Source: Asterochloris sp. CNOR1 (taxonomy: Eukaryota > Chlorophyta > Trebouxiophyceae > Trebouxiales > Trebouxiaceae). From it: a stretch of 64,000 nucleotides of DNA. Positions 1 to 64,000 of the stretch are shown here, piece by piece. The notes below the pieces were generated by a model, which worked only from the letters and a program-made list of their open reading frames with translations, had not been told where the DNA came from and did not search any database. The number at the start of each line of letters is the position of its first letter. Positions within the stretch are counted from its first letter, which is position 1. Position numbers and translations under genes: made by a program. The stretch spans positions 248,001-312,000 of the forward strand of contig OZ017753.1 of NCBI GenBank assembly GCA_963969365.1, written 5' to 3'.

Positions 1-143
1 CTGCAACCACATGGAGTTACAGGTCAATGATAGTTGCAGCCCTTCAATCAGCTGCAGACTCAGAGAGCCAGCCCCATGCTACCTGCACTGGGTGGCCTGC
101 TGCTCTATTGACCTTGTGAGCCTGAGTCCCCACTGTGTTGCAG

Positions 144-1957
144 GGCTCTGGCATATGAGGCCCTGGGCCTGTTTAGGCTGGCCCTGACAGCAGCGCAAGA
201 CGTTCCAGCATGGCCCCAGCTGCAGCTGCTGCTGACCACAGCTGCAGGCACGGCAGGGGAGCCCTTCCAGCAGCTGCCAGCCCTCCATGCCCTGCTGCTG
301 GCAGAGGCTGCCACAGTGCTGCAGCACCCTGGGGCGCTCATGTATGCCACCCTGAACAGGCTGCTGCTGAGAGGTCTCAGCCTCAGGGTGGAGGTGAGCT
401 CGCCTCAGTGCTTGAAACATGCGGGGACTGCTTGTCAGCTGGGCTCCCGTCATTGCTTGAATAAATGCGAGATTGCTTGCCAGCTGGGCTCCCTTCGTTG
501 CTTGAAACAATGTGGAGTTCTTGCCATCTGGGCTCCCCGGCAAAGAACACATCACCTGACATGCGCAAGGACGAAGGTCCTGTGTATGGGTTGCAGCTAC
601 TCCCGGCGGCCAAGGGTGCTGCCTCTGCACTGCCCAATGCTGCAGCATCTTCCCCCGCTATAACGTCATGCAGGCCATAAATTCCCTCCTGCCAGGGTTG
701 TTGCAGGCTGCAGCATGTCCTCCGATGCGGGCGGCTGCATTTCAGTCTGCTGATGTTGCGGCCTCCTGCTGCAGGACATCCCCTTGCTGCAGCAGCTGCT
801 CTTCAGCGGCGGCCAGAAGCACAACCAGGAGCGGGTCTTCATGCTGCGCCTGCTGGCAGGCGGGTTCAGGTGGGGCTTCTTTTCCTCCAGGTGTCCTGCC
901 ATGCATGGTGGCTTCCAACAGTGGGGCCAGTAAGCTGATGTTGGACGGCAATTCAATGAGCTGCTCAAGCACTCATCCTGCCACCTCAAGTTCCAATAGT
1001 CACGGTGGAGCGATCCCCTGGGCATGACTGCCTTCTGGGGTAGATCATACGGCCTTGTGGCAATCTGGGCCAGGAAGAGGCTGCTCCAGCACTTGTTTCC
1101 CACCTCAGTGCTGATCGTGCAGGGGCCCCCTGGATGTGGCTGCCTACCGTCGCCGCACCGTCCCAGAGCTGCTCATGAGTGTGCACGACTCGGCGCTGAC
1201 TGATGCTCACAAGCGGCGCCTGGCCCTGCTGGCGCTGCGCTCGCTGAGCGCGGCCCCAGAGTATGCTTGGCAGCTGGCCAACCGCTCAGGTGAGGGTGCG
1301 CCCCCCATAGCAAATGTTTTCTGAGAGCGGCTGTCACCTGGGGGCTGAACTGTTTGCTTCATGGGCAGGCAGTGGCGTGCTTTGAGCAGGCCTCTGGTAT
1401 GGCTGCCATTATTTGTAGCTGTGCCGGTTACCATCTGCAGTCCTGCACCGGATGACATTGGACGACAGTTGCAGTCCTGCACCAGACAACCATCTGCAGC
1501 CAGTGAGCTGGAGGCCGCCGACATCAGCTTTCTCTGCGCTGCCCTGCAGGGCTGGCTTCATGGCTGGGCACTACTGCTGTCCAGGCACTGCGGCAGGCTG
1601 GTGACGCTGCTGCTGATGTGGGACAGTTGTCCGGCCCCGCTGGCCATGCACATGTGACCTTGGATACCCTGCTTGCGCTGGCCAACGCTGCAGGGAGTGC
1701 TGCCTCCCCAGAACCGCAGGGCATCTTTGTACAAGAGCTGCAGGTGGTGCTGCAGCAGGCTAAAGGTTTGGCAGCAGGTAGGCAGCATGCAAGCCTGCTC
1801 TTACCGTTTGAGTTGGTTGTTGTATGCTGCAGGCTGCCTTGGTGGCAACCTCTGAGTCAGTGGTCCTGCTGCAGGCATTCTGACAGACTCATCATTGCAT
1901 GGGCTCATGACCCAGCTGGAGGCTTGCATGAGGAGGCTGTATCAGAAAAGTCTGTGA
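144..1957 (+). CDS. URB1: URB1/Npa1 (nucleolar pre-ribosomal-associated protein 1), C-terminal part
   Basis: The 3' end of a gene that starts left of the window. Exons by eye: 144-393, 775-869, 1122-1289, 1550-1777 and 1875-1957 (TGA), with phases agreeing at each joint. The peptide has the order of the conserved URB1 C-terminal (NopRA1) domain: a helix ending in NRLLLRGLSLRVE, then DIPLLQQLLFSG...RVFMLRLLAGGF, then YRRRTVPELLMSVHDSALTD, then a helical tail ending MRRLYQKSL. In yeast and animals URB1 acts in the nucleolus in early 60S assembly, around 27S pre-rRNA and its snoRNP factors; that role here is by homology. A TGTAA lies 92 bases past the stop. The gene runs convergent to the amidohydrolase on the other strand. 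Bases 1-143 look like the upstream intron. Least certain is the exact acceptor of the 1550 exon. Confidence 0.8.
406..540 (+). repeat. Three degenerate 45-bp tandem units in a URB1 intron
   Basis: Three consecutive units (about 406-450, 451-497, 498-540) share the core TTGCTTGAA followed by GCTTGYCAGCTGGGCTCCC. They sit just inside the donor of the first exon. They are intronic and diverged by roughly a quarter from each other by eye. Confidence 0.75.
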
Positions 1958-2677
1958 GGAGTGCTTCCCTGTGCTTGAGTGAAGTCAAGCAGAGAGTTAT
2001 TTCATGCATCAGATTGCAATTATGAGTTTCGAAAGTAAAGAGTGCCTATGTAAGTCACACTGTTGTTGGCTACCTTGAATCAGAGAGGAGCGGGCCTGGC
2101 ATTCCCTCATCCCGGGGGCCCATGCTCATTACTCACACTAAGCAGACTCAACTCAAGCTTGATCAGCATGTTGGCATCTTCCAAGGCCCTGGACAAATAT
2201 CAATGGCAAGGCTGTGCAGGTCCAAGATGCCCAGCAACAGCACATCTAAAAAGAGCTCACCTGGCAGGCCTGTTACATTTCCTCCCTCGTGCTTGCGTCC
2301 AATCTCAACTTCTGCAAGATTTGACCATCATGCATGCTATACCCCTGTTCATGGTGTCCTGGCTATAGCACAAGTCATGACACTGTTGAGTTCAGCAGCA
2401 CTGCCACCAGCCAAAACTTGAGGGCTAGTTTGACACTGACGACAAGGTCAAATTCTGAACATAAATCATTCGTCACCTCATATTTGGAGGTGCTCAGACA
2501 GCATCAGTGTAGAGTGAGCAGGGGGGCGACATTGATGGCAGGCAGCAAGCGCACAAGAAGCTGAGAAAACTGATGGGGAGGTGTTTGAAGTCAGACCTCA
2601 AAACCTATGCAAGGTATCCAGTACCAGATCCTCTATAAAGTGCTATTTAGCATCTTGGTGTGGCACTGAGAGTGAGT
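1958..2677. other. Convergent intergenic gap
   Basis: Between the URB1 stop and the amidohydrolase stop on the opposite strand. It is less GC-rich than the coding parts and holds only short unconvincing reading frames. A TGTAA at 2049-2053 is the likely poly(A) signal for URB1. No other element was recognised. Confidence 0.6.
2049..2053 (+). terminator. TGTAA poly(A) signal of URB1
   Basis: TGTAA, the usual chlorophyte polyadenylation signal, 92 bases after the proposed URB1 stop. A five-base motif alone is weak evidence; the position supports it. Confidence 0.4.
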
Positions 2678-5600
2678 TCACTTTAGGTATGAGCAGATGC
2701 GGGCAGAGCATTTCTTGTGCTCCTGGATCAACTCCTGCAGGTCACAGCAGGACCTCAGCTGTGCAACACCTGGCAGCACTGCAGCACGTCCTGCAGCCTG
2801 GCCCTTGAGCCACTCAACGTGCTGCAGCCACCTCCAGTTGCAGAGTGCAGTCAGGGGCACAGTGCACCCACCCAGCCTGCAGGCTGCTGCAAGCTCTACA
2901 CATCAGCTTTCCCAACACGCCTCAGGGCTTCCAGGAGGGGCAGACCCCAGAGGTGCAGAGCTAAAGACTCAACCCGTCCACTCATGCTGCAGAGCCGCAT
3001 CAGCCAACCGGCAGCAGTCTCCTGTAGCCTGGAGGCAAGCCTGAACTGCAAGCAGCCAAGTCTGCGACAGTCTCAAGGCTTTGTGTGCGGACATATCCCC
3101 TCATAAGGCAGGCAGGCAGTGCCTTGCACCACACAGACCTCAACCCTCCATGGGCCTCCCAAACCTTCCAGCGATGAACACAGGATACGAAACGCACTCA
3201 GAACCACCCTCCCACCTTCACATCACAGGTCTTCAGCTGGGCACCCTGCACGATAATGTCCCCATTGATGATGGACAGGTCCACAGGCCCCAGCCCTGGG
3301 GTGCAGAACGTCAGCGCTGCAATGGTGTCGATGCCAGCGCCTGCCATGGCCAGGCTGTCGGTCCGCCAGGCCACCAGATCTGCTGCCATGCCTGCACATG
3401 GTGCCTGGTGTCAGCCCTGAAGCATGGTGGTGCTCCACCTGGTAGGGGTCAGTGTGCACCAGTCATGCCTGCAGGCAGAGAGCTGTCATGACTGAAGCCT
3501 GCAGGTGCTTTGCTGGGTTAGCCTGCCATGCTTGCAGGCAGCGAAGGCTACTGCTGTGTCCACCCTGGGAGGTGCACAGATAGGGGCCAAGGATGCCTTG
3601 CATGCAGGCAGCAGCTGTAAGGCCTGCAAGTGCTTCAATAGGGGTTGCGGCCCTCAAGCATGGTGGTGCTCTTGTAAGACTGGAAGGGTGACTGTTGCCA
3701 TGCCTGCAGGCCGAGAAAGCATTGTTGTGTGAGGCTCACATGTGCTCTGATAGGGCCAGTTGTGCCAGCCTCAGTCAGCCTGCAGCCAGCAACAGGTGGC
3801 AGCAATTTGGCCTGAGGTCGGCCTGCATAGGCTGTCATGCCTGCAGATGGGCTGCCAGCCATCAACGCTGCAGGGCTTGCATGCAGCGCCAGCTGTCAGC
3901 TTTAAAGAGGGGAGGGCAAGCACGTGTGCCCAGGCAATGGTGACCAGCGCACAGGCTGGGCATCTGCTTTGCAGGTTCCTGTTGCCGCTTGCTTCCCAAC
4001 CTGTGATGTGTGCAGGAGCATGGAGCCCACAGCCCACCACAACCTGTACTGTGTTTGTGTGCAGCAGCATGGAGGCCACATAACATGAGCAAGAGGGGCG
4101 GCTGAGCAGCTTAGACCCAGCAGCACTTGCCCACAAATACAAAATAGAACATAAGCAAGTGGGGCGGCTGGATCCAGCAGCGCCTGAACATGAAATCCAC
4201 AGCAGCGCCTGATCTGCCCCAGCTGGCGCGCTGCGGTGGAGTGCTGGTGTGCTGATACTCTGAGACACAGGCCAAACTGCGCAACCGGAAGCGAATTGCT
4301 GGTGAGGTCCCTCTGCTTGCCTGGAGCAATGCGCCCAATGTCATCGCGCCCCAGATTCCTGGCTCCCCCAATCGTCCCACACGTGAGCGCTTCCCGGGCT
4401 GAGAGGCCTACAGGCAGGAAGTATTCTCTGGGAACCTCACGTGCTGGAGAAACCGGCGCGGTCTATACCATAACAGGAAGGCCCCTGTGTCAACGAGGTT
4501 CCAACACTGGGTGACCGACACACCTGTTGTAAAGTCAGGGCTCATGCTGATTTTGGGTGGTGTTTACGATCACCCTGACGATCACCCTCTGGTGGTGCTG
4601 GCCAGCTTGTGCTGTGGCATGGCCGGCCTGCACTCTGCGGCAGGGCTGTCCCATGGCCCAGCAAGAAGAAGAAGCAGGCCCTTGGACCTGACACAAGCTT
4701 TTGAGCTAAACAGGCACTGAATGTGTGGTCTTGCTGGACATGCAGGACGAGGACGACACCACCAGAAATCCCCATGTCAGCCCTGGTATTCTGATCACCC
4801 AACGACTTGCACACTGCCTGGATGAGGCCCTTACATTGCCCTAGGGACAGGCGTGCAGCCCTGGCCACCTTGGGAACCCGCAGGCTGCACTGTGCATACG
4901 ATGCCGATTACAGGAGTTGTGTGAGGTGAGGCTCGTAGGCAAGGGGCTGTATTACCCCAGCAGGCGCACCTTTGGGGTTGCCGTGGGCCCGCTGCAGGAG
5001 CATGGCGAGGCGTGCCTCGTGCAGCATGTGGCCTGAGTCATTGCTGGCAGTGCCGTCCACACCTAGCCCCACGTTGACTCCTTGATCCAGCCACCTGCGT
5101 ACCTGAGGCAGCAGCAGGCTGGGCAGTGTGGCCGGCTAACACTCTCAGTGCACGGACAGAGCCCATATGAAGGCCATACCAAACCAAGGCAGTGTGCAGG
5201 TGGAACGAGGCTGGCAGGCCTGTGCAGGCAAAGCAGGCTGTGGCATACGGCTGACCAGTTTGTCGAATCCAGCAGCAATGTCACTGCTCAACAGCCATTT
5301 CTATGCCTGCAATGCGCCACAGGCCCACCCCACACAGCCAACCCTGTCAAAGGCGCTGCATGCCTTGCAAAGCTGGCTCAGCCCAAACTGCACCAGCCAC
5401 CCCCACAATAGGGTTTGTTGCCTGCGGCTGCAGGCTGTTGCCCCTCAAGGCAGGTCTGGTGCCGCAGCCAGTGCAGCAGCTTTGAAGCTACACCCTAAAT
5501 GTCCTAATCTTGGACCTGGCCAGAGATTGTACAACACTCGAAAATGGCAGGCAGGGAGACAACACATCAACAGCCCATGACTGGTGTAGAGACTGCATGC

Positions 5601-8600
5601 TCAGGCCTGACAGCACCACACACAAAACTTCTCCCGGCCAGCTACAGCTCACCGGACCAATGCCAGAAGCCAGGCGCATGTTGCTGCTGGGGCAGTGCGC
5701 GATGCCGATCCCATGGTCTGCAAACTGCTTGATCTCCTTGTCATCAATGACGCAGCAGTGTGCAAACCACACATCGTCCTTATCCCAGCCCACAGACCTG
5801 CAGGCACAGGCTTGCATGAGACAAACCTGCAATTTGTGAGAGGAGGGTAAGCCACTGTTAGGCCACAGAGGGTCCACCTAGGAGAAGGGGACACCAGATT
5901 GGGCACAGCTGATGTCATCTGGCTGGCCTGCTGCCAGCATCTCACCCTGTGGGACACACAGGCACAGCTGATCAGGGGTAGGCGCACCAAAAGCAGCCTG
6001 CCTGGTGTTCGCACACTTTTGCCGTGCCCAGCCCTGACCTGGTGCTAGGCAAACCCAGACCTTGAGCAATTGCTCACAGTGGGCATGCCAAATCGCTGCT
6101 CTAGCTAAGCAAGCTGCTTAGCATCAGTTCACACAAGGTCCCAAATGGCAATCCACAATGGCTGCTTCCGACTTCTTACGCTAGCCAGTTGAGCTGACAG
6201 CACCAATTCAGGCACAGCTCACAAATTGTCCCAAGCAGGCGGTGAAGCTCAAGCTTATACACACTGGCGAGCCCTTCTGATCGACACCACCCATTTGTTT
6301 GCTGTGGATCCCCCAGCAACACACAGAGAACTTGCATCAGCTAAGCAGCAACTGCAGCTCACTTGATGTAGTGCGCTGAACGGCGCCCACCAAGCTTCAA
6401 GCAGATGCTCAGCCACAGCTGTGGCTCACCAAGTGCAGTCCCCCGGGCGATGACAGTTTCTGCAGAAGCCCAGCAAAAGCTGCAGAACATGTGATGCTGT
6501 CCACCTAAGACGCTCATCAACTTGCAAGACGCTCATCACTTCGCCAGATGCTCTTCTGCAGCTGCAGCTCACTTGATGTAGTCCCCTGGGCGGCAGTGAT
6601 AGAATTTTTGGCAGAAATCGATGTCCTCCTGGTTCTCGGCGAGGTGAGTGTGCAGGCGCACCCCAGGGTGCTTGCGTGCAATGCGTGCAGCCTCCTTCAT
6701 CAGGTTCTCTGTCACGTTGAAGGGGGCACAGGGCGCCAGGCTCATGCGCAGCATGCTGCAGGTGCAGGGAGGAGGCTGTTTTTAGCTTGAATGTCGCCAA
6801 CAGGCACGCAGCATTGATGAAGGTCCCCGCCTGGTCGTCCCACGTCAGGACATGGGCGGCGCCGAGCTCATGAGCAACATGCAGCACAAAAACACCACAG
6901 TAGGACAGCTGGTGCTGTTGATGATCATGCCGGACAGCTTCACTGTCGGGGAATGCAGAATGCCGAGGATCATTGGCATCAAAGCGCAGGAGCTGGCGGC
7001 GTCGTGCACAGCAGGCTGTCACGGGCAGAGGGCCTGCAGAAGCTGCGTTGCGGGAGTGGAGTCAGAGCCAGAGGGGACTGGATGGCAGAGGCTTAAGGCT
7101 TGGCATTCACCATATGGACAGCTAAGGTCAAAGTAGAAAGCAGCTGTCACACCAGACGGACGCAGATGCAACCCGTGTCACATGCAACACTGAAGGATGC
7201 ACAGGCATGGAGGCTGAGCTGCAGAGAGAGCAGATCTCCAAAGTCATAGGGGGTGCACATGGTGCCTTCAATTCCCACTTGGATTGCCACCATGTGAATG
7301 TGCATGGCAGCAAGGATGTGTATTGGGCAGCTGGTGCTTGCCACATTTGCGAGCACAGCGCAGTGTAGGCCACAGCTTAGTTGAATGCCATGTTGCAGTG
7401 TCCTGTGCGCCAGTTTGCGCGCCACCAAGCCTGGACGATGGCCAGATCAAGAGCGCCAAGTGTCCCAACATGCAGCACTAATCACGCCCATTCATTAGAT
7501 TCAATCATATTGCCGGAATTTGCAGTTCTGGCGGAGTAGCCAATGCATGCCGAAACGCTGCAAACAATCCTTTCCATGTTCTGCAGCAAGGTATGCATTC
7601 TGCAGATGGCCAATGATGATAGTGATGCCCTTTTGCAATTTGCATTGCTCTGCATACGCTTCATATAAGTGAGGTGTGTCAAGCTGTATTGGTGTGGTCA
7701 CAGAATGTCTGGACAGGGCGCATCACTAGCTTGCCTGACTTGCTACACGCTCAGCATGCAGTCCCAAAGGCGCTGCAATTACTTCATGCCTTGCAGCAGA
7801 GGGCCTGCAGGCACCCCAAGTCCCACACCAAAAGGACCCGCAGTCATCTCAAAAGGACCCGCAGTCCTCTAGAATGTGCAGCAAAGGGCCGGCAGTCACC
7901 CTGGCCCATGCACAAAAGGGCCCGCAGTCACCTGGACTCAATGCTGTCGCAAACCTTCCAAGTCCTCAGAGATATGCCTGTTGTGCCACATTGCTCCTCC
8001 ATGTAAGTGCCCATCATGACCCCACTATACCTGAACTTGGTGTTGTCGTGAAACTCTCCAATCAGTCGCTCCATATCCTTCAGCACAAAGTCCTCCTCCT
8101 CACAGACCTTGTCAGGGGGCATGCCCCCCTTGCTCTTGCTCATGCTCATTGCGCCGCGCGTGGGGTGGAAACGCAGCCCAATCTCCCTGCACAGACGTCG
8201 CAGTGTCAGCTGTGGCTGTGCTGACTGCTAGGACAACTCTGGCAGGCCCTGCTGGCAAGCCTCAACCTACCCGCACTGGCACGGCAGCTGTCAGCTATGG
8301 CTGCTCTGAGTGCCGTCACAGCGTTTTCTTCAGTTCAGTTCAGAGAGGCCTGCTGGCCAGCTCTGAAGGCAAGAGGCAGCCTAGCTGCTGTCTCTAGCTT
8401 GGCAGTACTGGTTCCAGGCCACGCCTTCACTTGGATGTCTGCCTTTTTGGCACCAATCTGAGGCCTGCCTGGCTGTCACAGTTGAGCTGGCAGGGCTGGA
8501 CCAGGCCAGCTTGCTGGAACAGCCTGCACCAGGCTCACACTTGCAGCCCACCTGGCTGCGGCGATGGAGTTCTCCAGCTTGACATTGTTGGGGTAGACGT

Positions 8601-9661
8601 AGAGGTGGTCCGACGAGGTGGTGCAGCCAGACATGATGAGCTCTGCCATGGCCAGCTTGCAGGCAATGTAGACATCGTGCCCCTGCAGGGGGCAGCAGAC
8701 AGCAGCTCGCAAACAGCAGAGAACGACTGTGTCCAGGCAACCAAATACAGTTGGCCAGGCCACCGTGCAAGCATTCTGAGTACTTTGCCCCAACAGAGGG
8801 AAGGCAAACGGCGCTTTGGCTACACAAAGTGACTTTTATCAAGCAACAAGTGTAGCTGGCACGCTGCTGGGGCAACAGTGTGCCTTTGGTCTGAGTGCTG
8901 GGGCAGAGCGCTGCTCACCTTGAGGTGCACCCAGGCCTCATAAAGGGTGGCCAGCCAGCCAAAGAGAAGCTGGTCCTGCACAGTGCAGACACGTGTTGAC
9001 CAGTTCAGCTTTGAAGAATGGGAGTCCAAGCTTGATGCGCAACGCCTGCTGAAGGGCACACGACCAAGCAACATGCCAGGCATGCATTGCAGCAAAGCAT
9101 GTGCAGCACGCCTGGGCCACGCAGCGGGTGAGGCACTGGAACATGTGATGGTGCGTGTTGACCATTCCAGGAATGACCACCTGCACAGACAAAGCCGAGG
9201 GTATCACAACAAGCTAGTGGCTCCAGCATCAAGTGAACACCTGCGCACCAACATAGGCCAACCCTACCCCATCAAGACGTTTTCCATGTCTGTCTCACAC
9301 ATGTGCAGTGTTAGGCAAAACACTGCATATCAAGCCAGACTGCGGCATAGTGCTCCAGGCTGACAAGACATACAACAGCAGTCTAGGCCAGGTAGTTGAC
9401 TGCCGCCAATGGTCGAGGGTCAGCAGCACGCACAATGCCAGAGCACAAAGTCCTTACGTGGTTGCTCAGCTCCAGGGTCTGGTCAGCCTCCTGCATGTCA
9501 GCTGGCAGCTGGTGCATGGGCCCCACCCAGGCAATCTCATTGCCCCTGATATAGATGGCTGCATTCTGCAGCTCCCCCAGCTGGCTGTCATGCGTGGCCA
9601 GGGTGGCAATGTCCTTCAACAAGATGGTGCCTGAGGGCACAGCACGTGCCCTGGGCACCAT
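2678..9661 (-). CDS. Amidohydrolase of the 8-oxoguanine deaminase / TRZ-ATZ (AtzB-like) group
   Basis: Eleven exons join in phase to 465 aa: 9661-9458, 9180-9112, 8975-8919, 8682-8552, 8186-8031, 6755-6573, 5797-5653, 5102-4970, 4407-4321, 3391-3216, 2734-2678. The protein follows the metal-dependent aminohydrolase plan: an N-terminal beta sandwich ([14 protein letters not shown]), the HxH metal site in [14 protein letters not shown], the HTHLAE histidine, WFAHCC, the catalytic aspartate in [13 protein letters not shown], a [14 protein letters not shown] strand return, and a C-terminal helix ELIQEHKK. The family deaminates 8-oxoguanine, isocytosine or hydroxy-triazines; the exact substrate cannot be read here. 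Introns at 9111 and 4320 use GC donors (GC-AG). Proteins like this are best known from bacteria, so ancient transfer is possible, but the gene is fully intron-loaded. An upstream non-coding or N-terminal exon cannot be excluded: a pyrimidine-rich acceptor lies just before the ATG. Confidence 0.85.
3392..4320 (-). repeat. Array of degenerate copies of an exon-start/acceptor in the amidohydrolase
   Basis: This 0.9-kb intron repeats the motif TGCCTGCAGGC with flanking GCCATG or TCATG at about 3464, 3528, 3598, 3698, 3836 and 3870. On the minus strand these resemble the true acceptor and first codons of the next exon (acceptor at 3392-3394, exon reading GMAADLVAW). Spacing is roughly 60-130 bp. 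The copies are decayed and carry no long frame. Confidence 0.65.
6360..6450 (-). repeat. Two degenerate echoes of an amidohydrolase exon end
   Basis: The 3' end of the exon 6755-6573, read on the plus strand as CACTTGATGTAGTCCCCTGGG, recurs in the downstream intron near 6361-6385 and 6428-6450 in altered form, each with the splice-donor side retained. Confidence 0.6.
7799..7935. repeat. Intronic minisatellite, about five imperfect units
   Basis: Five imperfect copies of AAAAGGRCCCGCAGTCAYC start near 7799, 7832, 7853, 7882 and 7915 inside an amidohydrolase intron. The spacers are irregular and partly repeated. Copies are not identical and no cas-like gene is near, so this is a minisatellite, not a CRISPR array. 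Confidence 0.75.
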
Positions 9662-10144
9662 GCTGCCCGACTGCAGCAGGGGGTTGCTGGGGTCAAAGTC
9701 CAGGAGAAGAGCAAGGGTCAGTCAGAGTCAGATCTGCACAGCTTCACGGCAATCTTCAATACACAGGGACTGATGCCAGTCACGACGTCTGTGCAAATGC
9801 GCAAGTTGACCAAATGTGGCCCTTCAGGCTACAGGGCTTCTGGTGGCATGCCAATTTCAGCATCCATACGACATCTGGGACTACAGCACTGCTCTTTCCC
9901 GAAGGCAGGATAGCAGGCATTGTGCAAACCCGTGCCCCCAGATGTTCTGACCTGACCAAACACAGCAGCTCTTCCGTCACCAGATGTCTCACCAATGCTC
10001 AAAACTGTAAGCTTACAGAGCCTCGTCAGAATTGATGCATCTTCAAGAAGAGGGCTAGATTTGGCTGCAGCTGTGGGCTATTCCCATTCTTGGAGCTTGG
10101 CGCCAGAGCAGCAGATGCGGGAGCCAGATCACTGCAGATGCTAG
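9662..10144. other. Divergent promoter region of the amidohydrolase and GT64 genes
   Basis: About 480 bases between two divergent start codons. No TATA box or known element stands out. A pyrimidine-rich acceptor-like stretch at about 9676-9705 (minus strand) hints at a 5'-UTR or leader intron for the amidohydrolase. Confidence 0.5.
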
Positions 10145-12915
10145 ATGCATCTTCGGGTGCTTCTGTTGTTTGGCTGGCTTTCGACAGTCATAGCTGTGGA
10201 CAGCAGTATTCACAGACAGCATGGCCAGGCACTCACAGTCACATCATCAGCTGGCAGCCACTGCAGTGATCTGCCGGCCGCCTCCCGTGCGCGACAGGCT
10301 CACCTGCACCCTACGCGCACCGAGGACCAAATCTCTGTGGTGCTGCTGAATTGGCTGAGGCCAGCCAATGTTGTTGAGATCCTGGAAGCCATGGTGGCCT
10401 ACCCAGAGGCAAGTTTTTCTGGAAGTGGCAACTGCTGCAAGCAGGCAGCACCAAACAGACTGTGGTGATACAAACCATATCTGAAACGCCCACTGCATGA
10501 CTGGCCAAGCTTGTGACTATGCTAAAGCTGATTGTCTGATGGCCTGTGATGTTCTGAGAACACTGCTCTGAGCGGCAGGACACGACATGGAAGCTCCGCT
10601 GAGCTGGCTGCGATGCACAGCCGGCAGGGCCACCAAGGTTGGTGTTCATCTGCTGTGCCTGCAGCGCTGAGGGCTGCCGGCAAAACTGGTGCCTGCAGGT
10701 GGGGCCGTGCAAAAGCGCTACAGCACCCTCAGGGGTGCCGTCTCTGCACCACGAGCTTCAATGAAGCGGTCGCGTGCCTGATGCACCACCAGCTGCCACG
10801 AGCTGCTTTGCTCAGGGCTGAGGCCTGCTCATGTTGCCATTTCCTCCCCACTTCCTGCAGGTTGAGGTGCACTGGTTAGGCGGTGTAGGCTGGACCTGTG
10901 CTTGGGCAGCTTCTGTCTGAACACCATGTGCTGTAGTCCGAACACCAGTCTGAACACCATGTGCTGATGCAGCCAGCGGTGCCCCTGCCTGCAGGTGGAG
11001 GGCATCCTAGTCCTGCAGGATTGCAACGACAGCAGTGTGCCCTTCTGCGTACCCCCAAGGCTCACAGCAATGTCAGCAGCGGCTGCTCTGACTGCAGGTG
11101 GTTGAGATCCTGGTCCGGCGGAACTGCGGCAACAGTGCTGCGGCAATCGCGCATCTCAAAGGCTCATGGCTGCCGTGGGCAACCAATGTTTCGCGTTTGT
11201 GCCTGCAGGTGGAGGAGATTGTGGTCATGCAGAACCGCAACGACAGCACCGTCGTGTTTGTGAACCCCAAGGTCAAGCTGCTGGATGGCGTGAGCCTGTA
11301 CGCCTACTGGCACATGACCAGCCGCCTCAAGGGCTGCCTGCTGACGGCCAGCAGCTGGGTCCTGCTGGTGGACGATGACCTGATCCTGTCCAGGCAGGCC
11401 CTTCAGAGGCTCATGGCGGCCAAGCGGGTGCAGCCAGACCGTGTGTATGGTGAGCACACCAGCCTCGCTTGCTCTAGTGTGTCCTGGCGGGCACTGCAGA
11501 TCGTCCTGGCAGCCAAACAGGAGCACCCAGACCGAGTGTGTCGTGAGCATGGCAGGCTGACCTGTCATGTTAACAGCCACAGCAACAGAACTCAAATTAT
11601 CAATCAAGGCTTAGACCAACACAGCGCAGCATGAATGATGACCACAGCAGCAGCTTCTGGCTCAGCTTCATGCATGACAGGACCATGCGCTCCCTGCTGT
11701 GCAGGCTTGTTTGCGAGAGGCTACAACGACAGCGACCCCCACTACACTTATGACCTGGTGGATCCCGGCGAGACACAGGTGTGCAGACTTGTGCCTGAAA
11801 GCACTGATCTGGGCTCCACAAGGCAGCAGTGGCAGACAACACAGTAGCAGTGGCAGACAACACAGTAGCAGTGCATCTCAACAGCGTCTTGGGCAGCACG
11901 CTCCAGTGCGAACTGGGACCACAGAGGGGTAGCACTGAAAAGCGCCAGCAGCAGTGCCCCAGCTGGCGTCTTGGGCTGCATGCTCAGCTCAGGCAGCATA
12001 TATCTAAGCAGCATGTGGGTGAGTGTTTGGCTGTCATTTGAGGCATCCAACCGCTGCCCTGCACCAGGAGGAGCCATTCAGGTTACTGTCGGCAGAGGGC
12101 CTTGTGGTCGGCCTGTTTCTGCATAGCTGTACACAGCGTGGCGCTTGCTGGCAATCCCCTGCCTGTTGCTTGCCAGGTGGCCATTGGGAGGACGATGTTT
12201 GTTGACCATGGGATGTGCCGCTCATTCTTTGAGCTGAGCGGCCTCATGGACGATGTGGCGATGGAGGGTCACACACGCTGGGGAGCAGAGGACATCTTCC
12301 TGTCCCTGGCCGTCAGGGCGCTGTCTGGGCACAAGCCCTATGTGCTACCGCTGCAGCCTGGTGATGTCAAGGACTTGCCGGACCTAGCGGTGGGCATCAG
12401 CCGACACAAAACCCACCTCCAGTGAGCGAATGTTACTCAAGGGTTCAGGGCTCACCATTCGTCCGTGCCGTGAGACTGTTCCCTCATCAGCATGCGATGC
12501 AACTGGAGTCTGCATCCCTACAGAGCTGCCCCAGGCCTGATCATGTGCAGCCGCCCCCCGCCTGGGCTGCGCAGTGTGGTGTCTCATACATGACCATGCT
12601 CAGCCGCCCACTGCCTGGGCTGCCGAGTGTGATGTCTCAAGCTTGACTAGGTGCTAGCACTTGCCCACTGCCTAAGCTGTCCAGTGTGCTGTCTCATGTG
12701 CTGGCCGCTGCAGCGGTACCATAAAAATACACAACATTACTGGAACACGGAACCGCTTAACCTGATCACGATGTGTCCCATGCAGGTTCCGAGACCGCTT
12801 CTTGCGCACTGCAGTGGAGCGGCTCTCCTGTTTCTTCACCAACATCCCGCAGCCAGTCAGCATAGTGCAGCACTTGATGTCCCCAATGCCAGCTGCTGGC
12901 AGCGTGCAGCCTTGA
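10145..12915 (+). CDS. GT64-like (exostosin/EXTL2-type) glycosyltransferase, signal-anchored
   Basis: Five exons, 10145-10408, 11209-11449, 11705-11778, 12177-12421 and 12786-12915, join in phase to 317 aa. Residues 1-20 (MHLRVLLLFGWLSTVIAVDS) form a signal peptide or anchor, so the enzyme likely works in the Golgi or ER. The catalytic domain starts QISVVLLNWLRPANV, has the strand EIVVMQNRND, then WVLLVDDDLILS, a DDD metal/nucleotide-sugar motif placed as in GT-A enzymes of family GT64. It then has RGYNDSDPHYTYDLV, AIGRTMFVDHG, and a late acidic helix with EDIFLSLAV, matching acceptor-site regions of EXTL2-like proteins. The donor sugar is unknown. The first intron is GC-AG. Alternatives are other small GT-A families; the WxRPxN and DDDL spacing favours GT64. 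The gene ends convergent to the RING gene. Confidence 0.65.
10855..11208 (+). repeat. Three relic copies of the start of GT64 exon 2
   Basis: Acceptor-like CTGCAG followed by GTGGAG-type codons occurs at about 10860, 10995 and 11098 before the true acceptor at 11208. The peptides VEGILVLQDCNDSSV (10996 on) and VVEILVRRNCGNSA (11099 on) clearly echo the real VEEIVVMQNRNDSTV. Spacing is 100-135 bp. The copies soon lose frame or similarity, so they look like decayed tandem duplicates rather than used alternative exons. Confidence 0.8.
11490..11562 (+). repeat. Relic copy of the end of GT64 exon 2
   Basis: About 77 bases after the true donor, the peptide ALQIVLAAKQEHPDRV followed by a GTGAGCA donor echoes the real exon end ALQRLMAAKRVQPDRV with the same GTGAGCA. 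Confidence 0.8.
11827..11868. repeat. Perfect 21-bp tandem duplication in a GT64 intron
   Basis: Bases 11827-11847 and 11848-11868 are identical (unit CAGTGGCAGACAACACAGTA plus G). A partial third unit precedes it. Confidence 0.95.
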
Positions 12916-13325
12916 CCAGCTGGCTTTGCTGCAGCTCCACTTGCAACTGCATGTATACTTACCAATGGGACTCAAGACCAGCACAGCCCTGTAGCATGCA
13001 GATTGCAAGACTGTCCCTGCTCTCTCCCTGCTGCCTTTCCTGTCTCATGAGGGCTGCCCTTCAACAGATCATGGACAATGCCAACCATGAAATATGTCAA
13101 TCTTTTCCTGTGGCCTTTGCCATGGACTGCACATTCCTGCATGGTCTGACTTTGAAATAGGCTTGGCCAACTGAACACACTCACTAGCATCACAAAACAT
13201 ATCAAAGACAATACAGGATGACGTGGCTATTATACAATTGTGTTGGGCAACTGATCTATGCCTCGCGGCACGTTTACTTGATACAACATGACACTGAAAA
13301 CAACCAGTCCGCATCAGAACCCGAG
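12916..13325. other. Convergent intergenic gap
   Basis: Separates the GT64 stop from the RING-gene stop on the other strand. Only short frames and no recognisable RNA or repeat. The 3' UTRs of both genes must lie here. Confidence 0.6.
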
Positions 13326-15711
13326 TCAGGAAGTGCTGCCAACTTCCACCTTGCACACAGGGCAAACCTGCAGCCCCAAGCCCGCTTGTGAGAACATAGA
13401 GCAAGGAAAGTTGCAGCTCAGCATGGCACAGCATGCGCATGCGCATGACAACAGCATTATGTCACCTTCTCATCTTGCAGCCACTGCCCAACGCAGCCTG
13501 CATGGTAGAGGTGGCTGCAGGGCAAGAGGCTGAGGCCCTCTCCTGCCTCAAACTCCATGCAGCATATTGCACACCTGCAAGACACCAGTCAGCAATAGAG
13601 GACAGCCACTTGCTGCTGACCTGCACTCGAAGCTGGCGAATGGCCTGTGGCCCAGGCTAGCACATAGCCGTGGTACCAGCATCCCAACTCATTTCCCTTT
13701 GCAAAGTAACAGTAACAAGCTGCTTGAGAATGCATGAAGCCAGTGGTACCCCTTTTGGTTTGCCTGGCATTGCCAGGCAGTTGTACATCTGCAGCAGCAC
13801 TCACTGCTCCTGGGAGCCTGCAGAGCTGTGGGAGCAGGGATGTGTGACACTGCGGATGCGGCTGAGGGCTGCCTGACTGGCCCCCTTGCTGACATATCCT
13901 GCTGCATCACACAGCGCCTTGAGCTCCTGCATCGGAGAGCAACGCAGTCTGGGGCTGTGCCACACCTGAGCAGCTGAGTGCTCAGCACAGAGCAGCACCA
14001 ACTGCTGTGTTACAAAATGGCAGAGGCACTACGACGCAGCCAGTGGCAGCCTGCATACTTGTGCAGCCTGCGCAGTCATGAGCAGCAGCAGTGATGCCAC
14101 TTGCAACGCAGCAATTGAGGGCCCTGACCTCATATGTCATTTCATCAATATCGAGCTCGTCCTCAAAGTCATCCTCCTCACCATAGATTGCAGCGTCAAG
14201 GTCTCCTGCACAGGTCACTAGGCGTCAGCTATAAACATCCATCAGAGCTGCACTGCTTGCACAGGCCTATGCAATGTAACAGTTCAGCATCTCCTGCCTG
14301 CAGCTGCAGCAGTTGCTGCTCAACCAACTCACAGCCGGCAGCGATGCTGCCTTCAGACAAAGCAGGCTGCACCCCTCAAGTCTGCACTACCTTTGGCAAC
14401 CCTTGTTGAAGCAGGCCCCTTGCAAGTGCAGAGGCTGATTCCAGGCTGCTGCTGCCGAAGGATGCCCCCGGAAGTATGCTAACAAAAGCAGTCAGCTACA
14501 AAAACAAAAGCAGTCAGCAAGTTGTAGCTGCTGCCACCACAAACATCCAGCACAAGCAGCCTGGCAGAATGCACTTGGACGTAAGGAAGTCCTCATGTCA
14601 AGTGCTTAGCATCTTGCACAATCAGGCTGCCTGCTGCAGAGGACTGCACACATTGGGCTGCTCTCAAGGCCAACTCTGAGCCATGAATGGCTCATCCATG
14701 ACCACAGAACCTCACCGCCCGGCATGTAGGCAGTGAACTGCAGGTGGCCTGAAGGCAGGTCGCCAATGCTGTCTAGCTGCCTGTAGTAGCCATCCACCAG
14801 CACTCGCAGCTCCACAGAGGGTGACACTCCAGCCTGACTCCAGACAGCTACCATGGCCTGCAGACAAGAATCGCAGGTCTGCCTTAGCAGCAGAGGGGCT
14901 TTGTTTGCAGGCAGCGCAGGATTGCCATCCCTGCTTGCCGCTGGAAGCTGGCATTGCCTGCACAGCAAACAAGGCATGTGGCTACCACGTAGACATGCCA
15001 GACTATGTGACACCGCAGTGCAACTAAAAGCAGCCATCACAGCCCATGCCTGCCTGCGCAGCACCAGCAGTGCAGCCAGGCCAACATGAGCAGATCTACA
15101 GAGCAGCCATGCCTATCAGCGTAGCATCACTGTACGGTCCTCACACAATAAATGCATGCCTGTGTGGCAAGACGGTGCAGCTGACCAGCCTGTCAGGCCT
15201 CGGTGTGCAGCTGCTCGTGCCTGCGCAGCATCACACTGCAGCTATACCAGCCAGCCAGCCTATGCAGCATCATTTCGGCATGCCTGCCTGCAGGGAAACT
15301 GATAGTTTCACTCACGAGTACCTGCTCAGGCGTGGCACCAGCCTCCAGTTCCAAGGGACGCCACCTGGCTCCCGCTGCGCTGCGCGTCTTGAGGACAGCA
15401 AACTCTGCTGATCTCATGGCCCTGCAGCAGCAGGCCTCCCTGTGAGACTCTTGAACATTCAGAGAAGATTCGCCCCTGCTTGCATGCAGGACTTGTGCAC
15501 CTGTGGTGGCGCTGAGAAAGTTACAGGACGGTGCTGGCGTGATTGGGAGGACAGTCCAGGCTCCACAGCAGGTGCAAAGGCTAGATCTGCAGCCATGCAC
15601 TTCAGGTTGGGAGATCACATGCAGCGACGATGCAATGCTGCAGATGGGTTCTGCGGCAGCTGCTGCTAGATGCATGTCTGCCGCAGGGGCCGCTGCCCAT
15701 TCGCATGGCAA
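13326..15711 (-). CDS. RING-H2 E3 ubiquitin ligase, BIG BROTHER-like
   Basis: Six exons (15711-15316, 14857-14716, 14205-14129, 13926-13805, 13574-13466, 13367-13326) join in phase to 295 aa. The C-terminus is a RING-H2 finger split over the last two exons: CAICCMEFEAGEGLSLLPC, then SHLYHAGCVGQWLQDEKVC, then PVCKVEVGSTS and the stop. All eight ligands (C-x2-C, C-x-H, H-x2-C, C-x2-C) are present. In front lies an acidic stretch (GEEDDFEDELDIDEM) leading into TYEELKALCDAAGYVSKG, the TYEELLxLGExxGxxSKGL element that precedes the RING in plant BIG BROTHER ligases. Such proteins attach ubiquitin to substrates. The N-terminal 130 residues have no known domain and the start codon is a best guess; an extra upstream exon is possible. 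Start and end face neighbours on both sides without overlap. Confidence 0.85.
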
Positions 15712-16429
15712 GGAACAACATGTACCTCAGAGTATGATCTTCCTAGACCCGACCGATTTATTTGTCTCATCAGCAGAGGCCTGAGCCAGATGTGCCATGT
15801 TGGGGGAACGTAGGCCGATTCGCATGCAAGAAGTCGAAGAGAACAATGTAGCGGGATTTAAGCTTGATCCTTTCAGGCAGGGGTAGAGCATAGTGAAAGC
15901 TAAATGATATCACAGAGTGTGTGACAATGTTTGCCAGCATCATTTATCAACTGGTCTTGAGTGCAGCTAGCTGCTTGCGCGACAACAGGCTGGTCTGATC
16001 ACCCAGATTGGCCTTGGTCCCTGACAGAGGTGATGTATGGTAGGCTTCCATGTGGAACAAATGACTGTGGACGTTCCTTGCCCCTCCTTCAAGCACTGCT
16101 ACAGCAGCAGCCTTGGCCAGTCAAGCTGACCATGTCTGCAATGCATAATCAAGGGAGGGAGCACTTTTGCTGTTTTCAAGGCCAACCGCAGCACAATATC
16201 CATTTTGCTGCTGCTGTTCATAAGCAAACAGCATGAGGCTTTCACGTTCCATGAGCGTGCCCACAATCCAAGCAGCAGCTTGCCTTCTGACCCAGCAACA
16301 GGGCATTGTCCAGTGGCATGCTTTGCATGCAGACTGAGGGGCTGACGGACCTGGAAATGCTGGATGCCTCTCCTCCCTGAGGGCAGGGCGTGCTGATGGC
16401 ACTTCTCAACAACAACAAGTGTTACTGCT
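15712..16429. other. Gap between RING ligase and kinase genes
   Basis: About 720 bases holding the promoter of the RING gene and the 3' flank of the kinase gene. Nothing beyond short frames was found, including a frame at 15961-16236 with no recognised similarity. Confidence 0.5.
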
Positions 16430-19400
16430 TCAAGAACTTGCTGCAGGCTGCCTTGACATTGGCAGGCAAGACATCTGTGCGATGGGAACGCAGAGGCTGC
16501 TCGTCCACTGTCGGGAAAAGACATCGTGCAGGGCTGCCACAAAGTCGCGCTTATCATGTGGCACATGCTGTAGCGCCCCCAGCACGGGCTGAATCATGAA
16601 GCCAAGCCGTTGCATGGCTGCACCAACTGGATCGTCGACAAAGTCAGCACCACGATCGCTCAGGTGGCCATCAGAACAGATAGACAGCATGGAATACAGC
16701 AGGGACTCCAGGGCGGTGTTGGGAGTGTGGCCCTTGCCCTGCAACACCTGAATGGCCATGTACATGGGTGTGCCTGTGATGCCTGAAACAGGGCTTGAGG
16801 GCTCTGACCAGCTTTTGACCACCTGCATGCCAAAGAACATGGCAGCTGTGACCGATGTGAGAGAGCCTGCAAACAAATGCAAGCTTCCAGGACTGAGTAC
16901 ATGATAGCAGAGATCAGGCGCAGTCTGAGCCCACCTGTGCAACCCCAAAGTCAAAGAGCCAGCCACGCCCACCCAGAATGCCGATGCTGTTTGGGGAGAT
17001 ATCGCGGTGTGCAATGTTCCGCGTGGTCAGCTGCTCCACGGCATCAGCAATGTCGGGGGTGACTTGTGCCATCTGCTGCACAGGCAGCCCTGCTTCCAGT
17101 GGCTTGACCACAGGCGCCACCAGCACAGCCTGCCAGGTGTCCCCGCTGAGATGGTAAGGGCCAGCTGCCAAGAGGCGCACAATGTGCCTGCTGTTTTGAG
17201 GTAAGCGGGCTAGGATATTGCCATGCACGATGGCATGCACACAGCAGACACAAAATGCTAAACGATGCTGGCGACGCACAGCCTGCTAGGCAGCCTGGCT
17301 TGGCAGTGGACCTGGCTAGCAGCCAGAAGCAAGGTGCCTGCTGTCTTGTAACACCTGCTGCAGAAACATGCCTTGCACACAGACAGCACACAATGGCCAC
17401 TGTCATGCCCGACGATTGTTATAGGCAAAACCCCACCTCATTGGAATCCTTGGCTAGCTTGAGCACAGCAAGCCTGTTGGCATCCAGCTCTGCCTGGTAC
17501 ACACGACTGTTCTGCCTGGCACCTTACGTGCCTGGCTTGCTGCAAATTGCCAGGCGGCTGCTGCAGGTGAAGCTGTAGGCTTCCAGCTGACCGTGTGGCA
17601 GAACCACGGGTACAAAGCCCAGCAGCGGCAGTGGGGCAGCCACAATGCTCGCTAGCAAGCGCAGGCCAGCTGGGGCTGTATGCAGCTTGAGTGGCTGCAC
17701 ACCCGTGCTGTGAATGCGGCTGAATGATCCTAGGGGCCCATAGTCGAAACGGAACACCTCAACTGTGTCCAGGGTAGTGATGACGCCGCAGAGGAACCTG
17801 CGCTCTGGCTGCTGCCGCCGCACAAGGCCAGCAGTCACTGTCAGCTGCCCAAGAGCGGCATCTGCCTCTGTTCTGTGCAGCCTGAACTCAATGGGCACCA
17901 CCAACTGCGACCAGAGGCGGCTGCTGGCAGCCAGGCCTGAGCAATCTATTTTCCTGGCTGGACTGTGCAGGTGATTGTTTTCATGGGTGTCGGCGAGCAC
18001 AAAGCCCGTGCTGCTGCCAAGCGCGTGCTGCAGCCCCGTGAGTAGCTCCATTGCAGCTGCTTGCATGTGAGCTGCCTCCCTGAGCCCACCAGTCCCAGTG
18101 TTCTTCTGCTCGGCGATGTGGCGCAAGAAGCTGTTTGTCTGCGCTGAATATGTCGCAGATGACGATGCTTGCTGCTGTGCAGCTACGGCAGCCACCTGCA
18201 GCAGCAGGGCCACTGCCTGAGCCGCACACTGTGACAGCAGGCAGGCGAGTCACAACTGAACAACAGGGGCAGCACACAAGCGACATCCGCTGCAGAGGAG
18301 ACCTGTATTGCACACGAGATTTGGTTTGGGTACACATCACGACGCCATTTTGTGCGTTTTGCAGGGCGCCCCAGGTCCCACAAGTCCCGCAGATGCCCCA
18401 CCACTGCTTTCATCCTGGTTGCAGAGATGCGCTGAAGCTCGGGTAGCATGCTGACTTCTTGAACTTGATTCCTGGAGATCTGTAATGACAGAAACTAGTC
18501 TGATGTCTCCACATATCTACAGTAGTCTGGGCAGCCCCTGCAGGCTGCGCAAGAAGGTGAGGCAACACAGAGCACCAGTCTGCTTTTTGCATGACGAGCT
18601 GCATGTTGCCTGGGTCTTCCTGCGTGGCAAAGGATCCTCTTGCCTTGCCTCTCTCTACCTCTCGTTGAGTGGTGGTCAATGCACGGTTGACAGGTAACTC
18701 CATCAGTCCCATCCTCTGCTTCAGCTGCGCTGCACGTCCAATGTCTTCTGCAGCAGGGAGGCTGCATCAGCAAGCCCTCTTGCGGCTTGTGTCCCCCACC
18801 CTCTGAGCAAGCAGAAGCCTTCAAGCCCTGACAGCACAGACTGACATGCACCTCCCAGCAGGCAGACCCTCTCAACAGCCTTGCTGATTGCACTACAACT
18901 GACCAGAGAAGCACTCTGAAGGCGCAGCAGCACACTTGCCCCATCAGCCCAGCTGTACCACTGCCTTATGTGTGCTGAGCAGCACAGATGACTTTGCGAT
19001 GGGCACCAGCTTCGTGTTGCTGGGCCCTGTATGAAAGGCCGTACAGGGTGGGGAGCGGGTATGCCAGTGTCAAAACCCAGCTACACACCTGTTTGCGGCT
19101 GAGAAGCAAAGGCTCTGACTGCTCCAGCCAGTGCAAGACATCAAAAACGGTCTGGTGCAACTTGTCAGCTGTCCCCACCATTGCATCCCATGCACTTCTG
19201 TTTTGGACTGAGTGAGTCACGACTGGCTGCCACTCTGTGCTCTGCACCCACTTCTGAGCTCATCTCATCTGTACGCTTGGGGAGCAAAGCTTCTCCTGAC
19301 CCCTACAGGGGGACCCTGAAACCAGCGGGACTGGAACACCAGCACCTCATCATACTGCCCATCGGCAGATCATGGCCCTTAGCTGTGCTGATGCAGGGAA

Positions 19401-20210
19401 GAACAGCAAGAGGAGCACACGTCTCACTCCGTGGTTAGCCTTCAGGGCAACCGCAGATTGTACCAGCCAGTGCCCCACATACGCAGTGCTGCTTGCTGCC
19501 GTGCATCACACAAAACAGGTGCTGCGGCCTTGCTTAAGCTCTAATCTCATCTTCAAGGCCAGTCACCCTGAGCAGCGCCTGTCGGGTGTGCTGTATGCTG
19601 CTGCACACCGAGCAGGATATTTCTTGCAGCCATTGTGCACCTGCTCACCTCCACCCGCTGCTCAAGCAACGAGCAGTGCATTGCCGTCAGCTGTGATGAC
19701 ACAGAAAGCACTGTAAAGCATCAGCAGCTCTCACCTGCTGGCGCCAAAAGTGCTGGAAGTCTCTCTCTGTCCCTGCCAGCAGGGGGGCTGCAGCCAGCCC
19801 GTCTTGCAGCACGACAGGTAAGCCGCCTACTGTCCTACACCCCTGCCCATGGCTTCACCTCCTGATGCTAGCCAGCTGACAAGCTGCCCACCTGGCTGGT
19901 AAGACAGCGCTGCAAGCTTCCTGCCCAGCTAAAGCTGAGTGCTGGACCAGCCAATGTGCGACAGCCCACGCATCTAGGGTGCGCAAACACCCGCTGCCTA
20001 GTGTGCCGATCAAATTCCCAGTGCCACTCAGCTAAGCATGCAACCTATTGGCCTGCCTGCATCTGCCTCTGGCAGCAAAACCCGCAGCTTTTTCATGGCC
20101 TCCATGGGCGTGCCGTCCAGGAAGGGGGCAGCTCTGCTGTCTGGAAGCAGCAGCAGCTTGCCCTCCAGTGTGGGCTTGTCTGCCAGTCAGGCCAGGTATC
20201 GCGTGGTCTG
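16430..20210 (-). CDS. FunK1-like protein kinase with long N-terminal region (exon structure partial)
   Basis: Supported parts, 5' to 3': exons near 20203-20060 (KLLLLPDSRAAPFLDG), 19840-19735, 19340-19280, 19195-19060, 18940-18730, 18710-18560 and 18445-18345; a long exon from 18195 down to about 17540; then kinase-core exons ending at 17437, 16935 and 16430. The core shows VPIEFRLHRTEADAALGQLT and QQPERRFLCGV, an N-terminal layout typical of fungal-type FunK1 kinases, then VYQAELDANRLAVLKLAK (beta-3 lysine), NIAHRDISPNSIGIL (catalytic loop), LFDFGVAQ (DFG) and GTPMYMAIQVLQGKGHTP with ESLLYSMLSI, the FunK1 activation-segment signature. The catalytic loop reads HRDISPNS: the usual asparagine is shifted by one. 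Substrate and role are unknown. Joints in the N-terminal half and at the start of the kinase core are not resolved, so length and integrity are open. Upstream it faces the SEC63 promoter. Confidence 0.55.
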
Positions 20211-20681
20211 GGATGTCAAGGGCCCTCAAGCTGTCTAACCAGGCTGCCGTGGCTCCTGCAGCATGGCCCAGTTGCAAAATGATTTGAGCCAGCAGACCTC
20301 AGCTGCAGGCTCTTGCTGATAAATAGATAGAGATCCTGCGCCATGAAGAGAAGCGGCTGCAGGATGAAGAGCTGTTGCTGCTAGGCAAGCCTAACATATG
20401 AGAGCTGTCAAGATGCAGGCTTGCCACAAGTTCTTTAACTCAAGCTGTGGCTAGTAGCCTGTCGCAAGGTACTGCTGATCTGGGTGAAATGGCGAGCTGG
20501 GCAGCAACCTGCTGTTTGTCAGGGTGTCACATGGCCTATACAATGTGACAGGTTGCAGGGCGCAGCATGTGGTAGGCTGCCAAAGCTTGCCTGGCAAGAA
20601 TTCGAAGAAGAGGCCCATTAGTAGCAGTGGGGACTCTGGATTCTTTCAGGCAGCACAGTGCCAGAGGAGAGAGGCACAGCC
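20211..20681. other. Divergent region between kinase and SEC63
   Basis: Probable shared promoter space for the minus-strand kinase and plus-strand SEC63. No core promoter motif is convincing. The first kinase exon or its start codon may lie inside it. Confidence 0.45.
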
Positions 20682-23600
20682 ATGGGTGAAGAGAAGGGCA
20701 ACTCTTCTTTATTTGCCGTGTTTGTGCTGTCCCTGCTCACTTTAGCGCTTATTCCTTGGACGATCTACAAAACCTGTGGATCAGGAGGCACTGAGCAGGT
20801 GGCCCAGCCATGGTTGGTGAGCTTGCCGGGTGCACCAGGTGTCATGTGCTGCCATCACAACCTTTGGAAGGAGCAGCTGGAGCTGCAATGCTGCCAATAG
20901 GCTGCCACAGCACAGCCACTGTTGTGTGCATTCAGGCAGCGGCTTGCAGGGAGTCCCTGCGCACAAGCATTCCACGGAGGCTGCTACGCAGTTGCATCCC
21001 GCCCGCTGCAGCAGTGCTGACTCCTGCGTCTGCACCTCTGCACTCACTTCCAACCACTGCATTGCTTAGAAGGGCCCGTCTCTGCCTGCAGCAGCGCTCG
21101 CATCTGCAGCTGCAAAGCTTGCCATTCTGTGTTTGCGAACCCCTGTGCCATCCAACAGGCGGCTCAACCTCCAGCCAAGCCACCCTTAGCCTCTGCCTAC
21201 AGGGCAAGAAGAAGCAGAGCCTGGTGAACAGGCTGCAGAAGGCATGCACCAGCAGCAACCTCGTCCTGCTCAGCCTTTGGGCGGTGTGGGGGCTGCTGGT
21301 CGTGTACACTCAGTACATGGGGACTGATGTAACGCCCTTCGACCCCTTTGCCATCCTTCAGCTGTCCCCAGGAGCTGACAGCTCTGATATCAAGAAGGCC
21401 TACAGGTGAGGATGCTGACCCCCCACCTTGCAGTGGAATAGCACGACACATGCAGCGCTGCCTGGCCGACTGCCATCAAGGAGGCCTACAGGTGAGGCTG
21501 CTGCCTGTGCCGCTGTCGCTGGGAGCCGACAGCTCCAACATCAAGAACTTGCGGTGAGGCAGCCTTCGAGCAGAATGCACAATGATCTGGCTTGCCGCAC
21601 CAAGCGTGCAGGACCTGTAGCATCCTTCCGTCTGCCTGAGGGGATAGGCAGAAACACATGCGACTGTGGTGCATACGCCATGCCACTTTGCCGCTTGAGA
21701 GCCTCCCATGCAGGGTCAGAGGCAGAATTCTAGGCCGGAATACTGGTCAGAGCTTGAGGGGAAGGCCCGGCTGGGGCACCTGCTGTGTGCTCTGCGCAAG
21801 ACAGAACCTGCTGACCACCACACTTCTTGCTGCCAGGACAAGCACACCGCTGTGCAAAGCGCATAACCTTCACGCTGACTTGTCTGCAGGAGGGTGTTGC
21901 TGGTGCCGGATAAGTGCCCCCAACTGCAAGGGCAATGAGCACCTGCACTGCTGAGACTGTGCTCTGACACAGCTTCAACACACTGCAGGAAGCTGTCGCT
22001 GGTGTATCACCCCGACAAGAACCCTGACCCCAAGGCCACAGAGTATTTTGCAGAGTACATCACCAAGGCCTACCAGGCGCTGACGGATGAGACTGCAAGA
22101 GCCAACTATGAGAAGTATGGGCACCCAGATGGGCAGCAGGCGCAAGATGTGGGCATTGCTCTGCCGGAGTGGATCTTCAGCAAGGACCGCAAGACTGCTC
22201 CTCTGGTGTTGGGCGGTGAGCATTGCAGAGCAATTGTGTGAGGGCTGAGGGCATGCTGGGGGTGTTGGGCGTGCCACTGGCTGGGGCACGGCTGATGGCT
22301 GGCCACTAAAGGCAGAGAAGCTGCAAGCTGAATTGCACCTCAGCAGCTTAGATACCCAATGTGAGCCTCCTGAGTCGCGCTGGACATGTGACAAGCACAG
22401 GCTGGCCACCCATGATGCAAGCGCTCTGGGAGGCCTATCCAAGCTCTGAATGCATCTTCAACACATTGCCCTGCAGGCCTCGTGGGCATTGGCATCCTCC
22501 TCCCCCTGGCCTTTGCCAGCTGCTACCTCCTGCGCAGCAACCGCTTCGCGGGGCCCAACAACCTGATGCAGGTGCAGTTTGGTTTCATCAGGTCTTGCAC
22601 CCAGATGGGATGCATTGTGTGAATGAGATCGCTGCAGCATTGCTGCCAGCGCCTGTAGACAATGCTGTGTGACCCAGTGGTCTTCAATGCTGAAGTTGGG
22701 GTTGCTGCTAGCTGGCGGACGCCTGACAGCATCCGCCTGCGCCCTGGGCTGGCTGTTGTTCGTCACAATCTGTTTGTGACAATTGGCGGCTGCCAAACTG
22801 TGCTCGAGGCACTACTTGTGCTTTGTTAGATGTCCTTTAAAGCCGTGCTGCAGGACGCTTTTGAACTGCATCTCCTGTCCCATCTGGACAACACAATGCA
22901 GCATCAGCTTTGGCATGTGCCAGCAGCATGTCTGCTGAGGTCTTGGTGCTTCAAACAAATGCAGGAGACCATCGAGATCTTCTTCTCCCCCAAGCTGGGC
23001 ATCAAGGAGCAGCAGAGCCTGGCCAAGATCCCTGACACCCTCGTCTGCGCCATGGAGTTCATCACCCTCCCCACCAGCGCAACCCAGGAGGCAGCCTTTG
23101 CCACGCTGCGGTCAGCCACCCTGCGGCTGCACCCTGAGCTCAAGGTGGGTGCTCGTGGGCCTACACTCGGCCGCTGTGCAGCTGTACCTTGGTGGGGCCT
23201 GACTGAGCCAGGCAGGACGCAGCCCTTGCCGCGCTGCAGACGGCCACCTCTGGGCTGCAGCCTGGGCTCAAGGTTGGTCCAGAGTTTGGTTGTGTGCCTG
23301 TCCTGGACCGCCCACCTCTCTGCCCACCAGCACCGCTCAAGAGGCAGCCTGTGTCATGCTGTGTTGGTCACCCTGCAGCTACTGCTCCTGACCTCCAGCT
23401 CATTTTTGTGTTCGCTTGTGTGTCTGAGGTGGGCAGCCCTGAAGAGGCAGCCTGGGGACCCGCGTCGGGCCCTGTCTCAAGGCAGCCATCACATGTCAAC
23501 CACGGACCACTAGCTAGCACCCTGCTCGCCACCACAAAGCGCTCACACGTCTGTGGGCTGCCCCCTGATGCTATGAAGCCACCTTCTGGAAGTGGCGCGC

Positions 23601-26600
23601 CCACACCACAATCTTGGTCGTTGCTGCTCAAACCTCCCAGATATTGCGCCCTCTTGTGGCGCAGGGCTCTGAATGACCACACAGGCTACCTGCTTGAAAC
23701 ACAAGACCTGCAGTGCTCTGGCCCCTGCAGGACAAGCTCACCCTTGGTGGTAGGCACTGAAGTTTAGTGCTGTGACTCTATCCAGGACAAGCCAACTCCT
23801 TGAAGCAGTGCACCCTCTCTTCAGAAGTGCCTCTTGCCATTCATGCCCTCCAGACGAGAGCCACTCATCAACAACCCTGCCGTTATCTGCTCTCAAACTC
23901 CTTTCCCTGCAGGACAAGGCTACCTTCTGGAAGCGGCGCACCAGCGTTGTCAAGGTGCACATGCTCCTACTGGCTCACCTGGCGCGGGAGCCCATACCTG
24001 AGGCCCTGCAGAAGGACCTGCAGTTTGTGCTGGGCAAGTGCCCAATCCTGCTGGAGGAGCTGTTCAAGGTGGCCCAGGTGGGCGGCATAGCCTTCTTTTA
24101 TGGTTGTCTCGTGTGAGGAATGCACTTCTTTGGGGACCGGCTGTGCATGGGTGTGTGCGCATGGGCATGGTGCTGGGTCTGGGATTGAGGATGCACAGGT
24201 GTTTGGCCTGCTCATGGTTGATTACCTGGTTGGCTCTGCTTCAGTCAGGCAGATTGTATTGATAGACTGCCTGTCAAGGGCTGGGAATCAAGTCCCTGGG
24301 AAAGGGTGTCCAGCTTTGTGCACAGGAGCAATCTGTGGACAACGCAGTTGCTGCTGCCAGGCAAGGATGAGGCATATCAGCGCTGCTGCAGCCAGCTGCC
24401 CAAGTGAGAGCCTGCTGGACAGCAGCCAGGGCTTGGGATGCTGCCAAGCAAGGTTGCAAGATGCCGGTGCGGAAGCAGCCAGCTGCTATTCTGCAGCCTG
24501 GTGTTCAGAAGCCACTAGCACTTGGGGTGCTGCACTCATGCTGCCTGCTGAGGTGTGCAATGATTTGCCGCCTGCAGGTGCCCAGGACACAGGCGGGGAC
24601 CGGCTGGCTGGAGCCAGGCAAGAGCTCGATCGAGCTGTCGCAGTGCATCACGCGGGCTGTGCCCATGAGCGCACGCAGGTCCAGCGTGGGCAAGGTGAGC
24701 TGGCATGCCTGGCTTCTGGCCGCAAGTACTACTCCTTGTATACTCAAAAGCAAGTGTTCTTGGCTTCAGACCATTTGGAGCTGTTTCAATCGTCGCCTTC
24801 TGACTGTCCGCCGTAACAGCAGCTGTTTGGTTCAGCTTTGCGCTCACAGGTGCTGCATGGACAGGCTCCTGCAGGGCCGGGCATTGCCTGGCTTCTGGCT
24901 GCACAGGCTCTCACAGGTGCTGCATGGGCAGACTGCGGTAGGGCTTGCAGTTTGTGGGAAATTTGGCGCTGGATCATGGAGGCCATGCTTGACAAGCTGC
25001 TGACCTGCACACTCACATGCCCGCACACCCACAGCATTCTTTTGCAGGGCCTGAGCTTGCTGGCCTCAAGCTTTGGGGCCTCGGTTGAACCCCTCTTCTG
25101 GTGCCATGCTTCAGATGAATCACAACATTGCTCAAGATATGTTTTCTGGTCTGCAGGCAACTTCAGACCCCCTGTCCCCCATGCTTCAGCTGCCCCACGT
25201 GGATGCGGGGCTGCTCAAGAAGCTGTCCCGCAGCGGCGTCAAGCAGCTGAGCGACCTCATGGGCATGGACTCGATTGCCCGCTTGCAGGCGCTACAGTCA
25301 GCAGGTGAAGGTCCAGCCTTCAAAGGCTCAAAGCTGCCGCTGCTGTGTCTGCCTGCTGTGCTACCTACTGGATGTTGTTGCGCCTACAGGGCGGTTGGGA
25401 AGGGGCCTGGTAGAGGCTCAGCAGGCGGTGTGCTCAAAGCGGAGCTTTCTCTCTCGACTTGACGGCGTCCCAGATTGACTCTGTGGACGATGCTGCTGAC
25501 CATGACAGCAGTGCTTTGCTGCATCCTGATGCTGTGCCAAGGAATCACCTGAATCTCTCTCCCATGCCCTGCAGGCCTGACGACGTCCCAGATCGATGAC
25601 GTTGACACGACTCTGATGGCCGTGCCAGCGGTGCGGGTCAAGGCGCGCTGCCTGGTGGAGGGAGAGGATCCTGGGGCAGAGATCCTGGAGCAGGACTTTG
25701 TCACGCTCAACGTGTGGACGGTGCTCACACGCCTGGCCCACATGTCGTCAGGTGCGCTAGGTCGTGGGGTGGGGCCCACTAAGACAGACCCTTAACTTGT
25801 GTGTCTGACCCACACGTAGGCCACTTTTCTTGGTGCTGGCCATGCTTTGGATGAGCAGCACTTGCAAGGCTGGCCACTGACGCACAATGTGTGGATGGTG
25901 CTCACGCGCCTGGCCCTCATGTTGTCAGGTGAGTTAATGGGCCAGAGAGTGATGGACGGGCCAACAGATATGCTGCTGCAGAGCGGCAATGACATTGCTC
26001 TGGCTAGCCAGCAGGCAGATCAGCATGCCCAGCTTGCTGCTGTGTGCACAGCCCTGTTGCAGTGCCTTCCCCCACAGCTGAGCGCTCATGCTTTGCATGG
26101 TGCATTTTGGGTTTGTCATCTTTTAGCATTGTCTCCCACAATCTTTGCAGAGCTCTCGCAGTTGCAGCTGGGTGCTGTGTGAGGCCAAACCTTTGACCAT
26201 GCAGGTCCACCACCCAGCACAGCTACCCAGGTGCAGACCTTTGCCGTGGACTTCCCCGGCGTGAAGCATGAAAAGTGGTACTTCCTGCTTTGCGACCCCG
26301 CCAGCAACGCAGTGTGGGCCAGCCAGCTGGTCACCCTGGCAGAGGCTGAGGCGGCAGGGGCAGAGCTGTGGCAGCAGCAGGGGCAGGGCAAGGCCCGCAA
26401 TGGCGCGCGGGGCACTGCCAACGGCGCTGCCGAGCCGTCAAGTGCGTAGGCTTGTGCCAGATCCTCCATGTGCACAGGGTGCACAGCTCGGGGGAGCGGC
26501 AGGTTGGAGTTAGGGCCCTGAGTCCTTGTGAGCGGCACAGGCAGAGAGAGAACTCAGTGAACCCTGAGCGCACAGCTGTGGCAGCAGCAGGTCAAGGCAT

Positions 26601-27981
26601 GGCCCTGTGCTGTTTCGAGTGGCACAGGTAAGGCTTCAGGTGGGCACACCCTGTGCCGCCAGCTTGTCTTGACACCTCAGACCTGTGATGAAGCTCTGAC
26701 AGCAGCAGAGGCGGGGCAAGGCGTGCAGTGGCACATGAGACGTCACCACTGGCGCGGAAGAGGTCTCAAGGGCATACCCTCTGGGCCAGGCTGTTGCCTG
26801 CTGGCCTGCTACAGGTGATCTAGTTTTAGGCCTGCTGCTGTGTCTGCAGGGGATCAGAAGCCCATCTTGGAGAAGAACTCAGATGTGCTGGCCCTCTGGG
26901 AGGGGACGGACGCAGAGGGCAGCGACAGCAGTTTACAGGGCAAGGCGGGCAGGAAGGGCAAGGGGCAACGCAGTTCAGGGCAGCTAGTGCAGCTGCGCTT
27001 CAAGGCGCCAAAGCCTGGGAAGTACAGCCTGCAGCTCTATGTCATGTCAGGTGGGCTGACTCAACAAAAATGAGCCAGCAGATCTGTGCCAGGAGGTTGC
27101 GCTGGGGCTTTTGTGCTGTCTGGGGTGCTATGGCTCCAGCTTCATGGACCCCCACACCTGGGAACTTATGTCATGCAGTGTCTGTGAATGATGTTGGACA
27201 GACGTGCTAGGGGCTGTTTGCTATCTGCAATCGTGTCTGAGGGGCTTCAAAAGCCTGGGACCTGCCGCCTCCAACAATTACATCAGGTGGACATGTGGCA
27301 ACTTAAGTGGGCCATGATGTGTATTCACTGCTGTCTGGGGTCTGGGCATAGCCTGCAGCTGTGTGTTCTGTCACACTGAGCTTTTGAGCTGAGGAGCGGT
27401 GCTATGCACTGCAGCAGTCCTGACTTGTCTGAGCATGAGCGTGCAGGCCTGCATGCCTCACCTGAACAGTGCCTGCTTACCACAGGATCTGGTGCAGAGT
27501 TACGCTTATTCATTCCACCTGCAGACTGCTGGATAGGCAGCGACCTGGCAGTGCCCGTCACCTTCAAGACGAGCGAAATGAACCTGGCAACCGTCAGGCA
27601 GCAGACGCGCAAGCCAGGCGCTGCTGTAGGAGAGGAGATTGCAGGTGGGTTTCTTTGTCTGTACATGTACAGCCAGTGCTTCCTGGCATGACGGAGCTGA
27701 TCCAGTATTGCTAGTGTGAAAACAGTGGCACACTGAGTTTGAGCCCCTGTCAGCTGCTGCATGTGCAGGCATCCTCTACTCCCTTCCTCAGGCGGGCTGT
27801 CAGAGGCGCAGCCTGTCCAGAGAGTGCTCGGTCTCAAGGAAACTTCTCGTGCACTGCAGAAAACGAGCCCGAGGACAAGCCTGAGGACGGCTCAGATGTT
27901 GAGGAGGAAGAGGAACAGGAGGAGTATGACAGTGAAGAGACAGGTACTGATGAGTCTGGATCCGATACAGAAGAACAGTAG
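20682..27981 (+). CDS. SEC63: SEC63/ERdj2, ER translocon J-protein
   Basis: Thirteen exons join in phase to 708 aa: 20682-20816, 21203-21405, 21989-22215, 22477-22571, 22965-23144, 23913-24077, 24578-24694, 25157-25304, 25575-25751, 26205-26441, 26850-27050, 27525-27644, 27860-27981. Domains in order: membrane helix near residues 9-28 (LFAVFVLSLLTLALIPWTIY), second helix (LVLLSLWAVWGLLVVY), J domain with YHPDKNPDP (HPD motif) and YGHPDGQQ, third helix (GLVGIGILLPLAFASCYL), then the Sec63/Brl region (FWKRRTSVVKVHMLLLAHL, SSIELSQCITRAVPMSARRS, LLKKLSRSGVKQLSDL), the Fn3-like part (WYFLLCDPASNAVW), and an acidic tail EDKPEDGSDVEEEEEQEEYD. SEC63 recruits BiP to the Sec61 channel for post-translational import; the acidic tail is where SEC62 binds in other eukaryotes. 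The exon 1 donor could instead lie at 20798. Length fits plant ERdj2 (about 690 aa). Confidence 0.93.
21465..21560 (+). repeat. Two echoes of the J-domain exon end and its donor
   Basis: The exon end at 21405 (peptide PGADSSDIKKAYR, then GTGAGG) recurs as AIKEAYR plus GTGAGG at about 21472-21498 and as LGADSSNIKNLR plus GTGAGG at about 21521-21561. Confidence 0.85.
23225..23450 (+). repeat. Echoes of the exon 22965-23144 end
   Basis: LQTATSGLQPGLK with a GTTGGT donor (about 23235-23277) and TAQEAACVML (about 23331-23360) echo the true ATLRSATLRLHPELK/GTGGGT and TQEAAFATLR. A third weaker copy lies near 23440. Confidence 0.7.
23566..23815 (+). repeat. Echoes of the start of exon 23913-24077
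   Basis: Three diverged copies of CAGGACAAGGCTACCTTCTGG with following AAGCGGCGCACC occur at about 23572-23606, 23727-23742 and 23783-23812, before the true exon start at 23913. Confidence 0.7.
25448..25500 (+). repeat. Echo of the start of exon 25575-25751
   Basis: LTASQIDSVDDAAD (about 25456-25498) mirrors the true LTTSQIDDVDTTLM 125 bases downstream. Confidence 0.8.
25886..25931 (+). repeat. Near-identical echo of the end of exon 25575-25751
   Basis: The 46 bases 25886-25931 match 25709-25754 at 41 positions by my count, without gaps. The match covers the last 43 exon bases, the AG|GT junction and the first intron base. Offset is 177 bp. The copied donor (GTGAGT) is closer to consensus than the true one (GTGCGC). 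Confidence 0.95.
26570..26770 (+). repeat. Echoes of the exon 26205-26441 end
   Basis: The CTGTGGCAGCAGCAGG...AAGGC stretch of the exon recurs at about 26574-26606, and a longer decayed version of its GCAGCAGGGGCAGGGCAAGG to GCCGAG end lies at about 26700-26762. Confidence 0.7.
27140..27380 (+). repeat. Echoes of the exon 26850-27050 end
   Basis: Versions of AAGCCTGGGAAGTACAGCCT through the TCATGTCAG/GTGGG donor recur at about 27155-27182, 27248-27290 and 27335-27372; the middle one keeps an ATCAG/GTGGAC junction. Confidence 0.7.
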
Positions 27982-28174
27982 ACCACAAAAACGACCACAT
28001 AGCTGGCCTCAGATCCACTGGCCTGCTAGACTTCAAGAGTCAGTCAATGCTCGTCACACATTCTCCTGCACCTGCTGGTATTGTTCTGGCATGCATATGA
28101 GGGACTCAAAGGGACACCAGTGGTCATTCAGTGCAAGAGTCAGTCAGAGAATAGCAATGTGGTGGTCTACGCCT

Positions 28175-30936
28175 TTATATTCTGCGCTTTTTGCTAGCAG
28201 TATTAAGCAGGTTAGCATAAAGCTTATAGGAGAAGCCTGCCGCCTCATCTGTCAGGACGCCTGCCTCCTCAAAGTGGCCAGCATCGTTGCCCTCCATGTT
28301 CTCTGACATGGCATCCCTGGCAGCAGATTAGGAATGCGATTAATTCAGCAATGTTCCGCATCCACTGACAGCAGCTGAAGCAGCTCATGTCTTTGCATCC
28401 GCAAGTTGAGGGGGATAGCGATGCTCGCAAAGCGTATTCTACAAGACAGCAGATGAGGTTGCACGCACCAGATGTCCTTGAACACCCTTTTCCGCTTGCT
28501 CCAGGCCTCCATGTACCTCTGGAACCCCTGCAAACCAAGTCCAAGCATTGCATGCATAACATGTGCATGTCTCAGCGGGCCGCAATCAGCCACTGCTGCA
28601 GGGGCACAGCAGCCACAGACAGGCAGGCCAGTAAAGGGTGCATGCACTCAAAGAGGCTGTCCCCCTTTGTGTGCTGCCTCGCTAAGAATCTCTGTCAAAG
28701 CAGGACTGCCACTGGGACATGGCTCATGCCTCTTATGCTGTGGGTACCACAATGCCAAGACTTTGACGAAGCAGTGGCAGGCCAGCGCTGCTTACTTGAC
28801 AGGCACCATGATTTGCAAGATGTGCTTTGGGCACCACACTTCCAGCAGTGGTGCTTAGAGCTGGCCTACATTCTCTAGTTTGTCACATCACTTGCTTGAT
28901 GGTCCCAGAATGGCAGGCTGCAGGCAGCCCAGGGCCCCCGCAGGAATCTTTATGAAGACAGTGTCCCAGGGCTGCCTGCAGCAACAGCTGTCACAGGAGT
29001 GGCAGGCTTCCTGCGGCAGGCGGCTGCCGCACAGCCACTGTCGTCCTCATCTGTACCACAACAGGCCTCGCCAGCACTTTGCCCCACCTTCTCCACTTTG
29101 TCGCTCTGCTCTCGGGTGACCAGGTCCTTCCCGGACTTGAGGGCAGCCAGCTTGGCCTGCTTGACAGCCAGCTGCGTCTGCAGCTGCTCCCCCTTGGCCT
29201 GGAGCTCCTCTGCTGACAGAGCGCTCTGCAGGGCCTGCAGCTCTGCAGGGCAGCAGGACTTGGGAATGTTGGCAAGTGCCTGTGCCGTACAGGTGGAGGA
29301 GTCTTAGGTCCTCCACTGACAGCACACTCTGCCTGGTACTCTGCTTGGCCTGCAGCTCTGCAGGGCAGCTGCGGACAGGCCTTGGCTCAATGGGAGCAAA
29401 AACCTGTTTCAGCTGACATTGACTCTGCAGGGCCTGCAACACACACAGGATATGGAGCACACCAGGTCACGTAGGTGTTTACAACTGCCTGACTGGATGA
29501 GCAGGTAATCTACAGCTCTTCTGCTGGGCTGGTCCTCTGCCTGATGGGATAAGCAGGAAGCCTGCAGCTCCTCTGCTGACAGCAACCTCTTGCAGGCTGC
29601 AGACCTGGTGGTCAGTGCGGACAGGCCTTGGTTGTGGCTGATGGTTTGCGGGACTTGATACTACTAGAGCTAGCTGCCATGTCGTACAGAGTGCTTATCT
29701 CAGCTTTGCAACTGCAAAACTGGACTATAACAGCAAGATGAGCTAGGCAGCTTGTGTGGTCTGGCCACGCAGCTTGCGCATGCAGTCTGCCTTGGCTATG
29801 AGGGCAGAGACATGATCAGCCCTGCTGCTGTGAACATGCTGTTGCCAGCTCACCAATTGCTGCCTTGATTGAGGCCACTCTCCCAGGGCCAGATGAGTGC
29901 ACTGCTCTGCCCATACGCTGGCTGGCAAACCAGGCTGACATGGCCAGCAGTCAGCTGGAGCAGCCCACTTCATAAAATTCTTGCAGCAGCCATGAGCATG
30001 TGCAACCGGAACCAGGGCAGCTGCAAGAAGCTGGCACTCACCTTCATTGCATGGCTCACCTGTCTGCAGCTGTCTCACTGTCTCGCCTGTCTCCTTCACC
30101 TTCTCTGTTAGCTGTGTGATGCTTTTCTGCCTGGCATCCATGTCCTGCAAGGCGGCTGCAAAGATCAGAATGAATGTTTCCTGGAGACGGGCTGCCCAAG
30201 GGTGTTCACAGTGCACTTTGCCACACTGCCACTGGGACTGCTTCCTGGATGGCAGGGTCTTTGCTTCTGCCCGGCACAGACTTGCCGCCACGCGGCGACA
30301 CTGCAGCTGTTGCGCAGCTGCAGCATCTGGGTGAGGAGAGAGATATATGCAGCACCAGAGCAGCTGAAGGCATGGTGCCTCCTGGAGCATCACTGCTGCT
30401 TTCAGATGGCGATTCCACCATGCTGGGAATGTAGCTAATCTCACCACTTTGCTGAGGGAAGGCCCTGCATCTTGCAAGGGCATGTAAATCTTTGTCTTTC
30501 CAAACTCCTGCAGGTCAGCAAGGCAGCTGCATGCCTGGACTGTTGCCAGCCTCTGCAAACATGTGCCACACCCTGCACAGTGTGCAAAGGGCTGGTGCTC
30601 AGCTGCAGCTGCAGATGCACCAAGGCTGACCTTGCAGATGATCTTGTTGGCCTCTGCCAGGGCATCCAGGGCTTTGGTAACTTGAGACTTCTTCACACCA
30701 AACTGCATGGGGGGCGCCACCATGCAGCATAGCACACCTCCAACATGCGTGCATGGTAGCTTGCATGTATGAGCCACACCTGTGCTAAGTGATCACACAC
30801 ATTCTGCAGCACAAAGGACACACAACTTGAAGCCACTTTGCACTGATCCAGATGTCGGGGAGGGCAAAGCGATTTTGACCTGCACATTGTACGGCCTGTT
30901 GTTCTGCTTGAGGAAGTTCAGGACACGGTCTTCTGC
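28175..30936 (-). CDS. HOP2: HOP2 (homologous-pairing protein 2, TBPIP family), first exon unresolved
   Basis: Exons in phase: 30936-30880, microexon 30803-30780, 30702-30631, 30507-30445, 30144-30060, 29242-29088, 28527-28469, 28316-28175 (stop TAA). The N-terminal winged helix reads AEDRVLNFLKQNNRPYNVQ, then NVCDHLAQ (the 24-nt microexon), then FGVKKSQVTKALDALAEANK and IICKEFGKTKIYMPLQD. A coiled coil follows (ITQLTEKVKETGETVRQLQT, SALSAEELQAKGEQLQTQLA), then YMEAWSKRKRVFKDIWDAMS and a C-terminal cap with AGFSYKLYANLL and a basic end KKRRI. All match HOP2, which with MND1 helps DMC1/RAD51 pair homologues in meiosis. The start codon is not clear: an in-frame segment ending DPAQLFD sits at about 31017-30983 with a GTGAGC donor but no ATG. 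The gene ends 193 bases from SEC63 (convergent) and starts opposite the EML gene. Confidence 0.9.
30780..30803 (-). other. HOP2: 24-nt microexon of HOP2
   Basis: Flanked by CTGCAG acceptor and GTGTGG donor on the minus strand. It encodes NVCDHLAQ, which fills the helix between RPYNVQ and FGVKKSQ that all HOP2 proteins have. Skipping it keeps frame but removes half a helix. Confidence 0.8.
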
Positions 30937-31345
30937 CTGCAGCTCAGCAGATAGCATGCATGGGCAATAGGCTCACATCAAACAATTGCGCGGGATCCTT
31001 GCCATGATGCTCGATCGGCAAATTGAAAACGCTTCTGACCCCTGAAGCTGCTGGCGAGGGGGAACAGTTTACAGATCACAAATGCTGGACATGCACCCTA
31101 GAAAGCCCTAGAATTTAGATTTCCATGGGCAGCAGAAGCTCCTGTTGTGCCAGAGCATCTGCTTACCAAGCACCTGGCAAGCGCCAGTCACCCCGAGAGC
31201 AGCACTTGATCTTTCTGGACACAGCAAGAAGCTCTGCAGGCAACATCTTGCCTGTGTGCACTAGCAGAGGCCCTGCAGAAGCACAGCAGATAGGGCTGAG
31301 CAGGACCCAGACCTCAGGAGGCATTGTGTCAAGGGGGTGGCGAAG
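30937..31345. other. Divergent HOP2/EML promoter region
   Basis: Head-to-head spacer between the HOP2 5' end and the EML ATG at 31346. It probably contains the missing first HOP2 exon. No core motifs recognised. Confidence 0.5.
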
Positions 31346-34300
31346 ATGTCACAGGCACAGGTGGATGCTTACTCGGCGGTGATGAAGGCCATGTACGCTC
31401 AGGGCCTGACTCAGGTAATTCCCTGCTCGCCCCTGCAAACCTGCTTGCCCGCAGGTGACCTTGACTTGACACGTTTCCCTTCCCTGTGTCTGCTGCTCAC
31501 TGGCCTGCAGGGGATACACAAGCAGACATGTTGTTTTACAAGCTCAGCTTCCTGTGGAGCTGCACCTGAAGCGCAGCGCTGCTTGCTGCAAAGGTTCTGT
31601 GCTGCAACTTTGAGCTTGCTGCTGCTGCAGGAGCAGGACAAGCTCCTGACAGAGCTGCGATCGACACTGGGCATCACAGATGCGCAGAATCATGTGAGAG
31701 CAGTCTCTGCACTGTACCACTCTGCATGCCTAAGTGCAAGATGTTCAAGCAATTTCCCTCCCTGCAATTGCTCGGCAGTAAGAGTAGCTTCTGCATGAGG
31801 TTGTGAACCAGATCAAGTGGCTGGCAGCAGCTGTTTGACACTGGGCTCCTTGAAAAATTCCAGGTACGCTTATTTGCACACACAGTAAGTTGTTGTTCTA
31901 GCCATTATGGGGAGCGGGCGGGGGTTCGACGTTTCGGCTTAGAGCAGGGATTTGTAGTCTGTTGCTGAGAGATAATTCTGTGCCAGGATGTGCCTTGATG
32001 TGCCATCTGCCTGCTGCAGGAGTGCCTCATGGCCATGAGCCAAGATGAGGAGTTCAAAGCCTTGAGGTGAGATGGCAACTCTGAGAGGGCCTGCGCTCCT
32101 TGGCAGTGGCCATCCTCTGCCGAGGCGCCCACTTTGATAGGGCGCCCCATTTGCACCTGTTCGGAAACAACGGGATGCATTGCCGCATCATGATCAGCCC
32201 AGCGACATGAGTCACAGCACTGAGCCAAAGCCGCACAAGCCTCAGTTGTTTGATCCTATACCAACAGTGTCCCTTCAAGCAGCCTGCCGGTGCTGCAGGG
32301 ATGCAATCAAGGGCCAGCGTGCCAGCCGGGGCCCCAGCCCGGCAGCCCCAAACTCTGCGCCGCCAGCAGCCACAGGACGTGCCGCTGCAGCAGCCAGCCG
32401 CAGGGCCTCTGCAGCTGCTGCCCTGGCTGCAGATGGGGGTGTTGCAAAGCCCAAGGCGGGTGGTGGCAGGTCAGCCTGCCTAATAGCCTTGTTGAGTGCT
32501 GCTCATGATCTAATCATGTTTGGCTTCTGTAAGGAGCAGGGCCACAACAATGTGCTCTGGCTGGTGCTCTGCTGATGCTGTGGCGGCCTGAGGGCACTGT
32601 ATGCCCATGGAGGGCCGTGCTACAATAAGGAGAAGTGGCTATGGTGGCACCATCATGTGGCATGCGAGCAGTGTGCACCTGCACGCAGGAAGGGCAAGCA
32701 GCAGCCCAGACACTGCTTTCACATCTGTCTCTTGTGGCAGCGTCACGTGGCGCCTATGCAACCTTGCTGAGCATGCTGCTGCAGGGCACACACCCGTCGA
32801 ACAACTGCCCATTGTGCGTTTGCGCCTGACATACAAACTGCCAGCAGTATGAATGGCTGTGCCAGGAGTAAGGCAGGCAGCGGCAGGCAGCCTGCTTGAA
32901 CATAGCACCAATAGATTTCATTGGGCCTCTTGTGGCTTTTCAGAGCTCCATCGTACAGTTGACTGCATGCTGCAGGGCTGCCAAGCAGCAGCAGGCAGCT
33001 GCGCCAATACTCTAGCCTCTGGGGCTGGGCCCTGCTTTGTGGCCTTGTGGCATGCAGTGTCAACAGAGGTACCTCCGTGCTGCAGGGACACCAAGCAGCG
33101 CCGGGCAGCCCGCGCCAACAACATGGCAAAGCTCATCTCAAGCGACATCAGCTTCCCCGTTCCCTCAGCGCCCAAGAGGGATGTACCTGCGCCTAAACCA
33201 GAGCCCGTGCTTGCTGCCGCTCCTTCGGCAGCTGCAGCAGCAGCGGCGCCAGCGGCTGCAAAGGATGAGGAGGAGCAGGTTCATGACCTGATCATGCACG
33301 AAATCTGGTGAGTCACTGATCTTGAGCTGATGCACAGCTGCCAGCCAAGTAGCCCCTGTCGCCAGAGCAGAAGGCAGCGCCAGTGGCTGTCAAAGCTGGC
33401 GATCCTGTGAGTCTTGCTTCTATGGAACCATGACAGCAGGGCAGGCCAGCCAGCCCTTGCTGCCAGAGCAAGAGGCCGCCAGGCCTGTGGGCGCAGCCCT
33501 GATTGCATCGGCAATGGAGATGTGGAGGAAGCAGGTATAGGAGCTGATCATGCATGGGATGTGCATCTTCAGTCTGGTGGTGCAAAGCAGGTGGCATCCG
33601 GCCTGACGGTTGTTTCATGGACGATGCTTGTGCACAGCTTAGGCAACAGATTGCAGTTTGTGGGCTGCCCGGCTGACCTGCAGCACACTAACAGGTACTA
33701 CATCCCAACCTGCAGGCGCTTCTGGCCAGATGAGGGGCACAGGTGGATCAAGGGCATCATCACAGACTATAACCGCGAGGCTGATGAGCTGTGCATCATC
33801 TACTACATGAACACAGCCCATGAGGAGTGGGAGTGGGTGCGCCTCAGGTGCGGTCTCACAGGTCCAGTGCATTGATCCAGTGCACCTGCTGCAGAAGCAT
33901 GTTGCTGACCCGGCAGCCTAACACCCTCCAGTATTCAAGCTGGCTGGCAAACCCCTTCAGTGGCACGCTGGCAAGAGTCTAGGCTGACAGTTGATATCAG
34001 CCCAGTGCCTCCGCCGACCGGCTATGCTGCTGACCTGGCCGTGTCACACATGTGAGGGGCATACATTTGGGGAGATCCGTGCATTGGGATGGCCTCAGGC
34101 GCCGGCAGGCAGTCCCGTGCACTTTCTGTTGGGCCAAAATGCTCAGCAGCTGAGGCGCTGAACTGGCAGCAACAGGCATGCATATGATGTGCATGATGTT
34201 GTGCAGAGCACCTGTGCACAGTAATCAAGCGTAGCCTGCACAGGCAGAGCTACAGCTACCACTCTGCTGTCCTACATGTTCTCTTGGCTGCTTCCAGTGG

Positions 34301-35369
34301 CTGGTTTGAATATGCCAGCATCAGCCAGGGGCTACATACAGCATTCTGCGAACTTTTACAGCTCTGATCTTGCCGTGCTTCAGCAAGTTGCTCACTGCCG
34401 CAGAGTCACTATCATCTGTGAGTGCTTGACTGCTGGCGCCCCTGTGGGGCTCCATTTTAGCCCTGCTGCTACTAGCAGCAAGAGGCTGATTGCTTCTTTC
34501 TGTGTGGCCCTTTGAGGCTGTGGTGCTCCCCTGCTGCAGCAACATGGTGGAGAATGAGGAGAGTGCCAATGGGTACCGCCTGGCAGGCAAGGCAGATGTG
34601 CGCCTGGTCACCCCAGCCTCTGAGGCGGCCACCAGGCGGAAGGGCGGAACCACTGGCAACAGGGGCGGCAAGAGGCGGCGGGTGCGTGGCAGATCTAGCA
34701 TGCCTGACTTGCCAGCAGCTGGCAGTCTGGTGTGCAGGACATGCCAGGACAGACAGGGCAATGACCTTCTTGTGCATAGACACTGACTGCTCAATTTGGT
34801 TTTGACCTTGTGACAGTGCAAACAAATCAACTGCTGAGGCTGTGGCCAATGATATGGGCAAGTCTATACGCCAGTATCAATCTTCTGCATGTGCCTCCTG
34901 GCTCATTACATCGTCAATCGTGGCGTCATGCCATTGCGCAGAAATGCTTGGCAAACCACTGTTCCAATCCCTGTGCAGGATCTGGCCCCATCCATTTTTG
35001 TGTCAGACGCTGACGCGGAGGCAAGCCTGCAGCGGCAGATTGCAGTGGCTGGCGTGGATGAGCTGCTGCGCCTGGCAGAGGGCTTCAAGCAGCGCACGGC
35101 AGAGGCAAATGCGGAAGTTAACCTCCTCATTGAGTTGGATGCTCCGTGGCAGGGTGAGTGGCCTGGTGTGCTGGCAGCCTTGTGAGAGTGATTTGCACCT
35201 CCTGCCCAAGCATCACTCAGTCCTGTTCGCCAAACCCCCCTGTGTGCTGTCTGCAGACCCCGATAAATTGCTTCAGCTCCAGCTGGAACAGCTCACTGCG
35301 CACGAGAAGGCGCTGATTGCAGAGCTGTCTGTCACGATGCCTGCAGACTCTGACATCCTTGTAAATTAG
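31346..35369 (+). CDS. EML: EMSY-like (EML) ENT-Tudor chromatin reader
   Basis: Nine exons (31346-31414, 31631-31693, 32020-32066, 32299-32469, 33086-33307, 33716-33847, 34540-34681, 34979-35153, 35257-35369) join in phase to 377 aa. Residues 1-60 are an ENT domain: VDAYSAVMKAMYAQG, EQDKLLTELRSTLGITDAQN, ECLMAMSQDEEFKAL. An Ala/Pro/Lys-rich linker follows. The Agenet/Tudor domain reads WRFWPDEGHRWIKGIITDYN and IIYYMNTAHEEWEWVRL, aligning with plant EML proteins (ITDYNP, YDINTANETWEWV). A basic tract (GGKRRR) and a C-terminal helical pair (DELLRLAEGFKQRTAEANAE, KLLQLQLEQLTAHEKALIAE) complete it, as in Arabidopsis EML. Plant EMLs bind methylated histone H3 and take part in defence and seed development; only the reader role is inferred. 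TGTAA follows 82 bases after the stop. Confidence 0.88.
32969..33010 (+). repeat. Echo of the start of EML exon 33086-33307
   Basis: CTGCAGGG-CTGCCAAGCAGC followed by AGGCAGCTGCGCCAA mirrors the true acceptor and CACCAAGCAGCGCCGGGCAG at 33080-33117. Confidence 0.75.
33524..33566 (+). repeat. Echo of the end of EML exon 33086-33307
   Basis: GAGGAAGCAGGTATAGGAGC followed by TGATCATGCATGGGATGTGC echoes GAGGAGCAGGTTCATGACCT and TGATCATGCACGAAATCTGG at the true exon end. Confidence 0.8.
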
Positions 35370-35741
35370 CCGCTGATGCCCTGCCTCCCCCTCTGCCATG
35401 CCATGCCAATGTTGCCCCCTTATCTTGCTCAATCAAAGAATGATTCATCGTGTAAGATCAGCTGCCAAAAAACAATAACAACCAGGAGCAGTGCCAGCAA
35501 CCTATCCCGTCCTTCAACGCTGTAGAGTGGCGTGTGGGCTTCCGAAGGCTTAGAAGAGATTTCGCTTGCGTTTCTCATCATCCCCAGTTTTACTGCACTT
35601 TCTTTAAGTTCAGTTCGACGTGCACCTCGACCACTCAAGCCTGCATGCATGTGCCACAGTGACAGGCTGCGATTTGAGGGACATCAGTGAGCATTGCAAG
35701 TGGAGTGCTCCAGGACAGCAGCACATCATGCAGCTCAGCTA
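35370..35741. other. EML 3' flank and LRR-cyclase promoter
   Basis: About 370 bases, AT-rich at 35400-35620. It holds the EML poly(A) signal and the upstream region of the cyclase gene. No further element seen. Confidence 0.5.
35451..35455 (+). terminator. TGTAA poly(A) signal of EML
   Basis: Chlorophyte-type TGTAA 82 bases after the EML stop, in an AT-richer 3' flank. Confidence 0.5.
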
Positions 35742-38700
35742 ATGCCAGTCCACAAAGCAGCTGTAGCAGCACTATGCCTAGCAATCTCAGCAAGCCTGGT
35801 CCGGCCTGCAGCAGTGCTGGCTGCTTGCAATGCAACCTGCCAGGACGCACACCGAATGGCTCTGCAGCAGCTGTACATCAGCACATCAGGGCCCCAGTGG
35901 TACAGCAGCACTGGGTGGACAACCAACGGCAGCGCCAACATCAGCACTGATAGTACCCCAGAGCACTGCAGCTGGTTTGGCATCACCTGCTGCGGGTCCG
36001 ATGGCACAGCACAGACTCCAGATGGAGAGCTGATGTGCTCGGCTAATAACAGCGTGGTCTATGTGGTAAGTGCAGAACAGACCTCTTCAGGCAGGTTACT
36101 TCATGCACCCCAGCCTGGTGCAACTTGAAGCCTTCCTGTTCAAATGCGTGCAATGGCTGGATATGCGTCTGCTGTCTACAAGTCCTTAGGTGCAAGCCGT
36201 CGCCAGCAGGTGTTGACATCTGCAGCTGGGAATCTGGCGGGTGCTAGGAATGCATGCATATCTGCACCATCCCTGGCAATCTTTGCTCTGGCTGCTGTGC
36301 AGCGGCTCCCTGACAATGGCCTCAGCGGGACATTGCCAGATGCTGCCTTGGGCGCGCTGACCGATTATCTGATTGGCATCGACTTGCACGGCAAGTAGCA
36401 TCATTCCTGGGCAGCGTCTGCCAGCTTGTTGATGATGAGTGTTGAGACAACATCCCCCCCATCTGCAGAAAATCATCTCACTGGCACAATTCCCACATCA
36501 CTTGGGCTTTGTGAGGACCCAAACTGCCCACCACTCATGCTCCTGGATCTTGCCCAGAATTTCTTGACAGGTAGGCAGCTGTTTTGCGCATGTGTCCTTC
36601 AGAACATGCTTGATAAGTTGCCTTCCATGCACCGCCAGGTACCATCCCGTACAACATCTTCAACTCCAGCAAGCTGGTCATGTTTGAAGTGGTGAGCCTA
36701 AGGGTTCAGCTTCCTGACGGCTGGTCTATGCTCGAATTACTGAAGCGCACTCTTTGGAAAGCACAGGTCCCCAGACAAGTTCACTCATGTCTACAGGACA
36801 TGAATAACCTGACAGGGCCAGTGCCAGGCTTCGATCTTGCAAACGATTTGGCGTACTTCAGCGCTTCACACAACCAGTGGGTGCCTCCCCGGGCCTGCAG
36901 AGCAGGCATTTGTTGAGTGCTGCACAGGTGCCTGCTGATGGCTCCCTGCAATGTGCAGGCTGACTGGAACCATTCCTGCCAGCTGGCTGTCCCCAGAGCC
37001 ATTCTGGTTTTTCAATGTGAACTACAACAAGGTCAGAATCTCACCGCCTGCATCAATATGTTCACTGTAGGTCTCCTGCATGTTCTGCTGGGGAGCCTGA
37101 TCCCCAATTGACATGCTTTGCAGCTGACCGGAACCATTCCGCCGCCAGACGAGCCCTACAACAATTGGATATACACTGCTCTGTATGAAGGTAGCCTTCA
37201 TTGTTTCTGCAAACTGTGCAAGGGTTGAGTCTTGGCCAGGACCCCTGCTGTCTTGAAGCCGTGCAGGCGGTAACATTGAGGTCCGTCTCAGGAGGAATCA
37301 GGTGACTGCAGGCACCCGCACATGGCAATCTCAGGGCAGAGCCCTTTGCAGCAGCTCCTCTGCTGCTGCATCAACTCTGTGATACTGCGCCTTGCCTTGC
37401 AGTTGACTGGAACCATCCCTGTGGAATTGGGCTGGCTACCAGTTGAGGTGGGTCTTCCTATTGCATTCCTGCGTTTGACACTTCATGCACTCTTCTTGAC
37501 TCATATTCTTCAACTTGCAGATCTTGCACTTGGCAGACAACAAGTTGACAGGGCCAATTGATCAGGCCATTGAGAGCATGCACTTCCTGAGCACTCTTCT
37601 GGTCGGCAGCAACCAGCTCACCGGGCCTTTGCCGTCAGCTATGGCAACTACACGTCTACAGGTGCGGATTGGTTGACCCACACAGAATTCCTTTGTAGCG
37701 GTACCAGGATTGGTGTGCCATGCCTCCAAAATGTGTCCCCCATGCCACAGTGCGCTTTCTAATAGTTGTCAAGATCTTCTGCAGGAGTTTGACATCAGCC
37801 ACAACCAGATCACAGGAACTCTTCCAGAATTCCTCAGTCAGCAGACCTCACTGGCTACCATCTATCTGGATGACAACAAGCTGAGGTGTGTCATCCTCTA
37901 ATGGCCTGCTAGTGTGAGCAATTCAATGGTCACTGAGCCCTTGAGTGGTGTTCTATTGTCTATGTAGTGGCAGCATTCCAGATTCTTATGGCAGTCTTGT
38001 GTTCTGCCAAGAGTTCCAAGCGGCAGAAAACAACCTGACAGGCACTACTAATGCCGCTGGCACCACTGTGCTGCCAATGCTTATGTCGGTGGACAGGTGG
38101 GGGCTCCGCGTGATGCCACTGGAGCTAGTTCCATATTGAGAACTTGCTCTGCATGCTGAGCTGATGTTGTGCCATTGCACTGCAGCAACAATTTTTATGA
38201 TGTGCCTGGTATGCCCCACATGGCGTGCCCAAGAATAATCCCCAATACCACAATGTTCCCCCTTCTACAGATTGTCTCGCTCTCTCCAAATTACTTAAAC
38301 TATGAGGTGTGCTATTTGCTACTGGCTTGGTGCTTCATCATGCTGCCACTTAGCCAAGGTATTTCCAGCATTTCAACGCTATGTGCACTTCCTTGTTGCC
38401 TGGACAACACATCATATCCAAGCCTTTCACCTGCCACCTCGACATTTTCCTCACTGCCTGCAGTCCTGCACCTGTGATATTGGGTATGTCTTGATGGTGG
38501 ATGCGGCTACCAACTATGCCACTTGCGAGCTCCTCACCCCGCCCTCTCATCAGCTCAGCACTCTTCTGGCAGCTGCAATTCCCCCCCTCACGTTGCTTCT
38601 CCTGGGGTTGGCTGTGCTCCTGCACCGCTCCAAGGGCAAGCTGAGCACCTATGCAAACTACTTTGTCAAGTCCATCAAGCCTCCAGGTACAACAATTGCT

Positions 38701-41700
38701 GCCTCAATGAGGATGATGGCTTGCCCGCCTGGCAGTAGGCAGTCAAGCAATGTAGACCGCCATGTGCCGAGCAAACGCATCTTGTTGCCTTGCACCTGCA
38801 CACCCCTCATGACTGGTCATGACTGCGCATGACCGTGCGCACCAATGCAGGTGCTGGTCAGAATGCCACGCTGGTTGCCACAGATGTGGAGGGCAGCACT
38901 GCGCTGTGGGAGTGGAATCATGTCCTCATGGATCAGGCCATTGAGATACATGATCGCGTCATGCGTGCAACCCTTTCGAAATTTGGCGGATACGAGATTT
39001 CCACAGGCAAGCTGAGCCCCCACTGATCTAAGTCTTCTCTGCAACTTTGCTGGCCAATACAGTGTCTGGTACTTGCAGAGGGTGATGCTTTCCTGATGGC
39101 CTTCCACGAGCCCGCTGATGCAGTCAGATGGGCTCTTGCGACTCAGCAGGTGCGCTTGGCACAATGATAAGATGTGGCAGCAATATTGACAGGTGCCCCA
39201 CGCGCCTAGCGTTCTTGCACACAGCATATCAGGTGTGCACTGGCAGCAAGACTGGCAACCTTGGGTATTGTGTGTGACACTCTGCAGGCACTTCTGACAG
39301 CCAAATGGCCAGAAGCACTGCAGTACCATGAGAAGAGCTGCATACGCTGCTTTGACATGGAGGAGCTTGGCATGCCATCAACACAGAGATCAGCGTCCCA
39401 GTGTCCAGGTGAGCCAAGATATGGCATGGGAGACTTGGAGTAGAGGTATACCTGTCAAGCATCTGCTCAAATTTCTTGCAAGGCACTTCTAGGCTCAGCC
39501 AGTGGCATCAGCTTCTGGACTGACATGTTTCTTCTCTGCACAGCTGTTGAGGAGGGTGCAAGCATACAGAGCCGCAGGTCCATCCACATAGAAAGGGCAG
39601 CCAATGACGTCTCGGCCAGGGACGCTCAGGAGCCATCCACTGCAAATTTTGTTCGGCTGCAAGAGGTGTGCTGCCTGCTCTGCATTGCTCATGCAAATTC
39701 TTTGTTTCCTGAGTGGTGCAAACTGACGTCTGCACCCAGCGCAACAGCTGCTAGTGGGCAGGGGCCCTCTAATTGATTGAATTGATTGCTGCCTGCCAAC
39801 CCTGGCTGACGGGAGGTACAGCAACAAACAGTGCCTGAGACGCTTGCAGGTAGATCCATTGGCCATCATGTTCCGAGGCTTCTCAGTGCGCATGGCAATG
39901 GCCACAGGCCTTGTTCACAAAACAACCATCAACTCCAACAACAGCAGGATGGAGTATGAGGGGAATTTTGTGGGGGTCCTGCAAGCGTTGTCTGATGTGC
40001 CCGCCGGTGGGCAGATCATCATGGACAGTCAGACCTTCTCAAGTGAGCCTGCATGTGCTCGTGTTGGTTGAAGGTTGTATGCTGAGGGGCTGCTTCCTTC
40101 CTCATCACAAGCATCGACGGCTGTGCCGTGCCCGTGATGCCATTTGACATTGACATTGACCTTGTGCAGCATTGGGCAGGCGTACGCTCATGCTGTGTAG
40201 CAACATAAGATTGTGTGGCATGCAGGTATCAATAGCACTCTCACGGAGCTACTACAGCGTGTGCCAAAGCACCCAGACTATGCAGCTCTGAGGTCATTGC
40301 AGAGGTGAATTCTTTGTTCTCAGGCCAGGCAGCCATGGCATCCACAATTAGCACACAGCCAGATGTGCAACATACATTTGCGGCGTGCACGTTTCAATGC
40401 ACCACCGCATCTCTCAAGGCCTCTTCACAGTCTAGCCTTGTCACTTGCAACGTCACAGCAGGTCGCTGAGGGCGTGGTGCAGCCTTAGCCTCTTGTTTGC
40501 TGAGAGGGTTTCCTGAGTCTCATTGCACCTGGCTGCAGTACACAGCGCCAACAGAGTGATGCTGGGTACAGACCTGCCAACAGGTCTTCCACTAGCTTCA
40601 GCCACAAGCAGCACAGGCCCTCCAGCTTCGATCAAGTGAGGGGGCCCAGCTTTAGCCACAAGCAGCGCAGGGGCTCCAGCATTGATCAAAGGAGGGAGTC
40701 CATCAGTGACCAAGGCGTCAGGCACAGCGCTGACCACCATGGGCTCACATCGATGGCTAGCATGTAGGCTGGCACACTGCCTGGACCAGTGGTCTTGATG
40801 CATTGCCAGATGAGCCTGTTGCGTGGTCCAGATCGGCCATAGAATCAGCATGACGGCAGGCTGGCTCAAACACACTGGTCGAGCTGCAGGGCACCATTTG
40901 GCGTGTCTCAGGGCTGGCTGAATGGGATTACTGAAGTGGACCACTTGCCCAGCGAGCAGGGCACCAGCAGGAGGAGTGGCGAGCGCCAGGCGCCCAAGAA
41001 GTGGTGGCAACGGCTCAAACGGGAAGGTCAGTGATGTCTCACGTTGCCACGTCTCCGATGCCTCATGCACAAGTGTTCCCTGCAGCCTGGACCTGTTGTT
41101 GTTGTTGTTGGAATCCGTAAAAAGACAATGCAGCGTGATAACATGTTGTAGCAGGGTCAGTGCGGACTGAGCCTTGGCAGGGGAGGCAATGTCCATGCCT
41201 GAGCTGCGTCGTGAGGCATCAACCCAAGCCCACTGACAACTAGTGTGCCCCAGCCCTAGGAGACAAGGACGACGCAGGGGCTGGCAGCCTCATCGTCATG
41301 GACATGGGCATGCATGTCTTCCATGACCTGCCCGAGCCCAAGCAGCTGTTCCAGATCCTGGTGCCCGGCCTGGAGGAGAGGGCACGCATGCTGCCCAAGC
41401 TGAGCACTGCAGAGCAGCTGTCTCCAGGTGAGCAGGTTTGTGGAGCAACATGGCCTGACACATCTGAGGCCCTGCTGCATTGCATTGGTGCAGCATGCCA
41501 TCTGCTTTAGTATTGTTGCCTTGTAAGATGATCAAGGTACACCTGTTATCCCACTGAGGCCCTCCTGGCTGTGTTCTGACAACAATGCTGAGACAAGCCT
41601 TGCTGCCTGCAGGATATCTGGACGCCCCTGCAGCAGCCTCAGCGCCTCTGTCCCCTTCTGCAAAGCTGGAGGCTGGCCTGCCAAGTGTCACCATTGTGTT

Positions 41701-44700
41701 CTGCTCTCTGGACGGACTCAAGATCATGAAGGTGGGCAGCTGGACACCTGAGCTTGCTTGCACACGGCATGATGGAGGATGTCTCACGTCTCACCTTGTG
41801 GACCACCTTCACCCTGGACTTACAGGTGCATCCCTGTTCTGCCACAGCCTTTGTGCCTGGCTGGGATACTTGCACCTCATCTGAGTTTTTAGTAATATAT
41901 TTTGCAGCTGTGTGTGGTCCATTGCCCGCACATTGCCCTGCTTCCCAGGGGAAAACTACAAAGCTTACCAGCAGGATGACAGGCTGCTTGACTGCAGGCC
42001 CTGGATGGCATAGCTGTGTCCCGCATCTTGGTGCTGTACCGGGACACCTTGCGGCGGGTACTGCGCCAGACTGAGGGCTACGAGTGCCAGGAGAGTGAGG
42101 GGACGTTCATGCTGGTCTTTGAGCGGCCTCTGAAGGCTGTGCAGTTCTGCCTGCTGGTGAGCTGGAGGGATGTGAGGGCTGCTGAAGTAGAGCTGTGACA
42201 GGCCTGCCAGTGTGTGTAGCAGCAGTGCAACGAAGGCTCTTCAGCTGGCCAGTTCGTTCATTTATGAGCAACATAGCATCTGTTGCCTTTGTCGGAGACG
42301 AATTGCCACTAAGATGTGTAGTCAAGCCTGAGCATGGCATTGAGGCATGGAATGCCTATGAGGCACCTGAACCACCTGCATGCTGCCATAATGCAAGGGA
42401 CGGCAGCTGTGCAGCTCTTTGTCTACATATTGCAGCTTCCATTGCTTGGTAGTCATCTAACTCAAGCGCAGCATATATGCCCTGCAGGTGCAAGAGCTCA
42501 TGGTGGAGGTCTACTGGGGGGAGGATGTCACCAGCATGGCGCCCTGCAAAACACAAGTTGGCCCAAATGGGCAGCTGGTGTTCCTGGGGTGAGTGCAGCT
42601 TCACTTGTCATCGTCAGATACCAGCTGTTCGGATGCACCAGTACTGTTTGCTGAGGGTTCTTGTTACTTGTGTCACATGTTGCCAAGCACATCTGTGGGA
42701 TACTGAGTCGATCGGCTGCCTCTGAAGCACACCACTGCGGGCTGGCAGCCTGGGCGCCATCATGTCTCAGATGCTGCTCTGCAGGCCGCGTGTGAAGATG
42801 GGGTTGTATCAGGGGGTTCCGGACAGGATCACCCCTCACGTGACGGCTGGCAAGGCTGACTACTTTGGGACGTGAGTTTCACATGGTGCCACTCTGTCTG
42901 CCCTGCTCTACCTGTGTTGGTGCCTTGAATTGCTCTTGTTCCATGCAGGTTGGTCAATCGTGCGGCCCGGCATTGTAATGGAGCGGGTGAGCAACAGCCA
43001 TGGGTGCCTAAGTATGCCTGCTGTGCATACGCTAGCAGCTCACTGCAAGTCTGACAGTGCAACATGTGTGCCTGCAGCTCATGGCGGGCAGATCTGTGCT
43101 CCATTGGACATTGTGGCAGCTGCCATTGAGGAGTGGACAGGACAGCCATGCCCTGCACTGCCTCAGGATGGAGTCCCGCTGATGCTTCAGGTTGGAGGCC
43201 AGCTTTGCAACACACACACTCAACCTGCAGTGCTGCTTATGTCAGTGCTGCCCATGTGGTCAGCATCTGTGCCGTAGCCCCAACCAGGCGCAGAACAGCC
43301 TGCCATCTTATTCTGCAGGCTGTATCCCATGACACTGCTGAGTATGTGCATCCGCTGATGTCCCGCCTGTCATCATTGGAACCCCTGGCTCACAGCCAGA
43401 GTCTGAAGCGCCAGATGGCTGAGGCAGCCAACAGGAAGGAGGTCAGCCTCGAGCACCACGCAGTGGCACCCCAGCTGCCTGTAGATTGCTTTGTAACGAC
43501 GTCATGGGATGTGCCTGGCCAGCATGTGTTTGTGCTGACAATCATAGCAGAGGGTTGCCTAGGGTTCACAGGCTCTATTTTGGCGGCCCTAGCCATTCCT
43601 GTTCACTCACTTCTGGCCTAACCTTTTGTGCAGCTCATCAGGAGTGTCAGTAGGAGGCCCACTGCAGACATAGCAGCAGTGCTAGTGCCACCAGCTGTGA
43701 CAAGGTGATTGGCACTATCATGTGCTTTCTGCCTTGCCCATGCTCGCATCTTTGCTTGTACCACCGCATAGGGCCAACAACTCATCGCGCAACAGCGAGT
43801 ATGCTGCTACAGGGGATCTTTGGATGAAGATCATCTGTGCAAGGTCCTTTGCAAGAAGGTCTCCATTACACCTCAAGCACCTGCCAAGGAGCTGGAGGCA
43901 GAGCCTAGCGAAGCCAGTCTGCAGGGCTTCTTCCGGTGAGCTTGCTTCAGTGCAGGCTATATCTACCTCGATGTCAACCCAAGAGAGCAGGGCCATGTCA
44001 GTGTTCTCTGTCAGTTGTTCGCACTGCCACACATCTGTCTGACCTGCTTGCAGAAAGTCCGCCGGCATGGACGCCGATATACAGTCCTCTGCCAATTCTG
44101 CCAGCGCTCTGCTTGGGGACAAACATGGCAATCCCGGTGGGTAGCAGATCAGAACACTGTTGCCTGCGCTCCAGTGTGTTCCTTGAATGCTGCTAAGCGC
44201 ATCGTGTGAGTCGCTGGTCGGCATCAAGTCTACAAGTGCTTGATGCGATGACCAATTCTCAGCGCTGGGCCGCTGATGCTGAGAGCAACGTGTCTGTCTA
44301 CAGCTGGCAGACAGTCTGAAGGCCTTGCCAGCCTCTCACAATCAAAGGCGGGCGGTGGCATTGCTGGACCATCGCCTGTTCCTGTAATTGCGCGTCCTCA
44401 GAAAGTCAGGTGAATCTTGCCAGAAGCCCGGTCGACTTGTCCTGTCGTGAGCATTCAATCAGGCAGATCTGTTACCAAGCTGTTGCGGTCCACTGTGTAC
44501 TTCTGCTGTACAGGTTAGACCATCCAGCCGTGAGTGATTCCCCGGTCATGTCAAATGATGGTAGCCTTTCCATAGCAAACAGTCACAGAATATCAGAGGT
44601 GGGGCTGCTTATTTGTGGCTGACCAGAGCTGCTTGATAGGCCCACTGTCTGCAGACCCCTGCTTTGAATTGCGTCCTGGATCTCATCGCTGCAAGCCGGC

Positions 44701-44961
44701 CTGCAGGTGCATATTAGGCACGTAGGGGACGTACAGGTGCGCACTGCAGATCCTGTCCTTCATGTCTGGAGCCTTCTGAACACTGCAGCTGAACATGCTG
44801 TACTGCGCTTGCAGTTCAAGGGAATCCCAAGCTCGAGTATAGTGCTGTCAATCTGCAGCGCCAGATTTTCGGCTCGCACTTTCCCCGTGGAGATGCCATC
44901 AGCAAAGGCCACCCTGGTTGCGCCAGGCCAGGGCTTGTCCTTTGTCATAATGCTTCTGTGA
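35742..44961 (+). CDS. LRR receptor with transmembrane helix and two class III nucleotidyl cyclase domains
   Basis: Thirty-six exons join in phase (first 35742-36065, last 44789-44961); with the likely extra exon 40584-40763 the product is 1,417 aa, without it 1,357. A signal peptide (MPVHKAAVAALCLAISASLV) leads to an LRR N-cap (WYSSTGW, CSWFGITCC) and about twelve LTGTIP-type repeats from 36303 to 38096. Then come a cysteine cap (SCTCDIGY) and one membrane helix (LLAAAIPPLTLLLLGLAVLL, 38570-38630). The first cyclase domain (38851-41427) starts NATLVATDVEGSTALWEWN and has EGDAFLMAFHEP, so both metal aspartates are present; it ends VFHDLPEPKQLFQILVPGLE. The second (41613-43441) starts VTIVFCSLDGLKIMK and has QESEGTFMLVFE, where the aspartates are missing, yet keeps GPRVKMGLYQGVPD and FGTLVNRAARH. 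This suggests a sensor that makes cAMP or cGMP inside the cell. The C-terminal 300 residues have no known domain. Introns after 36390 and 39006 are GC-AG. Confidence 0.85.
37267..37280 (+). other. 14-nt microexon in the LRR ectodomain
   Basis: Between a GTGCAG acceptor and a GTCCGT donor. It is needed to pass from phase 1 (exon ending 37190) to phase 0 (exon starting 37403) and adds GNIE. Without it the frame is lost, which supports it. Confidence 0.65.
40584..40763 (+). other. Probable 180-nt linker exon with duplicated Ser-rich motif
   Basis: Starts after CAACAG, ends before GTAGGC, phase 2 at both ends, so it fits between exons ending 40304 and starting 40890. It encodes two copies of FSHKQ-x-R-x-SS-x-DQ (SFSHKQHRPSSFDQ, SFSHKQRRGSSIDQ) and then RRESISDQ. 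No domain known. Confidence 0.6.
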
Positions 44962-45226
44962 TGCAACACAGAGACAAATTCCTAGGCGCTGTGCCCCCCT
45001 GTCTTTCTGTTTGCGAATGTGCCAGGCTGCTGAGCTGCAGCCAACTGGAGGGCTTGTGCCTCTCATGAGTGACTCTGCAGCTGGCATGCTGGGTGCAGCA
45101 CCCTGATAACCTTTTCATAGATTCCAGGGGCCCTGACAAGTCATGCTGATCAACCCTGCTTGAATAATTGATTTGACTGCATCAGGTGTCAGGTTGGCTG
45201 TCTAGGTTCCCGGCAATGGTGTATCG
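44962..45226. other. Spacer between LRR-cyclase and GH43
   Basis: Tandem-oriented genes about 265 bases apart. Nothing distinct inside; it must hold the poly(A) site of one and the promoter of the other. Confidence 0.5.
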
Positions 45227-48200
45227 ATGGTCATCCAGCATGTAGGCAGGCATCACAAGGGACAGCGATTGAGAGATCACGTGAAGAGGCCTTACCTTTT
45301 GACTGTTGTCTTGGCGCTCAGCAGCATCTGGGCACTGATCAGTGTCATAAGGGCAGTTCGATTGTGGTCAAGAGGACAGCAGCAACCGGCACAGCAATTC
45401 AGTGCCCTGCCAGGTGCAATCCTGACATCTGCATTGTATAGCATGCAGCATTCGACATTGCCATCTGCAGCATCTGACAGACTCAGCCCAATCCAGGTGA
45501 CAGCTTTGAACCTGGAAAGGTGTGGCTGGATACAGATGGAGATTTGATCCAGGTACAATGTCGCTCAGACGCCCCTCATTAGTGCCTGGCAGCCTGTGCA
45601 CGTGACATTAGCCTCGATGCATTACTGGCACAGCAACTAGTGCTCAGCCCTGGCTGGAGAGGCAGCCGGCAGCATCCAGCCTGGGTTCAGCGGCTGCTAG
45701 CACTTCTTTGTAGCCCTGCAGGCTCACGGGGGCGGCGTCCTTCTGCATGAGGGGCTCTACTACTGGTATGGTGAGTCTCTGCCAGCACGACTGTGCTCAA
45801 TGCAAGGCAGGGTTGGATATGCAGGCACCGAGTGGCAGCTGGCAGGCCTGCGGCAAAGGGCAAGCTGCTTTGTGGCAGTTCTCGGGCCTGCTGGGATTTT
45901 TAGCCGACTTATAGCGGCTGGCAGGCCTGCTTTGGTGTCTTGCAGCAGCTTTGAGGCCTGCTGGGAGTTCAGTTGCGTCCAGGACACCAAAGTCCTTGAT
46001 TGGAAAGGCTGACCGGGCTGAACGTGCACTTGACCATTGAAGGATGACCAACATGACATGTGGGTGGTCTCATGTGCAGGCGAGAACAGAGGAGGCAAGA
46101 CTTACACTCCTTGGGTGCCCGGGTGAGCGCCCGCTTCTCCCGATCTGTCCAGTTTGTTGCTGGGAAGGGGACTTGCCCACACGCATGTGCAATGACATCA
46201 GCTTGCATGCGCTTGCTGCCCAATGCCTGGCCATGGGTGACTCAAAGTGCAGCAAGCAGCTGCATCGTATGCATGTACGGGCAAGGCACTTCTGTACCAA
46301 GCAAGGACAAGAAAAGAACACAAGTGGCTACCAGAAAAAGCTTCCAAGCACTGGCTGCAGAAGAGATCCAGGAACGCCGCAATCTTCTGCCACGGCAGTT
46401 GCCCACCAAGCAGCTGCTCAATTTCTTATCTGGCTGCGTTGCCACAAGACCTATCTGCCATGCGGCTGTAATCTCTGTGTTGGCTGTACCTTCAAGCACC
46501 AGGCTATCTCATTGTTAGACTTTTGATGAGCAGGTACTCTACAGCCAGAGTGGACGTTATTGGCGTGAGCGTGTATGTCTCTCGTGACCTGCTGCACTGG
46601 CAGTATGGAGGTGCGCCCTGGCTTTATGCATGCCTGCCTTCTTTCGCAGCAAATCCTTGCAGTCTCTGCCGCCCTGCCCTGCCTCGCGACTTGGGGTCTG
46701 GCTGTGTCATCCTGCCTGGCTGCAAGCCTCGCAATAATCACATTATTGTCATGTAGCAGCCCACAGCTGGGGGCACATCATGCTCGAGAGAAGGGTCCCA
46801 CCTTGGCCTTGCCTCTCATCAAGGAGGCAGGCTGCATTAGACTGCAGATCAAAGGCAGCACCAACCTATGTTCCCACTTAGCTGCAGGCCTCATGGTCAA
46901 GGAACGGGTCCTGTCCTGAAGGCATGAGCTGCAGCAGCAGTGCGCGGCTCGAGGGCAGTACTGCTCTGTCTGGCTGCAGGCCTTGTGCTTCAATAGGGAT
47001 GCATTGTGACCTTGCCTGTCACCAGAGGAGCTGGCTCCAAGAGCGCAGATAAAAGCGGTGCTGACCTGTCGTCCTGCCTGGCTGCAGGCCTCAACTTCAA
47101 GAGAAGGTTTGATCATGACCTTGCCTCCCACGGCTACAGTGGAGTGAATTTCAAAGGACCAGTCACCCTGCCTGGCTGCAGGCCTTGTGCACAAGGGAGG
47201 TTGCCATTCTGGCTTTTACCTCCCACAGGAGGAGCACGCAGCTGCAGAGCACCGATGTGTAGCAGTGCCACTGTGTCACCCCACCTCGCTGCAGGCCTCG
47301 CACTCAAGGGAGGGTCTCATCCTGACCTGGCACCCAGCATGGTGCTGGAGCGCCCAAAAGTAATTCACCACGATGGCACTGGGAAGTTTGCCCTCTGGCT
47401 GCACATCGACAATGCTAATTATACCAAAGCCACTGCGGGCGTGGCTGTGGCAGACTCTCCCCTTGGCCCATTCACCTATCTGGGCAGCCTGCAGCCTTCT
47501 GGCCAAATGGCTCGTGACATCACTGTGTTCAAGGTGGGTTCTGATGTCAGGTGGTGTGTCAAGCTGCAGAGCCTGGCTGAAGGGTCTTGCTCCAAGCTTC
47601 TGGTGCTCCACATGCAGTGCTGTGCCCAGAGCACGGCTGCTGTCAATGTCTGCACACAGGGTTGAAGGTCCAGACAAGCTGCAGGGCTTAAGTGGCCTAC
47701 TACAAGCCTGCAAGCCTGCAAGCCTCCCGTCTGCAGTCCTGTGCCCAAAGCCTTTGTCAAGCCCTGCATGGACGGCCAGAAGCACTGTGGAGGTCTCTGA
47801 GCAGCAGGCAGGCTCTTACATGCATGCTCAAACCTGTGACTGGGTGGTGAGGCGGTCACTGTGCGTGAAGTGGTGTACTGCTGTGCCTGTGCAGGACACA
47901 GACGGCACTGCTTATATCATCTTTTCTTCTGAGGACAATAAAGTCATGCACATCCACCGCCTGGGTACGGTGAGCCATTGCTGTGTTGCATATGCAGTGT
48001 ATTTGCAAGCTGTGTATGTCAATAGATGCTCGTGCTTGGTGTCCTGCTTGTGCAAGCAGAGCTATACCTCTGTCAGGCTGCATCAAGCCCTGCAGGCAGC
48101 GCCTCTTGTGGGTGTTGAGCCCAGAGCCAATACAAACCAGTTTGCATGGCCAAGCCAGCATGCTGAAACCTCTGCAACCTCTGGCCTGGCTAGCCTCACG

Positions 48201-50061
48201 GCATGCTGACCTGATGTGACCATGGGGCCATGCACAACGCCGTCCTGTGCCCTGGCCTGCGGCAGGCACCTGGCATCAGAGCAAGCCTTGAGAGTGGAGA
48301 CCTGACACTCAAGCGCCTGAGCAGCTTGTTCTTTGCTGCAGGACTACCTCAGCATTGAAGGCACGTACAACAGGTGGGTCTGCCTGCACAGGTTGCTTTG
48401 CCCCTGAGGTTGGCACCTAAGTGGCGTGTTGTGGTGCCAGATGGTGCCTTCTGCTTTGCTGTGCCGAAAGCCGGTCAGGGTGCGAGACAGCTTGATTAGG
48501 CAGGTCAGCAAGACATGTGTGCCATGCGTCAAGAGGTAGCTGTGGAATAAGCTTTGCAAAGATTGCAGGAATGGGGTCTGGTGGCCTGAAGGAGTCTGTC
48601 TGGATGCACGACCCTGCTGCCATCAGCATCCCCTATGCCCCTGTGCCAACTGGTGCTGAAGCTGGCTGCCTGGATGCCTGACGCCCGACTGTGCAGCTGT
48701 CGTCAGTACCCACAGCGCCAGCCAGCCGGCCCTCATCTGGAGCGCTGCTTGGCACCTTGAGTGCACAGCAGTCGTCATGGGCAGCAGCCGTCTTGCTGAG
48801 ACCTGACCACTGCCTGCCTGTTTGCAGAGTGTTCATCCAGCAGAGCAGAGAGGCGCCCGCCATATTCAAGTACAAGCAGGTACGTGCTGCAAGGCTGCAC
48901 CAGAGATATCTTTGTTGTACATACAAGGCAAGAGCTGATCAAGCAGACCGCCCGTCAGAGCTGCACTCATGTTCCATGACCTTGCACCTTGCACCTTGCA
49001 GTGGCTCATTGTTGTCCCATGCTCCGTCTTCTGACCACAGACCTGTCTTGCCCTTGAAGGCTACAGATGTGGCTGGTGCCTGTGTTCCAGTCCTGATCTG
49101 CTCTGCTGGCCTGCTATTGGCGCCATGCCTAGAGCCCCAGCTCTCTGCTGACCTGCTTTGCTGGCTTGCAGTGGTGTCTCATGCCTGATATCCATGTCTC
49201 TGTTTGACCTGCTCGCTGGCCTGCAGCGGTACCTCATGCCTGATGCCCGTGTCTCACTGAACACCTGCTTTGCTGGCTTGCAGTGGTATCTCATGGCCAC
49301 CTCTGGCTGCACTGGCTGGGAGCCCAACGCCCTGGAGGTGTTTTGGGCAGAGTGAGCTGCCCAGTGCTGCACCAATTCCTGCTTTATCTCGTACTGCCTC
49401 CTCATACAGCCACAGGGCAACAATGCTGCCGCTGGTCCAGCCTCCACCCGTAGCACCCTTGCAGCTCGCCGCTCAGTGCTAGATTCTGCATGAGGGCTTG
49501 CCCCGAGAGGTATCTTATCATCAGGCCTCTATGCTCTGGTGCCGTGACCCACATGCTGCTCTGCATGGTCTGACGGCTGCCAGTGCAAACTGCAGCCACC
49601 CCATGAGTTCCTGGCACAGCCTGGGCAACCCATGTCAAGGCCACTCCAGCATAGATGCAGCCTACACCTTCTGGTCCCAGCCCGCCTTTGTCCTGCCGAT
49701 TGCTTTCCACCCAGGGCAGTACATTTTCATGGCGGACAGATGGCAGCCCACCAACCTAGCTGAGTCCAGGTGTGCAGCACAAAGATGCTTGAGGTGTTCC
49801 AGCAGATATTGACGCTGACTATTGTGGTATTCCCCTTGGCTGAAAACGCCACTGAGCAGATTGTTCTCCTGATTTGCACAGCAGTCAGAGTTGCCATGCA
49901 GGTATGTGTGGCTCCCCATGTGGGTTGAAGACGCAGAGCCCCAGTCCCAAGGAGGAAAATTATCCTCACCTGTCATCGTCACCATTCGATGGGAGGATGC
50001 CTGGCAGCTGAAAGACCTTGCTGACGATGATGCTCAGTCTCACAATGCCTTGAGACAGTAA
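45227..50061 (+). CDS. Type II membrane GH43 glycosidase, like plant Golgi exo-beta-1,3-galactosidase
   Basis: Twelve exons join in phase to 403 aa: 45227-45413, 45497-45552, 45722-45770, 46080-46122, 46534-46610, 47295-47533, 47895-47969, 48342-48373, 48828-48879, 49284-49351, 49596-49769, 49902-50061. A short basic N-tail precedes one membrane helix (YLLTVVLALSSIWALISVIR). The catalytic propeller matches Arabidopsis GH43A/B closely: VWLDTDGDLIQAHGGGVL, YYWYGENRGGKTY, ARVDVIGVSVYVSRDLLHW, MVLERPKVIHHDGTGKFALW, HIDNANYTKATAGVAVADSP, ARDITVFKDTDGTAYIIFSS, QQSREAPAIFKYKQWYLMAT, SGCTGWEPNA, QYIFMADRWQP. In plants these Golgi enzymes trim beta-1,3-galactan of arabinogalactan proteins; substrate here is inferred. 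TGTAA lies at 50218, 157 bases past the stop. The exon joint at 49351/49596 is phase-consistent but least conserved. Confidence 0.9.
46711..47294 (+). repeat. Five relic copies of the acceptor and start of GH43 exon 47295-47533
   Basis: The motif CCTGGCTGCAGGCCT recurs at about 46715, 46880, 46970, 47079 and 47171 before the true acceptor at 47292-47294; spacing is 90-165 bp. In the true reading phase, copies 4 and 5 still encode LNFKRRFDHDLAS and LVHKGGCHSGFYLP, against the real LALKGGSHPDLAPS. Copies 2 and 3 soon reach stops. Confidence 0.85.
49095..49283 (+). repeat. Three relic 55-bp copies before GH43 exon 49284-49351
   Basis: Units starting near 49095, 49149 and 49205 repeat ACCTGCTTTGCTGGCTTGCA followed by WCLM or RYLM codons. 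The true unit starts at 49262 and leads into WYLMATSG. Period is 54-57 bp. Confidence 0.9.
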
Positions 50062-50217
50062 GGGATGTGATGCCCGCAGCTTTATGTTTTTGTATCTGTG
50101 ACCAAGTGAGCATATATTTGAGGAACGTTCTGCCAGTCAACTGCACAGCCTTGGGCCTACCAGGCCAAAAGTGAATTGATGCACCCATGCCCAGCTCAAA
50201 GCACCAGTGTTGCTTGC

Positions 50218-50222
50218 TGTAA
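50218..50222 (+). terminator. Candidate TGTAA poly(A) signal of GH43
   Basis: TGTAA 157 bases past the GH43 stop, inside the 191-base gap to the convergent neighbour. Confidence 0.35.
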
Positions 50223-50252
50223 AAGTGCAGCCACTGTTGGACTCTGAGAAGA

Positions 50253-51431
50253 TCAGTCAAAACCAGTTGTGTGCAAGCATCTCCAGAGCAGGGGCACCAG
50301 CATGAGCCAGACAAAGCAGAAGCCTGAGACGCCTGAAGTTATGACCCTAAGGTGGGGAACGCTGACGGAAGCAGGGCGGGCGGGAACAATGTCCATCTGT
50401 GCAGCAAGGAAGACTCCAGGCAGGAATATGTCTCTGAGCATGCTGACAGGGGCCTGCAGCGCTGCTCTGTACAGTCTGCATGCCAGCGCCACCCCAGAGG
50501 CCAGCCCGATGTACTGCAGGCTCGAGCCCCACAGCTGCAGCCCCTCTGCGCAGACTCGAGCTGCGGGAAGGGCAACGGAGCTGAGCCCTGCAAGGGCTGC
50601 ATCCCTCCAGTGCAGCGGGGGCAGGCGTAGCAGCAACTGGCAGGCCAGCAGGGCAGCAGCCCACATGGCCGAGTTCCTCAGCATGAGCAGGCTGCATAGC
50701 TCGGCCGGCCGCCGCTGCAGCGCAGCCTGCTGGGCGCAGCGGTGGGCTACCTGGGCCGCAGCTGGCAGCAGGAGGGTCCAGAGCAGCGGCAGCCTCCTCT
50801 GCTTGGCCGCTGCTGCTGCAGCCATGGCAGCGAGCCAGGCGAACAGCACTGGGGCACCTGCCGCAGCCTTGCACAGCAGCTGGGCTGCCTGCTGTAAAGT
50901 GGAGCCCTCAGCGCCTGTGCGGGCTGAGGTCTGCTGGCGCGGCCAGCGCGGCGCACGCTGCCTGCTCTGTTGGCTCAATGGCGCTGCTTTGCCGCGAGAC
51001 AGTTTTGGAGTTCGCGGCACCCGGCGCCTGCTTGCAGGCGAACCAACAGGAGCAGGCTGCACGCTGCTGTCGTCTGCAGGCAGATCAGCTCCCACCTGCT
51101 GCTCAGCTGCTGCATCGCCCTGCTCCGCTGCTGCATCGCCCTGCTCCGTGCTCCCAGCTGCAGAGCTTCTCAGGGAGGCGCTGACCGAGTCCATCTGTGC
51201 CATGAAATCCTGGAGGCCTGCGCCCAGCGGTGATCTACAGGAAGGGGCTAGCACTATCAAATGTGGCTTTTCAGTGCAGCTTCTGGCCTGAGAGGGCTTC
51301 ATGGCCCTTGCCTGCCATGCTTCATGCTCTGTGACTCCTCCTCCTGCTCTGACTGGGAACCTTTGGCTCTCCTGAGGCGTCTGCGCTGCAGCATCACCGT
51401 CTAGTGGTGTCGTTTCTTTTTGCTTCGCCAT
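50253..51431 (-). CDS. Intronless multi-pass membrane protein, function unknown
   Basis: A single open frame of 392 codons from ATG to stop, unusual beside intron-rich neighbours. Residues 1-185 are low-complexity and hydrophilic, with a small tandem repeat EQGDAAAEQGDAAAEQ and basic patches (SRRRVPRTPKLSRGK). From about residue 190 on there are several hydrophobic helices, for example VLFAWLAAMAAAAAA, LLWTLLLPAAAQVA, MWAAALLACQLLLRL, and a last one GFCFVWLMLVPLLW at the C-terminus. I count five or six possible membrane spans. No motif was recognised. A short GC-AG intron in the N-terminal third is conceivable but does not keep phase. The complementary strand also has a long frame (50269-51291), but it lacks sensible composition. 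The 11-base A-tract just upstream of the ATG lies in the 5' flank. Confidence 0.6.
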   Translation of the reverse strand: MAKQKETTPLDGDAAAQTPQESQRFPVRAGGGVTEHEAWQARAMKPSQARSCTEKPHLIVLAPSCRSPLGAGLQDFMAQMDSVSASLRSSAAGSTEQGDAAAEQGDAAAEQQVGADLPADDSSVQPAPVGSPASRRRVPRTPKLSRGKAAPLSQQSRQRAPRWPRQQTSARTGAEGSTLQQAAQLLCKAAAGAPVLFAWLAAMAAAAAAKQRRLPLLWTLLLPAAAQVAHRCAQQAALQRRPAELCSLLMLRNSAMWAAALLACQLLLRLPPLHWRDAALAGLSSVALPAARVCAEGLQLWGSSLQYIGLASGVALACRLYRAALQAPVSMLRDIFLPGVFLAAQMDIVPARPASVSVPHLRVITSGVSGFCFVWLMLVPLLWRCLHTTGFD

Positions 51432-53055
51432 TGACCGAAGTTTGACCGGCCCTGCCGGGCAAAAAAAAAAAGAGCTTGTGTTGGTGCTCTCTGCCTCCCT
51501 CGCCAGTCCCCCTTGTAGCTCTTCTGAATATTGTTGGAGCCTGAGGAGTCCTCAGGTCCAGGCAGACGGCCAATTGCCGCTGCCGCAGTCCAGGAAGCGC
51601 AGTCCCATGTAACTGTGTCTCTCTAGTACCCGCAACATGTGCCCCACAAGATTAACAGTTTGGTGTGAATGACTTCAGGGGCCTGCAGTCTGGCGCAAGG
51701 ATGCCAGTGCTGACAATATCATCCTCGTGAAAAAGAGGAACACACAATGATTGCTCCTGCTGTACCAACCCATTGCAAGCAGCTGTTTGAGCAATGTCAG
51801 TAAGCAGAACTGCATGGCATGCATGTGCCAAATGATAGCATGCCCAGCACTCTGTTGAGCCTGCGGTGCGGCTTGCTAGGCACTGCTGCAGGCAGAAGTC
51901 ATCCATCCGCACAGGACAGGCAGGTGCAGTGCTACTGTGGTTTGTTGGAGTTAAAGGCAAGGTAGACATGTATGTTCAGACAACCAGCAAGAGGTGCAGC
52001 TGCAAGCATGTCAGGCCTTGCCCAGCAGAGTCACAACACTTGCAGCAAGGAAGACATGCGCATGCAAGAAAGACGGCTGGCAGGGCACAGGCGCAGCCAT
52101 TCCCACGAGACCAGTGCGCCAAGTGAGGCTCAGCTGGGCAGCAGACTGGGCGCCGCTTGTCCCCAGCTGCACCTCACTGACCACTGATACTGCCACAACC
52201 TCAACTGCTGGGCAGTGCAGTTGACAAGAGGAACGACAGAAATGTAGTTTAGACAGCCGTCATGCATGAAGTTTGTCAGGACATCGTGTATGTATACCCC
52301 AGGTCCCTGAGCTCCTGTCATGGCTCTTGTTGTGATAACAGCAGTCTGCTTCGAGGGCATTCATGTGAAGCTTTAGTTTGGCTTGCCACAAGGGACAACA
52401 CTTCATGTCTGTCAGAGAAGGGTAATTCGTGGCTAAGGGGTCGACTTGAAGCAAAGCAAGATTGTTGGAGCAGGGGCCAGCAGCAGCATGAGTAAAGGGG
52501 CCAGAACTGTCTTGTCAGTTGAAGCCAGATCATGAGGAGTCTCTGGCATGGGAGGTCGGTGTCTACCTTGGGAGATACAGGGAAAGAGTGGGGGGCACGT
52601 TGTTCTCCCAAGCAATGTACCCTGAATTCAGGCTGATACATGCGTGGGGTGCGCATTCCAGGATGAGTCAGAGGTGCCATCTCAGCAGTGATTAAGTTTG
52701 GGGTGCCCATGGCAGGCGAGCAGCCTGGCCAGAAGTCCATTCTCTAAAAGTCTAAGCAATGTCTGGAACCCTATGCAGACAAAGGAGCTGCCCACCTTAC
52801 AGCCTGCTCTGATCTGTGCGCTGTGTGGCAAAAACCCTTGGCAGAGTACTGAGGCAGGGTCTGTACGTCCCCTGCCTTATGCTGGTCCTGCTTTTAAGAC
52901 TGCAACTGCCTATTGTTGCCTGTGACTCTGGAGCTGAGGGTGTTTGGCCCACCACATATTGGGGCGTAAACAGCTCACCACCTCAGAGGGCACATTGGGG
53001 GCTCTGTCCAGGTACTCCCTGGGTTTCAGGGGTGTCCTTCCACAACTCCAACCCC
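51432..53055. other. 1.6-kb gap without a supported gene
   Basis: Between the start of the membrane-protein gene and the stop of the F-box/LRR gene, both minus strand. It contains a run of 11 A (51463-51473), mixed short frames on both strands, and at about 52930-53010 a decayed tandem copy of the last F-box/LRR exon end (compare 53068-53150). A TTACA (TGTAA on the minus strand) near 52796 may serve as poly(A) signal for the LRR gene. Confidence 0.55.
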
Positions 53056-56000
53056 TTAGGAGGCTGTGGCTGCTTGGCCCACCAGCTCTGGAGGCACAAC
53101 AGATGCCCCCTCCAGGGTGGCACCAATCTCGACTGTGCGCAGCCCTGGCAGGGACCCCACTAAGGCATCCACTCCCTGCAGGGCAAGCAGGGGGCATTGC
53201 CTCAACAGTGGGGGGCTGGTCAGCGGCACCCAGGTCACATCATCATACACATGACCAGCAGCCAGCAGTGGGCAGGGCTTGCCCTGCACCAAATGCGCGA
53301 CAGTCGTGAGCTCTCTCTTGCAGGAAGGTCATTTCACTGGGCTGACTTGGACCTCAGATTGACAGGCCCTGCACATGTACCTGCCTGCCGCAATGCTGTC
53401 TGTCGCAGTCCCAGCAAGCCAGCTGGCAGCTTTTGTGCTTGCTGTCTACACTGAATGCCCTACTCCCGACTGGCTTCATGCCCCTAAAAGCCGGTAGGCA
53501 CAGCCCACTGCCGCCACAGAGTGTGGGTGCTCAGCCCACCTGCCCTGTCAGCTTGAGATAACTGATTGCAGCATCGTATGCTACAGGGCGAAAATACAGA
53601 GTCAGCTCACCTGCTCTGTCAACTTGGGGCAGTTGGTGATCTGGAGCCGCTTGAGGAAGACCAGCTGGCTCAGGGAGCACAGGCCCGCATCAGTCAGCTG
53701 GATGCCAGACAGGTCCAAATCCCGCAGGCTGCGCAGGCTGCCGAGGTGGCGAGCTGCGGCGTCAGTCAGCTGTGGGTTGCCACCTGCAATGTGCACATGC
53801 CGCAATGAGTCCTGCAGGCTGCGCAGGTGGCATAGGTCGTGCCTCCTGCATTGCTGAGGTGCATGGACAGACATTCTGCAACTGCCTGGCCCGACACGTG
53901 ACTAGGGAGGCAGCGCAGCCGGACTTTACAGCAAGCCGCAGCCAATTACATGCAATCTGACGCCTGCAGCACGCAAGACACGCCCCAGAAGTTGCACTGC
54001 AAGATGGCATAGGTGCAGACATCTGCCAGCAAATGAGCGACAGAGCAACTGCGTGCTGCAGAATGTTTGGTCCAGGCCTGGTAGCAGATCCAGGCCAGCA
54101 AAGCTTGCTCAGCAGCCATATGAGGGATGCCTCCTAACAGAAGCAGCCCTGTGAAGGTGGCAGGCACTGCAGGGAGCCAGCTTCAAGTGCTGCGTGCCGA
54201 TCAGCATGCAGGCCTGGCATAGCTACAGTACCCCTGCTGGTACAGATAGGTCCTCTAGCCAGATCCAACCAGGCAGCAGGCTGCAAGATCAGTGGACTGA
54301 CCTAACTCCAAGCGCTGCATGCCAGTCAGCGTGGTGAGCGCCTCCACGTTCTCATCCCTCAGCTTGCACAGGCTCAGGCTAAGGCTGGTCAGGCTGGCCA
54401 GCGCTGGCAAGGCTGCCAAGCCCTCCTGCAGGGGGCACCAGGCACACGCAGGTGAGGCTCCGTGCAGGACCTCCCTGTACAACTGAGCCTGGCCGGCTAT
54501 TGCTGTGGCAAGGCAGCAACGCTGCAGTTGGGAAAGTACACACGGCAGCAGAACACCTGCGTGACTGTCGCCCCGGCCAGCGTGAGCGCTTGCAGCTGCC
54601 CCATGCCCCTGAGCACGGACAGACCCGATCCCATGTGGGGCGCCCGCGCCCCGCACCCCTGCAGCTTCAGCGTCTGCAGCCGCGTGAGCATGTGCAGGGC
54701 TGCCACCCCCCGATGAGTCACGGCTCGGCAGTAGGTCAGATCCAGCTCCGTCAGAGTGGTCAGCGTGGACAGGGCCTCCACCCCCTCGTCCTCCATGCGG
54801 TCGCAGAAGGCCAGGCTCAGGCTAATCAGGCCAGACACCTGCAGGGAGACCACTGTCAATTCAGGGTTGTGGAGCCCATGCACTCACACAAGGCCAGGAG
54901 AAAGGAAGGGGCCACCCTGGCCAGATGACCGTTGGAGCCTGTTCCAAGCCATAGCTATTAATGTCATATGTTGGGTACTTTGACCCTCGAACTCTCCGAC
55001 TGTGAAGCAGCGCTGCTAACGGTCTTCTCAATCATTGGACAGGACGTTGTGCGATGAGCCAGTGTGAGCGGGATCTTCAGTACCCACCCGGCGCAGGGTG
55101 TCCAGCCCGCCGTTGGAGATGCCGTCCACGCAGCCCATCAGCTCCAGGTGGGTCAGCCCCGACAGGCGCGCCAGGTCGCTGATGCCCACCGTCGTGAACT
55201 TGCAGCAGGCCAGGGTCAGGTTCTGGAGGCTGGTCAGCCTGCAGGCATGGCACACGACCAGCTCACACGCAGTTGCTGTTGCATGGAAGTACAGTCCAGT
55301 GAGCAGCAGCAGGCTAGAGTCAAATCCTGGAAAATCTGGTCAGCCTGTGAAAGGCATACTTGTCACCTAAGGCTCCTGGCACCCATATTGCTCAGCTTCT
55401 CCACCAAGCAACAGCATAGTGTACGTGTTGCTTCAGTGATGAGGTTATGTAGAAAGACAATCCCACACAGTTGCAAGAAGCTTTCTGAGTGCTGCCACAG
55501 GCATCAGGGCTTTTCTTGGGGAGAGTGCAGGCAGTGACAGTATCAACCACACACAGCGGCTGAGGCCACCATTCTGTGCCATGGCCCACATTGCCACATG
55601 TCATGTGTCCGCCGTTGACTGCCTCAGAGCAGTGAGATCAACAGCCGCAGCATGCACAGCAACAGGGTGGGATATGGCAGACAGCGTCAAAAGCAACAGC
55701 GCTGAAGTTTAAGGTGACCTACCTGGTCAGAAGGGAAATGCCCTTGTCCGAAACGCGGTCCACAAAGGTGAGGTCCAGCGTGCGTAAGGGCAGCTTGATG
55801 ATGGCCTGCAGCCCAGCGTCGGTCACCTCCCGGCACACAGCCAGGTTCAAGCTGCTCAGGCTGCTGCAGCGGCGCAGCAGAGACAGGCCTGCATGGGGGG
55901 GCAGGCAGTGGAGTCAGCAGAGACAGGTCCCCAGGAGGGGCAGGCAGCGGACTCGGCAGAGACAGGTCCGCAGGAGGGGCAGGCAGTGAGACGGCAGCAG

Positions 56001-59000
56001 CAGCCTGCAAGCCACCAGGGGCAGCACTGACATGCGCAAAGGGGCACAGGGGAGGTACCCCCAAAAAGGGTTGGGACTGTGTCTATGCAGCAGGCAGAAA
56101 CCCTACGCTGAATTTTTTGTGAATCTGTCCCATGCTCGCCATGTTGCACACACCTCTGCCCCGCCCACAGGCCCTCTACAATTCTTCAGGCCCAGTTGTT
56201 AACGCTGCATTCACCTGCATCTGTGACGTGGATGCAGCCGTGGAGGTTGAGCTCCCGCAGGCCGACCAGTTTGTCCACCAGAGCTCCCAGGCCGACGTCA
56301 GATAGCGTCGCACACTCTGAGACGTCCAGCGCAGTCAGCCCAGTCAGGGAGGCCAGGCCGGCAAACCCCTCGTCGTGCACATTCTTGCACCTGCACAGCA
56401 CCACGTAATACATTGACGTCCTGTTGCCAGCACCGAGAGCCGCTGGGCCAGCACCGAGAGCCGCTAGGCTTGTGCTGAGCCCCGCAAAGAGTCAGCGCGT
56501 GCTTGATGAGGTGGCAGTGAGCAGCTGCCTCAGCACTTTTGACAGCCCATCTGCGTGCCAGGCAACACAAGCAGCTCAGCTGGCTGTTGGACTCACTTGT
56601 GAGCAGCTGCCCATGTAGCAGGGCCAGCAGCACTTGTGCTCCTGAAAGCTGCCATGCAGGGATGTGGCAGGCCATGCAATCAGCAGCAGGCAGCATGGGC
56701 ATGCAGGCAGCGCAACTCAACATGTTCAGCAGCAGCAAAACGGTAAGGCCCAGCAGCAGGCAGAATGGAGGCATGAGCAGCGCACCTCCTGACATGTCCG
56801 GCAAAGTGTTCCAAGGTGCATGCAAGAGGAGTGCAGTCAAGACACAGCAGGAGGTAGGAGGCACTGGCAGAGTTGACCTGGACTTGAACCCCACGTGCAC
56901 CAGGTTGAAATCTTGCGGCAGGCCCATTCATTAGCAAGCTGGACCCAGTGATGCCCCCGGCATCGATGGGGTGACCTTTGCAGGCAAGGCGCACCTCGAG
57001 ATGTCCAGCCGCTGCAGGCTGGTGGACTCGGACAGCAGCATGAGCCCTGCATCTGTGACTCCTGTGGCTGAGATGGACGCCGCCTGCAGCTGGGGAAGCG
57101 CAGCTAGGGCTGCCACCCCAACATCCTGTATCTGATCGTGGTCGCTGAGGTTGATGCTTGCCATTGCGGGGCAGCATGACAGCTGCAGAATGTCGCTGTC
57201 AGTCATGGGGAGGACTGCCCAGCCTGCAGGATGAGACACAGGGGGCATCAGGCTGGTGCAGTGGGTCGTATTGCGCTCTGTTGTGGAACAGACTGCCAGG
57301 TCTGCAGGATCTCATGCTGACACTGTTTGTCATGATGAAGTTACACCAATAACAGCCCATTCCTGAGCCACTGCATGCAGCAGCATGAGCTGCAGCGCCC
57401 ACTTCAACTGAGCATGAACTGGCACTGGGCTAATGCACTCAGCCTGTCACTCAGAGCCTGTCAGTCAACGCTGATACAGCCAAATCCTCTGCCAGGACAT
57501 GCAGGGCCTGCTCTTGCATTGATCTGAGCTGTGTGGCTGCTGGGCGAGGAGTCACAGAGTGGGCTGCGCAACCAGCAAAGCTTGTTGTGAGCTCACACTG
57601 CCTACTTGTGGAGCCCACCAGCCTAGTTCCCCGCCACCACATGCAGCAGTCGAAGGTGCCCCGGCCCACACTCCCCACAAAGGGAGAGGTGTTCTGCCTA
57701 GAAAGCAGTAATGAGGGCCGTGTTCAAGAGGTGACCCCTTGCTGACCTGAGACGTGGCGCCGGTGGCTGAGGGTGGAGGGTGCGCTGGGCAGCATGAAGC
57801 TGAGGCTGAGCAGAGGCAGCTTGGGGGCAGCCCTCAGGCTGGCGGCGATCTCTGCAATGCTGAACTCTGTGATCTGCAGACAGAGCATGGGGGTGTCAGC
57901 AAGTGAAGGCTACACATTGCATGTGTGCAAGGCCTCCAGCATGGGAGGACACCATCTGGTGAGTGGCCATTGCCGTACCAGGCTTTGCCGTGTGGAGTCC
58001 GTGAGGGGGTGATGCTCGCTGCCGAGCCAGCCTCAAGCAGGTGCATGGGCAACCTGAGCAAATCAGGCTGGGCATGTGTCTGTCAGTGTTGCTGTAGCGC
58101 AGTGCACCAGCTGCAAATGATGCCAACCCTGACATTCCAAACATGCAGCTGCTTCAGATGTGGGAGCTGCTCTGCCAATCATAGAGACTCACCATACAAG
58201 CAGTCAAGATAGCCCTCAACAGCAGTGGCCCCCCAGCTTTTGGCATTCTGAGTGTACAGCTGCTTCATGTAAGGTACCCGGTCCAGCAATCTTAGTGTCA
58301 CCACACGGTCGCGTTACAGCCTAGTCCCCAGCTGCGACCCTGCCCACCTTAGCGATCTGGATGCGCAGCTGTTTCAGGCACGGGAGCTGCCCCACCAGCT
58401 CCAGCAGAGCCACGACCGACAGGGGGAGCACCTCCTGCCCGATAACGGCATGCGTGCAGGGGTGGTGCTGCCACTCCCTGCCGCCAGCTGCAGCCCAGGT
58501 CGGGCACCCTGCGGCCACCTCCAGGGCTGCCGGGGCCCTGGCGCTGCTGTCTGAGGCCAGGGCGGGCATGGGGCCGGTCATGGCTGCCACGTCTGCGGCA
58601 GAGACCACCACTGCGCAGCTGCTGAGGTCTAGGCACGTCGTCATGGGACAAGCCTGCAGGGGTTCGGGGGCCAGTCAGCAGTGCAACTTCACGTGGGCAG
58701 GTTGCTCATCTGAGACTGAGCCTGCTGGATGCAAGCAGCAGACGGTAAGAGGCGCAGATGGCAAGCACAACGCAGAGAGCTGCTGATGGCAAGTAGAGCA
58801 GCAACGGGGCATGCAGTGAGCTGAGTCCACAAGCAGCTCATCTTATTGCATGGGGGGTGCGCTGCTCTGCATAGCCCCAGGATTGGGAGCCGCTGATAGC
58901 AAGTGAGGACGGCTGGGTGCAGTCAGGCGGGCCACCAGCGGCCCACCACTGTGCAGGGGCGGAGTGCTCTGAGCGGCCTGCAGCTAGCAGCCCTTTACGC

Positions 59001-60392
59001 ATGGCAGGGGCACAGCTGCTGACCTTGACAAGCCGCCCCAGACACCGCTGCCACAGCAGCAGGTGGTGCTGGATCTGGCTGTGCAGCGCCGCCTGCAGGC
59101 TGGGCCTGCCTGCGAAGCTGGCCAGCAATAGGTTGACCGTGGTGTGGCGCTCAGCTGGCATGCTCTTCATGGCCTCACGTGTCAGGTAGGCCAGCATGCT
59201 GGTGCTCCAGCCCTTGTCTGAGTCCACGCCTCCTGTATGGCGGGGAGCAGCTAATGTTAAGTTGCGTGCCTGCTGCGAATTGCTGGAATACAGTCCTCCC
59301 CACCACAGCGTTCACCGCAGTACTCACCTAGCACAGTCACAACTGTTACTTGAGAGTATCTTTGCAGGCGTTTAGGTAAACAGCAGAGCAGGTTGTGTGC
59401 ACATGCAGCGCTGCTCGGCAGTGGCTTGCCTCGCACTGTGTAAGCACGGAAGCTGTAGGCTGACCGATGTTGCTGACCAGCCGCGCACACTAAGAGTCAT
59501 GCCATTTGAAGAACACTTCACCCAGTCTGGACGGTGGACGCGAGCAGCCATGGCGTACAGCAACTGCTAGGTAATGTGCTGGGGGACATGCACCACCCAG
59601 CCTGATAGGTGACGCTGAGCAAGTGAGGAGCCAGACGCTGAGTCAAACCCCCCACCCAGCTACAGGTGATGCTGAGCAGTCTGTCGCATGCAGCTGCTGC
59701 CAGGCAAGATGGTCCAACCTCCCCCATGAAAGCAGCAGGCTCAAAGACTGAAAGATGGCCTTAGACAGGCTATGCATGCTGCGCAGCTATGTCAGCGATC
59801 CAGCAGGCCTAGCAGCTGATGGGCAGCAGAGGGGCTGTGCGGCAGCCGCAAAACCAGATGCAGGCCAGGCTGGTGAGCCGACATGCAGCAACTCAGACAC
59901 TGCCCCAGGCGGCTCATGCACCTGGAGCAGCACTCTTGGCGTGCCAGCTGGCCTGGCAACTGTTGCAACGCACCCAACGGCGCCGAGCAGCTGCCAGGCC
60001 AGATGCTGGCTGCAGGACACAACATGCAATGAAGACACAAGGAACGATGCTCTGGCACTGCCGCACGCAGCCTGCGCACCTGGAGCCACTATCTCAGTGC
60101 TCCTGCAGCTGAATTTGCTGGGCGCCAGCAGGTTGACTGCTTCTGCCAGCGTGACGTTCCACGTTGAGCAGACTCCCCTGCCCATGCCTATGGCCTGAGG
60201 TGCAGCTGCAAGCCTCTGTCCTATCAGGGACATGGCAGGCCAGGGCAGGTGCGTCCAGGCCGGCCCATCTGCCGCTGCTGAGCTGAGTGCCAGATCCAAG
60301 ATTGGGCCTGCTGCTCCTGCACAGTGCCCCTTGGCAGAGCCAGTCTGGAGTCCTCCCGCTGCTGCTGCAGGCTCTAACACCGGAGCCAACAT
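53056..60392 (-). CDS. F-box/leucine-rich-repeat protein (AMN1/FBL type)
   Basis: Twelve exons join in phase to 827 aa: 60392-60080, 59232-59024, 58653-58348, 57873-57747, 57223-56995, 56390-56215, 55888-55723, 55238-55088, 54838-54557, 54425-54302, 53783-53611, 53283-53056. Near residues 45-90 is an F-box: WTHLPWPAMSLIGQRLAAAP then CSTWNVTLAEAVNLLAPSKF. Cysteine-containing LRRs follow from exon 5 on: LTALDVSECATLSDVGLGAL, LRELNLHGCIHVTDAG, LSSLNLAVCREVTDAGL, LTHLELMGCVDGISNGGL, LTELDLTYCRAVTHRGVAAL, LRDLDLSGIQLTDAGLCSL. Such proteins bring substrates to SCF (SKP1-cullin-F-box) ubiquitin ligases. The target is unknown. The last exon has no LRR consensus beyond GLRTVEIGATLEGA. The start codon is the first ATG of a clean frame. 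Confidence 0.85.
53530..53575 (-). repeat. Echo of an F-box/LRR exon end
   Basis: CAGCCCACCTGCCCTGTCAG at about 53532-53551 with CTTGAG after it mirrors CAGCTCACCTGCTCTGTCAA and CTTGGG at the true donor of exon 53783-53611. Confidence 0.6.
55880..55992 (-). repeat. Three 35-40-bp units echoing an LRR exon start
   Basis: Units at 55880-55919, 55920-55957 and 55958-55992 share GAGACAGGYC-GCAGGAGGGG and CAGGCAGYG. The first spans the true acceptor of exon 55888-55723; the others are upstream copies in the intron. Confidence 0.85.
56427..56468. repeat. 21-bp tandem duplication
   Basis: Bases 56427-56447 and 56448-56468 share CCAGCACCGAGAGCCGCT with one mismatch near the end. Intronic in the F-box/LRR gene, close to the acceptor side of exon 56390-56215. 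Confidence 0.9.
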
Positions 60393-61541
60393 TTTGGGCG
60401 CACAGCGGCCTCTGTATTATGATAGTAGCCGCATTCTGCAGAGCGAGTGGCGTCATGCTGAGATTGCGGACGGGCAGGGTGGGCCAGAAGAGGAACCGAC
60501 ACAGTAGTTGAATCCCACACCTCCTAGGAGGCTAGTTAACCGCCTGAGGTCCTCTCTCCCCTTAAAGTCAGCTCGTGCCGCTTAGGCTCGCGGCGCCGTC
60601 CGGGCCCTTCTGCCATCACCAAACGGTTGTTCTGGGTCAGCACCGACACAATTCATGTTACAATTTTTGTTGATGGTCATCCACATTTGTCATTGGAGTC
60701 TCTCCATCCACTGTTGCTGCGCAACACAAAGCTTGCTGAAACAAAGGACCAGCTAACAACAGTCGGGACCTGTATTGGGACTTTCAGTCTGTTATCTAGC
60801 AGTCTGAAGGCCAGAGATGTCAAGCACCATCATCAGATGCAGGAGGACACTGCCAGACATGCTGGAGCAGAGAAACAGTCTTCTGTGAGGGAGACCAAAG
60901 CTGGGCTTTCAAACAAAAAATAATGGCGCCACTCTGCCTGGCACCTTTGATGCAAGTTTGCTAGCATATGCAAAACACACTTGTGGTGGGAGAGCCCCAG
61001 GGCTGTAGCTGCGCGCCAGACCAAGAGCCCAGGCAAGTAGTGTGGTGCATACCAGGGCGACAACACAGCCAACGCCAAGGATGTCTGCAGGACAGCCTGC
61101 AGAGTGTCCCACTTTCCATTGCTTACATTGATGAGGATGCAGCCACTCTGCAGCAGGGAATGTTGTCAGAGATGGTGCTGACAGTCTGTCTCATGTATGA
61201 TCCACGGAGCGTGTTGTTGGGCGACTATGATGCTGGGCCGGGGCTTTCGAGCATACAGATTGGCTGCGCATACGCAGCTCACATGAGGTCATCTGCCTCA
61301 TGAGGCCACTGGAGACTAGATATCGGCTGGCATTTGTGGTGCATTTGAAAGGATCATTCAAAGGGCAGCTGCTTAGTGTATGCAAAACTTTGACAAAAGC
61401 ATCAACTCTGCCTGTCCTCACTGCAGAAATTGTCAGTCAGTCAAACACATCGAAGGAGGGGGAATGAAATAAACTTGTGCGCCGGAATCCCTGCACATTC
61501 TAACTGCCGCTGACGCTGCTCCTTCAGGTGATGCTGCTGCT
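60393..61541. other. Gap between F-box/LRR and HASTY, weak plus-strand frames
   Basis: Holds the F-box/LRR promoter and the HASTY 3' flank. Two plus-strand frames, 60627-60923 (98 codons, AT-richer, lysine/glutamine-rich end) and part of 60968-61303 (VPLSIAYIDEDAATLQQGML), resemble nothing I know. They might be exons of a small gene; support is poor. TTACA near 61125 could be a minus-strand TGTAA. Confidence 0.35.
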
Positions 61542-64000
61542 TCAGGCCCCATGACCCATAATGTTGACCAGCAACATGTCTCCACCCTGCTGGTCAACAG
61601 ATTGGTACTTCAAGGCCCGCAGCCTGGGCTCTGCCAGCTGGATGGCAGCTGAGGCAATGGGCTTGTAGCCACCTTCCACTGCCTTGCGCAGCTGCTCGTA
61701 GCCTGCATGCATGATCAGTATGTTGAGCAGAGGTGGAGCGGACGTGTCACAACAGCATGACAGGAACAGACACCATCCTGCTGCACCCCTGGCTCTAAAC
61801 CAGGGGAGACATGAATGCACACTAGCTAGCGCAGTGTAAGCCTGTAATCGAGCAGGACATTGTATGAGACATCAGCATACAGAAAGGCCCTGCACAGCAG
61901 CCGCCACACTGACAATTTGCGGACTTACCAGTCATGCAGGCCACAGCTGGCCTCGCCGGCAGCCGCCCTCAGCAACTCAAGAGGTCCCAACAATCTCTGC
62001 GGAAACGCTGACAGCAGCTGACACAACTTGAGCTGATGCAAAGCTTCTCACCCGCTCTGGACATGAGCTTCTTGACTGTGTTGCGCTGCTCCTTGTCGCT
62101 GGCAGTGGCCTGCAGGCCCCTCTGCAGCTCGTCCACCAGCTGGGGAGTCACCCTGGGCAGCCGCAGCAGCTCCTGCAGACAACCAAAATTGGATCACTCA
62201 GTATGGTGCAAGAGTGGCGGGAGTTACCCTGGGCACCCGCAGCAGCTCCTGCAGACAACAGGAGGTTGTGGCCACTCACGTTAATGCAAGTGTTCTTTTG
62301 AGCTGGGGAGTCTCCCTGGCCAGCCGCGGCAGCTCCTGCAGAGACAAAATCTTGACGAGCCCCCCACACTGCTTCTTTTGAGCAGCGAGGCTGACTCTGA
62401 GCAGCCTTGGCATGACCCTAAGCAGCCCCAGCAGCTCTGCAGACAGAGCAAAAAAAGCGCTGCCTCGCACTTGCCTGGATGTCTCTTCAAGGAGAGATGT
62501 AACAAACAACTGCGAGAGATCTAGACAGGACTCGCATGCATCTGCACTATGAAAGCCATTCTGAGCAGCTGCGGCACCTCCTGCAGAACGCAAGTCAGGG
62601 GAACGTTGCCCCTGCAGAGTCAGCCAGCAAACTGGAACATCTGCGTCAGCCCCTGCAGACAGTTCAAAGACATGCCCGCATCTCAGGTGGGTGTTGACCT
62701 CATGCAGTCCAGAAGCATGAGCTGCAGCAGGGGCAATGAGGGTTTTCATAGGCTGATGGAGCAGTGCGTCCCCTCAAAGCCAGATCCCTTAGCAGCAGCG
62801 CAGTCATTCTGGTAGTGCATACAGACAGGCAGAATGAGCTCAAAATGGCGGAAGTTCAAAACACCACTTCCATAGGGGGTTTTCTGGGCTGACCTGTCGG
62901 GGCCCAGGCTGCGTGGCCAGCTGCTGCACCAGGATGTCCCTGATCAGACCCAGCACGTCCCCCTGGTGGCTGCCTGCTGTGCTGCGGGTAGTTGACAGGG
63001 CTGCAAGGCTTCCGCGCAACATGTCAGTGCCAATGAAGGTCTGGAGACGGGGATCCTGCCCAGCCAGGGGCAGCACAGCCCTGCAGTAATTCAGAAGAAG
63101 CATAGCACAGGACCGGTGCGTTCAGTTTCGCAGAAAACATGCACTGCGCTGACCTGCCAATGCCAATCAAAGACTGCTGTGTGTCTTGACAGAAAGCCTG
63201 TTCAAAGACATCCGCCGCAGAGCAATTCCTCACAGGGTGTATCGAGGGAATGCAGGCTGCTGAACTCTGATTGAGCACCTAGGCGCCATCCAGTCAGCAA
63301 GCACCAACAGGAAGCAGTTGGCATGGCAGCTAGTTGCAGGTCCCACAGTCAGCACAAGTACAGGCTACTGCAGACCAGCTGCAGATCACGTGTGGCCATG
63401 ACACTGCAGCTGCTGCTGTGGCAACTGCATCCAGGACCTGCGCCGATAACGAGGTCGGGGGCACCAATGCAGACTGCGGTGGACTTGATGCACACCTTGC
63501 TATCCGATGACACAGCTGTGAATGCGTTGTGGCCACAGCGCATTCACAGCTGTGTCACTTGCAGGGATGACAAACTTCAGAAAGGTGGATGTACGCACAG
63601 ATGCACAGCAGTCACAAGCGGACCTGCAAATTGCGGTGGACTTGCTGCAGACATCGCTGTCCGGCCACCACAGCGCGGCCGCAGCTGTGGCAATCACGGT
63701 CAGGGCTGTGTCGGTGGACGCACGGAACAGCCAGGTGAAGGCACTGTCGCCGCTGTGCGGCAGTGCTACCTTGCCTTTGCCTGCATGCAGAAGAGGGCAA
63801 GGCTCAGCAGGAGCAAAACTGCGAGATGAGCAGAGCCACACCTAGCCCATCATTCCCTCTCGTTGGCACGTCCCCGTATACACATGTGCACTGCCCCACC
63901 TCCTGCTGCTGCCCTCGCCAAAGCACCACATATTCAGATGTTCAGATGCTAAACCTTACCTCCTCCCAGCCGGGCCTCTGCTCCTGCAGCTGCACGAGCA
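61542..64000 (-). CDS. HST: HASTY / exportin-5, C-terminal part
   Basis: The 3' end of a gene that begins right of the window. Exons: 64000-63960 (partial, tentative), 63780-63624, 63080-62894, 62172-62052, 61702-61542 (TGA); the last four agree in phase. The peptide follows the plant HASTY C-terminus: GKVALPHSGDSAFTWLF, then AVLPLAGQDPRLQTFIGTDM, GDVLGLIRDILVQQL, PGPRQELLRLPRVTPQLVDE and SDKEQRNTVKKLMSRAG, against the plant AxREFVSKDM, LVNICREIFIYL, PAPRQVLLSLPCLTPNDLHA and KEQKQLMRSLL (from memory). HASTY is a RanGTP-dependent karyopherin; in plants it promotes microRNA processing and export, in animals it carries pre-miRNA. The final 50 residues (EQLRKAVEGGYKPIASAA) are lineage-specific as far as I can tell. 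Confidence 0.85.
62218..62590 (-). repeat. HST: Four copies of a HASTY exon start with its acceptor
   Basis: The 41 bases spanning the true acceptor (62142-62182) recur at 62218-62258 with about 3 mismatches and at 62303-62347 with about 3 mismatches and a short indel. Weaker copies lie near 62390-62444 and 62558-62588. In phase they read ELLRVPRVTP, ELPRLARETPQ, ELLGLLRVMPR and EVPQLLRMAF, against the real ELLRLPRVTPQ. Confidence 0.93.
63460..63507 (-). repeat. Echo of the end of HASTY exon 63780-63624
   Basis: GCAGACTGCGGTGGACTTGA and the following CACCTTGCTATCCG echo GCAAATTGCGGTGGACTTGC and AGACATCGCTGTCCG at the true exon end (63626-63662). Confidence 0.75.
63508..63557. repeat. 50-bp near-perfect palindrome
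   Basis: Arms 63508-63526 and 63539-63557 are exact reverse complements (19 bp, TGACACAGCTGTGAATGCG). The 12 bases between contain the 10-bp palindrome TGTGGCCACA; only one base pair of 25 fails. It lies in a HASTY intron. Confidence 0.97.

Follow-up and report, generated by a model that had tools for sequence, protein, structure and literature searches.

The window, by which we mean the whole 64-kb stretch of DNA analysed here, has a G+C content of 52-61% per 2 kb and carries 16 curated gene models with 110 exons and 94 GT-AG introns (median intron length 326 nt). The genes were predicted ab initio by an RNA-free finder written in Python, whose raw output comprised 15 models with 118 exons. 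Before counting, the model at 41298-51233 was split in two and five of its exons were dropped, and the exons 21456-21491, 23240-23272, and 23399-23428 were removed, as they are repeat copies that the finder had called exons. The predicted exons 6363-6479 and 62237-62248 also look like copies; both were retained for the exon-edge, pair-listing, and intron-coverage counts, and for the codon-position and random-placement tests 62237-62248 was removed and 11098-11205 was treated as intron. The copies thus mislead gene finders, three having been called exons outright and probably two more. Skipping the predicted exon 6363-6479 joins its flanking exons in one open frame.

Proteins from ten of the 16 models were compared with Pfam, and eight passed a curated cut-off: an amidohydrolase, a fungal-type kinase, a DnaJ/Sec63 protein, a Hop2 winged-helix protein, an ENT-domain protein, a GH43 protein, and two LRR proteins. 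One of the remaining two gave a weak GT64 match only, and the other was without any match. The Sec63-like protein has one distant match in viral_contigs, an LRR protein matches F-box/LRR structures in PDB, and relatives of the ENT-domain protein were not found in genome_contigs. Exon edges with copies in neighboring introns include the following, listed together with two arrays confined to introns.

406..524, plus strand: intron-only tandem array, period 45
6348..6449, minus strand: two stretches resembling the exon end and donor at 6545-6594, amidohydrolase gene
10986-11034 and 11089-11135, plus strand: two copies of the acceptor and exon start at 11200-11248; the gene finder fused the copy 11089-11135 into an exon
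11480..11549, plus strand: copy of the exon end and donor at 11387-11456 (77% over 70 nt) at a spacing of 93, almost head-to-tail
12548..12697, plus strand: intron-only tandem array free of exon sequence, period about 53
21361..21417, plus strand: exon end and donor that were copied twice, Sec63/DnaJ gene
21475-21503 (93% over 29 nt) and 21512-21547 (81% over 36 nt), plus strand: the two decayed copies of 21361..21417, in the intron
23067..23150, plus strand: exon end and donor, Sec63 gene
23213-23278 (86%) and 23320-23380 (77%), plus strand: two copies of the exon end 23067..23150
23578..23601, plus strand: copy (88% over 24 nt) of the start of the following exon (23919-23942), in the same intron
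25460..25514, plus strand: copy (78%) of the exon start 25578-25634, in the intron preceding it
25880..25931, plus strand: copy of the exon end and donor at 25703-25754 (88% over 52 nt)
32968..33007, plus strand: copy of the acceptor and exon start at 33078-33118 (82%)
33519..33554, plus strand: copy of the exon end 33264-33298 (86%)
46702..47331, plus strand: GH43-like gene, an exon's acceptor and first codons together with their five intron copies
46719, 46881, 46973, 47081, 47175, and 47288, plus strand: acceptor-like cores of the family at 46702..47331
55306..55347, minus strand: LRR gene, copy (82%) of the exon edge 55202-55241
55944..56000, minus strand: LRR gene, nearly head-to-tail copy (89%) of the exon edge 55866-55920
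62138..62587, minus strand: acceptor and exon start at 62138-62189 with four intron copies (85-95%)
62219-62259, 62301-62350, 62415-62453, and 62561-62587, minus strand: the intron copies of 62138-62189

Exon edges recur in their own introns

We compared the 40 exonic nucleotides at each edge with the edge's own intron, using equal-length intron stretches from other genes as the null and a threshold of p≤0.01. Matches beyond chance were found for 24 of the 178 edges, where 1.8 were expected and the reverse-complement controls gave 2/178. Donor edges (10/89) and acceptor edges (14/89) both contributed, with 0.9 expected for each and controls of 0/89 and 2/89, respectively. Segments lying 40-80 nt inside the exon matched the own intron in 3/70 and 4/73 cases, and segments 80-120 nt inside in 1/53 and 1/59. 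Altogether, a significant own-edge copy is present in 22 of the 92 introns of at least 60 nt (94 were modelled), distributed over 8 of the 16 gene models, and the repeat blocks can cross the exon-intron boundary in the same orientation and close by, as in the pairs 21389-21417/21475-21503 and 25703-25754/25880-25931.

The claim in the initial annotation that exon edges are copied into their own introns is therefore borne out, and the outcome that would have spoken against it, adjacent-edge matches no commoner than matches elsewhere, was not found. The annotation had counted at least nine of thirteen genes, which comes close to the at least one local pair that we see in 12 of 16 gene models. 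Its wording that introns "throughout" are "filled" goes too far, as blocks occur in 30/92 introns and make up 9.6% of the intron bases. The observation is real and its strongest wording is not, and we consider it partly confirmed.

The repeats are local and direct

With several copies per source taken, the pair finder reports 76 pairs; counted singly, there are 67 direct local repeat pairs versus 2 inverted ones, in agreement with the annotated common orientation. Five resampled windows gave 0-1 pairs each with the same finder, and 50 kb of E. coli, which serves as a method check and not as a like-for-like genome, gave 1 direct pair. In a blastn self-comparison of the window, 26 direct and 0 inverted matches with a score of at least 40 lay within 400 nt, and 65 of 1548 tiles scored at least 34 against the next 500 nt, compared with 0 for the reverse complement and 0.3 for distant places. 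Over the 76 pairs, the 5-95% ranges are 22-69 nt for block length, 43-414 nt for spacing (median 116), and 77-96% for identity. The graded divergence of the copies noted in the initial annotation is thus evident, and its spacing of 40-180 nt holds for 46/76 pairs, with the rest lying outside. With Tandem Repeats Finder, 15 arrays are detected in the window. Five repeat families have both copies in predicted exons. DNA that is coding or probably so contains two tandem repeats, spaced by 21 and 54 nt, both multiples of 3.

A dispersed element, such as an introner or another transposon with exon-like ends, could in principle account for the many introns affected. However, all copies of every repeated exact 18-mer (50/50) lie within 700 nt, so that 18-mers recurring beyond that distance number 0 in the 64-kb window, and of the repeated 16-mers 7/92 are farther apart. 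Beyond 400 nt, the blastn comparison retained one direct and one inverted match, as opposed to the 26 direct ones within. A dispersed repeat family, which the annotation had itself named as the finding that would contradict local duplication, was not found within the window; its view of local same-strand duplication in place of one transposon family agrees with our data, and we regard a dispersed element as extremely unlikely.

Exon edges are not demonstrably a special target. Blocks matching the real ones in length and spacing were placed at random; among genic placements with a copy remaining outside exons, 48% touched an exon, and 21/34 genic families do so (p=0.13; pair-level exon contact is 33/64), which does not support a process aimed at exon edges. 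Another 13 families are intron-only and three are intergenic. Blocks cover 8.5% of exon and 1.9% of intergenic bases, and the intergenic share of non-exonic pairs shows a marked deficit (4/35 versus 37% expected) that is not significant when families are counted (3/16, p=0.19). Introns with a block have a median length of 455 nt versus 257 nt for those without, which is consistent with lengthening by the copies and also with longer introns offering more room for blocks.

No sign of new introns

In the tandem-duplication model of intron gain, an intron's donor-side and acceptor-side edges match each other, both being products of one duplicated AG|GT-containing segment. This was the interpretation offered in the initial annotation, and duplicated AG|GT-containing edges are indeed present within their own introns. 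Comparison of donor with acceptor edges across 92 introns found no sign of new introns made by local duplication: 1/92 introns exceeded chance, and in-register donor/acceptor identity was 12.3/40, compared with 12.0 for unrelated edges. The single intron beyond chance borders on a mini-exon that was miscalled and is actually one of the copies, so this case is a gene-model artefact. The likeness to the model is that AG|GT-containing sequence within a gene is duplicated locally in tandem; the difference is that the two ends of the window's introns are not mutual copies. The pattern seen is one edge copied into a standing intron. Intron gain is accordingly a highly unlikely explanation, and the annotated interpretation as a whole is partly supported.

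The copies do not look coding

Mismatches between exon and copy are spread evenly over the codon positions (58/356, 64/364, and 64/354 in 30 pairs), and indels inside the blocks are mostly of 1 nt; for these reasons the copies do not look coding, and no coding constraint on them was detected from codon-position mismatches, frame, or indels. This bears on the possibility that selection maintains the copies as duplicated exons or splice decoys. For such a role, it can be argued that the gene finder called three copies exons, that the acceptor core is the best-preserved part of the 47 kb family, and that the projected splice dinucleotide is retained in 6 of 11 exon-only matches, although this share is not decisive. 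However, codon-position bias is absent, the 1-nt indels break the frame, the copies cover exon ends and not whole exons, and intron-only repeats are equally decayed (15.1% divergence). We therefore consider selected exons or decoys very improbable.

The ratio of third-position to other mismatches is 1.07 (0.80-1.40), where our own estimate is about 1.6-1.7 if silent sites drifted like introns. This evenness suggests that the silent sites of the exons have changed little in the meantime. Silent sites need not be slow, as the available part of a study of Auxenochlorella haplotypes reports differences of 3.44% at four-fold sites and 4.02% in introns (PMC12633428), the transfer of these values to the present genome being uncertain.

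Near-identical copies are scarce. An identity of 95% is reached by 1 of 65 pairs with blocks of at least 25 nt, and 1 of 37 families, whereas steady birth and decay would put 20-30% of pairs there. The longest exact repeat is 28 nt, with none of 30 nt in the window, and the scarcity of young copies may reflect a collapse of identical repeats during assembly. Alternatively, identical repeats may be unstable, the duplications may stem from an old burst, or the copies may have been mutated at birth.

Blocks are short and their flanks look mostly unrelated

The block takes up at least 0.6 of the spacing, a nearly head-to-tail arrangement, in 16 of the 76 pairs and falls short of that in the other 60. 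No homology beyond the blocks was detected in 30-nt flanks (0/112 at p≤0.01) or in intron-side flanks (0/24). With 60-nt flanks, 2/80 reached p≤0.01 and 11 reached p≤0.05 versus 4 expected, a slight excess; the simulated power of this test was 0.86 at 30% substitution, 0.52 at 36%, and 0.07 at 45%. The mostly unrelated-looking flanks imply either a heavy turnover of the spacers or the copying of short patches only. Constraint on the exon as the cause of the short blocks is unsupported inside the blocks, their intron parts being no more diverged (40/334 mismatches) than the exon parts (200/1113), though blocks were selected in the first place for being similar.

The families at 46.7-47.3 and 62.1-62.6 kb look like arrays, with roughly regular spacing. 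In the 47 kb family, six cores lie 92-162 nt apart and most of the unit can be aligned by MAFFT, and the 62 kb family has five members. Flank homology suspected by eye at 62.2 and 47.1 kb received no support from the tests. In the analysis of microhomology at break points, CCTGCAGG was in excess (39 versus 8.2 expected), which the acceptor consensus may explain.

Discussion

Our data indicate that exon edges in the window have been copied, locally and on the same strand, into introns that already existed. Probably, these copies are bystanders of ordinary local same-strand duplication that is filtered by selection on exons. Short segments of tens of nucleotides would frequently be duplicated nearby in the same orientation, presumably by replication slippage or tandem duplication; duplications wholly within exons would mostly be purged by selection, and those within introns would be retained. 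Duplications that cross a junction would also be kept, as splicing at the outer donor or acceptor would still connect intact coding sequence: this outer site would be the one used, and the intron would gain length together with a dead exon-edge copy that then decays. Several observations favor this reading, namely that the repeats are direct only and local, that the exon-edge share (21/34) is not significantly above the 48% of random placement, that 13 families are intron-only, that mismatches are even and indels mostly of 1 nt, that 16/76 pairs are nearly head-to-tail and two families roughly regularly spaced, and that the two repeats in coding or probably coding DNA are spaced by multiples of 3 (21 and 54 nt). 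On the other side, homology beyond the blocks is mostly not found although the duplication of a whole unit should still be visible at 30% decay, the intron parts of blocks are no more diverged, near-identical copies amount to 1/65, and intergenic pairs are few (4/35 versus 37%, by families 3/16 with p=0.19).

A rival explanation is short-patch same-strand template switching, in which a polymerase copies 25-60 nt, maybe inaccurately, and returns. Such a process predicts a bounded and possibly pre-mutated copy at a distance and not a head-to-tail unit. It fits the blocks that are shorter than their spacing, the unrelated flanks, and the near absence of near-identical copies, and the third-position ratio of 1.07 would place most of the change on the side of the copy. 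However, the 16/76 pairs and the two families look head-to-tail, the missing young copies may be an effect of the assembly, as the longest exact repeat of 28 nt would allow, and silent sites may simply be constrained. We judge template switching to be rather unlikely. A more far-reaching proposal is that, in this lineage, error-prone same-strand short-patch copying inserts bounded 25-60 nt copies mutated from birth. It would be one of the main ways in which introns grow longer, and the series of dead exon edges left behind could be drawn on for splice sites; this we consider quite unlikely.

The repeats share with minisatellite-like arrays that they are local, direct, and built of units of tens of nucleotides; they differ in that 60/76 blocks are shorter than 0.6 of their spacing and in that many touch exon edges. 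Internal gene duplication, reportedly described by Gao and Lynch in 2009, is similar insofar as the duplication occurs inside genes. The window, however, contains duplicated pieces of exon edges and not whole exons or introns, and the copies are dead. We recognized no report of dense exon-edge copies in introns in the open-licence literature, and the accessible parts of PMC3446292, PMC6652019, PMC12633428, and PMC3488318 contain no description of them.

Single junction-spanning duplication events are already known. According to the available part of the report on the potato RdRp gene, a direct tandem duplication takes in part of an intron and some of the following exon, and a new intron arose that is backed by RNA reads (PMC4974935). 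The likeness to the window is the direct duplication across an intron-exon boundary; the difference, as far as the accessible text of that report goes, is that potato gained a new intron, whereas here we see standing introns with decayed copies and no new intron. As the exon stays and the copy decays, each pair may record one event, and dead exon edges could be read as a fossil record of introns growing longer. In a copy-rich genome, the different fates of junction-spanning duplications, a longer intron, a new intron, or a shifted splice site, could be counted instead of being argued singly.

Exon starts in an LRR gene and other local sequence features

In the predicted model of an LRR gene, three exons at 36954-37421 share a nearly identical LTGTIP-coding start directly after the acceptor, and the consecutive introns therefore lie at an equivalent site of the repeat. 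This suggests an ancient internal duplication, in which an intron was possibly copied together with the repeat. Further repeats and an open frame were recorded as follows.

40594-40696, plus strand: tandem repeat of 54 nt within an open frame, frame preserved
50256-51551, minus strand: open frame of 432 codons
51099-51152, minus strand: tandem repeat of 21 nt within an open frame, frame preserved
63508-63557: short inverted repeat with arms of 17 nt; the window yielded just one other inverted pair

The region of the 54-nt repeat had been assigned to an intron by our own ab initio model. The 432-codon frame looks like an intron-poor gene amid intron-rich neighbours; the ab initio finder chose a plus-strand model there instead, and that model is doubtful.

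Relative to expectations from dinucleotides, two short words are over-represented in 1-64000, namely CTGCAGG (98 copies vs 33 expected) and CCTGCAGG (39 vs 8.2). The latter is similar to the acceptor consensus, and this similarity may account for its excess.

A search of the viral contig collection showed that 5001-5270 of contig L001 encodes a DnaJ-like relative of the predicted Sec63-like protein, with 34% identity.
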